Positions 1-64,000 of a stretch of DNA of 64,000 nt are shown here, in pieces. Source of the DNA: Haliclona indistincta (Eukaryota; Porifera; Demospongiae; Haplosclerida; Chalinidae). The notes beneath the pieces are model-generated. The model had not been told where the DNA came from. It saw nothing but the letters and a program-made list of their open reading frames with translations, and made no database searches. Position numbers and translations under genes: made by a program. Within the stretch, counting starts at the first letter, position 1, and every line of letters begins with the position of its first letter. Where the stretch lies: the NCBI GenBank assembly GCA_964017065.1, contig OZ024783.1, positions 13,142,040-13,206,039 on the forward strand, given 5' to 3'.

Positions 1-364
1 TCCTCGTCACTTCCATTCGATTTCCTGACAGTCCCTGTCATCACTTGTTCCATGGTGAATCGGCTGTCTTACCACGCTAGAGACCGAATGCGCGTGCGAA
101 GATGTGCTGCCAATGCGTGTGCTGCCAATGTGCGCATGGCGGGCAACAGTTGGATTGATATCCGCTGGACATACTTTGTAATTCTTCTTCACTTAAACAC
201 GTTTCATTTAGCCTTTTTAAATATCGGTGAGCAGAACTGTTCTGATTGGTCACATTACTCTGCAGCTACTATTACCGACGACAACTGCTAGTGAGCACGT
301 TCTCTTCCAATTTGGCTCAGTCTTCACAGTGGTCATATGCTGCCAGCTACAAGTTTAGTACACA
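1..364. other. No gene recognised
   Basis: Short open frames occur on both strands but none shows a recognisable domain, and none has splice sites leading into a longer frame. The last eight bases (357-364, AGTACACA) are the left target-site duplication of the transposon that starts at 365. Confidence 0.5.
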
Positions 365-989
365 CAGGGGCGTACCTGGCCCACTGTTGCTGGTAGGGCC
401 TCATTACTTTCTTCTGAAAGTACAATGCAAAATGACAAGAATAAGAAGGAGAGGAGAATAAGGCAATAATCTTTTCCTAAGGAGAGGAGAATGAGACAAG
501 TAATGGTCATACTCAATCCCACCTCAACTCTCACCACTTTCAGTAACAATTCGAAAGCATCTGTCCAAGTAAGAGTCTACTGTCTCAAGGTTGTATACAC
601 GCAAGAAACTGGTTAGCAAAACTATACTTCTATCAATTACCACTGCTCTTGGCTTTGACCACGCCTAGTTAACCACGCCCATATTCGGTAATTATTGTTT
701 AATGCAAAACAATACTAGGCCGCTTGGGTAGGTACTGATAAAGGGAAAGCTGTTTACTCATTGTGAATTTGTTGTAGCAACTTGGCAGAGAAGTTGAGTG
801 GACTGATCAGCTGCACCACTGCACTGTGAACTCTGTGGTACACTAAGTTTTGATTCTCATTGTGCACACACACACACACACACACACACACGTGAATATA
901 ATAACAATTATTAATAATGAATATAATTATTTGCACAGTTTGATGGTAGGGCCCAGGCCCGTGTGGGCCCGGGTTCAGGTACGCCCCTG
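365..989. mobile_element. Non-autonomous hAT-type transposon (MITE) with 8-bp target duplication
   Basis: The element begins CAGGGGCGTACCTG and ends with the reverse complement CAGGTACGCCCCTG, a perfect 14-bp terminal inverted repeat. Beyond it the arms stay loosely complementary (GGGCCCAC-like stretches). It is flanked by an exact 8-bp direct repeat, AGTACACA, at 357-364 and 990-997. An 8-bp duplication with CAGG/CAGT termini is the usual signature of hAT insertion. The 625-bp interior has no transposase frame and contains a CA microsatellite, so it must have been moved by an enzyme encoded elsewhere. Confidence 0.85.
865..891. repeat. (CA)n microsatellite
   Basis: Thirteen uninterrupted CA dinucleotides inside the hAT-type element at 365-989. 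Confidence 0.9.
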
Positions 990-1194
990 AGTACACATCT
1001 ATCTCATGCAGTTTGCCAGGGAGGCTCGCCACCATGCATATACCACCTTTACTCATCGTTATTATTAATTATAATTATTATTAATGAGGTGCTAACTTGA
1101 CTACTTATTAATTTCAACTTTTTTACATGACAATCAGTTCCATTTATGTCAGTATTATTATAGTCAAAGTTCGATAGAATACGACTTGTACTCT

Positions 1195-2066
1195 GTTAAA
1201 TTGGTATGAACCGTAGGTTGGTCCTTGTATTCCAATGTCACAGAGTTATGGTACAATAGTGAGCTCCATAAGCAGTTGAATGTGTTCATCACTGTTTGAT
1301 TTCTGATTGTAACTATACTTGATTTACTGTGGATTGCTGCAGTTCACTGTCTGCTGTTGTGTATGGAACTACATCAGCATCTTTGGCCCACTCTTTGACT
1401 TGCTCAGTTCATTTCTCATCCTTGTTGCCAGATTAGCTGTCTGTAATGGCGGTGAAGCACTCTTAGCCACCATTTCAATTAATTCTTCTTTACTTGCTTA
1501 GCTCTACGTTGATAAACATGTCATTAGAGTATAAATAAACATGTCATTTCTAAACAGCCGTTTAGAAACGGCATCGAAGAATTGCTGTGGTATTGAAGAC
1601 TTTGACAAACATGAACATGTCTTGAACCTGCTCTCGTCACTCCTCAAAATTTTCTTCCTCGTCGATTCCTGGATTAGGAAATATTGCTTGGAAGTGCTGT
1701 TGCACAAACGATGTCGACGTATTTCAATTCTAATACAAGCTTCATTGCTGTAGGAAATACCAAGCTTATCAAACACCTGCAAAACTGTCAAGATTATTGC
1801 TACTCCAGCATCAATCTCTTTGTGAGGAGACCCCTTTGTTGGGGTGTATTTGACATTTGGATTTATTACTCTTAAGACCTGTAACCGAAAGAAAATGTTA
1901 TACACATGAGGCATGTTGTTGTAAATGTAGCTATCTGTGAATCGTTGACTTTCACTACCTTGACCTTTACTTTGACACTATCAAATTCGTTATAGTTATC
2001 TATGTCGCACAGAGTAGTCATGGGTCTCTCAGAGTTTTCCGATCTTAGTACGTCATGTCTCCAGAT
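1195..2066 (-). repeat. Dispersed repeat R1, copy a (with degenerate minus-strand frame)
   Basis: This stretch recurs at 3775-4745 and in part at 7375-7690 and 15380-15720. On the minus strand it carries a 136-residue frame (1504-1914) containing NPNVKYTPTKGSPHKEIDAG. The same peptide is readable in the other copies but broken by small indels, so this is a decaying coding repeat rather than a host gene. I do not recognise the protein. A sub-segment ending in NLATRMRNEL on the minus strand is also shared with 18950-19050. The paralogue at 7691 proves that the unit originally ran straight into the sequence now at 2447. Confidence 0.6.
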
Positions 2067-2440
2067 CAGAGCACAAAATAACGTCCGGCCACCGGCCAAT
2101 TTCCTCGCAATCAAGCAAATGGACCGAGCAAATACACGCTCGATCGGTCATTCGGTCCGGGCATTCTTTCATGATCTAAAGGCTATTGCTATACTTAGCA
2201 CTTACCTGGGGCTACTTTCCAAGCCTGCAAAAGGCGCTTCTCTGATTGTAGGCCATGTAGGCCCAACACAAAAACGCACGCATGTGCTTACTACTGCAGA
2301 CATTCTTTTTAACGCCCCAAACGCCACACCTATTATTGCGACCACGCCCCTGTGCCCGACTAAAATTGAATGATGGCCGGACAAAATGTACATTGACTGG
2401 ACAAATGACCACCCATGCTCAAAAATTATTTTTGGCTCTG
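2067..2440. mobile_element. Non-autonomous DNA transposon, 6-bp target duplication, empty site known
   Basis: Ends are CAGAGCACAAAATAA and the reverse complement of CAGAGCCAAAAATAA, a 15-bp imperfect terminal inverted repeat. The insert is flanked by CCAGAT at 2061-2066 and 2441-2446. The paralogous repeat at 7691-7700 reads GTCTCCAGATGACTTTTC with one CCAGAT and no insert, which is the empty site. The 374-bp interior has no transposase. CAG termini with a 6-bp duplication do not fit the canonical 8-bp hAT pattern exactly, so the superfamily is left open. Confidence 0.85.
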
Positions 2441-2760
2441 CCAGATGACTTTTCAATGTTGGTGTACGCCGTAACGACAATCTGGAATTTATTTTCCTTG
2501 CTGTTAAGCGAACTTTGGCAATTTCGGCGAGTAACAGGTATGTTTTCTTCTAAAAATTGTTGGAGCTTTAGTCTTTGTCCTTCATCAAATCCCAGTAGAA
2601 GGATGACCGCATCTCCATCGGTGAGTTCCCCTTGGAAGCAGTTAGGAGATTTCGAAGGGGACGAACTTGTTAGCATTGCATTTATTGTAGCTGTTTCGAC
2701 TGAATTTCACTAAGCGACAACGGTAGTAGAGCGGGAGCTGTATGGCTCTTTTTGGAAGGA
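2441..2760 (-). repeat. Dispersed repeat R2 (duplicate at 7691-8020)
   Basis: Nearly identical to 7691-8020. The minus strand holds an 85-residue frame (2419-2676) with LLLGFDEGQRLKLQQFLEEN. In the 7.7-kb copy the same peptide is interrupted by stops. It directly precedes pogo-like transposase remnants in both places, so it is probably part of, or adjacent to, the same composite element. No domain was recognised. Confidence 0.5.
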
Positions 2761-3330
2761 GAGGTCTAATGTGTCTGTCAAGTAAAAGCAGAAGAGGCCT
2801 CGATCCAACTGCATACTTCAAAAACTGTTTTTCAACCAGTATTTAAATAACTCCTGATCTGTCCAACCTTTACCACTCATACCATATAGAGTGCCAGGTA
2901 CCTCCCCTATTGTCCAATCGTGATTGAGATTTTTCCCTCGGATATAAGCATCGGTGGTAAAGCTTGGCCTACGGCATTGCCACATACTAAAATAGTGATT
3001 TGTTGTTTGTTACCCGAGACCCCGATACCGTACTTTATTGACCACGCTTTGCTATGATGTTAGGTGGTCGTGGGTTCAAAGGCATCCCACTCTCGTCCAT
3101 GTTATAAATTTGAGCGGGATTATCAAGCAGGTTGTGCTCTGTAAGGATATCTTCTAAAAGACTATAATAACTATCCATCGTTTCCTGATTTATTGCATTC
3201 TTGAACTGTTCTGCTGTAAGCCCAGCAAATGAACTCAACACCTTGTGAGGCATGTGTCCAAGTCCAGGGGATGTGCAACATTTATCAACTATAACCTGTA
3301 ACCTATCAAGCACATCCTTATTTAGAATTT
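2740..3330 (-). pseudogene. Pogo/Tigger-like transposase fragment (copy 1)
   Basis: The minus strand encodes a peptide with YNMDESGMPLN, the first catalytic Asp region of pogo/Tigger/jerky-like DDE transposases (superfamily Tc1/mariner). Upstream of it is SYYSLLEDILTEHNLLDNPAQ. Further down, at about 2870-3030, the sequence matches the copy at 8570-8760, but frame breaks intervene. The 5' end (HTH domains) is absent. Short pieces of the same element recur at 4900-5035 and 16990-17070. Inactive remnant. Confidence 0.75.
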
Positions 3331-3774
3331 CATTACCTATTTAGTGAAGTAGTTTGCTATTCATAAGTGAAGGCAATGCATTGGCCAACACAGTGAAGTA
3401 CGATGCCATGCAGCAAACCCAGGAGGAAATATTTTGAACGGAGGCCTCTTTGTTGTAGGTGTGGTCGATTATTTGTCTTGGATTTCAAGTGTTTGTCTCA
3501 GATCAGGGAGAGGTTGTCCGGAGTACTGGTGAGTTTAGGTGGAGCTCGTATGCACTGCATGCATGCGTGATAAGCTGCTAGTTAAAAATTTTATTCTTTT
3601 TTTCCTTGTAACAATGCATACCAGGAGTAGATTTTTTACATTGATATTCTACTTGAATAGTAACTCCATCCAGAATAGTAAGATTTTCTTCTTTGTGTTG
3701 CCTATGTCGGCTATTTACTCATTGCTTGCACCAAAGTTGAGAAGAGATAGGATTGTTTACTTGTGGACTTGAAC
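3331..3774. repeat. Dispersed non-coding repeat flanking the pogo-like remnant
   Basis: Stretches here (for example the block around AGCAAACCCAGGAGGAA and the block around TTGGATTTCAAGTGTTTGTCTCAG) recur near 5340-5420 and 17335-17520, always next to the pogo-like tail. No reading frame of interest is seen. Confidence 0.45.
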
Positions 3775-4745
3775 ACTGTTAAATTGGTATGAACCGTATG
3801 CTGGTCCTTGTATTCCAATGTCACAGAGTTATAGTACATTAGTGACTTTTGATACAATAGTGAGCCCATAAGCAGTTGAATGTGGTCATCACTGTTTGAT
3901 TTCTGATTGTAAGTATACTTGATTTGCTGTGGATTGCTGCAATTCACTGTGTTCTGTTGTGTATGGAACTGTATCAGCATCTTTGGCTCACTCTTTGGCT
4001 TGCTCAGTTCATTTCTCATTCTTGTTGCCAGATTAGCTGTCTGTATTGACAGTGTAGCATTCTTAGCCACCATTTCAATTGATTCTTCTTTACTTGCTTA
4101 GCTCTACGTTGAAACAGTTGAGTAGAAATAAACATGTTATTAGAGTATACATAAACATATGTCGTTTCTAAACAGCCGTTTAGAAACGGCATCGAAGAAT
4201 TACTGTGGTATTGAAGACTTTGACAAACATGACCCTGCTCTCGTCACCCCTCAAGGCTCAAAGATTTTCCTCTTCATCGATTCCTGGGTTAGGAAATATT
4301 GCTTGGAAGTGCTGTTGCACAGACGATGTCGACGGATTTCAATTCTAATACAAGCTTCATTGCTGTAGGAGATACCAAGCTCATCAAGCACCTGCAAAAA
4401 CTCTCAAGATTATTGCTACTCCAGCATCAATCTCTTTGTGAGGAGACCCCTTTGTTGGGGTGTATTTGACATTTGGATTTATTGCTCTTAAGACCTGTAA
4501 TCGAAAGAACATAATTGTTATACATGTATGAGGCGTGTTGTTGTAAATATACTCAGGCAGATACATGTATACCCTATACACTTCACACTGTTCCACAAGC
4601 AGTTCACCAATGGTCTTCACGCTACTCTTTGCTCTTGCAACTTGGTACATCTGGACCTCCGGCACAATTGCATCAACAAAATGTTGCCTAACATTGCATT
4701 CATCCAGGTCACATACGCAAGCAAGCTGCTTATAAGTATTGAATT
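3775..4745 (-). repeat. Dispersed repeat R1, copy b
   Basis: Collinear with 1195-2060 at high identity, with small indels that break the minus-strand frame. It extends further than copy a: its high-coordinate end (4510-4700) encodes on the minus strand QVARAKSSVKTIGELLVEQC, and a nearly identical peptide is found at 15430-15530. The unit is therefore at least 950 bp long and is present at least four times in the window. No family was recognised. Confidence 0.6.
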
Positions 4746-4899
4746 TAAGTCATTGGTGAAATAATTAAAACGTTTTATTAGACAATAAAACAATCACACA
4801 CTAAGGTGTAGGAAAAAAGAACAAGATGTGCGCTGAGCTAAGACGAACTCCAGCATTCTAAGTGTTGTGTGGGCAAGATTTGTGAAAATGCTATCAAGT

Positions 4900-5450
4900 C
4901 CAATTCTTGAACTGTTCTGCTATAAACCCAGCAAATGAACTCAACACCTTGTGAGGCATGTGTCCAAGTCCAGGGGGTATGCAACATTTATCAACTATAA
5001 CCTGTAACCTATCAAGCACATCCTTATTTAGAATTTATTAAAATATTTTTTTGTCAAGTATTTTGCTATTCCTAAGTGAAGGCAATGCATTGGATCTATC
5101 ATTAGCATTCGAAATATTCTAAACTAAATAGTTTTGGATATCTACTGTAACTCATAATTCGCTTTGTTTATCTTTTCAATCAGTAATTGTTCTACAACAC
5201 ATTGTTTTCCTCACATCTCATCTATGCTGTCGTGCACTTCTTATAGGCCACATTCCTCTATTAAATCACGTGGCAATGGCTGACCTTGGACTTCTAGAAT
5301 GATAGTTACTAGATAGTCTTAGGTATGCGAGTTGGTCTGGCAGCAGTTTTCCAGCCGAGCCCAACACGGTGAAGTATGATCTTGGATTTCAAGTGTTCGT
5401 CTCAGGGAGAGGTTATCCTGGTGAATCTCTCTCATATCGTATAGATTCAT
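4900..5450 (-). repeat. Pogo-like tail plus dispersed repeat
   Basis: 4900-5035 repeats 3200-3340 (end of the pogo-like remnant). 5040-5450 is matched by 17060-17490. No intact frame. The interval from 5450 to 5774 shows nothing else recognisable. Confidence 0.5.
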
Positions 5451-5774
5451 TGCTATGTATATTTCAGATTTCGAATGTTGTGTTCATAGCTCGAGTATGT
5501 TCCTAGAGATTCGAAGTAAAGTATGTCCGACCATATAGGCCATCAATTGCCCAATACAAGTTTTCTGTGACTCTTTGCTTTTCAGCTAATTTTCAACAGC
5601 AAAACAAAATGAAAGTAAAGTGGTACTTCCTTACTTCTGATGTGAATATGACGACCTCTTCTTCACTGAAAAGCCTGATTATGACATCAGGATACCCCTT
5701 CAGGTTTGCAAAGTACTTATTGCTACAAAAACTAACAAACTGCATTTGTGTAGGTATGGTAACAATCAGATGAT

Positions 5775-6439
5775 TTAATGTACTGTTAATGTAATGGAAA
5801 TTAGTGTGTCAGTGTGATAGAATGTATCTGTCTCTGTACGGCATAGTGCATGGGAGGTTTGGGTACTACTTATGGACTCAGAGTCACTGCCAGTGGACTC
5901 AGTCTCGGAGTAGCTGCCAGTGGACTCGTAGTAGCTGCCGATGGACTCAGAGTGGCTTCCGATAGAGTCACTGCCGATGGACTCAGAGTCACTGCTGATG
6001 GACTCGGAGTAGCTGTTGGTGGACTCGCAGTCACTGCTGTTGTCACAACTGTCATCTTGTGGTGAATCTTCATATAATTCTGTCCATAAAAACATTAACT
6101 TCAATCACATACAGGAAACTACACACTCTTTGCTAATCTAAACACTGAAAATTATTCATAAACATCTCAGAAAATTTTGTCTGTTCAGATTGGCGAGAAT
6201 CTCTATTAATCCGGAGTGCCCAACTCACCATCACTAGGGCGGCTATTTTGTACCGTCATCTTTGAATTCGTTGTATTTTCGGTGCTATCATCTTTCTCTT
6301 CCTATAATAAAAAGAAGACAAATCTTGCATTACACCGTACTACATTTTACATCGTAGCGATGACCTTAGTCAACAACTTCTTCATTCGACACAGGGCGTG
6401 TCCTAAGACCATCATATTATGCATAACTGTGAGTAACAT
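5775..6439 (-). CDS. Small acidic Ser-Glu-Ser repeat protein, family member C1 (subfamily I), three exons
   Basis: Unrecognised family. Modelled exons on the minus strand: 6439-6365, 6301-6229 and 6079-5775. They join with GT-AG introns in phase 0 and phase 1 into 150 residues without a stop. Exon 1 starts MLLTVMHNMMVLGHALCRMK, a hydrophobic signal-peptide or anchor segment. Exon 2 is acidic and Thr/Asn-rich (EEKDDSTENTTNSK). Exon 3 opens ELYEDSPQDDSCD, then has about ten copies of an S-D/Y-S-E-S-I/T-G/S unit. It closes with DTFYHTDTLISITLTVH, the conserved family end. The start is the first in-frame Met; no longer N-terminus is supported. The low-complexity acidic Ser tract suggests an extracellular or secreted protein, which is inference. 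Alternative: a well-preserved repeat-borne frame. Confidence 0.5.
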
Positions 6440-6534
6440 TATGATCAAGACAAGAGGGAGTTCGCTCGACACAGCTCTTCTTGGACAGCTAAAATACGTT
6501 GATGCTAAAATACGTTACTCCCCATCGATGTCGC

Positions 6535-6790
6535 TTGCTTGTACTTTCATCATAGATAATACTTTCGAATTCAGTGTATCGTCGGCATCATTTTTCTCTT
6601 CCTATAATAGTATGAAGACAAATCTTGCATTACACCGCACTACATTTTCACATCGTAGCGATTACCTTAGTCAATAACTGCTTTATTTTAGTAAAGCATC
6701 ATAACTGTGAGTAACATCTTTACACCGATCAGGAGGGAGTTCGCTCAACACTTTCGTCGCTTCTTGCACAGCTAAAATATGTTGCTATGC
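6535..6790 (-). pseudogene. Partial family member (exons 1-2, subfamily I)
   Basis: Directly upstream of C1 lies a second exon 1-like block (6665-6745) and exon 2-like block (6532-6605, reading EEKNDADDTLNSK). The exon 1 block has an internal stop after the initial MLLTVMM-like stretch. The exon 2 donor has changed from GT to GG at about 6530, and no exon 3 follows. This is a truncated copy, probably left by unequal exchange. Confidence 0.55.
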
Positions 6791-6799
6791 ACGTGTGTA

Positions 6800-7374
6800 G
6801 TAATGCGGATCAGTCATAATTTTTACGTGAAAAATTCTTTATGTTTTCTTCCAAGAGATTTAATATACCTGCAGCTTGATCGCAAGCGAAGGCATAGTGG
6901 CCCTCTCCAGTTGTACACATTGAACCAGCCTCGAAGAAAAACATATTGCCCAAACACCCATATCTCAAGCGACATAGAAGCAGCTTTGCTACCTAAATGC
7001 CTTTCAGTTCCATGAGCAAATGAACCAGCAATGAACAGAAGCTACAGTTGGGGCTGTGAGCTCGACTACCGTGGACCTAGACGCCCACAAAGTCTCTGAA
7101 GAACGACAAAGAACGCAAACTTGGTGTATCGCAACACTGGGACTCAGAACGAGCGCTAAACACTATATAGTAGCCTGCTAGTGACTGTAACAACACACTA
7201 GTATCCACTTGAGCCCACCTTTCACAACAGAGCGTTCTCTCGAGGCAGCAACATCTTCTTGACCTCTCGCCTACCGCCCACTCACGGCGCAACACTGATG
7301 GCACGCAGGCTAATGTACAGTGGCAATTGGCGCACGTGACTCGTTGCCAATCCCGGTTACGTAGTATATAATAT
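6800..7374. other. No gene recognised
   Basis: Only short frames without domains or convincing splice contexts are visible. The sequence is somewhat more GC-rich than its surroundings at 7050-7350. Confidence 0.4.
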
Positions 7375-8030
7375 CTATGGAGATACCAAGCTCATCAAGC
7401 ACCTGCAAAAACTCTCAAGATTATTGCTACTCCAGCATCAATCTCTTTGTGAGGAGACCCCTTTTTTGGGGTATATTTGACATTTGGATTTATTGCTCTT
7501 AAGACCTGTAATCGAAAGGACATATTATACACATGAGGCGTGATGTTGTAAATGTAGCTATCTGTGAATCGTTGACTTTCACTACCTTGACCTTGACTGT
7601 GACACGATCAAATTCGTTATAGTTATCTATGTCGCACAGAGTAGTCATGGGTCTCCCTGAGTTTTCCGATCTTTTTAGTACGTCGTGTCTCCAGATGACT
7701 TTTCAATGTTGGTGTACGCCGTAACGACCATCTGGAATTTATTTTCCTTGCTGTTAAGCAAAATTTGGTAATTTCGGCGAGTAACAGGTATGTTTTCTTC
7801 TAAAAATTGTTGGAGCTTTAGTCTTTGTCCTTCATCAAATCCCAGTAGAGGGATGACCGCATCTCTCCATCGATCAGTTCCCTTTGGAAGCAGTTAAGAG
7901 ATTTCGAAGGGGACAAACTTGTTAGCATTGCATTTACTGTAGCTGTTTCGACTGAATTTCACTTAGCGACAACGGTAGTGGAGTGGGAGCTGTATGGCTC
8001 TTTTTGGAAGGAGAAGAAGAGAATTTGAGA
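7375..8030 (-). repeat. Repeat R1+R2, copy c (contains the empty site)
   Basis: 7375-7690 matches 1755-2066 and 7691-8020 matches 2441-2760, without the 374-bp insert that separates them at 2067-2440. Stops interrupt the minus-strand frames, so it is non-functional. 8030-8340 is unassigned and precedes the pogo-like remnant. Confidence 0.65.
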
Positions 8031-8339
8031 ATTGTGCGCAATTTTTACAGCTAATGTTCCTATCTTCGACTCTCCCTTCAGTTTAGGATATTTTGGACAA
8101 CTTCTTCGACCGTGGATAACTTTCCTTTCAGAATTTCAGACGATGGGAGAGCGTTTGTGGATGTGTTGCAGTTGTCAATGAGTAGCAAATCTTGGCTATT
8201 GCTATTTTCAGGAGAAGGTAGATAGGTATGGTCAGGGGAGCAGCTAGCCTGTGAACTTTGGATGTGTGCAGATTGAGGGGTTTGTTGCAGAGCGAAGTGA
8301 AGGGTTTGTAGCGGAGCTGAGTGATGAGTTGGATAGGAC

Positions 8340-9203
8340 TGGTAGCACTATAGTGGCTGTGGTGTGTACTGGTACATGTAGATATGGTCTTCTAACTTAG
8401 AGACTTTTCCCAGATCTCTACCTGCTTTTGTTCCACTTTTATGACAGTTCTTTCCAAAGCTTGGAATATTAAACTCAGAACTGTGTCCGTCAAGTAAAAG
8501 CAGAAGAGGCCTCGATCCAACTGCATACTTCAAAAACTGTTTTTCAGCCAGTATTTAAATAACTCCTGATCTGTTCAACCTATACCACTCATTCCATATA
8601 AAGTGCCAGGTACCTCTCCTATTGTCCAATCGTGATTGAGATTTTTTCCCAATCCCTCGAATATAACCATCGGTGGTAAAGCTTGGCCTACGGCATTGCC
8701 ACATGCTAAAATAGTGATTTGTTGTTTGTTACACGAGACCCGGTACCGTACTTTTTTGACCACGCTTTGCTATGATGTAGGTGGTCGTGGTTCAAAGGCA
8801 TCCCACTCGCATCCATGTTATAAATTTTGTCAAGCAGGTTGTGCTCTGTAAGGATGTCTTCTAAAAGAGTATAAAAACTATCTATCGTTTCCTGATTTAC
8901 TTCATTCATCCAAACATGTGCGGTAGGATCTCCACGCCTTAGTGACAAATTTGGCTGTCTCTCCAAAAATATTCGCCACCAGCCATCTGATATACGACTT
9001 GCCCTTAAAACACCTTTTTCTCTAGCTAAATTTTCAACTATCGATTTTACTTGTTTACGCGTTTTGCCATAGCCAGCTTGAGTAGCTTCCATTAGGTGCT
9101 TGTAAAGGGAGACTTCTTCTGTGGTTAAATAAGGCTTACGACCAGGATTGGTTCCATGGACGACCCTACCACTTAAGCGATCTTTAAGAGTAGTTGGAGG
9201 CAC
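8340..9203 (-). pseudogene. Pogo/Tigger-like transposase, longest copy, broken
   Basis: Reading down the minus strand from 9203: a helix-turn-helix region (LKDRLSGRVVHGTNPGRKPY, typical of the psq/CENP-B part), then a region like the second HTH of CENP-B/Tigger transposases. A degraded first catalytic motif follows, IYNMDASGMPLN at about 8820. Further on is ITILACGNAVGQALPPMVIF, then LLLLDGHSSEFN at about 8490, which is the second Asp region (LLDGHxSH in the family). At least two frame changes and a deletion near the first Asp separate the blocks. Members of this family excise and integrate by a DDE mechanism. This copy cannot make an intact enzyme. Confidence 0.8.
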
Positions 9204-9226
9204 AGAGTGCAGCAGTGCCGCCTTGT

Positions 9227-9500
9227 TTATTGAGCGTACTTTACCACTTCTATGTCTCTTCTAATTCGGAAATTCTTGATCTGGTTGGGTCGTTTGGCAG
9301 ATTCACTTGGATGCAATGACTTAGAACACAACCGTCCCTTTTTGTATATGTAACCATCATCATCAACCTTTTTTCTACATTCACTCAAAAGCCTTGTTCT
9401 GTCATTAAGAAGGTCTGGGTTCAGTAGACATAGCTTAAAACTTGCCTCATTGATCGAAGCCTCATATTTGCTGAGAACTCGACTATTCCATAGATTTTGG
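9227..9500 (-). CDS. Short transposon-associated frame, function unknown
   Basis: A minus-strand frame lies just upstream of the pogo-like remnant. It reads LLNDRTRLLSECRKKVDDDG followed by YIYKKGRLCSKSLHPSES and a basic end. Peptides of the pattern KKV-x3-GY-x-YKKG-x-SRSK occur in uncharacterised, repeat-linked sponge and cnidarian proteins (recollection, not checked). It stops at 9227, and no acceptor or start could be settled on the upstream side. It could be a gene fragment carried by the transposon. Confidence 0.3.
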
Positions 9501-9789
9501 ATGCCATTTTGAAGCCTACATTCAATATAGTATAAAATAACAAAAAGTAAAATTAAAATTAATGTGCACACATGTTGTGTACTGAGAGTTCTATGTTACT
9601 GGATGATGAAGATGTTAAAAGAATTTGCTGACTCCCCTGCATAGTTGCAATTTTAATCATTAATACTGATACAACATTTCACTTTACCTGCTTCAACGGC
9701 AACTCCTGTTTCAACAGTGGTCATGCTCAACAGCTGAGACTGTCTGTATAAACATTAAACAATTATAGAGGAAATTTTACTTAATTTGC

Positions 9790-10454
9790 TGACATAGACA
9801 TCCATTGCACGACACCAGAACGAAGCAAGTCAATCATGATACTTACATGTATCAAGAGCTTTATGACCAAATTTATCACATTGTGCTTGAATGTGATTAT
9901 GTGATACCAGTAAATTAATGTTAGTAGGTGTATGCGGTGTGGTATTACTGGATGTGATGTATGCATTCTGTGTCTCCATTGTCTCTGCGTGACCATTAGA
10001 TGTGTAGTGAGTACATGTAGATAAATGTACAGTTAGTGTAACGGAAATTATTGTGTCAGTGTGATAGAATGTATCTGTCTCTGTACGGCATAGTGCACGG
10101 GAGGTTGACTACTACTCATGGACTCGGATTCACTGCCAGTGGACTCAGATCTAGAGTCACTGCTGATGGACTCAGAGTAGCTGCCGGTGGACTCGTAGTC
10201 ACTGCTATCATCATAACATTCATCTTGTGGTGAATCTTCACACAATTCTGTCCATTAAAAAAAAACATTAACTTCAATCACACACAGGAAACTACACACA
10301 CTTCGCTAATCTGAACACTGAAAATTATTCACAAACATCTCAGAAACTTTTTGTCTATTCAGATTAGCGAGAATCTCTATTAACCCAGAGTGCTCAACTC
10401 ACCATCACTAGTTTGTACTAATTTCATATTCGAATTCAGTGAATTGTCGGCGCC
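9790..10454 (-). pseudogene. Family member C2 (subfamily I), frameshifted and truncated
   Basis: Exon 3 begins at 10247 (acceptor at 10248-10250) and reads ELCEDSPQDECYDDSSDYES with Ser-Glu-Ser repeats. A small deletion after the repeats shifts the frame before the conserved DTFYHTDT segment. The C-terminal coding part, including ETMETQNAYIT, is still recognisable at 9920-10000 in another frame. Exon 2 is present from 10402 but is cut off at about 10454, where hAT-like sequence begins. No exon 1. Confidence 0.6.
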
Positions 10455-10730
10455 AAGAGGCTCTTTAGTTGTTTCACAGTCTGCGTTATTACATGCCAAA
10501 CCAAGAACTGAAGAATTGACAGACCAAATAAAGCAGTTGCTGATGCTGTCTAAATCTGTTATTAAGCTCTGTGAGCATGTGATCTAGAAGAGGGATTGTA
10601 ATAGTTCTCCGATAGTATTCGCAAGGGTGTGTCTGCTGATGTGTTTGCACGGTGTATCTGTCTACCACTCCACGGAAACAAGTTAAAGCCATTAACTTGG
10701 GACTCGACATTACTGATGGTAACACTGTTC
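10455..10730 (-). pseudogene. hAT-like transposase remnant
   Basis: The minus strand encodes EYYRRTITIPLLDHMLTELN followed by a NRF motif. This matches a conserved stretch of hAT-derived proteins of the zinc-finger MYM/52-kDa-repressor type, in which a YY-R-x-(I/V)-x-IPLLD-H segment precedes the C-terminal dimerisation region. Only about 75 residues survive. The fragment interrupts family copy C2. Confidence 0.6.
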
Positions 10731-10859
10731 AACTGTTATTTGGATCTTATTTTGTTGGATGAAAAATTTGATAGATTCCCGACTTCGAAATTATGTATTT
10801 TCTCATAAGGTTTGGTCTTTCGAGATACTGCTGAGATCAGTACAACATAAATGCATTTT

Positions 10860-11460
10860 TTATTTTTGTAGCACTGAGTCGTGTGTTATGTGATGAGCTA
10901 GCTGTAGGCTGCATGCTCTAACCCCCTCAAGCCACTCATCACCATTTGTTTCACAAATATTGTGAACCACACAGCAGGCACCTATTAGAGTATTAGTGTT
11001 GCTAATAGTCTTTTCAGTAGGCAACTCTATCTCCCTTTCAGACGTCCATAGGCATGCTATACTACGACGTAAGCGTGGCTTAGTCAATAGTTTTAATTTT
11101 TGCTGTGCAGTGAGGTGACCATTTTCTTGGAAGGCTTTCATAAGCCTTTTAGCAAGTGGATAGGCTGGGTCTCCCAATACGATCAGAACATCTTTACTAC
11201 AAATAATTTTTTCCAATCTGGAGAGAGTGCCACTTTGTCCTTTAGCAAACATGTTTAAATTTGAGAAAACACGACCATAATGGAGTCGTCCAGGCCAACC
11301 AATAAAACGTCCTTTGTGATCAAACACACCTTGCATGATGAGTGAGTGCCAACCTTTCTTGTTGCAGTAGTCAGCTGGGAACTCATAACGAGAATGTGGG
11401 TTCCTTCTACAGCACCTGCACAGCTGGGAATCCAAGATCATTATAACTTCCTTTAGTGCA
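10860..11460 (-). pseudogene. Harbinger/PIF (HARBI1-like) transposase fragment
   Basis: A 193-residue minus-strand frame carries family landmarks in order: DYCNKKGWHSLIMQGVFDHK, GRFIGWPGRLHYGRVFSN, VLGDPAYPLAKRLMKAF, then an arginine-rich RLRR and a C-terminal GACCVVHNICE, the signature of HARBI1-type DDE nucleases. The N-terminal catalytic region (DG-x-HI) is missing. The second catalytic Asp, in the usual HDxRVF motif, is Tyr here (LHYGRVF). The Asp of GDPAYP remains. The enzyme is therefore inactive. Its partner Myb-like ORF is not visible. Confidence 0.85.
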
Positions 11461-11480
11461 ACTCCTATGCACTAAAGGAA
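11448..11480. repeat. Perfect 13-bp inverted repeat, 7-base loop
   Basis: TTCCTTTAGTGCA is followed by ACTCCTA and the exact reverse complement TGCACTAAAGGAA. It sits at the 5' edge of the Harbinger-like fragment. It might be a recombined element end, but no target duplication was found. Confidence 0.7.
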
Positions 11481-11851
11481 TTGTTAGAAATTATGTTGAC
11501 ACTTAGAAGCAACTACACCAATGCAGAACACACCTATATTTTTGATTTTGTTAGAAAAATCTTTCCTGCGTGGTGGAGCTATTATATGTAGTTCAATAAT
11601 AGTGAATAATTATTGCGTTATAAACTTTATTACAAGGCCTGTATCACAAGATTGTGATGACTTGAGATTTGTAATACAATCTTGGTGTATTTTGAGCACG
11701 AGATATGTTTCAGTCCAGTAATGTTATAGTGTTGTCTAATGTTAGCATGTACTGTGAAATGGAAAGAGCTATTGTCAATTGATACTACGGATCCTGGCTT
11801 GTGACTGGTATGCATTCTGTGACTCTACTGTTTCTGTGGTGCCATCAGATG

Positions 11852-12520
11852 TTACGTGCATACATGAAGTGTTAGAGTGACTGATACATACGTATCGACG
11901 TCCACAAATGTGTCAGTGTCTAGTTTAGAAAGCAAATTGACATACTTACACACTTCTCTGTTAGTGTTGGAGTCAGTAGAACACTCCATGTTGACAAAAT
12001 TGACCTCTGAGTCGCTGGATTCGATAATGATATTATTTGTTCCATCATCATCTGTGGTGATTAGAGTGTCTTCTTCACATGATTCTATCAATGAAGCAAT
12101 AACAGTAACATAAAGAAATACGAAGTTGATCCTCGCTAATCTAAACACTGTACTGATCAGATCATCAGTTGATTCAGTATCTCGGTAACACTAAGCTGAG
12201 TAAGCTCAATTCGAACGTGATTAGCGAGGATTAACAAAACTATTGAGGCGCCTTACTTACCATTATCACAGCCCGCTTTCGATTCGACTCCAATTTGTAC
12301 GACATTCTTCTCTACTTCCACTGTCTAAAATAAAACATTGTGCTGTGACATTATACACAATTTTACACGTGTAGCGTACCTCAGCCGTCAACATCTTCTT
12401 TAGGTAGTAAAGGGCATGGCCCACAACAATCATTACAGTCAGCAGGATCTTCACGTTCAACTTCTTTACACGATCAACTCTTCTTTGCACAACTAAATGT
12501 GTTGCTGGACGCGACGCCAT
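11852..12520 (-). CDS. Family member C3 (subfamily II), complete three-exon model
   Basis: Minus-strand exons 12520-12380, 12324-12261 and 12084-11852 join in frame into 145 residues (phases 0 and 1, all GT-AG). This is the only copy with a longer N-terminus: MASRPATHLVVQRRVDRVKK precedes the hydrophobic segment ILLTVMIVVGHALYYLKK. Exon 2 reads TVEVEKNVVQIGVESKAGCD. Exon 3 is acidic (ESCEEDTLITTDDDG) and contains the family block DTDTFVDVDTYVSVTLTLH. A small deletion just after this block brings a stop at VCT, so the C-terminal part (QNAY-type) seen in other copies is lost here. The basic N-terminus plus a single hydrophobic stretch suggests a type II membrane anchor or a long signal peptide (inference). 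No homologue was recognised. Confidence 0.5.
12129..12231. promoter_or_regulatory. Conserved inverted repeat in family intron 2
   Basis: ATCCTCGCTAATC (12129-12141) and its exact reverse complement GATTAGCGAGGAT (12219-12231) lie inside intron 2 (12085-12260). The same pair recurs in intron 2 of other copies of both subfamilies, in shortened form in some (for example 10310-10375 and 34305-34405). A structural role in splicing, or an old transposon embedded in the intron, are both possible. Confidence 0.5.
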
Positions 12521-13209
12521 CTTGATTGACTTGACAATTGTGCTTTGATGCAGCACAAAAGATTACTAATAATATTTTAAAGTGTCTCTTGTCTATAATG
12601 ATAACTATCATGTTGTTTAGTAATCATCTCTTCTGTACTGTTAAAACTTTGTTCAATGTGAGGACTCTGGTTCAGCCATCTCACGATTGTATCATGTCTT
12701 CTTAATTTACCTTTTTACTGGTTTTGCTCAAATCTTGAAAATTTAACACGGATTCTTCACCATCGCGGAGCTACGAGCTCGCCCTACTAAGCACGATCAA
12801 TTATAAACACTCTTTCTTTAGTTGTGCAAAAGTTTCTTTTTTTGAGTTTCTTTTTCTTTAATTGTATTCGTATTTTTTAAAAGCTATAGTATTGATCTAT
12901 GAAGTTGCACATCCAATTTGAATTCTTCCTTCAGCCCCCGCCACTGTTCTTCAACTATCTGCCATGATTAACCAATTTTTCACGGTTTTCCAGCTAGGAT
13001 ATGGATGTAATCTTCAGCTGTCCGTCGGAATCTGGCTGTCCTATAAATCCAATTCCTGATGTACACTGTGAGGCTGGCATCTCTCTGATAACCGTTTTCG
13101 AAGCTGTTTCTCCACATTCATCCCCAGTTGAGCACTATAGAGAGTATCTTCCATCCATATCCTAGCTGGAAGATACTCTGACAGTTTAATAATAATATCA
13201 GTTGTTACT

Positions 13210-13480
13210 GCAATTTGAATAGAAACATTGTACTTTGACATTATACACAATTTTACACGTGTAGCGTACCTCAGCCGTCAACATCTTGTTGAGGTGGTAA
13301 AAGGTTTGTCCCACGACAATCATTACAGTCAGTAGCATCTTCACGTTCAACTTCTTTACATGATCAAATCTTCTTCTTTACATGATCAGATCTTCTTCTT
13401 TACATGATCAGATCTTCTTTGCACAACTAAAATGTGTTGCTGGACGCGACGCCATCTCGATCGACATGAACAATCATGAG
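13210..13480 (-). pseudogene. Family exon 1 fragment with internal 22-bp repeats
   Basis: 13260-13470 resembles exon 1 and intron 1 of C3, including the ATGGCGTCGCG start context on the minus strand. The coding part is disrupted by three tandem copies of a 22-bp TTCTTTACATGATCAGATC-like unit at about 13350-13420. No exons 2-3 follow. The flank at 13490-13720 repeats 12545-12740 and again 27850-27990. Confidence 0.55.
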
Positions 13481-13489
13481 TTTTAGTGC

Positions 13490-14330
13490 TATGATACAGC
13501 ACAAAAGATTGGTAATTTTTAAGTGTCTCTTGTCTATAGCTGGAAGATACTCTGACAGTTTAATAATAATATCATATAATAATAATAATATCATATAATA
13601 ATAATAATATCATGTTGTTTAGTAGTCATCTCTTCTGTACTGTTAACACTTTGTTCAATGTGAGGACTCTGGTTCAGCCATCTCACGATTGTATCATGTC
13701 TTCTTTTTATTGGTTTTGCTCAAATCTTGAAAATTTAACACATAAACTTGGGACCAATGTATTTCACGTGTATAATTCTGTACTCAATGCAGTGGACTTC
13801 ATTGATAGGCGTGTACTCTCACGGAAAAGCCACATTTGAACAGTAGCCACGGATGCATCTGATTGAAGATTTTAAGAGTGAGAACAATTGCGAACATCTG
13901 ATATATTTCTAGTACACTATGAGTATGGTCTGTTCCATTTGATGGAGGGAAGCTATTTGCTTGACATCCCAATCCTTCAGTTGAAGCAAACACAAGAGGA
14001 GTCAAGCAGCCATGCTCTACCTGTTCTTAAAGTCGCAACTTCGCAATTCGAGCGGTCGCAATGCCGCGGTGTCGTCGGGTGAGTTCAGTGCAGCGAACAG
14101 AAGAACAAGACGAACACAGACGGAGGAATAGCGGGAAATTGTCACCAGCGAAGGAATAGATTAGCAACAGCGTCCCAGGTCAGGCAGATGCAGTCAAGTG
14201 GAATCTACAAACACTAGACTATGGTGTGGTAATGTAATACATAAACTTTTGTTTTTACACTCATATACGCTGTTGAACTTGCAGTCGTTATCTTCTAGTC
14301 CTTACTCAAAAAACACATTCACATTCCACA
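13490..14330. other. Repeat-derived flank, no gene recognised
   Basis: 13490-13760 repeats the upstream flank of C3 (12545-12760). An ATAATA-rich tract lies at 13560-13612. From 13760 to 14330 only short unsupported frames are seen. Confidence 0.4.
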
Positions 14331-14334
14331 AAAA

Positions 14335-14790
14335 TCACATTTCACAAAAAAACTGCACCTCTTCGTCATCACATAGCCAAGCAAGGTTCTCTTTCTTCAC
14401 TTTCTCAATTCCTTTTCCTTTTGACTGAAGAATGGTGTCTAACACACCACGACAGGCAAGCTCTAGTGCTACAAACAAACAATGAACACTGTACTCGACG
14501 TGATACAGACCACCTCTATCAGCAAGTGCTGTCCACTCGGCTGAACTGTCCAAAGATGGTTGTACACTGCCTGCAGAGAGTTTCCTGGCATTTTTTCAGT
14601 GCAACTGTGCACAAACTGGCTGTTTCACCACCTTTCTGCTTTGAATATTTTCTTTCTAGCTTCCTCAAAAGAGCTCCAGCAGTGTATCTGATGGCATTCT
14701 CTTTGACTTGGGAAAGTTCATCACAACATAAGACAGGAGTTTCACTAGTAGCAGCGGGAGTGAATGATGCAAACATGTCTTTCATAAAAA
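14335..14790 (-). pseudogene. Repeat-borne gene fragment with DRGGL motif, copy 1
   Basis: The minus strand reads FASFTPAATSETPVLCCDEL, then ENAIRYTAGALLRKLERKYS. After a frame change comes EWTALADRGGLYHVEYSVHC and finally EEVQFFCEM. The ordered pattern (I/L)RY-x-AGxLLRKL, WTxLxDRGGLxHV and EExQFF is common in uncharacterised, transposon-linked sponge proteins (from memory, not checked). The frame change between the second and third blocks shows decay. The second copy at 25093-26175 has additional upstream exons. Confidence 0.45.
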
Positions 14791-14793
14791 CCT

Positions 14794-15075
14794 AAGAGTA
14801 CATAAGGGAGATGTTCATCCCAGTCTTGTCCACTTTTCTCTACCTTCTTGGAAAGCATCTCAATAAGAGTCCTGTTAAAATGTTTCACTAAACCATCAAT
14901 CTGAGGGTGGTAGGCGGTTGTATTGATCTTCTTAGTATTCAATAATTTGCACACATTCTGCATCAGATGAGATAAGAATGCTGCTCCCCGATCCAATAAT
15001 AATTCTCCAGGGACATCATGTCGACTAATGACTTTGGTCACAAGCAACTGGCTACTGTCCTTGTTGTATGACAAC
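14794..15075 (-). pseudogene. Ty3/gypsy integrase fragment, copy 1
   Basis: The minus strand encodes part of a retroviral-type integrase core: VISRHDVPGELLLDRGAAFL (second catalytic Asp, DRG), then INTTAYHPQIDGLVKHFNRT and a following WDEHLPYVL. In the expected GLVExxNRTL motif the catalytic Glu is Lys. The frame begins abruptly at 14794 next to the DRGGL-type fragment and lacks the zinc-binding N-terminus, so it is a dead fragment. It is about 90% alike to 21490-21620. Confidence 0.8.
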
Positions 15076-15379
15076 TTTGTAAACTTGGGAAGTTCAGTTA
15101 TGATCTCCGAAATGATATGCCGTATTAAAGACAGCTGGTTAATGTCGCATTAACGTGATCTGGGTAGCCCTCATGGAGAATGCGGCCTGCAATGAGCTTG
15201 TCAACATTATTCAGAAACTCCTCACAATCCTTTAAGATTTAACTTCTTCACTAGCTCCCTCGAATCTTCCAGCTCCTTCCAGAATCTTCCTGTTCCAGCT
15301 TTCTGCATCGCCGCGCCTGTATTAGGATTGACCAACGATTGCGGTTTGAAACGTATGATAGAGTGTCCAGATGATTTTT

Positions 15380-15720
15380 TATACTACACATGAGGCATGT
15401 TGTTGTAAATGTATTCAGCCATAATTATACATGTATACCTTATACACTTCACACTGTTCCACAAGCAGTTCACCAAGGGTCTTCACTCTACTCTTTGCTC
15501 TTGCAACCTGGTACTTCTGGACCTCCGGCACAATTGCATCAACAAATGTTGCCAAACATTGCATTCATCCAGATCATGTACGTAAGCAAACTCAGCAAAA
15601 ACATCACAGGATGGATTTCTTCCTGAAGCCATGGATTTCACCACATTGAATTCCATTACCGCCTTGTCTATGCATTGCTGTTTATAATTATTTAGCCAGG
15701 CACAAATTGTCACGTAAAAT
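15380..15720 (-). repeat. Dispersed repeat R1, 5' portion (copy d)
   Basis: The minus strand here extends the protein fragment seen at 4510-4700: CIDKAVMEFNVVKSMASGRN, then DVFAEFAYVHDLDECNVWQH, then QVARAKSRVKTLGELLVEQC. The fragment runs into the 34-bp tandem array at its N-terminal side. A related piece lies at 16490-16560, just beyond the array, suggesting the array expanded inside one repeat copy. Protein unrecognised. Confidence 0.5.
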
Positions 15721-15755
15721 GTTCCCAACAATGGGCATCCGCATGGTTCAGACAC

Positions 15756-16287
15756 AGCCATGTGCATCATGTTATCAGCCATGTTATCAGCCATGTGCAT
15801 CATGTTATCAGCCATGTGTCACAGCCATGTGCATCATGTTATCAGCCATGTGTCACAGCCATGTGCATCATGTTATCAGCCATGTGTCACAGCCATGTGC
15901 ATCATGTTATCAGCCATGTGTCACAGCCATGTGCATCATGTTATCAGCCATGTGTCACAGCCATGTGCATCATGTTATCAGCCATGTGTCACAGCCATGT
16001 GCATCATGTTATCAGCCATGTGACACAGCCATGTGCATCATGTTATCAGCCATGTGTCACAGCCATGTGCATCATGTTATCAGCCATGTGTCACAGCCAT
16101 GTGCATCATGTTATCAGCCATGTGTCACAGCCATGTGCATCATGTTATCAGCCATGTGTCACAGCCATGTGCATCATGTTATCAGCCATGTGTCACAGCC
16201 ATGTGCATCATGTTATCAGCCATGTGTCACAGCCATGTGCATCATGTTATCAGCCATGTGTCACAGCCATGTGCATCATGTTATCAA
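15756..16287. repeat. 34-bp tandem repeat array, about 15 near-perfect units
   Basis: The unit AGCCATGTGCATCATGTTAT-CAGCCATGTGTCAC-type (34 bp) starts at 15789 and recurs exactly every 34 bases through 16265. A shortened unit precedes it at 15756-15788. Units are nearly identical; one carries TGACAC instead of TGTCAC at about 16021. Because 34 is not a multiple of three and the unit has no plus-strand stop in any frame, all three forward frames stay open across the array. This is a sequence-composition effect and not evidence for a protein. There are no unique spacers, so it is not a CRISPR array. Confidence 0.95.
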
Positions 16288-16989
16288 CTAGTTCTTGTGA
16301 AACCGAAATAATACGTGAAAGAACTTCTTCTGAAAATTGATATTTAGAACTGGCCAATATCGTCTTGCAGCAGATCATTAACTGTCTAACAATGAACACT
16401 GTCCTTGACGTGATACAGATCTATTCACCACATTATATTCCCCATCTCCGCCATGTATGTGGTTCTCTTGCTATAATCAGTTGCAAATTGAGACATAAAA
16501 AGTTCCCAATAAAGGGTAACCACAGGGGTCGTACACTGCCATATGCATCATATTTTAAATTGTTGTTTTGTAGCCGTAACTATAAAAGAAAGAAATTCTT
16601 CTGAAATTTCATATTTTGAATTGGGCAAGATCTCCGTGAAGCCTGTCATTATTAACTTTTTTGAATACGTCTTGCACCATCAGCTTCAGCTCGTCCTTGT
16701 CTCCCATTCTTTTGCGAACACAGAACACAGTTGTCCGTCTTTCTCGAGTCTTGAATTCCCAACGTGTGATAGGACATCTAGGCGCATGCGTCATCTACAA
16801 GGGGCGCACGTGGCTCATACACATGTCCTGCCCTGCCCTCTCGTGCGCCCACTAGACCCCACCCATCGCCACCCTGATGTTAACCGCGTTTAAGTGCCTT
16901 ACAGCAAGTGAACATTGAAGGCTCTAGTTTCTGATACCGTGAGCACTTCATCACACTTCATCATGACGATATGCAGATGTATCTTCATG

Positions 16990-17480
16990 ATGCATCCAAG
17001 TCCAGGGGGTATGCAACATTGATCTACTATAACCTGTAACCTATCAAGAACGTCCTTACTTAGAATATATAAAAATTAATATTTTTTGTCAAGTATTTTG
17101 CTATTCCTAAATGAAGGTAATGCATTGGATCTATCACTAGCATTCGAAATATTCTAAATGTAATAGTTCTGAATATTTAACTCCTTGTTTATCCGTTATA
17201 GTTCTACAACACATTGTTTTCCTCACATCTAAGCTATGCTCTCGTGCACTTCTTAAAGGCCACATTCCTCTATTAAATCACATGTACCTTGGACTTCTAG
17301 AATGATAGTTACTAGATAGTCCTAGGTATGTGAGATGGTCTGGCAGCAGTTTTCCGGCCGAGCCCAACACGATGAAGCATGATGCCATGCAGCAAACCCA
17401 GGAGGAACCTCTCTTAATAGAGGCCTCTTGGCTGTAGGTGTGGACAAGTACTCGTCTTGGATTTCAAGTGTTTGTCTCAG
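16990..17480 (-). repeat. Pogo-like tail and dispersed repeat (third copy)
   Basis: 16990-17075 repeats 4960-5040 and 3245-3335. 17080-17480 repeats 5045-5420 and parts of 3385-3530. No frame survives. The interval 16290-16990 is otherwise unassigned; part of it (16490-16560) resembles 15710-15770. Confidence 0.45.
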
Positions 17481-17520
17481 GGAGAGATGTTTGTCTCATT
17501 CTGTCTTAGATTTCAAGTGT

Positions 17521-17569
17521 TTGGCTCATTCTGGTGTCCTCTCAGAGAGAGGACACCAGAATGAGCCAA
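17521..17569. repeat. Perfect 23-bp-arm palindrome, 3-base loop
   Basis: TTGGCTCATTCTGGTGTCCT-CTC is followed by AGA and its exact reverse complement. The right arm continues into sequence matching 9815-9870 downstream of family copy C2, so the right arm is the ancestral one. The left arm looks like a fold-back copy made at the junction with the dispersed repeat. Confidence 0.85.
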
Positions 17570-17589
17570 GTCAATCATCATACTTATAT

Positions 17590-18178
17590 GTATCAAGAGC
17601 TTTATCACATTGTGCTTGAATGTGATTATGTGGTACCAGTAATGTTAGTATACATGTACATGTAGGTGTACGTGGTGTGGTATGTATTATTACTGGATGT
17701 AATGTATGTATTCTGTGCCTCCATTGTCTCTGTGTGTCCATTGGAAGTGTAATGAGTACAGGTGGATAAGTGTACGGTTAGTGTGACTGAAATGATAGTG
17801 TCGGTGTGACAAAAAGTATCAGTCTCTTTAAGGCACAGTGCTCGGGATGTACTGCTCATGGACTCTGTCTCAGAGCCACTGCCGGAATTATCTATGCTGC
17901 CGGTTGACTCAAGAGTAGCTTCCGGTGGAGTAACTGTCGGTGGATTCGGAGTCGGTGGACTCGCAGTCACTGCTACCTTCACATCTGTCCGCATCTTGTA
18001 GTGAATCTTCACATAAATATTCTGTTCATAAAAAACATTAACTTCAATCACACACAGGAAACTACACACACTTCGCTAATCTGAACACTGAGAAATTATT
18101 GTTCACAAACATCTCAGAAAATTTTTTGTCTGTTCAAATTAGCGAGAACCTCTATTAACCCAGAATGCCCAACTCACC
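17590..18178 (-). pseudogene. Family member C4 (subfamily I), frameshifted
   Basis: Exon 3 starts at about 18022 and reads EYLCEDSLQDADRCEGSSDC with Ser-Glu-Ser-like repeats. It then hits a stop (SYS followed by TGA). The conserved end is intact in another frame: DTFCHTDTIISVTLTVHLST, CTHYTSNGHTETMEAQNTYI, then a Thr/Tyr-rich tail to a stop at 17626. The exon 2 side is fused to the neighbouring copy at about 18221. It needs one frame repair to be functional. Confidence 0.55.
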
Positions 18179-18850
18179 ATCGATGTCGCTTGTTTGTACT
18201 TTCATCATAGATAATACTTTCGGACCATTAGATGTGTAGTGAGTGCATGTAGATAGATGTACAGTTAGTGTAACGGAAGTGATTGTGTCAGTGTGATAGA
18301 ATGTATCTGTTGCTGTACGGCATAGTGCACGGGAGGTTTGAGTACTGCTCATGGACTCGGAGTAGGTGCCAGTGGACTTGTAGTCACTGCTGTCGTCACA
18401 ACTGTCATCCCTTGATGAATCTTCACATAATTCTGTCCATAAAAACAACATTAATCACACACAGGAAACTACACACTATCATTGTTCTTCGACAATGAAA
18501 ATTATTAACAAACATCTCGGAAAGTTTTTTTGTCTATTCAGATAAGCGAGAATCTCAAGAGTACCCAACTCACCATCACTAGGGTGGCTAGTTTGTAATG
18601 TCATATTCGAATTCAGTGAATTGTCGGCGCTATCATCATCTCTTCCTATAATAATATGAAGACAAATCCTGCATTACACCGTACACATTTTTACATTGTT
18701 GCGAATACCTTAGTCAATGACTGCTTCATTTTTATAAAGGGCGTGTCGTCCTAAGACCATCATAACTGTAACATCTTTACACCGATCAGGAGGGAGTTCG
18801 CTCAACACTTTCTTCGCTTCTTGCACAGCTAAAATATGTTGCTATGCACG
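18179..18850 (-). pseudogene. Family member C5 (subfamily I), fused to C4 by recombination
   Basis: Exon 3 starts at about 18435 (ELCEDSSRDDSCDDSSDYKS) and reaches CTHYTSNG. It then joins at about 18221 directly to the middle of an exon 2 (KVLSMMKVQTSDID) that has a functional GT donor at 18178 leading into copy C4. Exon 2 of this copy lies at about 18580-18650 and exon 1 at about 18715-18790. Exon 1 has a stop at its end (IDx-TAA) and exon 2 is out of frame. The structure records an unequal exchange between tandem copies. Confidence 0.6.
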
Positions 18851-18947
18851 TGTGTAGTAGTGCGGATCAGTCACACATGTACACTTTGCACACAGCTAGT
18901 GTGTGTTGAATGTGGATATGCATTCTTATACGCACGCTGCTGATCAA

Positions 18948-19560
18948 TCACACGAATGGAACTGCATCAGCATCTTTGGTGCCTTGGCTCACTCTCAGTT
19001 CATTTCTCATTCTTGTTGCCAGATTACCTGTCTTTAATGGCAGTAAAGCTTTCTTGCTTAATGAAATATTGTCTAAATCAGGTTGGATAAAGAACACAAT
19101 CTTTATTGAGGCCTTTCTCCTCATTCTTTGTGTCTTTCTCATAATATAGCCGAGTAGGCACAGTTGACCCAAGACACTTGATTTGAAAGCTAGAATTCTC
19201 CTTTCTCTTTTTGCTAGCCTTGCCCTAAAATCACAGAATTTATTATTAGTATAGCTGTCATATTGGTTTACCTGGTCAGCTTTTCTTTTCCTTGGTCGCT
19301 TTTCCTTCTCCTTGGTTTTCTTAGCCTCTCCTCGCTTCTCTTCCTTGCCTTTCTTCCCTTTGGAATTTTTTCTATTCTTCTCAGTGGTTTTCTCTACCTC
19401 CTCCTTATCTTCCACATCACCAGCAGCTTTTCTGCAGCTTTTGCAACTTCACTTTCAGTCCCTACACGCACAAACCGCAATGATAAAGCGTATAGAGCAT
19501 GAACATTAAGCCTTACCAATAGCTAGCACTAAACTGGGCTAGAGCTTTCCACGAGCCCAC
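18948..19560 (-). CDS. Lys-rich nuclear-type protein fragment, possible TFIIS-N-like end
   Basis: A very basic minus-strand frame (EDKEEVEKTTEKNRKNSKGK, then PRKRKADQ) is followed by a GT donor at about 19271, a 47-base intron and an AG acceptor. The next exon continues GKASKKRKENSSFQIKCLGS and TRLYYEKDTKNEEKG and stops near 19080. Upstream, in a second frame, TESEVAKAAEKLLVMWK resembles the end of a TFIIS N-terminal (LW) domain, preceded by an acceptor at about 19455. A stop separates the two frames, so the model needs one shift. The basic tract predicts nuclear localisation. Family assignment is tentative. The 3' end overlaps a piece of repeat R1 (18950-19050). Confidence 0.3.
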
Positions 19561-21300
19561 TCCACTGTGCAGCGCACTCCTGTGGCAAGTTCTTGGCGTG
19601 GTGGAGAGGAAACGCGTTTTAGGGGCACGATGCTGATTGTGGTTTCTAGCTCGAACTGCACCAGCGCGTGGGTTTGGCGCTGCTGCTTGCTACTGCACGC
19701 AAGCTCTCCTCAATGCCATGATCCCTCCTGCGTGATGAGCAACTGACAGCGATTATAAAGCGCTACCTGGTTTAAATATGCGCAGTAGATCAAGCGCTCC
19801 ATGTTATCGAGTAGGTAATCGCGAGCGCAATGCGTAAGTTCTTGCTCGCGCATGCCGGACTGCCCATTAATCGGTCATTTTCGTGTTACTCGCGAGCCAG
19901 ATCGACAAATAAACAAATAAGTTATTTCTTCTATAAGAGGTTTGGATGTTGATATTCGCAATAACAGAAGCCTTCTAAAGGTCAGAAGTACACGATGAAC
20001 AGCCAATAGGTCATAATAGCAATTTTGGGGAAACTTCCCTTTACTTGTTTACACTTGTTTAAGGATCAAAGAGTACATAAACCGCCGTTCTCTACTTTGA
20101 TCCTTAGATCATTTTCTTTCTTGATGTGTTCTTTGAATTGGTGTAAGTACATAAACCGCTTTGATCCTTAGATCATTTTCTTCCTTGATGTGTTCTTTGA
20201 ATTGGTGTAGATTGTGAGTGCGTTGGAAATCTATTTTATTGATATGGTTCCTATCTCTGTTGATGTGTTCGAATTCTTACAACGTTGATTTTATTATAAA
20301 CTGCAATTGTGTATGTGTGGTAACAATCAAACGATTCACTGGCAAGTGGTAATCCAGCCACAGATGGCACTATAGTCACAATAATTGTGTTCAAATCTCT
20401 CATTTTAAACTTGTTGATAGCATCAGTATTCACGGATTAACAACGACCCCATTCTAAGGAGGAGACGATAGTGTCTAATGTATCAAGTATCATCAAGTAG
20501 CATGACAGGTCAACTGAAACCACCTCTACCTCAAACTTCACACTACCTAAGCTCCAGTCGTGACTGGCTCTGAACTGACATAAACTGGTCAATGACAAGA
20601 TCTGTACAGTTTAGCAAATACATGATGACCTCTTTTCAATTAAAATTTTAATTTCCATTATGTGAAACATCACTTTGAACTTATCTTTCTTTCTTTGTTG
20701 ATGACTGGTGATGACTAAAACTGTGACAAATAAGCAGTTGACCGACGAGGCAATTGTTCAGCCACTTCTGTACCAAGAAGCAATGGAAGAAGACGCTCGA
20801 ACACAATTTGGTGTAGGCTTTTTGTTGTTGGTCACTTACACCACCATTTGCTATGTAATTATTATCAGTAAAAGATGACTCACTAGTACATCACTCATTT
20901 TTATTTTTTTTGGTTGGCATCTCTGCTAAATGTGTTGACATTGGTGCTCAGCAGCTGTTGTTCTTCCTATTCAGGCGGGTAATGAGCTGAGTAAGGTTAC
21001 CCTAAACGTCTATTTATTAATTTTTAAAATGTTTGCTGTGTTGGCAGTGACAGCACAATCAATGGTTCAGCAAAATTTGTACATTGCTAATAGAAGTTGG
21101 TATTGGGCGTTATTTACATATTACAAGAAGATAATACACTGCATTAAACAAGGACCCATGATGAGACTATAGTTGGACACTGAATCTTGATCTCGAGTCA
21201 AAAGTAAATTGGGAGAAAAATTCCTACTAATGCGCCAATTAATGTCAGGCCCTGCAAGTAGGGGTTAGTAGAGATTTGCATTAACAGGAACTCTGATTAT
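19561..21300. other. No gene recognised
   Basis: No convincing frame. It contains a direct repeat of about 70 bp (20071-20210, the block ending TTCTTTGAATTGGTGTA occurs twice) and a GC-richer tract at 19550-19870 that could be a promoter region for the minus-strand gene at 18948-19560 (weak). Confidence 0.4.
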
Positions 21301-21404
21301 AATACCTCTTCTGAAGTTTGGCAATCGGATCCTGAGCCAATTTCCACACCTCATACTCACCCAAATTGCTCTGCTGTTGTTCCTGGAGTGCATTCAATCA
21401 TAAC

Positions 21405-21960
21405 TCAGAGGGCAAACGAGGGTCCATACAGAAGGAAAAGGGGCAACTCTCGTGTAGATTCTTGAAGACTGGCCCGGTACGCGAAGAGTACATAAGGGAG
21501 ATGTTCATCCCAGTCTTGTCCACTTTTCTCTACCTTTTTGGAAAGCATCTCAATAAGAGTCCTGTTAAAATGTTTCACTAAACCATTGGTCTGAGGGTGG
21601 TAGGCAGTTGTGTTGATCTTCTTAGTATTCAACAATTTGCACACATTCTGAATCAGATATGAAAGCAATCGCAAAAAGCCCACAATCGTATCCCTTTTTC
21701 TGCTGTTCCACAGAGAGAGATAAGAATGCTGCTCCCCAATCCGATAATAATTCTCCAGGGACACCATGTCGACTAATGACTTTGGTTGCAAGCAACTGGG
21801 CAATAGTCAATGCGGTCTGGTCAGCTGTAGGGAAAACCTCAGGCCACTTAGTGAGATAGTCAACAAACACTACTGCAAAAGCCCCAGGGTGGGACAAAGT
21901 TGGCGATGCAATTCCCCGTCTATATACGTACCCCTACCCGGCCTCCTCCCCTTATATACG
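21405..21960 (-). pseudogene. Ty3/gypsy integrase fragment, copy 2
   Basis: The minus strand encodes GAFAVVFVDYLTKWPEVFPT (first catalytic Asp region), then VISRHGVPGELLSDWGAAFL (second Asp retained, but the usual DRG is DWG). After a 60-base insertion at 21655-21720 comes INTTAYHPQTNGLVKHFNRT and WDEHLPYVLFAYRASLQEST. The third catalytic residue is Lys instead of Glu. The inserted segment carries an unrelated QQKKGYDCGLFAIAF peptide, which resembles a Ulp1/SENP-type protease motif (DCGLFA) from another element. Inactive composite fragment. Confidence 0.8.
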
Positions 21961-22570
21961 GGATTTGATCCATTTCTCTTTATAGTTATAGATAGAAGAA
22001 TGACGCAGCTGCTATAGACATTGCAATGGCAAGACAGTATTGAGTATAATGTAACTTGTTATGTGCAGTCTTTGCAAACAAAATTCTCAGTCACACCAAC
22101 ACATAGAAAATGAAACCAGCTCTTACAAATTTCACATTCAATTCAGCTTTCTTCTTCATCGGAATACTCTTGATATTGTTCATAATAATTATTGTGACAT
22201 GATATATTGTCGAATACACACCAGTACAGTGATCGCCATGACTATGATTGACTGATTGTACCATGTAAGCTCGGCCGGCTGTGAATAGACTGAATACGTA
22301 GTCACGATCGTCCACGCAGTGCGTGCATGTATTATTATGAAATCCGAGCATAACTGGAGTTGGCCAAATACCCGACCCTCGGGCAAAATTGCATTGTATA
22401 CTAACCCCGTATCAGGGAAGGTGGGGTGTGCCATTGATGGCGCATAATTATGAATAACTGTTATGTGATGTATTATGACAATTATACTGTTAAGAAGATT
22501 CCTGCAACAGATGATGACCTCTTGTTTCTTGCCCTTTATAATAATGTGAAACTTCAGGTACATGTAGCAC

Positions 22571-23005
22571 TCATAGCAATCCTTGCTGCCGGTCGGTTTT
22601 GTCTTTCTGCCAGTAGGTTTTCTCTTCAAATGATCTTATTGCTCGAAGTAGCAATTCTTGCTGCCGGTCGGTTTTCTCTTTCTGCCGGTCGGTTTTCTCT
22701 TCAAATGCTTTTAGTGTTCGCAGTAGCAACTCTTCCTGCCGGTCGAATTTCGTTTCAATTAGAGCATATAGTTGACCAAATCGATGATCATCACTATCCG
22801 ATATCGGTGACACCATTCTGCTCAAATGTATCGGAACGTTTAGTTGTCTGAGATTGTAGACACAAATAACAAACGTGTCCAAGATACTCAATACACCCTC
22901 AATATGCATTTCTTCATTCATCTGATTCAACCTACTTATTTTTCGTTTCCCGAGGGTTGTTTTTGACAATTCTATATTCTTTCTCTTTGCTTCGACTCTT
23001 ATCAT
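22571..23005 (-). CDS. Charged coiled-coil frame with repeated FEEKTDRQ units
   Basis: A 144-residue minus-strand frame opens IRVEAKRKNIELSKTTLGKR and ends in repeats of the type LLRxxxxFEEKTDRQKEKTD. The DNA underlying the repeats (22575-22745) is a degenerate tandem array of about 75 bp. Charged heptads predict a coiled coil. No splice donor or acceptor could be fixed and no homologue was recognised. It could be a real small gene or a coding fragment of a repeat. Confidence 0.3.
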   Translation of the reverse strand: MIRVEAKRKNIELSKTTLGKRKISRLNQMNEEMHIEGVLSILDTFVICVYNLRQLNVPIHLSRMVSPISDSDDHRFGQLYALIETKFDRQEELLLRTLKAFEEKTDRQKEKTDRQQELLLRAIRSFEEKTYWQKDKTDRQQGLL

Positions 23006-23228
23006 CTAAAGTCATATTCCTACACCTCACAATTTCCCTTCAACTTTTAAGATGCTACTCCTGATGTTACTAATGTCATAGGTACTTGTATATTTTTAGC
23101 TAGTAACTATTTCTAGTGTCCTGCAGCACGTACATCTCATTCTAATAGCAAATAGCCAGAATATAACTATCAAATGGAGAGGCTATTGTACATAATACTT
23201 TTAAATCATGATTACTGCCTTCTTTTCT

Positions 23229-23900
23229 TCAGAACATTAGTGGTTTAACAATGATTGCCAAAAGCAAATATGGCTCTTCGTCTAGTGCTTTCTGTGATTC
23301 TACTGTTTGTATGTTCTCATTAGGTCCTATGTGTGTGCATGATGATAGATGCACTGTTAGTGTTAGTGATAGGTATGTGTCAACGTGCACAAATGTGTCT
23401 GTGTCTACTTTAGACACTGCTCTGTTAGTGTTGACACACTTCTAGTGCAGAGTTGGTGTCGTCCTCTTTGGATTCTGCATCAGTGACCTCTGATTCACTG
23501 GATTCAATGGTGCCATCATCCATGGTGATCATACATGTAGTGTCTTCTTCATGATTCTATCCATAGAACAATAACAGTAACAAACTGATACAGGTATTAC
23601 ACAGTTGATCCTTGCTAATCTGTACCTGTACTGGTTAGTGTTACTGCAAGATCGCTGATTCAGTACTAAACTCTCGTTCTAACACGATTAGCTAATATTA
23701 ACCCAGTGGACTATCAGGACGCCTAGCTTACCATCAACTCTGCCCACTTTCAGTTTCATTTCTTGCACAGCATTCTCTCCTAATATCTTTCTAAAATGTA
23801 AACATTGACTTGCATTCACACGCATCACTGTAGCGTACCTCAGCCGTAAATTTATTCTTGAGACGGTAAAGGGCATGGCCCATCACTGTCAACAGCATCT
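23229..23900 (-). pseudogene. Family member C6 (subfamily II-like), decayed
   Basis: Exon 1 (about 23860-23900, MLLTVMGHALYRLKN), exon 2 (about 23732-23785, ILGENAVQEMKLKVGRVD) and exon 3 (about 23250-23557) are all present. Exon 3 lost bases right after its start and has a one-base loss before the DTDTF block, so DTDTFVHVDTYLSLTLTVHL is in a different frame. The downstream neighbour C7 shares the second shift, so the two copies arose by duplication of a broken ancestor. Confidence 0.6.
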
Positions 23901-24012
23901 TGCAAGAATGACGTTCATCTAGCTTCTTTGCACGATCTTTCAATCACATTCCACATAAACTGCACCTCTTCGTCATCACATAGCCAAGCCGTCCAGTGTC
24001 AATTCCCAAAGT

Positions 24013-24540
24013 ATTCAGTACAAAGTATTCCCAAAGTATTCGTGGGGCTGCTGGCTTGGTGGAGTACTGTTACTGGGGAGGAGCATCCTGATCTCGCTTA
24101 CATGCTGCTCAAGTGCTCTCACTCTTTCCTCAAGTGCTCTCATTCTAACTCTTTTAATCTCAATGCTTGACTCCGAACTTGCATGTGATGATGGAGGAGA
24201 TGGTGTTAGTGGTGATGATGGTGTAGCTGGTGGCGTCCTCGGTGGTGAACCCGGTGATGGTGGTGGTCGTGGTGGTGAATCCGGTGGGTTCACATGTGAT
24301 GATGGAGGAGATGGTGTTAGTGGTGATGATGGTGTAGCAGCTGATGTGGGAGGGGCAGACTCACTGGATGGAGTGCTGGATTGGTGAGCACCATGTGATG
24401 ATGGAGGAGATGGTGTTAGTGGTGATGATGGTGTAGCAGCTGATGTGGGAGGGGCAGACTCACTGGATGGAGTGCTGGATTGGTGAGCACCTGGTGGCGT
24501 CCTCGGTGGTGAACCCGGTGATGGTGGTGGTGGTGCTCAA
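24013..24540 (-). CDS. Pro/Ser/Thr-rich repeat segment followed by a short coiled coil
   Basis: A continuous minus-strand frame without a Met start reads several copies of TPSSPLTPSPPSSH and SSTPSSESAPPTSAAT (a P/S/T-rich linker). It then enters a heptad-like stretch RMRALEERVRALEQHVSEIR and ends EYFGN. The DNA is a minisatellite of about 100-bp units at 24180-24530. It looks like an internal exon or the tail of a repeat-borne gene. The array lies exactly between family copies C6 and C7, and its edge truncates C7 at 24540. Confidence 0.35.
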
Positions 24541-25050
24541 ATGTGTCTGTGTCTACTTTAGACACTGCTAGTCTGTTAGTGTTGACACACTTCTAGTGCA
24601 GAGTTGGTGTTGTCCTCTTTGGATTCTGCATCAGTGACCTCTGATTCACTGGATTCAATGGTGCCTTCATCCATGGATGTAGTGTCTTCAAGTTCACATG
24701 ATTCTATCCATAGAACAATACCAGTAACAAACTGATACAGGTATTACACAGTTGACTCTTGCTAATCTGTACCTGTAGTGTTACTGCAAGATCGCTGATT
24801 CAGTACTTATTATTATAAACTCTCGTTCTAACACGATTAGCTAATATAAACCCAGTTGACTATCAGGACGCCTAGCTTACCATCAACGCTGCCCACTTTC
24901 AGTTTCATTTCTTGCGCAGCATTCTCTCCTAATATCTTTCTAAAATGTAAACATTGACTTGTATTCACACGCATCACTGTAGCGTACCTCAGCCGTAAAT
25001 GTATTCTTGAGACGGTAAAGGGCATGGCCCATCACTGTCAACAGCATCTT
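24541..25050 (-). pseudogene. Family member C7, truncated by minisatellite
   Basis: Near-identical to C6 over 23440-23990. Exon 1 at about 25010-25050, exon 2 at about 24880-24935, exon 3 from about 24706 (ESCELEDTTSMDEGT). The same one-base loss as in C6 leads to a stop after VCQH. Exon 3 is cut at 24540 in the middle of DTDTF. Non-functional. Confidence 0.6.
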
Positions 25051-25092
25051 GCAAGAATGACTTTCATCTAGCTTCTTTGCACGATCTTTCAA

Positions 25093-26175
25093 TCACATTC
25101 CACAAAAACTGCACCTCTTCGTCATCACATAGCCAAGCAAGATTCTCTTCACTTTCTCGTTTCCTTTTCCTTTTGTCTGAAGAATGGTGTCTAACACATC
25201 ACGACAGGCAAGCTCTAGTGCTACAAACAAACAAGGAACACTGTACTCGACGTGATACAGACCACCTCTATCAGCAAGTGCTGTCCACTCGGCTGAACTG
25301 TCCAAATATGTACATTGCCTGCAGAGAGTTTCCTGCCATTTTTTTCAATGCAACTGTGCACAAACGGGCTGTTTTCGCCGCCTGATTATTTTCTTTCTAG
25401 CTTCCTCCGGCAGTGTATCTGATGGCATTCTCTTCGACTTGGGAAAGTTCATCACTACATGAGACAGGAGTTCACTAGTAGCAGTTGGAGTGAATGATGC
25501 AAACACGTCTTTAATAAAAACCTTCTCCATCAAAAGCTGCTAAAATTAGGGAGGCACGGTACTAACGGTAGTGAGCCGTGTAATGTACGGTCAAACATAA
25601 TAAATTTATCATGTGAATGACTTACAAGAGGGAACTCTTCGTCAGAATCACTGAATTGATCAAAGCTCCCTAAAACATTAAGAACAAAAATAAGATAAAA
25701 CAGCAACCAGAAACCAAGCAAGTGCATATGGTTCAATCAACAGCCGACATGTGTGCCTGTAATAATTATCATAATGAACAGCACACTTTTGTGCTGCAAC
25801 TCTCGCACTTTATGTCTAACTAGGCTTGCTATCTGTCGTACACATCAATCCATCAAGTTGCTGGAAGTGTACTGTGCACAGTTTTTTCATCGTAGAAGTC
25901 CACAGCACCCATTATGTAAATCTCAAAAACTAAGACATAAATCAAAATCTAGTAACATCTTTAAATGCTGCAATATACAGCTGCTTGGTACTAGTTCCCT
26001 TCAACAACAATAGCGTGCACATTTTAACTGAATGGGCTTTATAACTGATCAGAAGTTGAATAAGGAATAAACATAACAAAACTCACCGTTCAGTATTTCC
26101 GCAGCCGCGGCAGCCTCGGTCTCAAAAAATTGTTCTTTCTCCTTCAACGTAAAGCTTCTCGTCCTTCTAGCCACT
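25093..26175 (-). pseudogene. DRGGL-type gene, copy 2, with three in-frame upstream exons
   Basis: Minus-strand exons 26175-26097 (start side uncertain; VARRTRSFTLKEKEQFFETE), 25669-25626 (GSFDQFSDSDEEFPL) and 25539-25345 (VFIKDVFASFTPTATSELLS) join in frame with GT-AG introns in phases 1 and 0. The frame then stops at 25345, after deletions that removed the IRYxAG block present in copy 1. A DRGGL block (EWTALADRGGLYHVEYSV) follows at 25093-25305 in another frame. No Met-bearing first exon was found. The acidic DSDEEF segment is like those at the N-terminus of several transposase families, but I cannot assign one. Confidence 0.4.
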
Positions 26176-26677
26176 ACATCGATCAATGACGGTTTAATAC
26201 CATATACAGTAAATCAAAGTCAACTTACTGTCGATGTTGATACAACCAGAGATACAAAACAAAAAACACATACACGTGTAATAGTGGCGTGATAAAGTAT
26301 TTTCCGAATTTATCCGTAAATTATTGGCTTCCAGACCACACCTTTTCCTCCAACTCCTTCCAGCTACGATCGGACTTAAATCCACAAGATATTAATAATA
26401 CTAGGTATACTATTGCCTAGCGCAGAAAATTAATATTAATAATAATATCTTCTTCTGTTGAAGGTCTACTCTCTATAAATAATTTTATAATACTATGTGT
26501 CTCATTGGCCGTGACTGTTGCTGGTGATGTTCCTTTGACAAGATTAAATATTTTTTAGGAGATCCGTCTGCTTGTCGGCTGTGACGGTCTCGAAAAGGAT
26601 GCTGCTCGCTTTAGATCCAGAGTTTCCTCCTCTCGCTTGCATGATCCTTCGTGTATTAAGCTAATTAATCTATTAAT

Positions 26678-27034
26678 CTAATCTGTGAGAATTAATCTAT
26701 GGAAAATTTTCCACAGTTTTGCTCTTTTGGTACTGAACAGCTTGTACCTTGCGACAAAAAGCAACATGGTTTTGTAGCTCGCCGACAAGGCTTCCACAAG
26801 GTTCTTGGACTGGTGTAGCAATGTATCTTTGTTTGCCAGTACTCTCTCCTCACTCAAAATCACATTTTCGACTACTTTAGTGTTCTTTTCAGTTCTTGCA
26901 TTGTTAAAATCTCTCAAGATAGTAGGAGCAGCCATCGTCAGCGCAGAGCACGTTATCGTTACCATAACAACTGTAAAGTATAAACCATTTACATCATTAC
27001 AAGCGAAACACGCATAGTGACACAAGATTGCCAC
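26678..27034 (-). CDS. Small hypothetical protein, last exon
   Basis: The minus strand has an acceptor-like AG at about 26972, followed by VVMVTITCSALTMAAPTILR, then EKNTKVVENVILSEERVLAN and a basic end to TAG at 26678. Plausible starts are the Met of MVTITC or the Met of MAAP (95 or 86 residues). Helical and charged, no domain recognised. Surrounding sequence gives no repeat match, which favours a real host gene over repeat debris. Confidence 0.35.
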   Translation of the reverse strand: MAILCHYACFACNDVNGLYFTVVMVTITCSALTMAAPTILRDFNNARTEKNTKVVENVILSEERVLANKDTLLHQSKNLVEALSASYKTMLLFVARYKLFSTKRAKLWKIFHRLILTD

Positions 27035-28295
27035 AGTTTCTTATCCCGGTTACGTTGTATTAATAATCTCTGATTGTACTAGTACTGCAGTATACCAAAA
27101 CCTATAGACCATTTTAGGCGCTAATAGGTGCGAATCTTTGGACTGCCATATTGACAGTATTGTGCTGCTGGTAAAACACAAAATATTCGTTTCTTTGCAA
27201 GTTTAGCAGGTTACTTTCCACTTGCAAGCGATAGAATATTACATTGCAAGCTTAAGAGTTTACAAACGAACATTACTGCCACAATCTCGGTCAAGAAAGC
27301 GAAGTTATCAAGCAGTTGACTGCTAGAAACCGGTCCAGTTTTGCTGCTGTTCTGTATCAGCCAAGCTATTATCGGTTGGACTGTTCGATCAAGGCTGCTA
27401 TCCAGTATTGTTTGCTACCATGATGTAGTTGCTCATAGACAGTGTGCCAGTAAAAATGTCAGTAGTTTCGTTCCATATTTCCCGCTTTACTGGCTGTTCG
27501 AGAGATAGAAACGCGCGTTTTCAAGCTCTAGTGACTCGTATAAGCAATATACTTTCGCTTGTGTGTGCAAAGTACCTAGCTAACCACGCAAAAAGACGAA
27601 ACCTTGTGTTTTGCCTGCAGCACTATACCGACAAAATGGTGGCGTCGACACGGTCATGTCCGGTGTTGTACGGGCGCGCGGGTAAATGATTAGCGACTAA
27701 ATAGTCTATTAGCCTACTAGCTAGATGGACTCTATTTCTATCAGTGTTACAGTGCTATACTACATGCATACGGTATGTTATACAGTTCATTTACTGTTGC
27801 TATCTAGCCCTAATGCTTCAAAATTCATCTAACTTTAACACAGTAATGTATTTAGTGCTATGATACAGCACAAAAGATTACTAATTTTTATGGTGTCTTT
27901 TGTCTATAATGATAATTTTTGTTTAGTAATTACCTCTTCTTTACTGTTAAAACTTTGTTTAGCGTGAGGACTCTGGTTCAGCTATCTCGCAATTATGATT
28001 ATCATTTATATCCCAGTGAATCCATACTTCAAAGGAATTGCAGTGCTATAAATGTGATATAGTACACTCGGTGCATATAAATCCCTTTGATGTTTGATAT
28101 ATGCACTGTGGTTATAAAAGCACTTCTATTCAATAACCCACTAATTGTTCATCAGGAATATAGGTATATGTGGCATAAATAACTGATTGAATACAGGAAA
28201 CATGGGATTAATAAAGAATAAGAAAGTCTGTTGACAATGGTTATACAATGTTTATGATTGTTCACGAGCTGATTCATTCCAAAGTGGGTCATATG
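27035..28295. other. No gene recognised
   Basis: A GC-richer patch at 27450-27700 contains an 86-residue plus frame without a domain. 27850-27990 repeats the upstream flank of family copy C3 (12545-12700). Confidence 0.35.
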
Positions 28296-28303
28296 TGGGT
28301 CTC

Positions 28304-28601
28304 AGTGGCGTAGCCAGGAAATATAAACGGGAATTTCCAAATCGCACGCGGAGCGTGCGAAAAATTTTGCTAATTAATATTCATGAGCTTCATAGATTTC
28401 ACATGATCGTATGATAAGTACGTGTATAAAATTATACTTGCTGCCCACTTGGCTAGCTGTTCTGGCTATATAAACCAGCTGCTTCAGATAAGGGCACGTG
28501 GTTTAGCTAGCTAATTTACTATGACTACTCATGAATACTAATTAAGTGGGGCTACAAGGGGGGTTTCCGGAAACCCTGGAAACCTATCGTGCATACGTGC
28601 C
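28304..28601. mobile_element. Short non-autonomous element, hAT-like, 8-bp target duplication
   Basis: The sequence starting AGTGGCGTAGCCAGG is bounded by TGGGTCTC at 28296-28303 and again at 28602-28609. A GTGGCGTAGCCAGG-type left end is typical of hAT-related elements. The right end (CGTGCATACGTGCC) is only weakly complementary to the left end, so the terminal repeats have diverged. Interior 298 bp, no coding capacity. Confidence 0.6.
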
Positions 28602-29104
28602 TGGGTCTCGGTCATGTAAATCCAATATAGCACTCGTGCCGTGATATAACATATTCGTCTTCTTAATTTACCTTTTACTGGTTTTGCTCAAATCTTGAAA
28701 ATTTAACACGTATTCTTGGGGCAAATGTATTTCATGTGTTAGCACTGTGCAAATTACCACTGTACTGGTGTGTTATAAGGCACACATACATATAATTATT
28801 TTCGTGGCAAGGAAATATGCGATTACATGTGTGTACGTTGGATGCACTTGATAAAAAAGTGGCTTTTCAATACTAAATAATTATAACTTGTCACTATAAG
28901 CGAGCAGCATAATAACATGCCAGTACAGTAATTAATTAATTTTATTATTATTAATAATTATTTATATTTTTTATGTCATTATGCTCTTACATGTATTGTG
29001 TGTTCATGTTTTGTTATCTTTCTACCAGGGCAAGATTGGTCCCAAGAGAGCACTGGATCAGGAAAGAATATCAAATGCCACAGTCCGCAATATCGAACTA
29101 GTCA

Positions 29105-29265
29105 GTATCACCATCATCATCACTCTCAGTACTATCACCATCACTACTATCACCATCACTACTGTCACCATCAGTACTATCACCATCACTACTATCACCG
29201 TCACTACTGTCACCATCACTACTATCACCATCACTACTATCACCCTTAGTACTGTTAACGTCACT
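29105..29265. repeat. (ACTATCACCATC)n-type minisatellite
   Basis: Degenerate 6/12-bp units of ACT-ATC/GTC-ACC. The plus frame reads Thr-Ile-Thr repeats and the minus frame Val-Met-Val repeats. Both are low-complexity by-products. Confidence 0.85.
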
Positions 29266-29289
29266 AATGTTACCTACACTTTTTAAATA

Positions 29290-30095
29290 AAGAAAATTTA
29301 TGACTTATGACATTAAATTTTATTGTAACAGTAGTTGCGTCTCAATGTTGTCTTTGCGTGTGTGTGTCCCACAGTAGATCATGATCCCACGAATGGAAGT
29401 GATGACAGCTCGTAGTAGACTGAAGTTTAGTCTGGCCCTTAGCCATCCTATAACCATGCAGTACTGTAAGTCATGCATGTCAGCCAGTAGAGGCAAGATG
29501 CTTTAGAAAGGTGGTGGTTAGTTGATTGGCTCCCCTACCAGCAAGAGTGATGGAAGAAGATACACCTCCTTTTGCCAGAGCGCCAAAAATGGCATCTCTG
29601 CCCAATCCCACACGCCCTGCAAATAATTTTGTTCCAAATAATTATGGCAAGTGCTATATTGGAGTGTGCATGGCTACACCCATTTTCCATGTAAAACAGG
29701 CAAGTAGTAGCCAGGACACTGTAGATTTGTTTATAATTATTGTGCAAAAGGAACAAGAAAAATAGTCCGGGTATTTCACCCTTAATATGTCATAAACTTT
29801 GTTGTCAACGTTACATAACTTGTCCAATAATGTTATAGTGTTGTCTAATGTTAGCATGTACTGTGAAGTGGAAAGAGCTATTGCACTATAGTCAATCAAG
29901 ACTGCGGATCCTGGCTTGTGACTAGAAAGGTGACTATAGCTCAAGTTACACATGTATTCGAGATTAGCTTCTAGCTATTAAATAGTAATTGATATGTAGA
30001 AAACATGCAGTCAACTAAGTTAATTATTAATATAATAATTATTTTTTAATAATAACTTTTGAGCATGATGATATAATGTTTGTAAGTGTAACTAG
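29290..30095. other. Repeat flank; no gene recognised
   Basis: 29820-29990 repeats the spacer found at 11725-11815, 31440-31600 and 39960-40090, which is the downstream flank of the family genes. Otherwise only short frames are present. Confidence 0.4.
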
Positions 30096-30099
30096 TGGT

Positions 30100-31310
30100 G
30101 TATGTGTTGTTATCGTGAGTAATGTATGCATTTCGTGATTCTTGTGTTTGTATGTTGCCATCAGGGTCTACGTGCGTGCATAGATGCACTGTTAGAGTTA
30201 TGGAAACATAATGTATCGACATATGAATGTGTCAGTGTCTACTTTAGACACTGCTGTCTTAGTGTTGGCACACTCCACACCATTGACCTCTGAGTCACTG
30301 GATTCTGTCCCATCATCCACAGTGATTAGAGTTTCTTCTTCACACGATTCTATCAATGAAGCAATAACAGTAACAAAGAAATACACAGTTGACCATAACT
30401 TTATCAAAAGTGTTCAAATAACAAATTATTATTCTGAAAATTAAATCAATCGAATAACCATAAAAAATCCAGTGGTTTTCAGTGTGCCCCCTATACTAAA
30501 CATAATGGAGCATGGCACTTTTATTTTCTATGGCTTCAGTGGAAATTTCACCATAATATTAATTTCCATGGCCGTCGAAAAATTCGACATTTTACGACTT
30601 CAGGACACTCGGAAAACACATTTTTCATTGAATTGCTACTCATTGTGTAGATAATTGAACAAGATTATTTGAATACAGATAACCATGCACTGATGATGCA
30701 CATTCTCTAAGATTTGGGATAAATTTTGCACTCACCAAATCCAGCTGCTATTGTAAGTAAGCCAGCCCCAAAGTACTAACTTAGAGTAAAATTTGACAAG
30801 GTAGTGTCTCACTGGCAGACCAGTAGCACAATCGACAAACGAGATATTCGCGAGAGAATTGGTAAGCATATTAAATTTTACATGTACATGTACGAGGTTA
30901 AAATTCTATTAGCAAGATAATTATTCAGTAATTAAAGGGTTAACAGAACTATCGAGGTGCCTATTAAACTCACCACAAATTCGACTTCTTGTACAACATC
31001 TTCCACCTGTCAGACTTCCACTGTCTAAAATGGAAACGTATGCATTGTACAGTGATACCACGGCACACAATTTTATACTGTATCGTACCTCAGCCGTCAA
31101 CATCTTCTTTAGGTGGAAACGAAAGGGCATGGCATGCATGGCCCACAACTATCAAGGCAGTCAGCAGCATCTTTACGTTCAACAGTTCAACTTTTTTGCA
31201 CGAATACCGACTCTTCAGTTCTTTGGACACCCGGTACATACACGTACCCCAGTAAAAATGCGTTGTACGATAAAAAAAATTATACGCGATCTTGATTGCG
31301 CGCATGCGCG
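30100..31310 (-). pseudogene. Family member C8 (subfamily II), inactive
   Basis: Exon 3 (about 30198-30350) keeps ESCEEETLITVDDGTESSDS and SKVDTDTF but then diverges. Exon 2 (about 30972-31024) has an in-frame stop after TVEV. Exon 1 (about 31090-31180) carries a 4-base ATGC duplication in the hydrophobic segment. The NRF1-type palindrome at 31299-31310 is still present upstream. Confidence 0.65.
31299..31310. promoter_or_regulatory. NRF1-type palindrome upstream of family copy C8
   Basis: CGCGCATGCGCG fits the NRF1 consensus YGCGCAYGCGCR on both strands. Located upstream of exon 1 of an inactive copy. Confidence 0.6.
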
Positions 31311-31650
31311 ATAGCCTTCTAGCCGCCTAATACTTACATGATCTGACTGGCTGATACTAGTAGTACTATAGTGTACTGGTAAAATTAATACTAGTGTTGC
31401 AGTACTATAGTGTAAATCCAAGTTGCTAATACAGCAACATCATAGATATTATGGCTAGCTATAGTGTTGTGAAGTGGAAAGAGCTATTATAGTCAATCGA
31501 TCCTGGCTTGTGACCGTAAGAGAAAGGTGACTATAGCTCAAGTTACACATGTATTCGAGATTAGCTTCTAGCTTATACGTAGAAAACATCCAGTCAACAA
31601 ACTTTATTATTTTTATTTTAAGCATGCAGTAATGATGATATACAATGATT

Positions 31651-32311
31651 CTAATAATGTTTGTAAGTGTAACTAGTGGTGTATGTGTTGTTATCGTGAG
31701 TAATGTATGCATTTTGTGATTCTTGTGTTTGCATGTTCCCATTTGGGTCTACGTGCATGCATGACGACAGATGCACTGTTAGAGTTACTGTTAGAATTTT
31801 GTCAACGTGTATAAATGTGTCAGTGTCTACTTTAGACACTGCGTTGGCACACTCCAAATTATTGACCACTGAGTCACTGGATTCGCTGGCGCCTGTTCCA
31901 TCATCATCTGTGGTGATGCCATCACACGATTCTATGAATAGAGCAATAACATTAATTAACATAAAGAAATACGCAGTTGATCCTAGCTAATCTAAACGCC
32001 CCTGTATACTGTACTGATCGGACCAGCAGTTGATTCAGAATGCAACCGTGACTAAGCTGAGTCGATCGATTCGAACGTGATTAGCGAGGATTTACAGAAC
32101 TATGAGACGCCTTACTCACCATTAACACAGGTCGCTTTTGATTTGTCTTCTTGTACAACATCTTTGACTTCCACTGTCTAAAATGGACACGTATGCATTG
32201 TACAGTGATACCACGGCACACAATTTTACACGTGTAGCGTACCTCAGCCGTAAGCATCTTTTTTAGGTTGTAAAGGGCATGGCCCACAACAATCATTGCC
32301 GTCAGCAGCAT
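31651..32311 (-). CDS. Family member C9 (subfamily II), intact, first gene of the tandem array
   Basis: Minus-strand exons 32311-32243, 32177-32120 and 31931-31651 join in frame (phases 0 and 1) into 135 residues. Start MLLTAMIVVGHALYNLKKML gives a hydrophobic signal-like segment. Exon 2 reads TVEVKDVVQEDKSKATCVN. Exon 3 has ESCDGITTDDDGTGASESSD, the core DTDTFIHVDKILTVTLTVHL, SSCMHVDPNG, and the tail ESQNAYITHDNNTYTTSYTY. The longer N-terminus of C3 is not available here because of a frame change and loss of its ATG (ATC). Secreted or single-span protein by inference; no homologue recognised. Confidence 0.55.
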
Positions 32312-32383
32312 CTTGACGTTCACTGACTCTTCCTTGGCCACCCCAATAAAAATGCGTTGCTAAACGCGACGCGATCTCGATTG

Positions 32384-32395
32384 CGCGCATGCGCG
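32384..32395. promoter_or_regulatory. NRF1-type palindrome upstream of C9
   Basis: CGCGCATGCGCG, about 75 bases upstream of the C9 start codon. Same motif and spacing class as the other tandem copies. Confidence 0.65.
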
Positions 32396-32589
32396 ATAGC
32401 CTTCTAGCTAGCCGCCTAATACGTACAGTACATACAGAGTGCTTACTTGACTGGCTGCTACTAGTAGTCTACTATAATGTACTGGTACAATTTATACTAG
32501 TGTTACAGTGCTATAGTGTAAATCCAAGTTGCTAGTACAGCAACATCATAGATAATTATGGCTAGCTAGTATATTATTAGTAACTTGAG

Positions 32590-33730
32590 CATGTACTGTG
32601 AAGTGAAAAGATGAACATCTACTGCAATTCTTCATCATCCGGCAGTGCTTGATATCCCCTTTCTTTCAGATTGCTATCTCAAAGCTAAACTGAGTTAGCT
32701 CTCAACAATTTTACTTTCTCAGGATCCCTTGATTGAAGAGATTGCTTCCTTGTCTCTGTCAGTGTCACCGGCCCTCGGCTAGCTCAAACAGATAGAGGAC
32801 ACTTTACATTATTATTGCAATTAACTTGATTCTGTTGAGTCTCACGGTTAAAAGGAAAACCCTACCTAAAGCAGTACGACAGGTTGTAAAACAACAATCG
32901 GCAGAAAACAGGTCAGTCACCTCAAACATCTTACAGTGCAGCTGAAGTTCATGGATGTATGTGAACTAGAAGATACAATAGAGTTTGGAACTGCATTATG
33001 GAGGGATTGCACGCTGGTCAGTTATCCTTTATCCTCAGAGCAGCCTCAGACACTCTCCCCACTCCTTTAAACTTGAAGAGATGGAAGTTAAAAACAGATG
33101 CTAAATCAGATTGTTAATTGTGTGACCATAAGAGACCAACTGTATTCCATATCAATAACGGCTGCCCAGTTGCTCTTGAACAATGTAGATACACATAGAG
33201 ACATGATATAGTGTGCTATTGAAGATAGTGAGAGGTCTGCTAAAACACCTATAGTAGATCCTGATACCATGCAAAGTGTACTGTGACCCTGATGGTTCAG
33301 GGCATCGGAATACCCCTCTGCCAATACTGTCCCCTTCAACTTGGTGAGCACGACAGCAAGACCTGATAATTATGGTGGTTCAAGAGGGTTCTAGAATTAC
33401 TCTTTTGGAGCTCACTGTTGCCCACAGCTCTGCTGAGTCTCCTAGAGCAGCGCACAGATTAAAACAGTCTAAAGCCAACTGCTGCTGCTAACTTGCTTTT
33501 AGAGAGAGCTGGTTTTGAGTCAGAACTGGTTACACTTGAATTTGGTTCCTTGGGTCACTGGAGAGTAAATTTGGCGACTTCCCTCGCAAGGCACATAAAC
33601 TTGACTAAAGCTATTATAGGATCAATAATAGACCATGCCGCTAAGAATGCTATTGCTGGTTCTCATCAGATATTCCTCGCGATACATGAAAAACACTGGA
33701 CTAAACCATCCTCACTGTGATATTTATATA
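32590..33730 (+). pseudogene. Non-LTR retrotransposon 3' end (unit A), dead
   Basis: The plus strand carries, with frame breaks, pieces of the region downstream of the reverse transcriptase: KTLPKAVRQVVKQQ-like, a LCDHKRPT-x-FHI-x-NGC cysteine/histidine motif, ALEQ-type text, then a final open piece (33493-33720) reading LLERAGFESELVTLEFGSLG and ARHINLTKAIIGSIIDHAAK. The order and spacing match the C-terminal part of RT proteins widespread in cnidarian and sponge elements. A TAA stands where CxLC needs a residue, and this stop is shared by units A-C. No target duplication was determined. Confidence 0.65.
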
Positions 33731-33974
33731 TTTATTTTCCCCTCTATTCTGTCATTTCTATTTCTGTTTTTTTCTCTCACCTCACCCTTGCTAGGACCGT
33801 TTGTTCACTCACTCATTGTGTACCATTTACAGTAAACCTGTGTCCTAGGGTACATGCTACACTAAAAATTATTGTATTCTTTGCCACTTCAATAAAAGTT
33901 GGTTTCTCCCCATTGCATCATTATTTATTATTAATAAATTTTATTTTTGAGCATGCAATAATGATACAATGATT

Positions 33975-34676
33975 CTAATAATGTTTGTAAGTGTAACTAG
34001 TGGTGTATGTGTTGTTATCGTGAGTAATGTATGCATTTTGTGATTCTTGTGTTTGTATGTTGCCGTTTGGGTCTACGTGCATGCATGACGACAGATGCAC
34101 TGTTAGAGTTACTGTTAGAATTTTGTCAACGTGTATAAATGTGTCAGTGTCTACTTTAGACACTGCGTTGGCACACTCCATATCATTGACCACTGAGTCA
34201 CTGGATTCGCTGGCGCCTGTTCCATCATCATCTGTGGTGATGCCATCACACGATTCTATGAATAGAGCAATAACAATAATTAACATAAAGAAATACGCAG
34301 TTGATCCTCGCTAATCTAAACGCCCCTGTATACAGTACTGATCGGACCAGCAGTTGATTCAGAATGCCGGTGACTAAGCTCGATCGATTCGAACGTGATT
34401 AGCGCCGGTGGATTTACTGTACTGTATCATCTATGACAGAACTATTGAGGCGCCTTACTCACCATTAACACAGGCCGCTTTTGATTCGACAACATGTTCC
34501 TCCAGTCCGACTTCCACATTCTAAAATGGAATTAGTAAACGTATGCATTGTACAGTGATACCACGGCACACAATTGTACACCGTACTGACGTGTAGCGTA
34601 CCTCAGCCGTACGCGTCAGCCTCTTGTTGAGGTAATAAAGGGCATGGCCCACAACAATCATCGCAGTTAGCAGCAT
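33975..34676 (-). CDS. Family member C10 (subfamily II), intact
   Basis: Minus-strand exons 34676-34602, 34520-34463 and 34255-33975 join in frame into 137 residues. Start MLLTAMIVVGHALYYLNKRL; exon 2 NVEVGLEEHVVESKAACVN; exon 3 almost identical to C9, ending in the HDNNTYTTSYTYKHY tail. Four cysteines are conserved with C9 and C12: one at the end of exon 2, then ESC, MEC and SSC in exon 3. Conserved cysteines in a short protein with a signal-like start favour an extracytoplasmic fold (inference). Confidence 0.58.
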
Positions 34677-34763
34677 CTTGACGTTCAACTTCTCGACCAC
34701 TGACTCTTCTTTGGACACCCCAGTAAAAATGCGTTGCTAAACGCGACGCGGCGATATCGATTG

Positions 34764-34775
34764 CGCGCATGCGCG
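34764..34775. promoter_or_regulatory. NRF1-type palindrome upstream of C10
   Basis: CGCGCATGCGCG lies 88 bases before the C10 start codon on the minus strand. Confidence 0.65.
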
Positions 34776-34944
34776 ATAGCCTTCTAGCTAGCTACATAAT
34801 TTTATGTAGCATGCATGCATACTTACAAATTACCTAGCTAACTGGCTGCTACTAGTACTGTAATGTAGTGGTAAAATTAATGCTAGTGTTACAGTACGAT
34901 AGTGTAAATCCAAGTTGATAGCACAGCAACATCATAGATATTAA

Positions 34945-36080
34945 CTAGCATGTACTGTGAAGTGAAAAGATCAACATCTACTGCAATTCTCCATCATCCG
35001 GCAGTGCTTGTGATATCCCCTTTCTTTCAGATTTCTCTCTCAAAGCTAAACTGAATTATCTCTCAGCAATTTCACTTTCTCAGGATCCCTTGATTGAAGA
35101 GATTGCTTCCTGATTGAAGAGATTGCGTCTTCATTTGTCACCGTCTCTCGGCTCAAACAGATAGAGGACACTTTACATCTTGCAATTAACTTGATTCTGT
35201 TGGGTCTGACGGTTAACAGGAAAACCCTACCTAAAGCAGTACGACAGGTTGTAAAACAACAATCGGCAGAACGCTGGGTGAGTCACCTCAATTAAACATC
35301 TTACTGTGCAGCTGAAGTTCATGCATGGATGTATGTGAACTAGAAGATACAATAGAGTTTGGAACCGCATTATGGAGGGATTGCACGCTGGTCAGTTATC
35401 CTTTATCCTCATGCAGAGCAGCCTCAGACACTCTCCCCACTCCTTTAAACTTGAAGAGATGGAAGTTAAAAATAGATGCTAAATTGTTAATTGTGTGACC
35501 ATAAGAGACCAACTGTATTCCATATCTTCAACGGCTGCCCAGTTGCTCTTGAACAATGTAGATACACATGGAGACATGATATAGTGTGCTATTGAAGATA
35601 GTGAGAGGTCTGCTAAAACACCTATAGTAGATCCTGATACCAAAGTGTACTGTGACCCTGATGGTTCAGGGCATCGGATAGCCCCTCTGCCACTACTGTC
35701 CCCATCAAGTTGGTGAGCACGACAGCAAGACCTGATATGGCGGTTCAAGAGGGTTCTAGAATTACTCTTTTGGAGCTCACTGTTGCCCAGCTCTGCCGAG
35801 TCTCTCAGAGCAGCCTACAGATTAAAACAGTCTAAAGCCAACTGCTGCTGCTTACTTGGTGACTTATAGAGAGAGCATGCAGAGCTGGTTTTGAGTCAGA
35901 ACTGAATTTGGTTCCTTGGGTTCCTTGGGAGAGTAAATTTGGCGACTTCCCTCGCAAGGCACCTGAACTTGACTAAAGCTAGCTATTAGATCAATAATGG
36001 ACGATTCTGATAAGAATGCATGCTATTGCTGGTTCTCATCAGATATTCCTCGCGAGTCATGAAAAACACTGGATTCTCAC
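34945..36080 (+). pseudogene. Non-LTR retrotransposon 3' end (unit B), dead
   Basis: Collinear with 32590-33730, sharing most of its stops and frame breaks, plus extra small indels (for example a repeated TTGATTGAAGAGATTGC at 35090-35130). It was duplicated together with the neighbouring family gene and does not represent an independent insertion. Confidence 0.65.
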
Positions 36081-36339
36081 TGTGATATTATTTTTTTCCC
36101 CTCTATCCTGTCAGGTCTATTCAATCATTTTTATTTCTGTTTTTTTTCTCTCACCTCACTCCGTTTGTTCACTCACTCATTGTGTACCATTTACAGTAAA
36201 CCTGCATGTGTCCTAGGGTACATGCTACACTAAAATTATTTTATTCTTTGCCACTTCAATACAAGTTGGTTTCCCCATTGCATCATTATTATTAATAATT
36301 TTTTATTTTTGAGCATGCAATAATGATGATACAATGATT

Positions 36340-36958
36340 CTAATAATGTTTGTAAGTGTAACTAGTGGTGTATGTGTTGTTATCGTGAGTAATGTATGCA
36401 TTTTGTGATTCTTGAGTTTGTATGTTGCCATCAGGGTCTACATGCTTACATGAAGATAGATGTAGCGTTAGAGTTACTGTTATAATTTTGTCAACGTGTA
36501 TAAATGTGTCAGTGTCGACTTTAGACACTGTTAGTCTGTTAGTGTTGGCACACTCCATGTTGACATCATTTGAGTCTCTGGATTCCGCGTCTGTTCCATC
36601 ATCATCCTCAGTGATGACAGTGTCTTCTTCACACAATTCTATGAATAGAGCAATAACATTAATTAACATAAAGAAATACACAGTTGATCCTCGCTAATCT
36701 AAACGCTCCTGTATACTGTACTGATCAGACCAGCAGTTGATTCAGAATGCAACCGCCGGTGACTAAGCTCGAACGTGATTAGCGCGGGCCGGTGGATTTA
36801 CTGTATTGTATCATCTATGACAGAACTATTGAGGCGCCTTACTCACCATTAACACAGGCCGCTTTTGATTCGACAACATCTTCCTCCGCCGTACGCGTCA
36901 GCCTCTTGTTGAGGTAATAAAGGGCATGGCCCACAATAATCATCGCAGTTAGCAGCAT
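36340..36958 (-). CDS. Family member C11, intact frame with exons 1 and 2 fused
   Basis: Minus-strand exons 36958-36847 and 36638-36340 encode 136 residues. A deletion has removed intron 1 and the first seven codons of exon 2 yet kept the frame: RLTRTAE runs straight into EDVVESKAACVN. Exon 3 reads ELCEEDTVITEDDDGTDAES, then the core DTDTFIHVDKIITVTLTLHL and the usual tail. The frame-preserving loss argues that the copy is, or recently was, under selection. Alternatively it is chance (one in three). Confidence 0.55.
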
Positions 36959-37045
36959 CTTGACGTTCAACTTCTCGATCACTGACTCTTCTTTGGACAC
37001 CCCAGTAAAAATGCGTTGCTAAACGCGACGCGGCGATATCGATTG

Positions 37046-37057
37046 CGCGCATGCGCG
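37046..37057. promoter_or_regulatory. NRF1-type palindrome upstream of C11
   Basis: CGCGCATGCGCG, 88 bases before the C11 start codon. Confidence 0.65.
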
Positions 37058-37239
37058 ATAGCATTCTAGCTAGCTACATGTAGCATGCATGCATACTTAC
37101 AAATTACCTAGCTAACTGGCTGCTACTAGTACTATAATGTACTGGTAAAATTGATGCTAGTGTTACAGTACTATAGTGTAAATCCAAGTTGCTAGCACAG
37201 CAACATCATAGATATTATGGCTAGCTAGTGTTAGTAGTA

Positions 37240-38350
37240 GCATGTACTGTGAAGTGAAAAGATCAACATCTACTGCAATTCTCCATCATCCGGCAGTGCT
37301 TGTGATATCCCCTTTCTTTCAGATTTCTCTCTCAAAGCTAAACTGAATTATATCTCAGCAATTTCACTTTCTCAGGATCCCTTGATTGAAGAGATTGCTT
37401 CCTGATTGAAGAGATTGCGTCTTCGTTTGTCACCGTCCCTCAGCTCAAACAGATAGAGGACACTTTACATAATTATTGCAATTAACTTGATTCTGTCGGG
37501 TCTGACGGTTAACAGGAAAACCCTACCTAAAGCAGTACGACAGGTTGTAAAACAACAATCGGCAGAACGCTGGGTGAGTCAACTCAAGCATCTTACTGTG
37601 CAGCTGAAGTTCATGGATGTATACAATAGAGTTTGGAACCGCATTATGGAGGGATTGCAAGCTGGTCAGTTATCCTTTATCCTCAGAGAAGCCTCAGACA
37701 CTCTCCCCACTCCTTTAAACTTGAAGAGATGGAAGTTAAAAACAGATGCTAAATTGTTAATTGTGTGACCATAAGAGACCAACTGCATTCCATATCATTA
37801 ACGGCTGCTCAGTTGCTCTTGAACAAGGTAGATACACCTGGAGATAGTGAGAGGTCTGCTAAAACTTCTATAGTAGATCCTGATACCATGCAAAGTGTAC
37901 TGTGACCCTGATGGTTCAGGGCATCAGATAACCCCTCTGCCACTACTGTGTCCATCAACTTGGTGAGCACGACAGCAAGACCTGATAATTATGGTGGTTC
38001 AAGAGGGTTCTAGAATTACTCTTTTGGAGCTCACTGTTGCCCACAGCTCTGCCGAGTCTCTCAGAGCAGCCTACAGATTAAAACAGTCTAAAGCCAACTG
38101 CTGCTGCTTACTTGGTGACTTATAGAGGGAGCATGCAGAGCTGGTTTTGAGTCTGAACTGAATTTGGTTCCTTGCATGCATGGTCCTTGGGAGAGTAAAT
38201 TTGGCGACTTTCCTCACAAGGCACCTGAACTTGACTAAAGCTAGCTATTAGATCAATAATGGACGATTCTGCTAAGAATGCTAGTGCTGGTTCTCATCAG
38301 ATATTCCTCGCGAGACATGAAAAGCACTGGACTAAACGATTCTCACTGTG
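37240..38350 (+). pseudogene. Non-LTR retrotransposon 3' end (unit C), longest open piece
   Basis: 37487-37768 is open and reads VNRKTLPKAVRQVVKQQSAE, then QLKFMDVYNRVWNRIMEGLQ and EASDTLPTPLNLKRWKLKTD. The CxLC-H-C block follows at about 37760-37820 in another frame with the shared TAA. The distal piece (VTLLELTV-like) is at 38010-38340. Non-functional. Orientation is opposite to the family genes in every unit. Confidence 0.65.
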
Positions 38351-38607
38351 ATATTATTTATTTTCCCCTCTATCCTGTCAGGTCTATTCAATCATTTTTT
38401 CTCTCTATTTTCTCTCACCTCACCCCGTTTGTTCGCTCACTCATTGTGTACCATTAATTTTACGGTAAACCTGTGTCCTAGGTACATACTACACTATTGT
38501 ATTCTTTGCCACTTCAATACAAGTTGGTTTCCCCATTGCATCATTATTAATTTTTATTATTAATAATTTTTTATGTTTGAGCATGCAATAATGATGATAC
38601 AATGATT

Positions 38608-39335
38608 CTAATAATGTTTGTAAGTGTAACTAGTGGTGTATGTGTTGTTATCGTGAGTAATGTATGCATTTTGTGATTCTTGTGTTTGAATGTTGCCATC
38701 AGGGTCTACGTGCGTACATGAAGATAGATGTAGTGTTAGAGTTACTGTTATAATTTTGTCAACGTGTATAAATGTGTCAGTGTCTACTTTAGACACTGCG
38801 TTGGCACACTCCATGTTGACATCATTTGAGTCACTGGATTCCGCGTCTGTTCCATCATCATCCTCAGTGATGACAGTGTCTTCTTCACACGATTCTATGA
38901 ATGGAGCAATAAAAATAATTAACATAAAGAAAATTAATACGCTGTTGATCTTCGCTAATCTAAACGGCCATGTATACTGTACTGATCGGACCAGCAGTTG
39001 ATTCAGAATTCAACCGGATTGAACGTGATTGAACGTGATTAGCCGGATTGAACGTGATTAGCGCCGGAGGATTTACTGTGCTGTATCATCTATGACAGAA
39101 CTATTGAGGCGCCTTACTCACCATTAACACAGGCCGCTTTTGATTCGACAACATCTTCATCCAGTCCGACTTCCACTGCCTAAAATGGAATTAGTGAACG
39201 TATGCATTGTACAGTGATACCACGGCACACAATTGTACACCGTCCTGACGTGTAGCGTACCTCAGCCGTACGCGTCAGCCTCTTGTTGAGGTAATAAAGG
39301 GCATGGCCCACAACAATCATCGCAGTTAGCAGCAT
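38608..39335 (-). CDS. Family member C12 (subfamily II), intact
   Basis: Minus-strand exons 39335-39261, 39179-39122 and 38894-38608 join in frame into 139 residues. Start MLLTAMIVVGHALYYLNKRL; exon 2 AVEVGLDEDVVESKAACVN; exon 3 ESCEEDTVITEDDDGTDAES, core DTDTFIHVDKIITVTLTLHL, SSCTHVDPDG and tail ESQNAYITHDNNTYTTSYTY. Sequence differences from C10 are scattered and mostly do not break the frame. Confidence 0.58.
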
Positions 39336-39417
39336 CTTGTCGTTCAACTTCTCGATCACTGACTCTTCTTTGGACACCCCAGTAAAAATGCGTTGCTAAA
39401 CGCGACGCTATCGATTG

Positions 39418-39429
39418 CGCGCATGCGCG
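39418..39429. promoter_or_regulatory. NRF1-type palindrome upstream of C12
   Basis: CGCGCATGCGCG, 83 bases before the C12 start codon. Confidence 0.65.
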
Positions 39430-39599
39430 ATAGCCTTCTAGCTAGCATGCATACTTACAAATTACCTAGCTAACTGGCTGCTACTAGTACTATAATGTAG
39501 TGGTAAAATTAATGCTAGTGTTACAGTACGATAGTGTAAATCCAAGTTGCTAGCACAGCAACATCATAGATATTATGGCTAGCTAGTGTTAGTAGTAGC

Positions 39600-39870
39600 A
39601 TGTACTGTGAAGTGAAAAGATCAACATCTACTGCAATTCTCCATCATCCGGCAGTGCTTGATATCCCTTTTCTTTCAGATTTCTCTCCCAAAGCTAAACT
39701 GAATTATCTCTCAGCATTATCTTATTATTTCACTATTATCTTATTATTTCACTTTCTCAGCATCCCTTGATTGAAGAGATTGCTTCCTTGTCTCTGTCGT
39801 CACCGGCCCTCAGCTCATCTAAACTGATAGAGGACACTTTACATCTTGCATCTTGCAATTGCAACTGGTA
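39600..39870 (+). pseudogene. Non-LTR retrotransposon remnant (unit D, truncated)
   Basis: Only the first 270 bases of the unit remain (matching 37240-37480). The array then passes at about 39870 into a copy of the family downstream flank (39870-40170, like 31380-31610). Confidence 0.55.
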
Positions 39871-40199
39871 AAATTAATACTAGTGTTACTGTGCTATAGT
39901 GTAAATCCAAGTTGCTAGTACAGCAACATCATAGATAATTATGGCTAGCTAGTGTTGGTAGTAGCATGTACTGTGAAGTGGAAAGAGCTATTGCACTATA
40001 GTCAATCAAGACTGCGGATCCTGGCTTGTGACTAGAAAGGTGACTATAGCTCAAGTTGCACATGTATTCGAGATTAGCTTCTAGCTTTTTGTAATTGATT
40101 ACGTAGAAAACATGCAGTCAACAATTATTATTCTAATAATTATTAATTTTTGAGCATGCAATAATAATGATAGTATTCCAGTAGATGATAGTATAGTAT

Positions 40200-40905
40200 T
40201 CTAGGCACATATCAATAACAGAACAGAAATAAGAATTTAAAAGGATTAGCTTTAGCAAAAGGACAAATTAACTGTAAGTTGTGCAATCTACGACTACCAG
40301 AAACTCTATGCAGTAAAGTATCATTATGTGCAAAGGTAAGGTTAAAAACACACTTATACAGAAAAGTTTAGACACAAAACAATGCACAGACAAGGGGACA
40401 AGATGACATAGTTGCAACAAAACATGGCTTGAGGCTGACCAACTATGAGTAGCAAGACAACCGGCAAATATTTGAACTAACTCCAGTTGTTTTGATATCT
40501 TTTAGTAAATGTGGATCCCAGACAATGGAGGCATAGTCTAAAATAGGAAGAACCAAAGAAAGGTACAACTTAACGAAATCATTGTTACCACAGTGAGAGT
40601 AAAATGTCCGATATGAAAAACCAAGAAGCCTCCTTGACCTAGCAGTAACTGAGTCATTATGATCAGACCAGGTCATTAATAAGCACACCATTATTGTAGT
40701 AGAGAATCTGCTCAAGCTGAAGCCCATCAAGAAGCAAGCACCCAATAATTTGAGACTCGAGATCCTGGTATGTGAATAGCAGTGGTCGACGGATGATATT
40801 TGAGACTATAGCTTCTAAACTGATTAGCTACTGAAGAGAAAATTTCTACTCTTCACCATGTGATTTAAACTAATAATTTTATTTATCTTTGAGCCTACAA
40901 GAATG
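40200..40905 (-). pseudogene. Second non-LTR retrotransposon: reverse transcriptase 3' fragment
   Basis: The minus strand at 40443-40745 encodes RRLLGFSYRTFYSHCGNNDF followed by KLYLSLVLPILDYASIVWDP and HLLKDI, the conserved stretch after the RT thumb in CR1/jockey/L2-type elements. It is a 5'-truncated, frame-broken insertion. It interrupts the thirteenth family copy, of which only the 3' end of exon 3 (40920-40999) remains on the far side. Confidence 0.75.
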
Positions 40906-40999
40906 GCGATACAATGATTAATAATGTTTGTAAGTGTAACTAGTGGTGTATGTGTTGTTATCATGAGTAATGTATGCATTTTGTGATTCTTGTATTTTG

Positions 41000-41402
41000 T
41001 GGTGTTCCCCTTCACATTGTCTGATAGTGCTGTTTGTGGTCATCTACTTGTTCAACTGGACTGTCCACATTATTATTGCTACTCTTAAAAATTATCGAAA
41101 ATAATTTTTATGCTGAATTCAGGAAAAATCAAAAAAGATTAACGAAGCAGCAGGTGCATGTGATTGCAGCAGTATAACCTTGTCAATTCTTGGCAAGCAC
41201 TTGGGCAAGGTGGTTCAACATGGTAACTGGCAAAGAAATCTCTGTCTTGTCATCCTCTGCAAATATCAGTCAAATATAGCGCAATTGGTGTTCTCAGCAA
41301 CAACTTGACAGTAGTGCAGGATAAATGGATAGCTACAATACTGTCCATTGCAGAGGAATGTCAAGAATGTGTCATTTCCTGCTGGACTAATGGTGACAAC
41401 AT
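41000..41402 (+). pseudogene. Decayed fragment of adhesion-GPCR last exon
   Basis: This stretch matches the last exon of the GPCR gene (50070-50620) in order: the GGTGTTCCC/TTCT block, TTGTTCAACTGGACTGTCCA (like the segment encoding LFNWIVYAII), GCAGCAG...CTTGTCAATTCT, then after a deletion of about 150 bases (transmembrane segments 6-7) ACTTGGGCAAGGTGGTT...CATGGTAACTGG, and finally AATGTGTCATTTCCTGCTGG. Frameshifts and stops abound. It abuts the end of the family array, so the locus lost or rearranged a second GPCR gene here. Confidence 0.8.
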
Positions 41403-42961
41403 GTAGTATTAATCATCACAATAATTAATTTTAATTCTTTGAGAAAAATGTGCAAAGAAGCCTCATAGCTATAATAGATACATACTTATTACATACTACA
41501 GATATTATGCTTACATAAAAGTATACATACATACATACTGCCTTGTAATACTAAGTTGCTTTAGCTATCATAGCAACTTAGTATGTAAGTAGAGGTACCA
41601 GGCTAAGTATGTAAGACACACAAGCCCATCTGCAATGATATAATGATACACCCAGTATGCTCAAAAGAAGGGAGATCACAGTTTAAACAACTGTATAAAC
41701 TGTAGCCATGCACTTTTCCGCTTCAGTTTCTTACCTAGTTGTGGAACTATTTTAATTTGTTTTGAAAGTCTTTTGGCTGTTTAGATATGATATAAGTGTC
41801 ACTATAGTAAATTGTGGTTGATCATGTTACAAACTATGTACCACATACCTGCTCGGGTCTTCAGCCTAGCTGGCGTTTGAGCTTGCCTAGTGTTCATGAT
41901 CATAAAATTTTATGTGCTGCATTTGGATTGTCAGGATAACTTAACAAAAAATTATTTTTTGCATGAAAACATCGGTAGTCATTATTTACATAAAGGTCAT
42001 GTGCATCAGTCAATATGACCCTTTCCTGATGGCTGGATATGGATTGCACACAGATGATGTCAATGCTTGATGGATTATACAGCTGTTACACAGTTTGTTT
42101 ACAGACCGAGTACCAGGAAATGTGTGTTACCAAGGGCTTCATGCATGATGGCTCACTGACGCCTCAAAAGTGTCATCATTGACCTGTGTTCTTGGATAAC
42201 ACTATACAAGGCTTCTCTTTATTACAAGGCTTCTTTATTACAAGGCTTCTCTTTATTGCACAATAACCAGGTGAGGCTACTAACCTCACAGTACACAGTT
42301 TCCTCTTGTGTGCTTTCCATAATAATTATTTATAAGACCTTCAGTTCATTTGCTGGGTCACTAACAGAAGAGCGTACATGTGGCTATGAAAAATGACCAA
42401 CATAAGCATTGCCTGCATGCATGCACAATCACTACTGCATGTCGGTAACACAACTAGTGTGTCATTTCTTGTTCTTTTTTCTTTCTTTCTTTTCTCTTTA
42501 AGTAATCATGTAGCTGGTGTTTGTGTATACCCTGACCTTTCCTGCATCACTTGTTGTACGTTCTTCAAACTAAACACTACAATGAACTGACATTTTCATA
42601 TCACACTGGACTTCCTTGCAATGGTCCTTTCCTTGTCTACTATAATTTAATAATGAAGAGAAAGTTCATGGTAAAATAATTATGATTCAATAGTAGAGTC
42701 AACACTATAGCTGTGTTAACACCGCTTTTGTACTATGAAAATGTGCTAATGGCTTGTATTTCCTTCTCGGCAGGTTTCATTTGTTGATACAGTACAATTT
42801 ACAGGTCAAGTGCAAGTTCATCAGTCCGCCCACGTCGTATCCGGCTACTGTACAAACATTAATTTCAGTGTTCAATTATACGGTCAACGAGGCTGCTGTA
42901 GTAGCCAGCGGACAGTAAAGCCTTCGCAAGCTACTGTCACTCAGTTGCATAGCGTATCAAA
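41403..42961. other. Upstream region of the adhesion GPCR; no gene recognised
   Basis: No convincing frame. It contains a 12-bp inverted repeat TACTAAGTTGCT/AGCAACTTAGTA at about 41549-41583 and three tandem copies of a CAAGGCTTCTCTTTATTA-like unit at 42205-42260. Promoter signals could not be placed with confidence. Confidence 0.4.
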
Positions 42962-45900
42962 ATGCTCCTATCGTTGAGAGTTTTTGACTTATCGTTGGTC
43001 ATCGTTATGCTTACGATGACTTTGTCTGTCCTTCCCTTGAGCACTGGTAAGTATAATAGTATGCATGATCATCGAGTGTGCTAAATGCTTGCATACTGAC
43101 CCGCGCAGCAAGGAGTGGAGTATCTGAACTACCATTTCTTGACTTGGGAGATGAATCTCGTGCAACTGGTGAAGGAAAATTCTTTAACGTTGATGACGGC
43201 ACTGAGAATGTGACCGACTTGCTAAACTCTATTCCATTTCCCTTCGGCAATAGCACCGAGACGAGTGTTTATGTGAGTTAATTTAAGATTGTTCAAATGC
43301 AGTAATAGTTTGACGACGGTGCTATGTAGATTTCAAGTAATGGACTCATAAGTTTTGGAGCTTCATTTGTAGCCCACAATTCAATACATTTCCCTATTAG
43401 TGAAAAGGTTGTTGCTCCATACTGGAATGATATTGATCTTACTAATGAAGGACTGGTCTTGTATGCTGCACTGATTCAAGGCCAAAACTCTCGTCTCAGT
43501 AACAGTCTAGCTATATTTAATACAGTCAATGGTTATATAACTAATACTGTCTTGAAGAGTCCTTCAGTTTTTCAAGCTCATTGGATTTTAGCAGCACGTT
43601 GGATTAATGTCTGTCCTTATCAAGATAATAGATGTACTTTGGTAAGATTAATATTAAAATTCACTAACAGTATCACTGAATTATGTATGTACATCTATGT
43701 AAAAGTAGATTTTTAACTACACATTAAACTTCAGCTACATGTAAATGCAAAATTTGGTTTTTGACTAATTAATTTTATTGGTTCAATGTAAAATGCATGA
43801 AAATTGCTCCGAAATTTTAGAATAACGCAGAAAATTTTTATGCAAAACATTTTCTACGTTTACAGTCTTACAGTGTACATTTTCCTTTTACTTGTAGGCC
43901 AATTCATTTCAAGTTGTGTTAGCAACTGATGGAGTCAGATCCTACGCCATCTATACATATGAGTGTGGGAGATTAAACTGGGTGAGAAATTCTGCTGGCA
44001 TTGGATTTAGTGCATCTCTTAGCTTCTATGCTGCGCATCCTCTCTCTCGCAAACCAAACGTTACTCAAATTGCTTGTGTCAATAGTCCGTCCAGTAAATG
44101 GAGCAATGTTGTATACCAAATCAACAACAACAACCCAGGTCAGTTCAGTTCACAAGTATGTTCATTCAAAATGAAAATTATAAACTATATCAGTCAATGC
44201 ATAATATAGTCATAGACAATTGTGATTATAATAATTATTATTCTTTCAGTTAACTAATATCATTATTCTTCATTAGCACAACCGACTGAGTTCAGAGGTG
44301 TATCCAATAACTCAAAATCAATCACATTTACATGGAAGCCACCTCAGAACACAAGTGGAATGATAATTGTTACAAACTACACTTTCCAATGCTCAATACC
44401 TGGAACTGGATTAACGCACAATCTGACTCTAAATAGCTCACAGACCACAATCACACTGAGTGGACTCATGCCATACACTAGCTACTCGTGCAGCATAACA
44501 GCTCACACCACTGGATTAACAGCAACCACAACTGTGGCTACCCTACAAGATGGTGAGTTTAGTTTAGTGACATATATTCTTGTTCACAATAACTGTATCT
44601 GCAGTTCCCAGTGGATCACCACAAAACTTTATAGCTTCAACCACTTCTCGTACACTAATCCTCTCCTGGTCTCCTCCTCTTCTCTCACAACGTAATGGAG
44701 TCATCATCAGCTATCTCATCACCTGCAACTCAGGAGGCAGCATCATCAACAGCACCAGAACCAGCAGTACCCGTCTGACCATCACAGGACTGCAGCCATT
44801 CACCAACTACACCTGTTCAGTGAGGGCAGCAACAACAGTAGGAGATGGTCCAGCAACATTACAAGATGTTATTACCTCTGAAGAAAGTAAGAAAATTTTG
44901 TTGCAATAATAACAATGCTTGTTTGTTACAGAACCTAGTACATCTCCTGGAAATGAGAGCGCAACTTCAATTACCTCAACATCTGCTGTGATCTCATGGA
45001 GTCCTCCAGTCAAGCCTAATGGAGTAATCATCCGATATATGCTCCAGTGTGGGCCAAATTTAGGCCAGAATGTGTCTGGATCACAGACTACAACCACACT
45101 GAGTGGACTCCTACCATACACCAACTACTCCTGCAGCATTACAGCTCACACCAGTGCTGGGGGAGGACCTGCAGCAATAGTTGACATTGCTACAGAACAA
45201 GATGGTAAGATTATATTATTGATGGTTAAATTTAATGTGTTAAAATTGTCATTAGTTCCCAGTGGACCACCTCAAATTTTTAATATTTCACCCAATTCTC
45301 GTACACTCACTCTCTCCTGGTCTCCTCCTCTCCTCTCACAACGGAATGGAGTCATCATCAGCTATCTCATCACCTGCAGCTCAGGAGGCAGCATCATCAA
45401 CAGCACCAGAACCAGCAGTAGCAGTCTGACCATCACAGGACTGCAGCCATTCACCAACTACACCTGTTCAGTGAGGGCAGCAACAATAGTGGGAGATGGT
45501 CCAGCAACATTACAAGATGTCATTACCTCTGAAGAAAGTAAGACTAAAGAAATGCTAGCATTGCATGCACTACATTGTATTATAATTTAAACAACATTAT
45601 TATGATTATAGGACCTGAAACTCTCCCAACAATTTTATCAATCTCTGCCAGTTCCACTACAATTACACTCACTTGGGGACCTCCTGATAATGATAAGCTA
45701 AATGGACTATTGGTTGAGTATCGCATTCGATGTTCTAATGGTAGAAGAGATTACAGTAAAAATGTAGCCGGCTCACAAAATACAACCACATTGAGTGGAC
45801 TCACACCATACAACAGCTACACCTGTAACATCACAGCTCACAACAATGTAGGAGGAGGACCTGCAGCAACTGCCAGTGTAACTACAAAACAAGATAGTGA

Positions 45901-48900
45901 GCAATAAAAATTCTCTATTCCGTATTGTCACATGTGTATTTTATTGCAGTTCCCAGTGGGCCTCCTTTAAATTTGACTGCATTAGTCACACAACGAACTA
46001 TGTCACTAGTCTGGTCTCCTCCACATGTTGAAGATCGAAATGGCATTATAACCAGCTATACTGTCATGTGTAGCTTAGCTGATGTCATTATTCATCAAAG
46101 TAAACCTAGTGAGACAAGACTGACTGTCACAGGACTGGAGCCATTCACTAACTACACCTGTTCAGTGAGTGCAGCTACTGTTGTTGGTAGTGGACCAGCA
46201 GTTGTGAAGAACGTGGTCACAGCAAAAGGTAGCTAAATGCTTAATATTTTCAATTTACTGCCTTTTGTGTGTCCGCTATAGTTCCACCACGAGTTGTCAC
46301 AATGCAAGCTGTTGTTATGCAAGTTATTAACAGCAATGTAGTGATACAGTTCAGTATCATGGATGCAGCTCCACCAGTTCAAATAGAGGATATTTACTGG
46401 ATTTTCACTACATCATCAGGAACGACCAGCAGAACAGTCACTAACACCACTACGATATCATTGTCGTTCGATCGCTTGACACTGATTATTAACAATGCTC
46501 AACTATCTCATACTGGAAGCTACATGATAACTGTTAGCAACCCAGCTGGTAGTAGTACTGGATCAGTTCAACTGAGCATTTTGGGTAAGTGGCATTAAAA
46601 TATTTTGTTACTTGAGATTAATATTATTCTAATTCTTAGTACCAGCTCAACTATTGTATACCAATGGAACAAAAGTGACAAGATCTCTTACTGACGAAGG
46701 AACTGTGACATTCAATTGCACTGCTGATGGTATTCCAGAACCACAAATCTCATGGAGAAGAAATGGACAATTTCTAAGCATCAACCAGCTTCGTAGATAC
46801 AGTGTGGTCACATCTACTAATGATGGATTCCGCTCGACTGAATTGCCTGGAGTTCAGCAGACGGAGAGCAAACTGACAATCAGAAGTCTTAGAGAAATTG
46901 ATGAAGGAAATTTCTCTTGCATAGCACAGAGTGCGACCACACCTCCAGCTGCTCTTCTTGTTCCCTTCCAGTTGAATATTGAGATGCGTAAGCCTTGCGT
47001 AATCAAAACTAATATGTGCATGTTGTTAGAATTCATAATTATCATGTACAGCTCCTCCATCTAACCATTGCCAAGGCAATCCCTGTCAAAATAATGGAAG
47101 ATGTGAAAATCTCAACAACAGATTCTTATGTCATTGCACTACAAGATACACAGGACCTACTTGTACTAATAGTAAGCAAAATTACTCAGTCCCACTGTAA
47201 TTTGTTTTCATTTCTTGTTTTTTAGTTGTCAGACTTTCTTTTAAACCAGTGATCACAACCCAGCCTATGAATATCACTGGTGATCTGTTCAGTACTGTCA
47301 ATCTCACTTGTATTGCTGATGAGGGGTATCCTGATCCTGAGATCATCTGGTACAAAGACGGAACTAGAGTGAGGACTCCGAACACACCAAATACTTTAGT
47401 AATCGAGGAGCTGAGACCAAGCGATCGTGGGTTCTACTACTGTGAAGCAGTCAATGTTGCAGGTACTGCCACATCTATGGAAGTTCTGGTAAATATAAAA
47501 GGTAAGTTGTCACTAATTTTCTGCACATTATTATTATGATAATGTTACAGGTGTGGTTCAGTATGAAGCATTTATTCGTCAAAATGAAACGGAAATAATT
47601 GATTCAAATGATCTTTTACAACAGGTTAAATCATTCCAGTTCAGGCTTAGCAAATTTTACACGTTTGTTAACTTTTTCAGATCAACAATGCTCTTACAGG
47701 GAGTAGACTTGCTGGCAATGCTTCTTTCTTTTTTATTGAACAACTAATGTCAGAAAGGTAAGACATTTGAGAAAAGAACAAAATTAATAGTAGCTTTACT
47801 TTTATATTAGTGCAACAACAACACGAGATGTTCCTATATTGATCACACTGATTACTGATGATGGAGCTGGGAGTGAAATGCTACGACAAGAAGTACTTGT
47901 TGAGATGGAGAGAGTACAAGCACAAATTGGACTTCAAATTAGTATTGAAATCACAAGTGTAGATAGATTTGGTGAGTGCACCTAAGTGTATGCGCTTTTA
48001 GTATTCTAAGCATTCACATTATTTAGATGGTTGTCAGCAAGATATCACTACTATACCATCTGTTTCCGGAGATGGTAACTTGACAATCACTATCACCTGG
48101 CCCGAGACTAATCTGGCAGAAGTTGCTGTGGTGACATGTCCGTGTGGTACTCTGAATATTACAGCCCAGGTAGCTACTCGACGCTGTGGAGGTAGTTTCA
48201 CCAATGGAGCACAGTGGGATACAGCTAATGTTGATCCTTGCAACTTGAGTGATAGTGCACGAAGAATCTGCCAGTTATCTGAGGTAACAAAATTATAATG
48301 AGGCACCAGTTTGTTTTATGTACGTATAGTTAAGAACAGAGGAACGTCTTGATAGACTGGACGAGTTTACTAATTCATCAAATGAGATCATGAGTGATGA
48401 AGTGTCTGCTTCTGTGACAGTTTTAGTAGCTTCTACTGAAGATGTTGAAGGAAACAGAACAGTAAGTTATCGATAGGTACTCATATGCCCTTTTAGAGAC
48501 ATCTTACCTTTTGTGTAGTTATCTGAAAATTTCCTCAATGTTGTGGACAATATTGTAAGAGCTGAGCCAATGGTACTTCAAGAGAGTCAAACAGCTGCAA
48601 ACAGCTCAGCTAAGTATGTTGATTCTTCTTTGATTACAATAAAATAATATTATTTTAATACACTTTCTCTAGATTGTTAGATGCTGTGGAAAGAGTTAGT
48701 GAGACCATTCCTATCCCAGAGAATGAGACGTCTGCTCTTGTCACTCAATCAACTTTTGCTGTCTCAGTCCAGAGAGTAGACCCCATGACATTCACTGGAC
48801 TCAGCATTAGTGCAGTCATTGAAAGCTTTGAAGATCAAAGAATTGATGAACTACTGTTGAACATGATGATGAGCAATGAGAGATCAACTGGTTCACTGTC

Positions 48901-50869
48901 CCTACCGAATAACTTGCTTCAGAGGGCAAATGGCTCCAGAGTGACGATGTCTGTGTTTGCCACAAACTCACTGTTCTTGAGAAGAGATAATAATAATACA
49001 GAAGTAGCTAGCATCATCATGTCTGCTTCAGTTGTGGGAACGACAGTTGAAAACTTAGATTCACCTATCATGCTTGCGTTACAAAGAAACCCAGTAAGCT
49101 GAATTTATAATAGTTATTAAGAGTGGTTTATTTTGTGTATACTTGTAGAATATCAATGGCAGCAATCCAGTTTGTTCATTCTGGGATCAGTCTCTTGACA
49201 GTAAGAAACACATACATACCACATGACTCGATGTTACACTACTATTGCTAGATGGTTATGGAGGATGGTCATCTGAAGGATGTATTACCAGCAATAGCTC
49301 TAATCCAAATGATACTGATGTCATTTGCATGTGCAACCATCTCACCAATTTTGCTATTTTACTGGTAAAGGAGAATTTTGCTATTATCGTACTCAAAATA
49401 ATTTTACTGTTGTTTTGCTTTGCAGGATACTTCGCCACAATTTGGAAACAGAACAGGTTTAAATCGTCCTGAAGACTTCTTCCTAAATGCCTTGTCATAC
49501 ATTGGTGTGATACTGTCCATGGGCGGTCTTTTGCTCACCATAGTTTCATACATTGGCACACGGTCAGTCAATACACAGTCAAAAAATTATACTACTGTTC
49601 ATAATATGTACAGGAAACTACGTCTCTCTAATCACGGACAACTGTTGCTCAATCTCTGTTTTGCTCTACTCGGATTATACATATCATTCATCTTCTCCAT
49701 CCACAGCAGTGATGTGCCTCCATTGTGTGCCATAGTCTCTATCATGCTACACTACTTCATGCTGGTGGTGTTCATGGTGATGGCTGCTGAGGCAGTTAAT
49801 GGTTACATGAAGTTAGTGGTTGTACTGGGTCACAATATTAGTCACTATGTCATCAAAGCCACTGTGATATGTTGGGGTAAGTATACAATGCTTAATAACC
49901 AATAATAATTCCTATCATTCTCCAGTTATTCCGGCATTTGTGGTATTGTTTTGTTTCGCTCCTAGTCCAAGTTCGTACATTCATCCAAATGTGTAAGTAT
50001 CGCTACATGTACTAGCAATGCATGTCATTACCGAGTGACAATGATCCATTTTTTTATACAGGTGTCGTGTACATGGTGTTCCCTTCTACGTTGGTCTTGT
50101 AGCACCATTTTTGATTATCTATCTGTTTAACTGGATAGTCTACGCCATCATTCTGGCTACTCTTTGCCGTAGAAACTACCAAAAACAGGACGAAGATAGA
50201 AACAATCGTGTCAAGATAAAGCAGCAGCTGATCGCAGCAGCAATCTTGTCAATTCTCTTTGGCTTGGGTTGGGGCATTGGTCTATTAGCAACAGAAGGTG
50301 TCAGAGTGGCAGTTCTTCGTGACTTATTCTCTGCAATATTTATCATCTGCACTGCCTTTCAAGGATTAATGATATTCATCTTGCAGACACTGCGTTCAAA
50401 ACAAGCTCGAACAACTTGGGCAAGATGGTTCCACATGGCAACTGGAAGGGATTTCTCACAGTTGACATCCTCTGCCAATGTCAGTCAAGCTTGGCGCAAT
50501 AAGCGTTCTCCCAAACATTCAAACTTTGACAGTAGTGCAGACCAAGGGGATACTCTTAAAACTTTACAAAGAAATGTCCAGAACGTGTCATTTCCTCCTG
50601 GGCTATTAGTGACTGGACAACACGACATTGATGAAAAGGAAAAATTTTCTGATCCAGACAAGAGTACTGAGAATACAACGGAAGCACTGGCAAATAATGA
50701 TTACGAGGAAGTAGATACTGCACTGTCTCCCAAAGAGCCATTGACAAGCGATGAATATGAAGTGGTGGATACCACTCTGACAACCAAAGAAACACATGTC
50801 TATGAGGTGGTGGAGACTTCACTGACAGAACCGACTAATAATGATTACGAGACGGTAGAATCTAAATAA
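42962..50869 (+). CDS. Adhesion GPCR with NIDO, 6xFN3, Ig, EGF, HormR and GPS domains (27 exons, 2060 aa)
   Basis: Cell-surface receptor. Twenty-seven exons with GT-AG borders join without a stop: 42962-43046, 43109-43272, 43330-43641, 43898-44138, 44277-44552, 44605-44886, 44932-45204, 45256-45537, 45612-45896, 45950-46228, 46282-46584, 46640-46987, 47052-47171, 47226-47501, 47551-47624, 47681-47757, 47811-47971, 48027-48283, 48330-48461, 48519-48613, 48673-49093, 49149-49200, 49252-49364, 49426-49562, 49614-49876, 49926-49992, 50062-50869. Order: signal peptide (1-28), NIDO (about 35-255), six FN3 (268-826), Ig, Ig, EGF (NPCQNNGRCEN), Ig (to 1175), linker, HormR (1280-1365), GAIN, GPS near 1590-1636 (CMCNHLTNFAIL; family cleavage between L and T), 7TM (about 1650-1920), tail with YEEV, YEVV, YEVV and YETV. 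In this family GAIN autoproteolysis exposes a tethered agonist. NIDO plus HormR in one receptor is unusual to my knowledge. Ligand unknown. Confidence 0.93.
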
Positions 50870-52201
50870 CTTTTTAAGACTGTAATCTGATTATTAAATG
50901 ATCTCGAACAAACGACATGGTCTCGAAAAAACGACATGATCTCATTGTTATACACTCATGTAGCAGTTACAATAATAATCATCCAGTTTGATGTACATGT
51001 GCACACATCAGATTTTTCATGAAAAAGATTGTTCAAATAATTATTGTGAATGCGAGATTTTTCAGTTGGCACGCGCTATACATTGCACATGTAGTCCTGT
51101 GACAGTCAGTACTATTGCAATGAATAATGACATCATCACTGTAACTATACTACACATGACAGTACAAATAGCTGGTGATGCTACTGATCAAGTCAGCCAT
51201 GAATTGATGCACGAAGTATTGTTTGCATAAATAATTTACTAGGAAATGCGTTGTCACAGTGTTCAAGATTTTATGTTTGACTCTCTATGCGCACTATGAT
51301 TGCCAGTGTGCATTTTGCACAATGCGCATAATTGTACACACATTTTTTTTGCGGTCACAGTTTTTGTTTTCAGAGCTCGAGCTTTGTGCAAGGTTAGTTT
51401 AGCAGTTTTCGATAACATAGCATTTGGTTAAATATGCATTTGTGGTTGTGCTCGATTTGGGTTGTTATAGTTAGATGCAAATCAATTTGGGACCACATGC
51501 AATGGTCACATTACATTGAGTGTCCTTATTTTAGGGGTGTCCACAGTGAGGGTTCCACTGTATTCACTAGCACAACAAGCTATGGTAGAGTAGATACTGC
51601 AGACACACAAATGATATGAACACACTGTAATAACTAGAGTTCTAATGAACACATACCCGTGCGCTGAGCTAAGAGCTAAACTCGACTATTCCAGCATTAC
51701 TACAACACTCACGTTACAGCTAGTCCATATACAGCTCCAGATAAAATTAATATTGATGATTGCAAAGCTACCATAATGCACTAACCGTGTTCTGAGCTAT
51801 AAGAGCTGAACACGACTACTCCAGCATTACCGTGTGCAACACTGGCTGCGTTACAGCTAGTCCATAGACAGCTCCAGACAGTAAATATTGATGATAGCAT
51901 AGCTACCATACTTGCACTAACAGGTGATTGGCAAGAAGTGACTCTGGCGTACGGTACATGTGAGACTGAGTGAGGACATCGATATGGATAGGAGGTAGGG
52001 TGACACACCCACAATACCGTAAAATGCTCTTACAAGGACACGTAGCTTTAGAAAGCCATGGATTAGCCGCTCGAGCAAGGCTTGCCAGCACAGAAACGTC
52101 TTCATAGGACTATAGATTCAGTGAAGAAGCTGCAAAGTGCACTTGTGTGGCGAATTTCGAGCGGTGAGACGTAAACAAGCGTGTTTTTTGTCCACACACA
52201 A

Positions 52202-52232
<31 letters not shown>

Positions 52233-52269
52233 GACGGACACAAACGCATAACCCTAGCGCATACTGCGC
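50870..52269. other. Intergenic; tandem duplicate and (CA)n
   Basis: 51657-51780 and 51781-51910 are two tandem, diverged copies of a 125-bp block (CTGAGCT-AAGAGCT...TTACAGCTAGTCCATA). Its start resembles 4830-4860. A (CA)n run lies at 52194-52228. No gene recognised. Confidence 0.5.
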
Positions 52270-52529
52270 ACGGGTAATAATTAGGGAGACACGGTAGTGT
52301 CTCCCTATGTAGGGTTGAACGAGAAAACAAGATGGCGGCTACATACAATGTATTAGCGTTCAAACGCTGATATTTCGCCTGGTGATGAATTTTATACGTC
52401 CAAAGACACTTAAATCTGCTATCTGCATGGCGTTGCCCCATCTTACAGTAGCAAGGAGATTGCTCGAGATTGTTACTAAGTGACGAACCTGGAAACGGTG
52501 AAAATCGAGTTTCGTCATCTTCGTTTTCT

Positions 52530-52621
<92 letters not shown>

Positions 52622-52937
52622 TCCGTCCGTCCGTCCGTCCGTCCGTCCGTCCGTCCGTCCGTCCGTCCGTCCGTCCGTCCGTCCGTCCGTCCGTCCGTCC
52701 TTCCTTCCTTCCTTCCTTCCTTCCTTCCTTCCTTCCTTCCTTCCTTCCTTCCTTCCTTCCTTCCTTCCTTCCTTCCTTCCTTCCTTCCTTCCTTCCTTCC
52801 TTCCTTCCTTCCTTCCTTCCTTCCTTCCTTCCTTCCTTCCTTCCTTCCTTCCTTCCTTCCTTCTTTCTTCCACTCGCCTAGCACCTTTACGTGAGCAGTG
52901 CCGAGACCAAAACACCCACGAACAGTCGTGAAATTCT
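52270..52937 (-). repeat. Dispersed element E, copy 1, split by expanded tetranucleotide arrays
   Basis: The outer parts match 62310-62645 in inverted orientation (block ending GTTCAACCCTACATAGGGAG, block with ACGAAACTCGATTTTCACC, block with TGGTCTCGGCACTGCTCA). In the 62-kb copy the centre is a short GAAGAAAGAAGAAAG run; here it has grown to about 340 bp. The left end is a hairpin, AGGGAGACAC-GGTA-GTGTCTCCCT. On the minus strand both copies can be read MTKLDFHRFQVRH, but the continuation differs, so coding status is doubtful. Confidence 0.7.
52525..52865. repeat. Three-phase tetranucleotide microsatellite (CTTT)n-(CCGT)n-(CCTT)n
   Basis: About 24 units of CTTT (52525-52622), about 19 of CCGT (52623-52700) and about 40 of CCTT (52701-52862), each nearly perfect with sharp switches. 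One strand is pure pyrimidine in the outer blocks, which can form triplex DNA. The long Phe-Leu-Ser and Lys-Glu-Gly-Arg frames across it are artefacts of the repeat. Confidence 0.97.
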
Positions 52938-52944
52938 CCTTTTT

Positions 52945-53084
52945 CTTCACCTTCAGCATCAGGTACTTAGTAGTCGGCATCCTGGACTATTTTATCACAG
53001 AGAAGAGGTCCTGGCTGATCAGTGAAGGAGTGAAGGGTTTCTGATCCTGGTGTCTCTGGTGCTGTTCTCATGTGTGTCAAGACA
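52945..53084 (+). pseudogene. Duplicate of the transporter's 3' coding end
   Basis: About 130 bases match 55237-55365 with only two substitutions, covering the codons for FSIRYLVVGILDYF through the CMSR-like segment (here CVSR). Both edges are sharp: element E on the left and half of an inverted-repeat element on the right. It contains the same GGGTTTC-TGA arrangement as the parent gene. Not expressible on its own. Confidence 0.9.
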
Positions 53085-53215
53085 CTGTTAGCAAGTCAAT
53101 CGTGTTACCATTCCATACTTGCTCCTTGTTGGTTTACATTGTGGACCAGTAGCAGATTTCTTTATCCCTACATCCTTTTGATTTTGTTAGAAATCTTTTT
53201 ATTTTCTTGTGCATA
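53085..53215. mobile_element. Single arm of the long-inverted-repeat element
   Basis: Matches the right arms at 61325-61450 and 61725-61853 (TTAGCAAGTCAATCGTGTTA...GAAATCTTTTTATTTTCTTG) with about 10% divergence. No partner arm is present. Confidence 0.8.
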
Positions 53216-53793
53216 CATGTAATGATGTAGTTTCAATCCTTCTTTGGATTTGTGGTACCGATCTACTTTGTTGTCAATAGAAAATTATTATAATTGATCT
53301 TGCACGCATGGGAGCAAACATTGTCGAATCACCAATAATATTTCCTACAGTATCTGAAACTCTGCTCATAGGCACTAGTGTATAGTGTTTTTATGCTTGA
53401 CTTCAAAAACAGCATCATTTTTTATCTGGCATGCTTTCTGGATTTGCATTGATGCTTTAAACAGCTTCATTTGCAATAAAAGTGAAGCTTTCAAAACTAA
53501 TGAAATAAAGTACATAATTTAGCCGGTTTTACATAATGTTTGATATTATTAGTAGTGTTTGTTATACTGCACCTAAAAACTTTTGTAGACTATATTCTAG
53601 GAGATGACCAGTAACACTAAGTTAATCGGCATTTCCACAACTGATAGAGAATCATAATTATTTAGTAGTTTACTAATACAGTGCATTTTGATTTCATTTT
53701 GTGAAAGTGTGATTTTCATTTTGCCCAATCATAGCAACATACTTACACTGTCATAGATTCAGTGGACATTTCAGTAGTCAATAGTAGTTCAAC

Positions 53794-55502
53794 ATGAAGC
53801 TACGTGGTTTTCTGCTAGTGATTGTCTGCTGTCTGGTGGTGGAATTTGTTAACATCACTCGAAAAAATTACTTGTCTATTGATTTTGATTTAACTGGTAC
53901 AGTACTTCTTCAAGTTGGTCAAGGGCTACTTTTTTTTATATATCCACTCGTGGGTCATCTGACAGATGTCTACCTGACCAGGTATCGTAGCCTGAAATGT
54001 TCCTTTGTAATACTTATGCTCATCGCCTTTGGTGGTGTGGTATATAGTATAATTGACCTTACAGTATCAAATGTAAACAAATTGAATATCTTTCATCATC
54101 ATCAAACATCATTTATACCCGCCGTAATATTTATAGTGTATATCATAGGAATGGGGTTGTTTCAAGCTAATGCCATTCAGTTTGGACTGGATCAGTTACT
54201 AGAGGCTCCCACACCAAAACTGATTTCTTTCATTCAATGGTACTACTGGGCTCAGAATGTTGGCAGTGTAGCTGTGTTTTACATTACAATTCTAGGTTTG
54301 AAAATCTCTGATGAAGTCCATGTGCATTTTTTAACAAATTATGAGAGGTATAAACACTTAAGCAGTGTAGTAACAATTCCAGTACTGATTGCATGGACTA
54401 TAATTCTAACAGCAGTACTGGTCAAATTTTGCACTACAAGAAAGTATTTCTACATTCAAAAAGCAGGTCTCAATCCATTCAAGAATATCTACAAAGTGCT
54501 CAAGTACTCTTGGAAGCACAAGGTCCCTGAGCATCGCAGTGCCTTCACCTACTGGGAGGAGGATATTCCATGCTGTATTGACCTGGGGAAGAACAAGTAT
54601 GGAGGACCATTCACCAATGAGGAGGTGGAGGACACCAAGACATTTTTACGCATCCTACCACGCCTCCTGTGTCTGTTTGGATACCATCTAGCTGGAGAAG
54701 GCTACTCTGCTCCAGAACAGCTTCAGAGGACCAGCTGTCCTTCACTAGCACTACTGCTACTTTTTATAATTAATCCACTCCACATGAGCACTCTTGTTGC
54801 AGTGGTTGGTATACCACTGTATCGACTGGTGATTGTGAAAGTGATTCCAAGATTGAAGAATGTTCGAATGCTGACAAAAATGTGGATCGGTCTGTACCTC
54901 TCACTACTGCAAATTGTGTTGTACATCATAGTGGTTGTTAACCATGACACTACTTACTGGCAGCAACATCACACTGTTATTCCTAAAGAAAGTCATTATT
55001 CTATCATTGGACATTGCTATGTCATTCGTACTGGTTGTAGCTTCAATCCCTACCTAGGGTTTTGGCACTGTCAGCAATACAGTGACCCAGTTGACAACAC
55101 CTACCTGTGGTTCATCATTCCTCAGCTTCTCAATGGTCTCTCTTCTCTGCTTGTCTCCATGACAGTGTTTGAGTTCATCTGTGCCCAGGCTCCTCGCACT
55201 ACCCAGGGACTGCTCATTGGTCTGTGGTATGCTACCTTCAGCATCAGGTACTTAGTAGTCGGCATCCTGGACTATTTTATCACAGAGAAGAGGTCCTGGC
55301 TGATCAGTGAAGGAGTGAAGGGTTTCTGATCCTAGTGTCTCTGGTGCTGTTCTCATGTATGTCAAGATGCTACCGCTACCGACAACGTGATGAGGTAGTC
55401 AACGAGCAACTAATGATTGAAGACACTCATGAGAGGTGGTTTAAACAAGAAGAGGAGTATATGCAAGAACGAAGAGAGTTGCTAAAAAACATTGAAACGT
55501 AA
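53794..55502 (+). CDS. POT/SLC15-like proton-coupled transporter, terminal -1 frame shift
   Basis: Membrane protein of the MFS proton-dependent oligopeptide transporter family; substrate probably small peptides or related solutes (family inference). A single exon starts at 53794 (MKLRGFLLVIVCCLVVEFVN). Landmarks: GMGLFQANAIQFGLDQL, the counterpart of the POT GxGxxKxNxxPFGxDQ signature; a cytoplasmic YWEED...YGGPFTNEEVED loop; and FICAQAPRTTQGLLIGLW, like the second POT signature. The 0 frame stops at TGA 55327-55329, inside what should be the last membrane span. The -1 frame continues LILVSLVLFSCMSRCYRYRQ to TAA at 55500-55502, making 569 residues. The junction is a G_GGT_TTC heptamer at 55320-55326 immediately before the stop. 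It may be programmed frameshifting, a one-T deletion or an assembly error. Confidence 0.8.
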
Positions 55503-56947
55503 AGTACTGTCTCACTGTGAATGACACAAAATTTTCATAGAGTACTTAGTGTAGTAACTTGCTTGTGTGCTGGAGAAAAAACAGATCTCCAGGTTTGTGT
55601 TTTGTAGAATGCTCAACTAGTTCTTAAAATTGATTAAAATAAATTACAGTTCATAATAATCTGATTTCCATTATAGTATCTGTATCTTTTTATAGATACT
55701 GAATAATATTTTGTGGAAATATTATATATGTTATAAATTATTCGGGAGAGTTATTGTGCGTGCATGGGTTCAGAAATACCGATAACGATATTGAGCTCCT
55801 TGAAGAGTGCCCAGTTAGTGTCATTGTTCATGATGAGATTATTGAGCTTGTGACTAGACTCATTAACTAGAGAGCTGCAAGGTGCTCCATCTAGTCCTTC
55901 TAGACATGACTGAGTGTTTAACTGGATTTTGAAATGATAATCTCCATCACAGAGACGTAACAGTTTTAGCAGAGAAGAAATGACAAGAAATCCGTCATAC
56001 TGTAATGGCTATGCAGTTAGTGCCACAATGCAATGAATTCTACACATTGCAAAATAAGTATAGCTACAATAATTTTCAGTTTACATATTATAGCTGTTAT
56101 ATAAGTTTCAGTTTTACTGTTGGTTTACTAATACAGACATTCCAATGCAGTTATGCATGCATTCATTCACTTACAGCAGTTTCACTACTTCTTGCAATCT
56201 AAAAGCGTCAACTATAGAGCGTAAACCGTGTTCAATCTGATTCGCTATGTAATAAACCTTGCAAATAAGGCATGGATCATGCTTTACGCTTTTGTGGCTG
56301 TTGCAAGGAGCAATCAAACCACTGTAAGTAGTGACAATTGCAAGTTAACTACAAAATGAATGATACCACATTTTAAAGTTTAGCAGGTACAGTATTACAA
56401 TAGTGTGAGATATACAAATTCTAAGTGGAGTAGAATTACAGAAGAATATCCCATCAAGATGCTTGAAGGTCATGAATGAGAGAGAGTCAGATAGGTCGTC
56501 TGACCACCATCATGCTTGAAATCTATGCACTTCACAATTTCATAATACATGCAGAAAGGCGGTGGAGTGATTATAAGAATCGAAGTGCATACATGTTCAG
56601 TACTATTGCTTACATTTACATGCATCAAGGATATATGTGTGTGTACGTATACTGTTAGCCAGCTAGATAGGGACCATCCCCATATACATGTAGTAAACTG
56701 GTCACTCACTGTTTTTGTGAATTTATGACACTTTGCATAATTATTATTGACGAAACAATGATATACAGATGATGTTATCACAAACACACAATATGGAATT
56801 TGTCATCAGCACATGCAACTTCCTTTTTGTCTCATTCACTCATGTGCGAAACTGAATTGGAATGTGTGTATTAGTAAACATGGTTTTATTGAACAGCAAA
56901 TTCTCGCAGCTATAAATTTTGCAACATGTAGAAGGCACTTCACAATC
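55503..56947. other. Intergenic; no gene recognised
   Basis: AT-rich sequence between two plus-strand genes. Short frames at 56005-56202 and 56470-56787 lack domains or supporting splice sites. Confidence 0.4.
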
Positions 56948-59900
56948 ATGCATAACCTGGTTATCATGCTGTCCTTGTCATTTCTTCTTCTCTGCTTCAG
57001 CTGCGGCACCTTTGCAAGAGAGATCGTCATTTCAAATTCTGGTAAAGACACTCCGGCATGTCTTGAAGGACTCGATGGAGTGCCTTGCACCTCTTTGGTT
57101 AATGTATCTCAATATGTCTCTAGTCACAAGCTGAATAATCTCATCATCTGGATCAACAACACTGACTACACTCTTCAAGGAGTTGCTAAATTCAATGGTG
57201 TGAACAACATTACAATAACTGGTGAAGGCCGCTCACTAACTCACATTAACTGTAATAGCGAATGCGAAGCAGGAATAGTTTTTGATAACTCTTCTGATAT
57301 TTGCCTTCAAGATTTCACAGTCACAAATTGTTCAACTGCAACCAAAAGGCTGACACAATTGATTGGAAATTATTCAGCTATCAGAATGGACACTTGCTCT
57401 AATGTATCTGTATTTAGTATTGCTGTAAGTAGAAGTAGAGGTCAGGGTCTGACATTGATCGATGTAAGATTAACTGTCCAAGTCCATGATTGTATTTTCA
57501 CTAACAACTCGATCACTAGGTCAGGCGGAGGCTTGCAGATTATCTTCATTTCAAAACAGCTTCGTGAACTGTACACTGACTATATCATTGATAACTGTGT
57601 TTTCAAACACAATATTGCTAGCAACCGAACTTGTAATCCAGGTGTTCTGTTTCATTCTTACAGTTGGGAACGAGGTGCTGGTATTCGAATCCTTCTAGGG
57701 AATGCCTGTAAAAACATCAGATTTACACTGAAAAATAGCAAATTGGAAGAAAACAAAGCCATCTATGGTGGTGCAATACAAATATACAGTCATGGCAATG
57801 CAACTAACAATGTATTTCATCTCTACAACAATTTCATCATTAACAATACAGCTACTTGTGGAGGAGGTGGCTTTGATATTGGCTACACTACAGGAACACA
57901 TTCTCTTTATCCTATAAACAACACTATAAATATTAGTAACTCTTCATTTCTCGGTAACACTGCTTCTCTTGGTGGAGGAATGTATGTGTTTGTTGGCTCG
58001 GTGGGTCTGTCTCAGACATATGCTAACAATAGCCTCTTCTGCATCAATTGCACATTTAAAGATAACACAGCACTTAGTGGATCTGCTGCTTTTGTCAGTC
58101 GGGATTTGAGGAATGATGGATCACAACAGAGCATCATTTCAACTCATTTCATCCACTGCACTATTGAGAGTAATCACATTATTGCCAATACAAGTAGTGC
58201 TAGAATCTCAATTGGTAGCGGAGCATTCTTCATTTCTTACTTGCCCATAATTTTTTCCGGCTTAATTGAATTCTCAGGAAACAATGGCACTGCCTTGTAC
58301 TTGAATTCTGCTAGTGTTAAAATTAATAACGAGTGTGTTGTCAATTTTACAAACAATTCTGGCTACCAAGGTGGAGCGGTTGCTTTAAATGGCAATTCTC
58401 AGTTTCTGCTCAATGATAGTGGTGAGTTTTACTTCTGCAATAATTCTGCCACACAATTTGGTGGAGCAATTTGCGTGTTATCTGAACGTGCATGTTCTTA
58501 TCTTGGTTCTTGTTTCTTAAAGCTTAAACATCCTGGTCATTATCAATCTAAAAAACTTTACTTCAATTTTTCTGGAAACTCTGCAAATGCAGGAAATGAT
58601 ATATTTTCATCATCAATATCTTTTTGCGACGATTTGTGTGGCTTTTATATAGGTCGATTACTAAATCATAATGAGCACTTTTTTAACCAGACTTGTTATG
58701 GAAATTTTACTTTTTTTGATGACCATCCAATTACAAAAAGTATTGCAACTCTGCCAGCGTTTGTCGAAACAAACTATGACAATTCTACAATGATCATACA
58801 ACCTGGAATATCAACTTCTTTAAAAATCCATCAACTGGATGAATTGGGTGGAAAGGTGGATCATCTTTATCCTCTCACTGCTAAAGTACAGAGTTCAAAC
58901 ACGACTACCAGAGTACAACTATCATACACTCTGATCACGAACAATAGTATTGTCCTTTTTGGAACGCCAGGTGACACAGGAATAATACTACTAGAAGGCA
59001 GCAATGTGAGACACACTATTGAATTCAGACTTTCTCCCTGCAGTCCTGGGTATCATCTAGATAAAGATAAACTTATGTGTGTCTGTAGCGCATACCTTAA
59101 AAGTAAATTACAAATTATCAAATGCAAGCCAAATGGATTAGCGACAGTGGATATCAATTATTGGAATTGGTTATAGAAATCACTCGCTACTTGGACATTT
59201 GTACACCGGACTATGTCTAGCACAGCTATGCCACCATAATTACAATGCTACCTGTGATACAGGAGATCGTCATTGTCCCATGCCACTCAAAAGGCCAGAT
59301 CTAGAGAAAGTGATTTGTGGTGAAAACAGGGAAGGATGGCTGTGTGGAAGATGTGTTGATGATAAAGTAGTCTATTATCATTCTCATGAGTTCACTTGTG
59401 GTGACAGTACCAATTGTCAATATGGTATTCCTATCTACATTGTTTCCGAACTGATTCCGGTTACGATTATCTTTCTTGTCATTTTGCTCTTCAACATCAG
59501 TCTCACTTCTGGAGCTTTGTATACAGCTTTGTCTTCTATGTACAAGTTGTGTCCAGACTAGACGTCACAGGATTTGGAACAATTCAAATCAAAGATCGCT
59601 TTGTGAGAACTGTACTCGAAATTGTCAAAGTAATTTTAGGTGTCTTTGCTTTTGAAATTGAAAATGAAAGTCTTGAGTTTTGCATTCTACAAACAAACAC
59701 AATAATGGATCTCTTCTTGATCAAATACGCTACTCTTGCCTATGCTTTTGTACTATTCTTGGCTACCATATTCATTTTAAGAGTTTATTCATGCTATAAC
59801 TGTGTCAGGCTATGCAGAAGATGTGGAAGAAGGAACATTAAAGGCTCCATGGTAGATGGGCTGTCAGCATTCCTTGTGCTGTGCTACTTTCAATGTTCTG

Positions 59901-60652
59901 TTATCACCTCAAGCATTTTAACACCATCTTATATAATGCTTAATAATGCAGTCAAAAGAATTGTTGCTATGTACGATGGTGAGATGGACTACTTGAAAGG
60001 AGAGCACCTGTGGTTTGCTATACCTGCGTTTCTTTGCCTTATCATCATTTTGATTCCTCCTCCAACCATCCTCATACTGGAACCCGTACTTACTAAGCTA
60101 TTTAGCATCAAGTACTTGGCTAGAAGTCGAGTATCATGGCTGTACAACAGGTTGCGTCTCAAGCTAATGCCTTTTCTGGACTCTTTTCAGGCTTGCTTCA
60201 AGGACAGTCACCGCTACTTTGCGGGTCTATACTTCTTGTATCGTTTGTTAATCCCGTTGCTCAACATATTCATCCAAACTCCTGAACACTATTACGGGAT
60301 CATCGGTTGCTTATTCTTGGTCATTCTTCTACTGCACATCTTTGTTCAACCCTACAAGAAGAAATGGCACAACCTGTTAGAGCTCTCTCTCATCATCAAC
60401 ATCGTGTTTCTGCTCATGATAACACTCTACAATAGTTACATACCTGACAATATACGCTTAATCAATGTTCAGCTATTTCTCATCATCCTTTCATTTGGAT
60501 ACATCACCGTCTATGCTGCAATTAAGATACACCAGAAATATCCGTTTTTCAAGAGATGCAGTCGAAAATGTTCCGTATCTAATGAAAATATTATGTCTAA
60601 TAGTTTTCCATATCGTATGTTGGACGATGATGATACTGACAGCAATAATTAA
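56948..60652 (+). CDS. Parallel beta-helix ectodomain with C-terminal multi-span membrane domain; two frame breaks
   Basis: Probable cell-surface protein. Start chosen at 56948 because it gives a clean signal peptide (MHNLVIMLSLSFLLLCFSCG); the open frame begins 45 codons earlier. About 600 residues of repeated N-x-S/T-x3-GGG motifs follow (SFLGNTASLGGGMYVF, NNSATQFGGAICVL), typical of right-handed beta-helix (pectin-lyase-like/Pmp-like) repeats with many glycosylation sequons. Then comes a cysteine-rich stalk (ICGENREGWLCGRC) and 8-9 membrane spans with FAGLYFLYRLLIPLL and a basic tail. Breaks: one extra A near 59150, so WNWL-stop replaces a continuous GYRNHSLLGHLYTG reading, and a shift at about 59515 after LTSGALY. 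Either a recent pseudogene or sequencing errors. Many sponge gene models share this layout (recollection). No introns seen. Confidence 0.75.
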
Positions 60653-60905
60653 CAACAAACATGAAAATGGTAATTATGTACACAAGTCATAAGAGATTAT
60701 AACTTATAATTCATAAGAGAATGTTCTCAGCCAGAGCAAGTAGTTACAGTAGATCTGATTCTAATTATCTGAAACAAAATAATTCTGTTTTTTATTATTT
60801 CTAATTGTAATTTTTGTTTTACTTACTTATTCAGTTTAGCAAATTTTATGATGACATAGAACATACATTGCCTGAAAATTTCAAGAATTCTTAGAATCAC
60901 AAATT
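60653..60905. other. Short spacer
   Basis: AT-rich, no features beyond a possible 3' untranslated region of the beta-helix gene. Confidence 0.4.
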
Positions 60906-61450
60906 ACAGAAAATTAAAAAGATTTCTATCGAAATCAAAAGGATGTAGGGTTGTGAAATCTACCACTGGTCAACAATGTAAACTAACAAGGAACAAGCAT
61001 GGAATGGTAACACGATTGACTTGCTAACAGACCATAGATCCCTACATCAGTGGCTGTACATAAGCTGTCACAAGCTGAATGCACGTCAGGTGTCAGTCAA
61101 CGGCAACAAGCTGAACTAGCTATAGTCAACTACAGCAGCCACTGATGTAGGTGTAGTATTGTGTTAATAGTGATTACTATAGTTAGCACATCTACAGACC
61201 CACTAGTGACTTGCTTAGTAGTTAGTATTTAATCTGTGTATACCACTATTGATCTGTGTTCGTATACTCGCTATTTCTAATAATCAACCATGCTACCAGT
61301 CGAACACTACAGTAGGGATCTATGGTCTGTTAGCAAGTCAATCGTGTTACCATTCCATGCTTGTTCCTTGTTAGTTTACATTGTTGACCAGTGGTAGATT
61401 TCACAACCCTACATCCTTTTGATTTCGATAGAAATCTTTTTAATTTTCTT
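60906..61450. mobile_element. Long-inverted-repeat element, copy 1 (about 545 bp)
   Basis: Arms of about 150 bp (60906-61056 and 61303-61450) are near-perfect reverse complements, beginning ACAGAAAATTAAAAAGATTT. The centre of about 245 bp holds a further small inverted pair (CATCAGTGGCTG/CAGCCACTGATG). No coding capacity. A target duplication could not be fixed. Confidence 0.8.
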
Positions 61451-61493
61451 TTATACAACATTGTGTTTAATACACTCACTCATGCATTGTATC

Positions 61494-61853
61494 ACAAGAA
61501 ATTAAAAAGATTTCTATCGAAATCAAAAGGATGTAGGGTTGTGAAATCTACCACTGGTCCACAATGTAAACTAACAAGGAACAAGCATGGAATGGTAACA
61601 CGATTGACTTGCTAACAGACCATAGATCCCTACATCAGTGGCTGCTGTGGTTAACCGAGTTGCTGTTGACTGCTGACACCTGAAGTGCATTCAGCTTGTG
61701 TACAGCCACTGATGTAGGGATCTATGGTCTGTTAGCAAGTCAATCGTGTTACCATTCCATGCTTGTTCCTTGTTAGTTTACATTGTGGACCAGTGGTAGA
61801 TTTCACAACCCTACATCCTTTTGATTTCGATAGAAATCTTTTTAATTTCTTGT
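61494..61853. mobile_element. Long-inverted-repeat (fold-back) element, copy 2, 151-bp arms
   Basis: Left arm 61494-61644 and right arm 61703-61853 are each 151 bp and appear fully complementary, with a 58-base loop. Ends ACAAGAAATTAAAAAG and CTTTTTAATTTCTTGT. Flanks TTGTATC and TTGTGTC may be a 7-bp target duplication with one change. It lies only 43 bases from copy 1, and the four arms are nearly identical, so the region could fold in several ways. Confidence 0.85.
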
Positions 61854-62309
61854 TTGTGTCCCTTTTTAGTGCAGTGCAGTTCATTGCACGTGCTGAGCCG
61901 TCTTTGTTTCCACCATTGGTTTGGTCCTGTTGTTGATGGCTTTTTCTTTATTATTAACAATTTAAACTTGTAGCAAAAAATAATTGTTGCATGTATGCAG
62001 CTCGCCGCATACATGCGCTATATGCATGCATACGAGCCACGCCCACACTAGTTTGTAGACCTGTACGGCGGTTATAATTATCTTGCAAGCGCAGAATGGT
62101 GATCCTATTGCTTGCCGTTCTTCGAAGACTCCAGACAGATCCATACGGCGCGGAGCTAGTGCTTGGTCACGTGCGCTAACGGTCACGTGCGTATTGCGCA
62201 ATCACAATAATGGCGTCTAACACTTAGCTGACAATGGATCACGATCGAGAAATCGCGGAATTTATGTCGCCGTTTCGCTAAAAACTAAGTTCAAAAGGCA
62301 CATGCCAGG
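61854..62309. other. No gene recognised
   Basis: Contains a CGCATACATGCGC-like patch and a GC-richer stretch (62090-62280) that could be regulatory; no frame of interest. Confidence 0.35.
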
Positions 62310-62645
62310 AGAATTTCACAACTGTTCGTGGGTGTTTTGGTCTCGGCACTGCTCATGTAAAGGCGCTAGGCGAGTTGAAGAAAGAAGAAAGAAGAAGAAG
62401 AAAACGAAGATGACGAAACTCGATTTTCACCGTTTCCAGGTTCGTCACTTTAGTAGCAATTTCGAGCAATCTCCTTGCTACTGTAAGATGGGGCAACGCC
62501 AGAGAGCAGATTTAAGTGTCGTTGGACGTATAAAATTCATCACCAGGCGAAATATCAGCGTTTGAACGCTAATACATTGTATGTAGCCGCCATCTTGTTT
62601 TCTCGTTCAACCCTACATAGGGAGGCACTTCCCTAATAAATTACT
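62310..62645 (+). repeat. Dispersed element E, copy 2 (unexpanded)
   Basis: Inverted relative to 52270-52937. The central purine run is only about 30 bases (62383-62412). Plus-strand reading MTKLDFHRFQVRH, then a stretch ending GRIKFITRRNISV; the last part is identical in the 52-kb copy. It ends ACCCTACATAGGGAGGCACT. Confidence 0.65.
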
Positions 62646-62979
62646 GCATATGCGTTAAATCTTGAAAAATTAATTTTCAAACATATTATTGAAGAGTCCA
62701 CTTTACAATTTTCATTGGTTCAATTTACAGTGTAACCTGACTGAGCAATTCTTGACAGCTCTGTCCTGTATGCAGTGCTGTACACAATAATTCAAAAACC
62801 ACATCGAGATACCGATTGAATTAACTGCCTTAGGGAATACATTATTGACTTCCAGGTAGCTAAGTGTGCTGCTATGGAGACAAGCCGTGCATGTTTGGCA
62901 CACTACTTGAATACTTATTCAAAAGCACTATAAAACGACAGTATGTGCAGTCTGCGTATACAGACAAGGATTTTAGGGA

Positions 62980-63945
62980 ATGGAGAACTTTAAGCTAGCG
63001 CTGTTTCTGATACTAGCAGTTATCATGGCTGTCAATGCTAACAAGTACCGCATTGGAGTGGGAAGAGCTGATATAACTGGACCTGCTACTGAAGTAGTTA
63101 TGGTGAGTATAAAGTACTCACTTTCTTGTCAATCTTTCATTTTATGTGACAGATGGGTTATGCTAAGCTTGACCAAAAAGATCTTGGGATTCACTTCAGG
63201 CAATGGAGCAGAGCCTTCATAATATCGGATGGTTTATTTACCGGTACCGTGGTGTTTATCAGTGTTGATGTCTGTATGGCTACTCAACTCATGAAAATGA
63301 GGGTTAGACTTTGGTATACCATACATGTAAAATTCTACTCATAAACAAGAAATTCTTGACACACAATAATACATGTATACAATTTGCATAAAGTTAACTC
63401 TTTAGTGACAACTTAAACTACTAAAGCATGCATGGTTTACTTGTTCGATCCAATAATATGTAGATTTTAGTGCTCAAAATCTCTGTCTATATATCTAACA
63501 GTTCGGAATCAGCTAACAGCTAAGTGCCCAGTGACACTCTGTGGGAGAGATAGACATACTTGTATCTTATCTTCCTCCTTTCTCTCAAAACAGCTAAAAT
63601 TCAAAATTGATCATACTAGTTTTGTGTAATCATTGAATTTGATTTCCAGGTGGTGGAGAAGCTAAAGCGTCAGTATGGTAATCACTACTCTGAGAGCAAT
63701 GTGTGTATCAGTAGCACTAACACACACTCTGGACCGAGTGGGTACTTCCAATATCTCCTGTACAATCTTCCCGGAGGATTCTACAAAGACACGCTGGACT
63801 CTATCGTGAATGGAATAGTCAAAAGTGTTCAGATTGCTCAAGATACGATGACAACAGGATACTTGTATATTAACAGTGGAACTTTGCTCAATGCTAGCAT
63901 CAACCGAAGCCTCACAGCTTACATGCTGAACCCAGACGCAAAGAT
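62980..63945 (+). CDS. Neutral ceramidase (ASAH2-like), 5' part, runs off the window
   Basis: Hydrolyses the N-acyl bond of ceramide to sphingosine and fatty acid; secreted or surface-anchored in animals. Exons 62980-63102, 63153-63302 and 63650-about 63945 join in frame (GT-AG). A signal peptide (MENFKLALFLILAVIMAVNA) leads into KYRIGVGRADITGPATEVVM, MGYAKLDQ-x-GIHFRQ-like text, VFISVDVCMA and NVCISSTNTHSGPSG, all in family order, then INRSLTAYMLNPDAK. In the usual THTHSGP motif the first His is Asn here; the second His, the zinc-binding position of the family, is kept. The last donor is uncertain (63943-63947), and the catalytic Ser region (NVGDVSPN in relatives) lies beyond the edge. No break is visible. 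Confidence 0.9.
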
Positions 63946-64000
63946 GTGTGTACATGCACACACAGGTTTAGTGAATGCAATACAGTTCATGGTTCACATT

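Follow-up and report, generated by a model that had tools for sequence, protein, structure and literature searches.

Gene array and gene models

In the window analyzed here, a 64,000-nucleotide stretch of Haliclona indistincta DNA, a tblastn search that used two core peptides as queries locates 13 exon-3 loci of a small-protein gene family between 5.78 and 41.0 kb, every one of them on the minus strand. Twelve of these loci scored 38 to 134 bits, versus a best score of 25.0 bits over 20 randomized windows; the thirteenth (24.55 kb; 25.4 bits) is alone at noise level, and exons 1 and 2 adjoin it. These results bear out the original prediction of about 13 loci on one strand, and the six continuous frames that it counted were also found (i.e., B39, B36, B34, B32, B12, and A6). 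Only the first four are full-length copies, because A6 (~6 kb) and B12 (~12 kb) are truncated inside the conserved core; the remaining window loci are broken or partial. Exon borders of the GT-AG type are consistent across the A and B subfamilies, and with these borders the proposed intron phases of 0 and 1 were confirmed, the junctions 12380/12324 and 34602/34520 being exact. The gene models and remnants are as follows:

5775..6439, minus strand: A6; exons 6439-6365, 6301-6229, and 6079-5775; 150-aa frame with truncated C-terminal core
9938..10247, minus strand: A10; exon 3 only; Ser-rich part frame-broken, core still near consensus
11852..12520, minus strand: B12; exons 12520-12380, 12324-12261, and 12084-11852; 145-aa frame with truncated C-terminal core
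13270..13455, minus strand: exon-1 remnant; no accompanying exon 2 or 3 found
17629..18021, minus strand: A17; exon 3; core open in a frame other than that of the upstream Ser-rich part, stop displaced
18170..18774, minus strand: A18; exon 1 broken, exon 2 present, exon 3 continuing into sequence that resembles exon 2; either a pseudogene or a chimera
23286..23898, minus strand: B23; pseudogene copy with an early stop and an exon 1 deletion
24533..25047, minus strand: B25; pseudogene copy; core cut after DTDTFEH, other sequence thereafter
30073..31170, minus strand: B31; pseudogene; exon 1 frame broken, exon 3 disrupted
31651..32311, minus strand: B32; exons 32311-32243, 32177-32120, and 31931-31651; 135 aa, intact
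33975..34676, minus strand: B34; exons 34676-34602, 34520-34463, and 34255-33975; 137 aa, intact
36340..36958, minus strand: B36; exons 36958-36847 and 36638-36340; 136 aa, intact
38608..39335, minus strand: B39; exons 39335-39261, 39179-39122, and 38894-38608; 139 aa, full length, intact
40921..40992, minus strand: fragment of the exon-3 end, comprising just the final 24 codons

B36 has lost intron 1 in a frame-preserving deletion of 102 nt. B12 lacks the family start codon (MLLT) and is probably a pseudogene. MASRP, a candidate start in B12, was rejected for the family because in each of the four intact B copies MLLT is preceded by an in-frame TAG 17 to 21 codons away, and the interval contains no ATG.

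The fifth full-length copy sits ~61 kb beyond the window (C1:13,080.5 kb). In genome-wide protein searches, matches at E <0.01 fall into a single ~100-kb cluster on one contig, match counts being lower bounds that cover the best candidates only. Weak protein matches beyond the cluster (E 0.02 to 0.8) occur on C5, C6, C7, and C9 and at C1:14.7 Mb; the stretch at C6:13.35 Mb was read and taken as a chance match, and a 33-nt exact match on C4 in a DNA search involves only non-coding query sequence that precedes exon 1, so that it represents no family copy. The flank carries NIDO, fn3, and 7tm_2 domains (Pfam), a combination that suits an animal.

An upstream palindrome

One short palindrome, which we take to be NRF1-like, recurs upstream of the B genes:

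31300..39428, no strand assigned: palindrome GCGCATGCGC, five sites (31300, 32385, 34765, 37047, and 39419)

The window holds these five sites versus 0.01 expected. In the four intact B genes, the center of the palindrome lies 78 to 93 nt before the ATG, and the fifth window site precedes the broken B31; when all five full-length copies are considered, the distance to the ATG is 78 to 118 nt. In contrast, it is absent within 300 nt upstream, even at one mismatch, in all six truncated or broken copies tested. The motif is a candidate promoter element, and its link with intactness is weak because it is kept before B31 and the five window sites duplicate one unit.

Selection and array evolution

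The ~60-codon C-terminal core showed dN/dS values of <0.46 in all 12 pairs compared, 0.07 to 0.22 in 8 of them, with p <0.05 in 9; these p-values are rough because the pairs are non-independent and synonymous counts are small. Thus, core dN/dS between copies, which the original prediction had proposed as a check, is not near 1. The ratios were 0.11, 0.15, and 0.22 for B39 versus B36, B34, and B32; 0.14 for B36-B32; 0.12 and 0.20 for A_L38 versus A17 and A10; and 0.24 and 0.17 for A_L38 versus B39 and B34. For A17-A10, the ratio was 0.07 (19 synonymous versus 7 nonsynonymous changes; Fisher p 2.5e-9; 3/4/19 by codon position). Core constraint was not significant for A_L38-A6 (0.28, p 0.063; whole frame, 0.72), B39-B12 (0.44, p 0.054), and B39-B23 (0.45, p 0.062). 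A wider core comparison of 45 pairs gave ratios of 0.06 to 0.53 in the 37 pairs in which the ratio was defined, dS being saturated in the other 8.

Exon 1 was constrained in four of eight pairs (e.g., B39-B32; dN/dS 0.13, p 0.005); the other four, which include A_L38-A6 (1.65, p 0.83) and a pair with zero differences, showed no significant constraint. For exon 2, values above 1 (2.98, 5.20, 2.30, and 1.83) are not claimed as positive selection because the codon alignment is indel-shifted and the counts are tiny. All five indels in coding sequence are multiples of three, versus four of eight in introns; downstream of the genes the figure is 4 of 22, a weak control because B32 is there non-homologous to the other three copies (54% differences). 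Taken with the conserved splice sites, the low dN/dS and frame-preserving indels make it clear that the gene family is protein-coding and under selection. Selection on the core is purifying, not diversifying.

Differences between copies are unevenly spread along the genes. B34 and B32 are nearly identical in exon 3 (5/281 differences) and differ at 8/69 positions in exon 1, while B39 and B34 are identical in exon 1 (0/75) and differ at 28/278 positions in exon 3. The B copies are best read as mosaics arising from gene conversion or unequal crossing-over in the array. The array would have grown as a ~2.3-kb unit duplicated in tandem; either of these exchange processes would have reshuffled the copies, most of which have decayed (birth and death).

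Predicted protein architecture

The motif G-H-A-L in exon 1 is kept in all seven models. From residue 2 runs a hydrophobic stretch of 15 residues (mean hydropathy, 1.33 to 1.80) with no basic n-region. As a leader this stretch is weak: K/R follow it, basic residues are lacking on its N-terminal side, and its hydropathy is low, and for this reason we only infer secretion. The best 19-residue Kyte-Doolittle mean is 1.09 to 1.30 in the five full-length copies (1.60 in the truncated B12), and in three of the five the best window lies in the core rather than in exon 1. The usual transmembrane threshold on this scale is 1.6, and by hydropathy the proposed membrane anchoring is not supported.

The acidic Ser/Thr spacer differs in length between copies, with repeat expansion in subfamily A (ESTGTGSYS units in A_L38). 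A Cys pair, consisting of one Cys upstream of the core at a varying distance and the Cys of S-x-C, is found in all eight rows compared, and an NNT sequon is present in all five full-length copies and lost in the divergent relative P0009. The predicted structure has three beta strands (mean pLDDT 68.9, pTM 0.39), and that of a second relative, P0005, has five (81.3 and 0.57); the alignment behind these models comprises 10 rows, many near-identical. Structure searches returned pore sheets of RCD-1, complement, and gasdermin as top matches, along with actin capping protein and others, none of them clear; we make no claim of a pore-forming role because the pore-sheet matches are within noise.

The product is probably a secreted or surface protein composed of a leader, a variable acidic Ser/Thr spacer, and a beta-rich module. 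Hydrophobic exon 1, with its conserved GHAL, would serve as the targeting leader. A disordered acidic Ser/Thr spacer of variable length would come from exon 2 together with the first part of exon 3, and the last ~60 residues would form an antiparallel beta-sheet module that carries a single invariant Cys and the mostly conserved NNT sequon. Binding or assembly would fall to this module, which the spacer would keep at a distance from the cell or matrix.

Relatives in public data

P0005 and P0009 are about half identical to the family and keep the core; both come from other public contigs and are absent from this genome. Forms of A17 also occur on other contigs, where P0003 differs from P0004 and from the window. 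Two exon-3 proteins had no Pfam match at E ≤0.1, and at E ≤1 four of five family proteins had none, P0003 having one weak TFIIA match (0.14). No PDB sequence matched B39 at E ≤10; a PDB profile search returned the b-iTHR-110 chain (E 0.02), of which no stretch passed alone and which was taken as chance. Viral and GTDB collections yielded no confirmed locus in a pattern-based search that may miss distant relatives. No earlier description of such a family was found in the literature covered, which included few subscription journals. From the original prediction of a lineage-restricted secreted or membrane-anchored set, the undescribed, clustered, and lineage-restricted character stands, and the membrane anchor is not supported.

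Interpretation

The gene structure, the single cluster, and purifying selection on the C-terminal core are shown. To the full reading, a real protein-coding family in one chromosomal cluster, duplicated, converted, and decaying, whose intact genes make a small extracellular protein, we give about an even chance. The same family might instead act inside the cell, exon 1 forming a membrane-associating or protein-binding helix and the spacer and beta module lying in the cytosol or nucleus; this somewhat doubtful possibility draws on the basic residues that follow rather than precede the hydrophobic stretch and on a hydropathy under that of a typical transmembrane helix. NRF1-type sites would also fit broad expression; in the sponge FAU gene, a single NRF1 site is reported to precede the transcription start and a YY1 motif to follow it (PMC4515611). 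The constraint on exon 1 in half of the pairs, the two Cys at similar places in all eight cores, and the sequon in every full-length copy argue against an intracellular location. That a once-useful gene has left only decaying copies with no present function is very unlikely: truncations and frameshifts are common and only 4 of 13 window loci are full length, but four neighboring copies and the one ~61 kb off are intact, have low core dN/dS among them, and retain the palindrome. That the proteins belong to a mobile element, as its own products or as captured cargo, is extremely improbable. Transposon debris abounds in the region, with DDE_Tnp_4 at 10.86 to 11.47 kb and integrase-like open reading frames, and the duplicated unit bears a plus-strand fragment that by eye resembles reverse transcriptase (no Pfam match). 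However, no transposase-type Pfam match was found among the family proteins, nor any dispersal: the DDE_Tnp_4 frame has at least 61 matches (self included) on ten contigs, and a transposon origin was rejected because, among the best candidates scored, family matches at E <0.01 occupy one ~100-kb cluster.

In another reading, the array could be a polymorphic recognition or defense set, in which variable displayed copies of the beta module, diversified by gene conversion, distinguish individuals or microbes. Tandem copies, mosaics, spacer length differences, and the differing A17 forms on other contigs (P0003 versus P0004 and the window) are compatible with such a set, which we nevertheless consider unlikely, as core selection is purifying and the variation lies mostly in the spacer and is possibly nearly neutral. 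Quite unlikely, too, is a new kind of surface label for self/non-self or microbe recognition, combining a near-invariant beta module, a length-variable acidic Ser/Thr stalk, and array-recombined cassettes in sets that differ between individuals.

These searches of Pfam, PDB, and viral and prokaryotic collections recognized no relatives, yet the core of the family is selected and kept in two divergent sequences; the unexplained part of an animal proteome thereby gains a module that is selected and probably structured. Now that gene models and splice junctions are exact and a promoter element has been proposed, transcription, secretion, and individual variation become testable.

Lineage-restricted, tandemly arrayed birth-and-death families occur in animals, and as a kind the array is ordinary. 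It shares with them one cluster on the same strand, intact genes among pseudogenes, conversion mosaics, and few relatives, but it has no recognized domain, and its C-terminal module is a predicted beta sheet rather than a Cys-rich peptide or an Ig/fn3 domain. A possible surface role and variable copies recall sponge aggregation factors and allorecognition proteins, whereas the family proteins are much smaller and matched no Calx-beta or other Pfam domain. Likened by description only, acidic Ser-rich secreted matrix proteins of mineralized tissue also have a low-complexity acidic Ser/Thr spacer and repeat expansion; here, no mineral link was seen, the spacer is short and poorly conserved, and the selected part is the C terminus.

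Gene models and genomic distribution

The tandem small-protein genes form a coding, selected, single-cluster gene family that includes both intact members and decay. Using two peptides from the core (the last ~60 codons, in exon 3) as tblastn queries against the window, we located 13 exon-3 loci between 5.78 and 41.0 kb, all 13 on the minus strand, in agreement with the original prediction of about 13 such loci. Twelve scored 38 to 134 bits, compared with best scores of 18.9 to 25.0 bits in 20 randomized windows (order-2 Markov); the thirteenth, at 24.55 kb, scored 25.4 bits and is supported by an adjoining exon 1 and exon 2.

For 11 copies (10 in the window and A_L38, outside it), we attempted models with GT-AG introns of phase 0 and phase 1; copies in the window are named by subfamily (A or B) and approximate position. 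Seven read without interruption: five that are full length (B39, B36, B34, B32, and A_L38) and two whose frames end within the core (A6 and B12). The models of B31, B23, B25, and A18 contain an early stop. The six continuous frames predicted for the window and the splice junctions 12380/12324 and 34602/34520 were correct. Further elements of the cluster are as follows:

A10 and A17: exon-3 pieces
40.9 kb: tail fragment
13.3 kb: exon-1 remnant
10860-11471, minus strand: DDE_Tnp_4 transposase ORF of the Harbinger/PIF type between A10 and B12

The genome (144 Mb, 46 contigs) was searched with four protein queries (a single exon 3 from each of subfamilies B and A, and the database relatives P0009 and P0005), with match counts representing lower bounds and scoring covering the best candidates only. 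All matches with E < 0.01 fell on contig C1 at 13.080 to 13.183 Mb, and the sole such match outside the window was A_L38 (207 aa), whose spacer carries eight ESTGTGSYS-type repeats. As a control, the DDE_Tnp_4 ORF gave at least 61 matches, including itself, on ten contigs by the same method; thus, dispersal of family copies would be detectable. The single cluster, set against this dispersed control, argues against a transposon-encoded protein, an alternative named in the original prediction. A C-terminal SET-domain exon, SETD1/KMT2-like by eye, adjoins A_L38 (flanking stretch L038, 6600-7000, minus strand) and is a possible synteny anchor.

Selection and array dynamics

The original prediction had called for dN/dS comparisons, with values near 1 counting against the family; this refuting condition failed, as did that of a transposon-encoded protein. 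Nei-Gojobori counts (own script) over the last ~60 codons revealed significant constraint in 9 of 12 pairs (Fisher test, P < 0.05), although these P values are rough because the copies are related and partly homogenized. The nine ratios were 0.11, 0.15, and 0.22 for B39 versus B36, B34, and B32; 0.14 for B36-B32; 0.12, 0.20, and 0.07 for A_L38-A17, A_L38-A10, and A17-A10; and 0.24 and 0.17 for A_L38 versus B39 and B34. The A17-A10 pair showed 19 synonymous versus 7 nonsynonymous differences (codon positions, 3/4/19). No significant core constraint was detected for A_L38-A6 (0.28; whole frame, 0.72), B39-B12 (0.44), or B39-B23 (0.45), each involving a truncated or broken copy. Among all 45 core pairs, the ratio was defined in 37 (range, 0.06 to 0.53), and 8 were saturated. 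Exon 1 was significantly constrained in four of eight pairs, and constraint was weaker in the spacer (exon 2 and the start of exon 3), with ratios of 0.34 to 0.36 (P = 0.014 to 0.039) for B39-B34, B39-B32, and A_L38-A17. All five indels in the coding sequence of the intact B genes (four in number) have lengths divisible by three, including a 102-nt deletion that took out B36 intron 1, compared with 4/8 in introns, 3/13 upstream, and 4/22 downstream, where B32 was not alignable.

B34 and B32 differ at 5/281 sites in exon 3, 8/69 in exon 1, and 16/58 in exon 2, where a shift in the alignment inflates the count, and B39 and B34 differ at 0/75 sites in exon 1 and 28/278 in exon 3. The nearest relative therefore differs between the two halves of the gene, a pattern indicative of gene conversion or crossing-over in the vicinity of intron 2.

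Upstream palindrome

The NRF1-type palindrome GCGCATGCGC, a candidate promoter element, occurs five times in the window (0.01 expected), each time ahead of a B copy. The distance from its center to the downstream ATG is 78, 88, 93, and 93 nt for the four intact B genes and 118 nt for A_L38. In none of the six truncated or broken copies examined (A6, A18, B12, the 13.3-kb remnant, B23, and B25) was it present within 300 nt, even with one mismatch allowed. Two observations count against a clean link between palindrome and intactness: the fifth site precedes B31, which is broken, and the sites in the window are duplicate copies of a single unit. Genome-wide, the 12-mer CGCGCATGCGCG has 30 occurrences, 5 of them in the array, versus 4 for the reversed control. 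For the sponge FAU gene, an NRF1 site upstream of the transcription start and a YY1 motif downstream of it have been reported (PMC4515611).

Relatives and nature of the product

Three profile searches of 5.8 billion clustered proteins, one of which scored the best 7,986 candidates by most words in common, returned nine distinct proteins (P0001 to P0009). P0001, P0002, P0004, P0006, P0007, and P0008 all list a 105,140-base longest contig, taken to be the family locus in another assembly. P0003 (103,446-base contig) is a variant of A17 in which the spacer is longer; in A17 itself (17629-18021, minus strand), the spacer is in a different frame, shared by P0003, and is Pro/Thr-rich rather than Ser-rich, and the core is near-consensus. 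P0005 (1,026-base contig) and P0009 (8,677-base contig) are not encoded in this genome, as the copies there match at 35 to 60% and 42 to 57%, respectively (family matches, E < 0.02). Both keep the core T-F-x-H-x-D...V-T-L-T...S-x-C-x-H...G...Q-N-A-Y-I-T...N-T-Y-x-T-x-Y-T-Y. Among viral and GTDB loci, 16 and 34 pattern-matching stretches, respectively, were found, none of which encodes a relative.

The product would be an extracellular protein composed of a leader, a spacer, and a beta module. Because the exon-1 leader is weak, a protein that stays intracellular is a serious rival to the extracellular reading; the membrane anchoring originally suggested is not supported. By resemblance to other gene sets, a role of the family in recognition is possible.

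Other features of the window are as follows:

8706-9595, minus strand: pieces that by eye resemble a Pogo/Tigger transposase (HTH_psq match at E = 0.0023, short of the curated cutoff)
14745-15149, minus strand: integrase-like retroelement ORF (weak rve match, E = 0.044, below the cutoff)
15753-16286: minisatellite (34 bp, 15.7 copies, 98%)
21405-21933, minus strand: second integrase-like retroelement ORF, by eye
43330-50869, plus strand: exons of a large receptor gene of adhesion-GPCR-like layout (NIDO, fn3, and 7tm_2 matches; Ig-like exons by eye)
53788-55329, plus strand: PTR2/POT transporter, single long ORF
56762-60652, plus strand: long ORFs of a repetitive surface protein that looks beta-helix-like by eye and is hydrophobic in its C-terminal part
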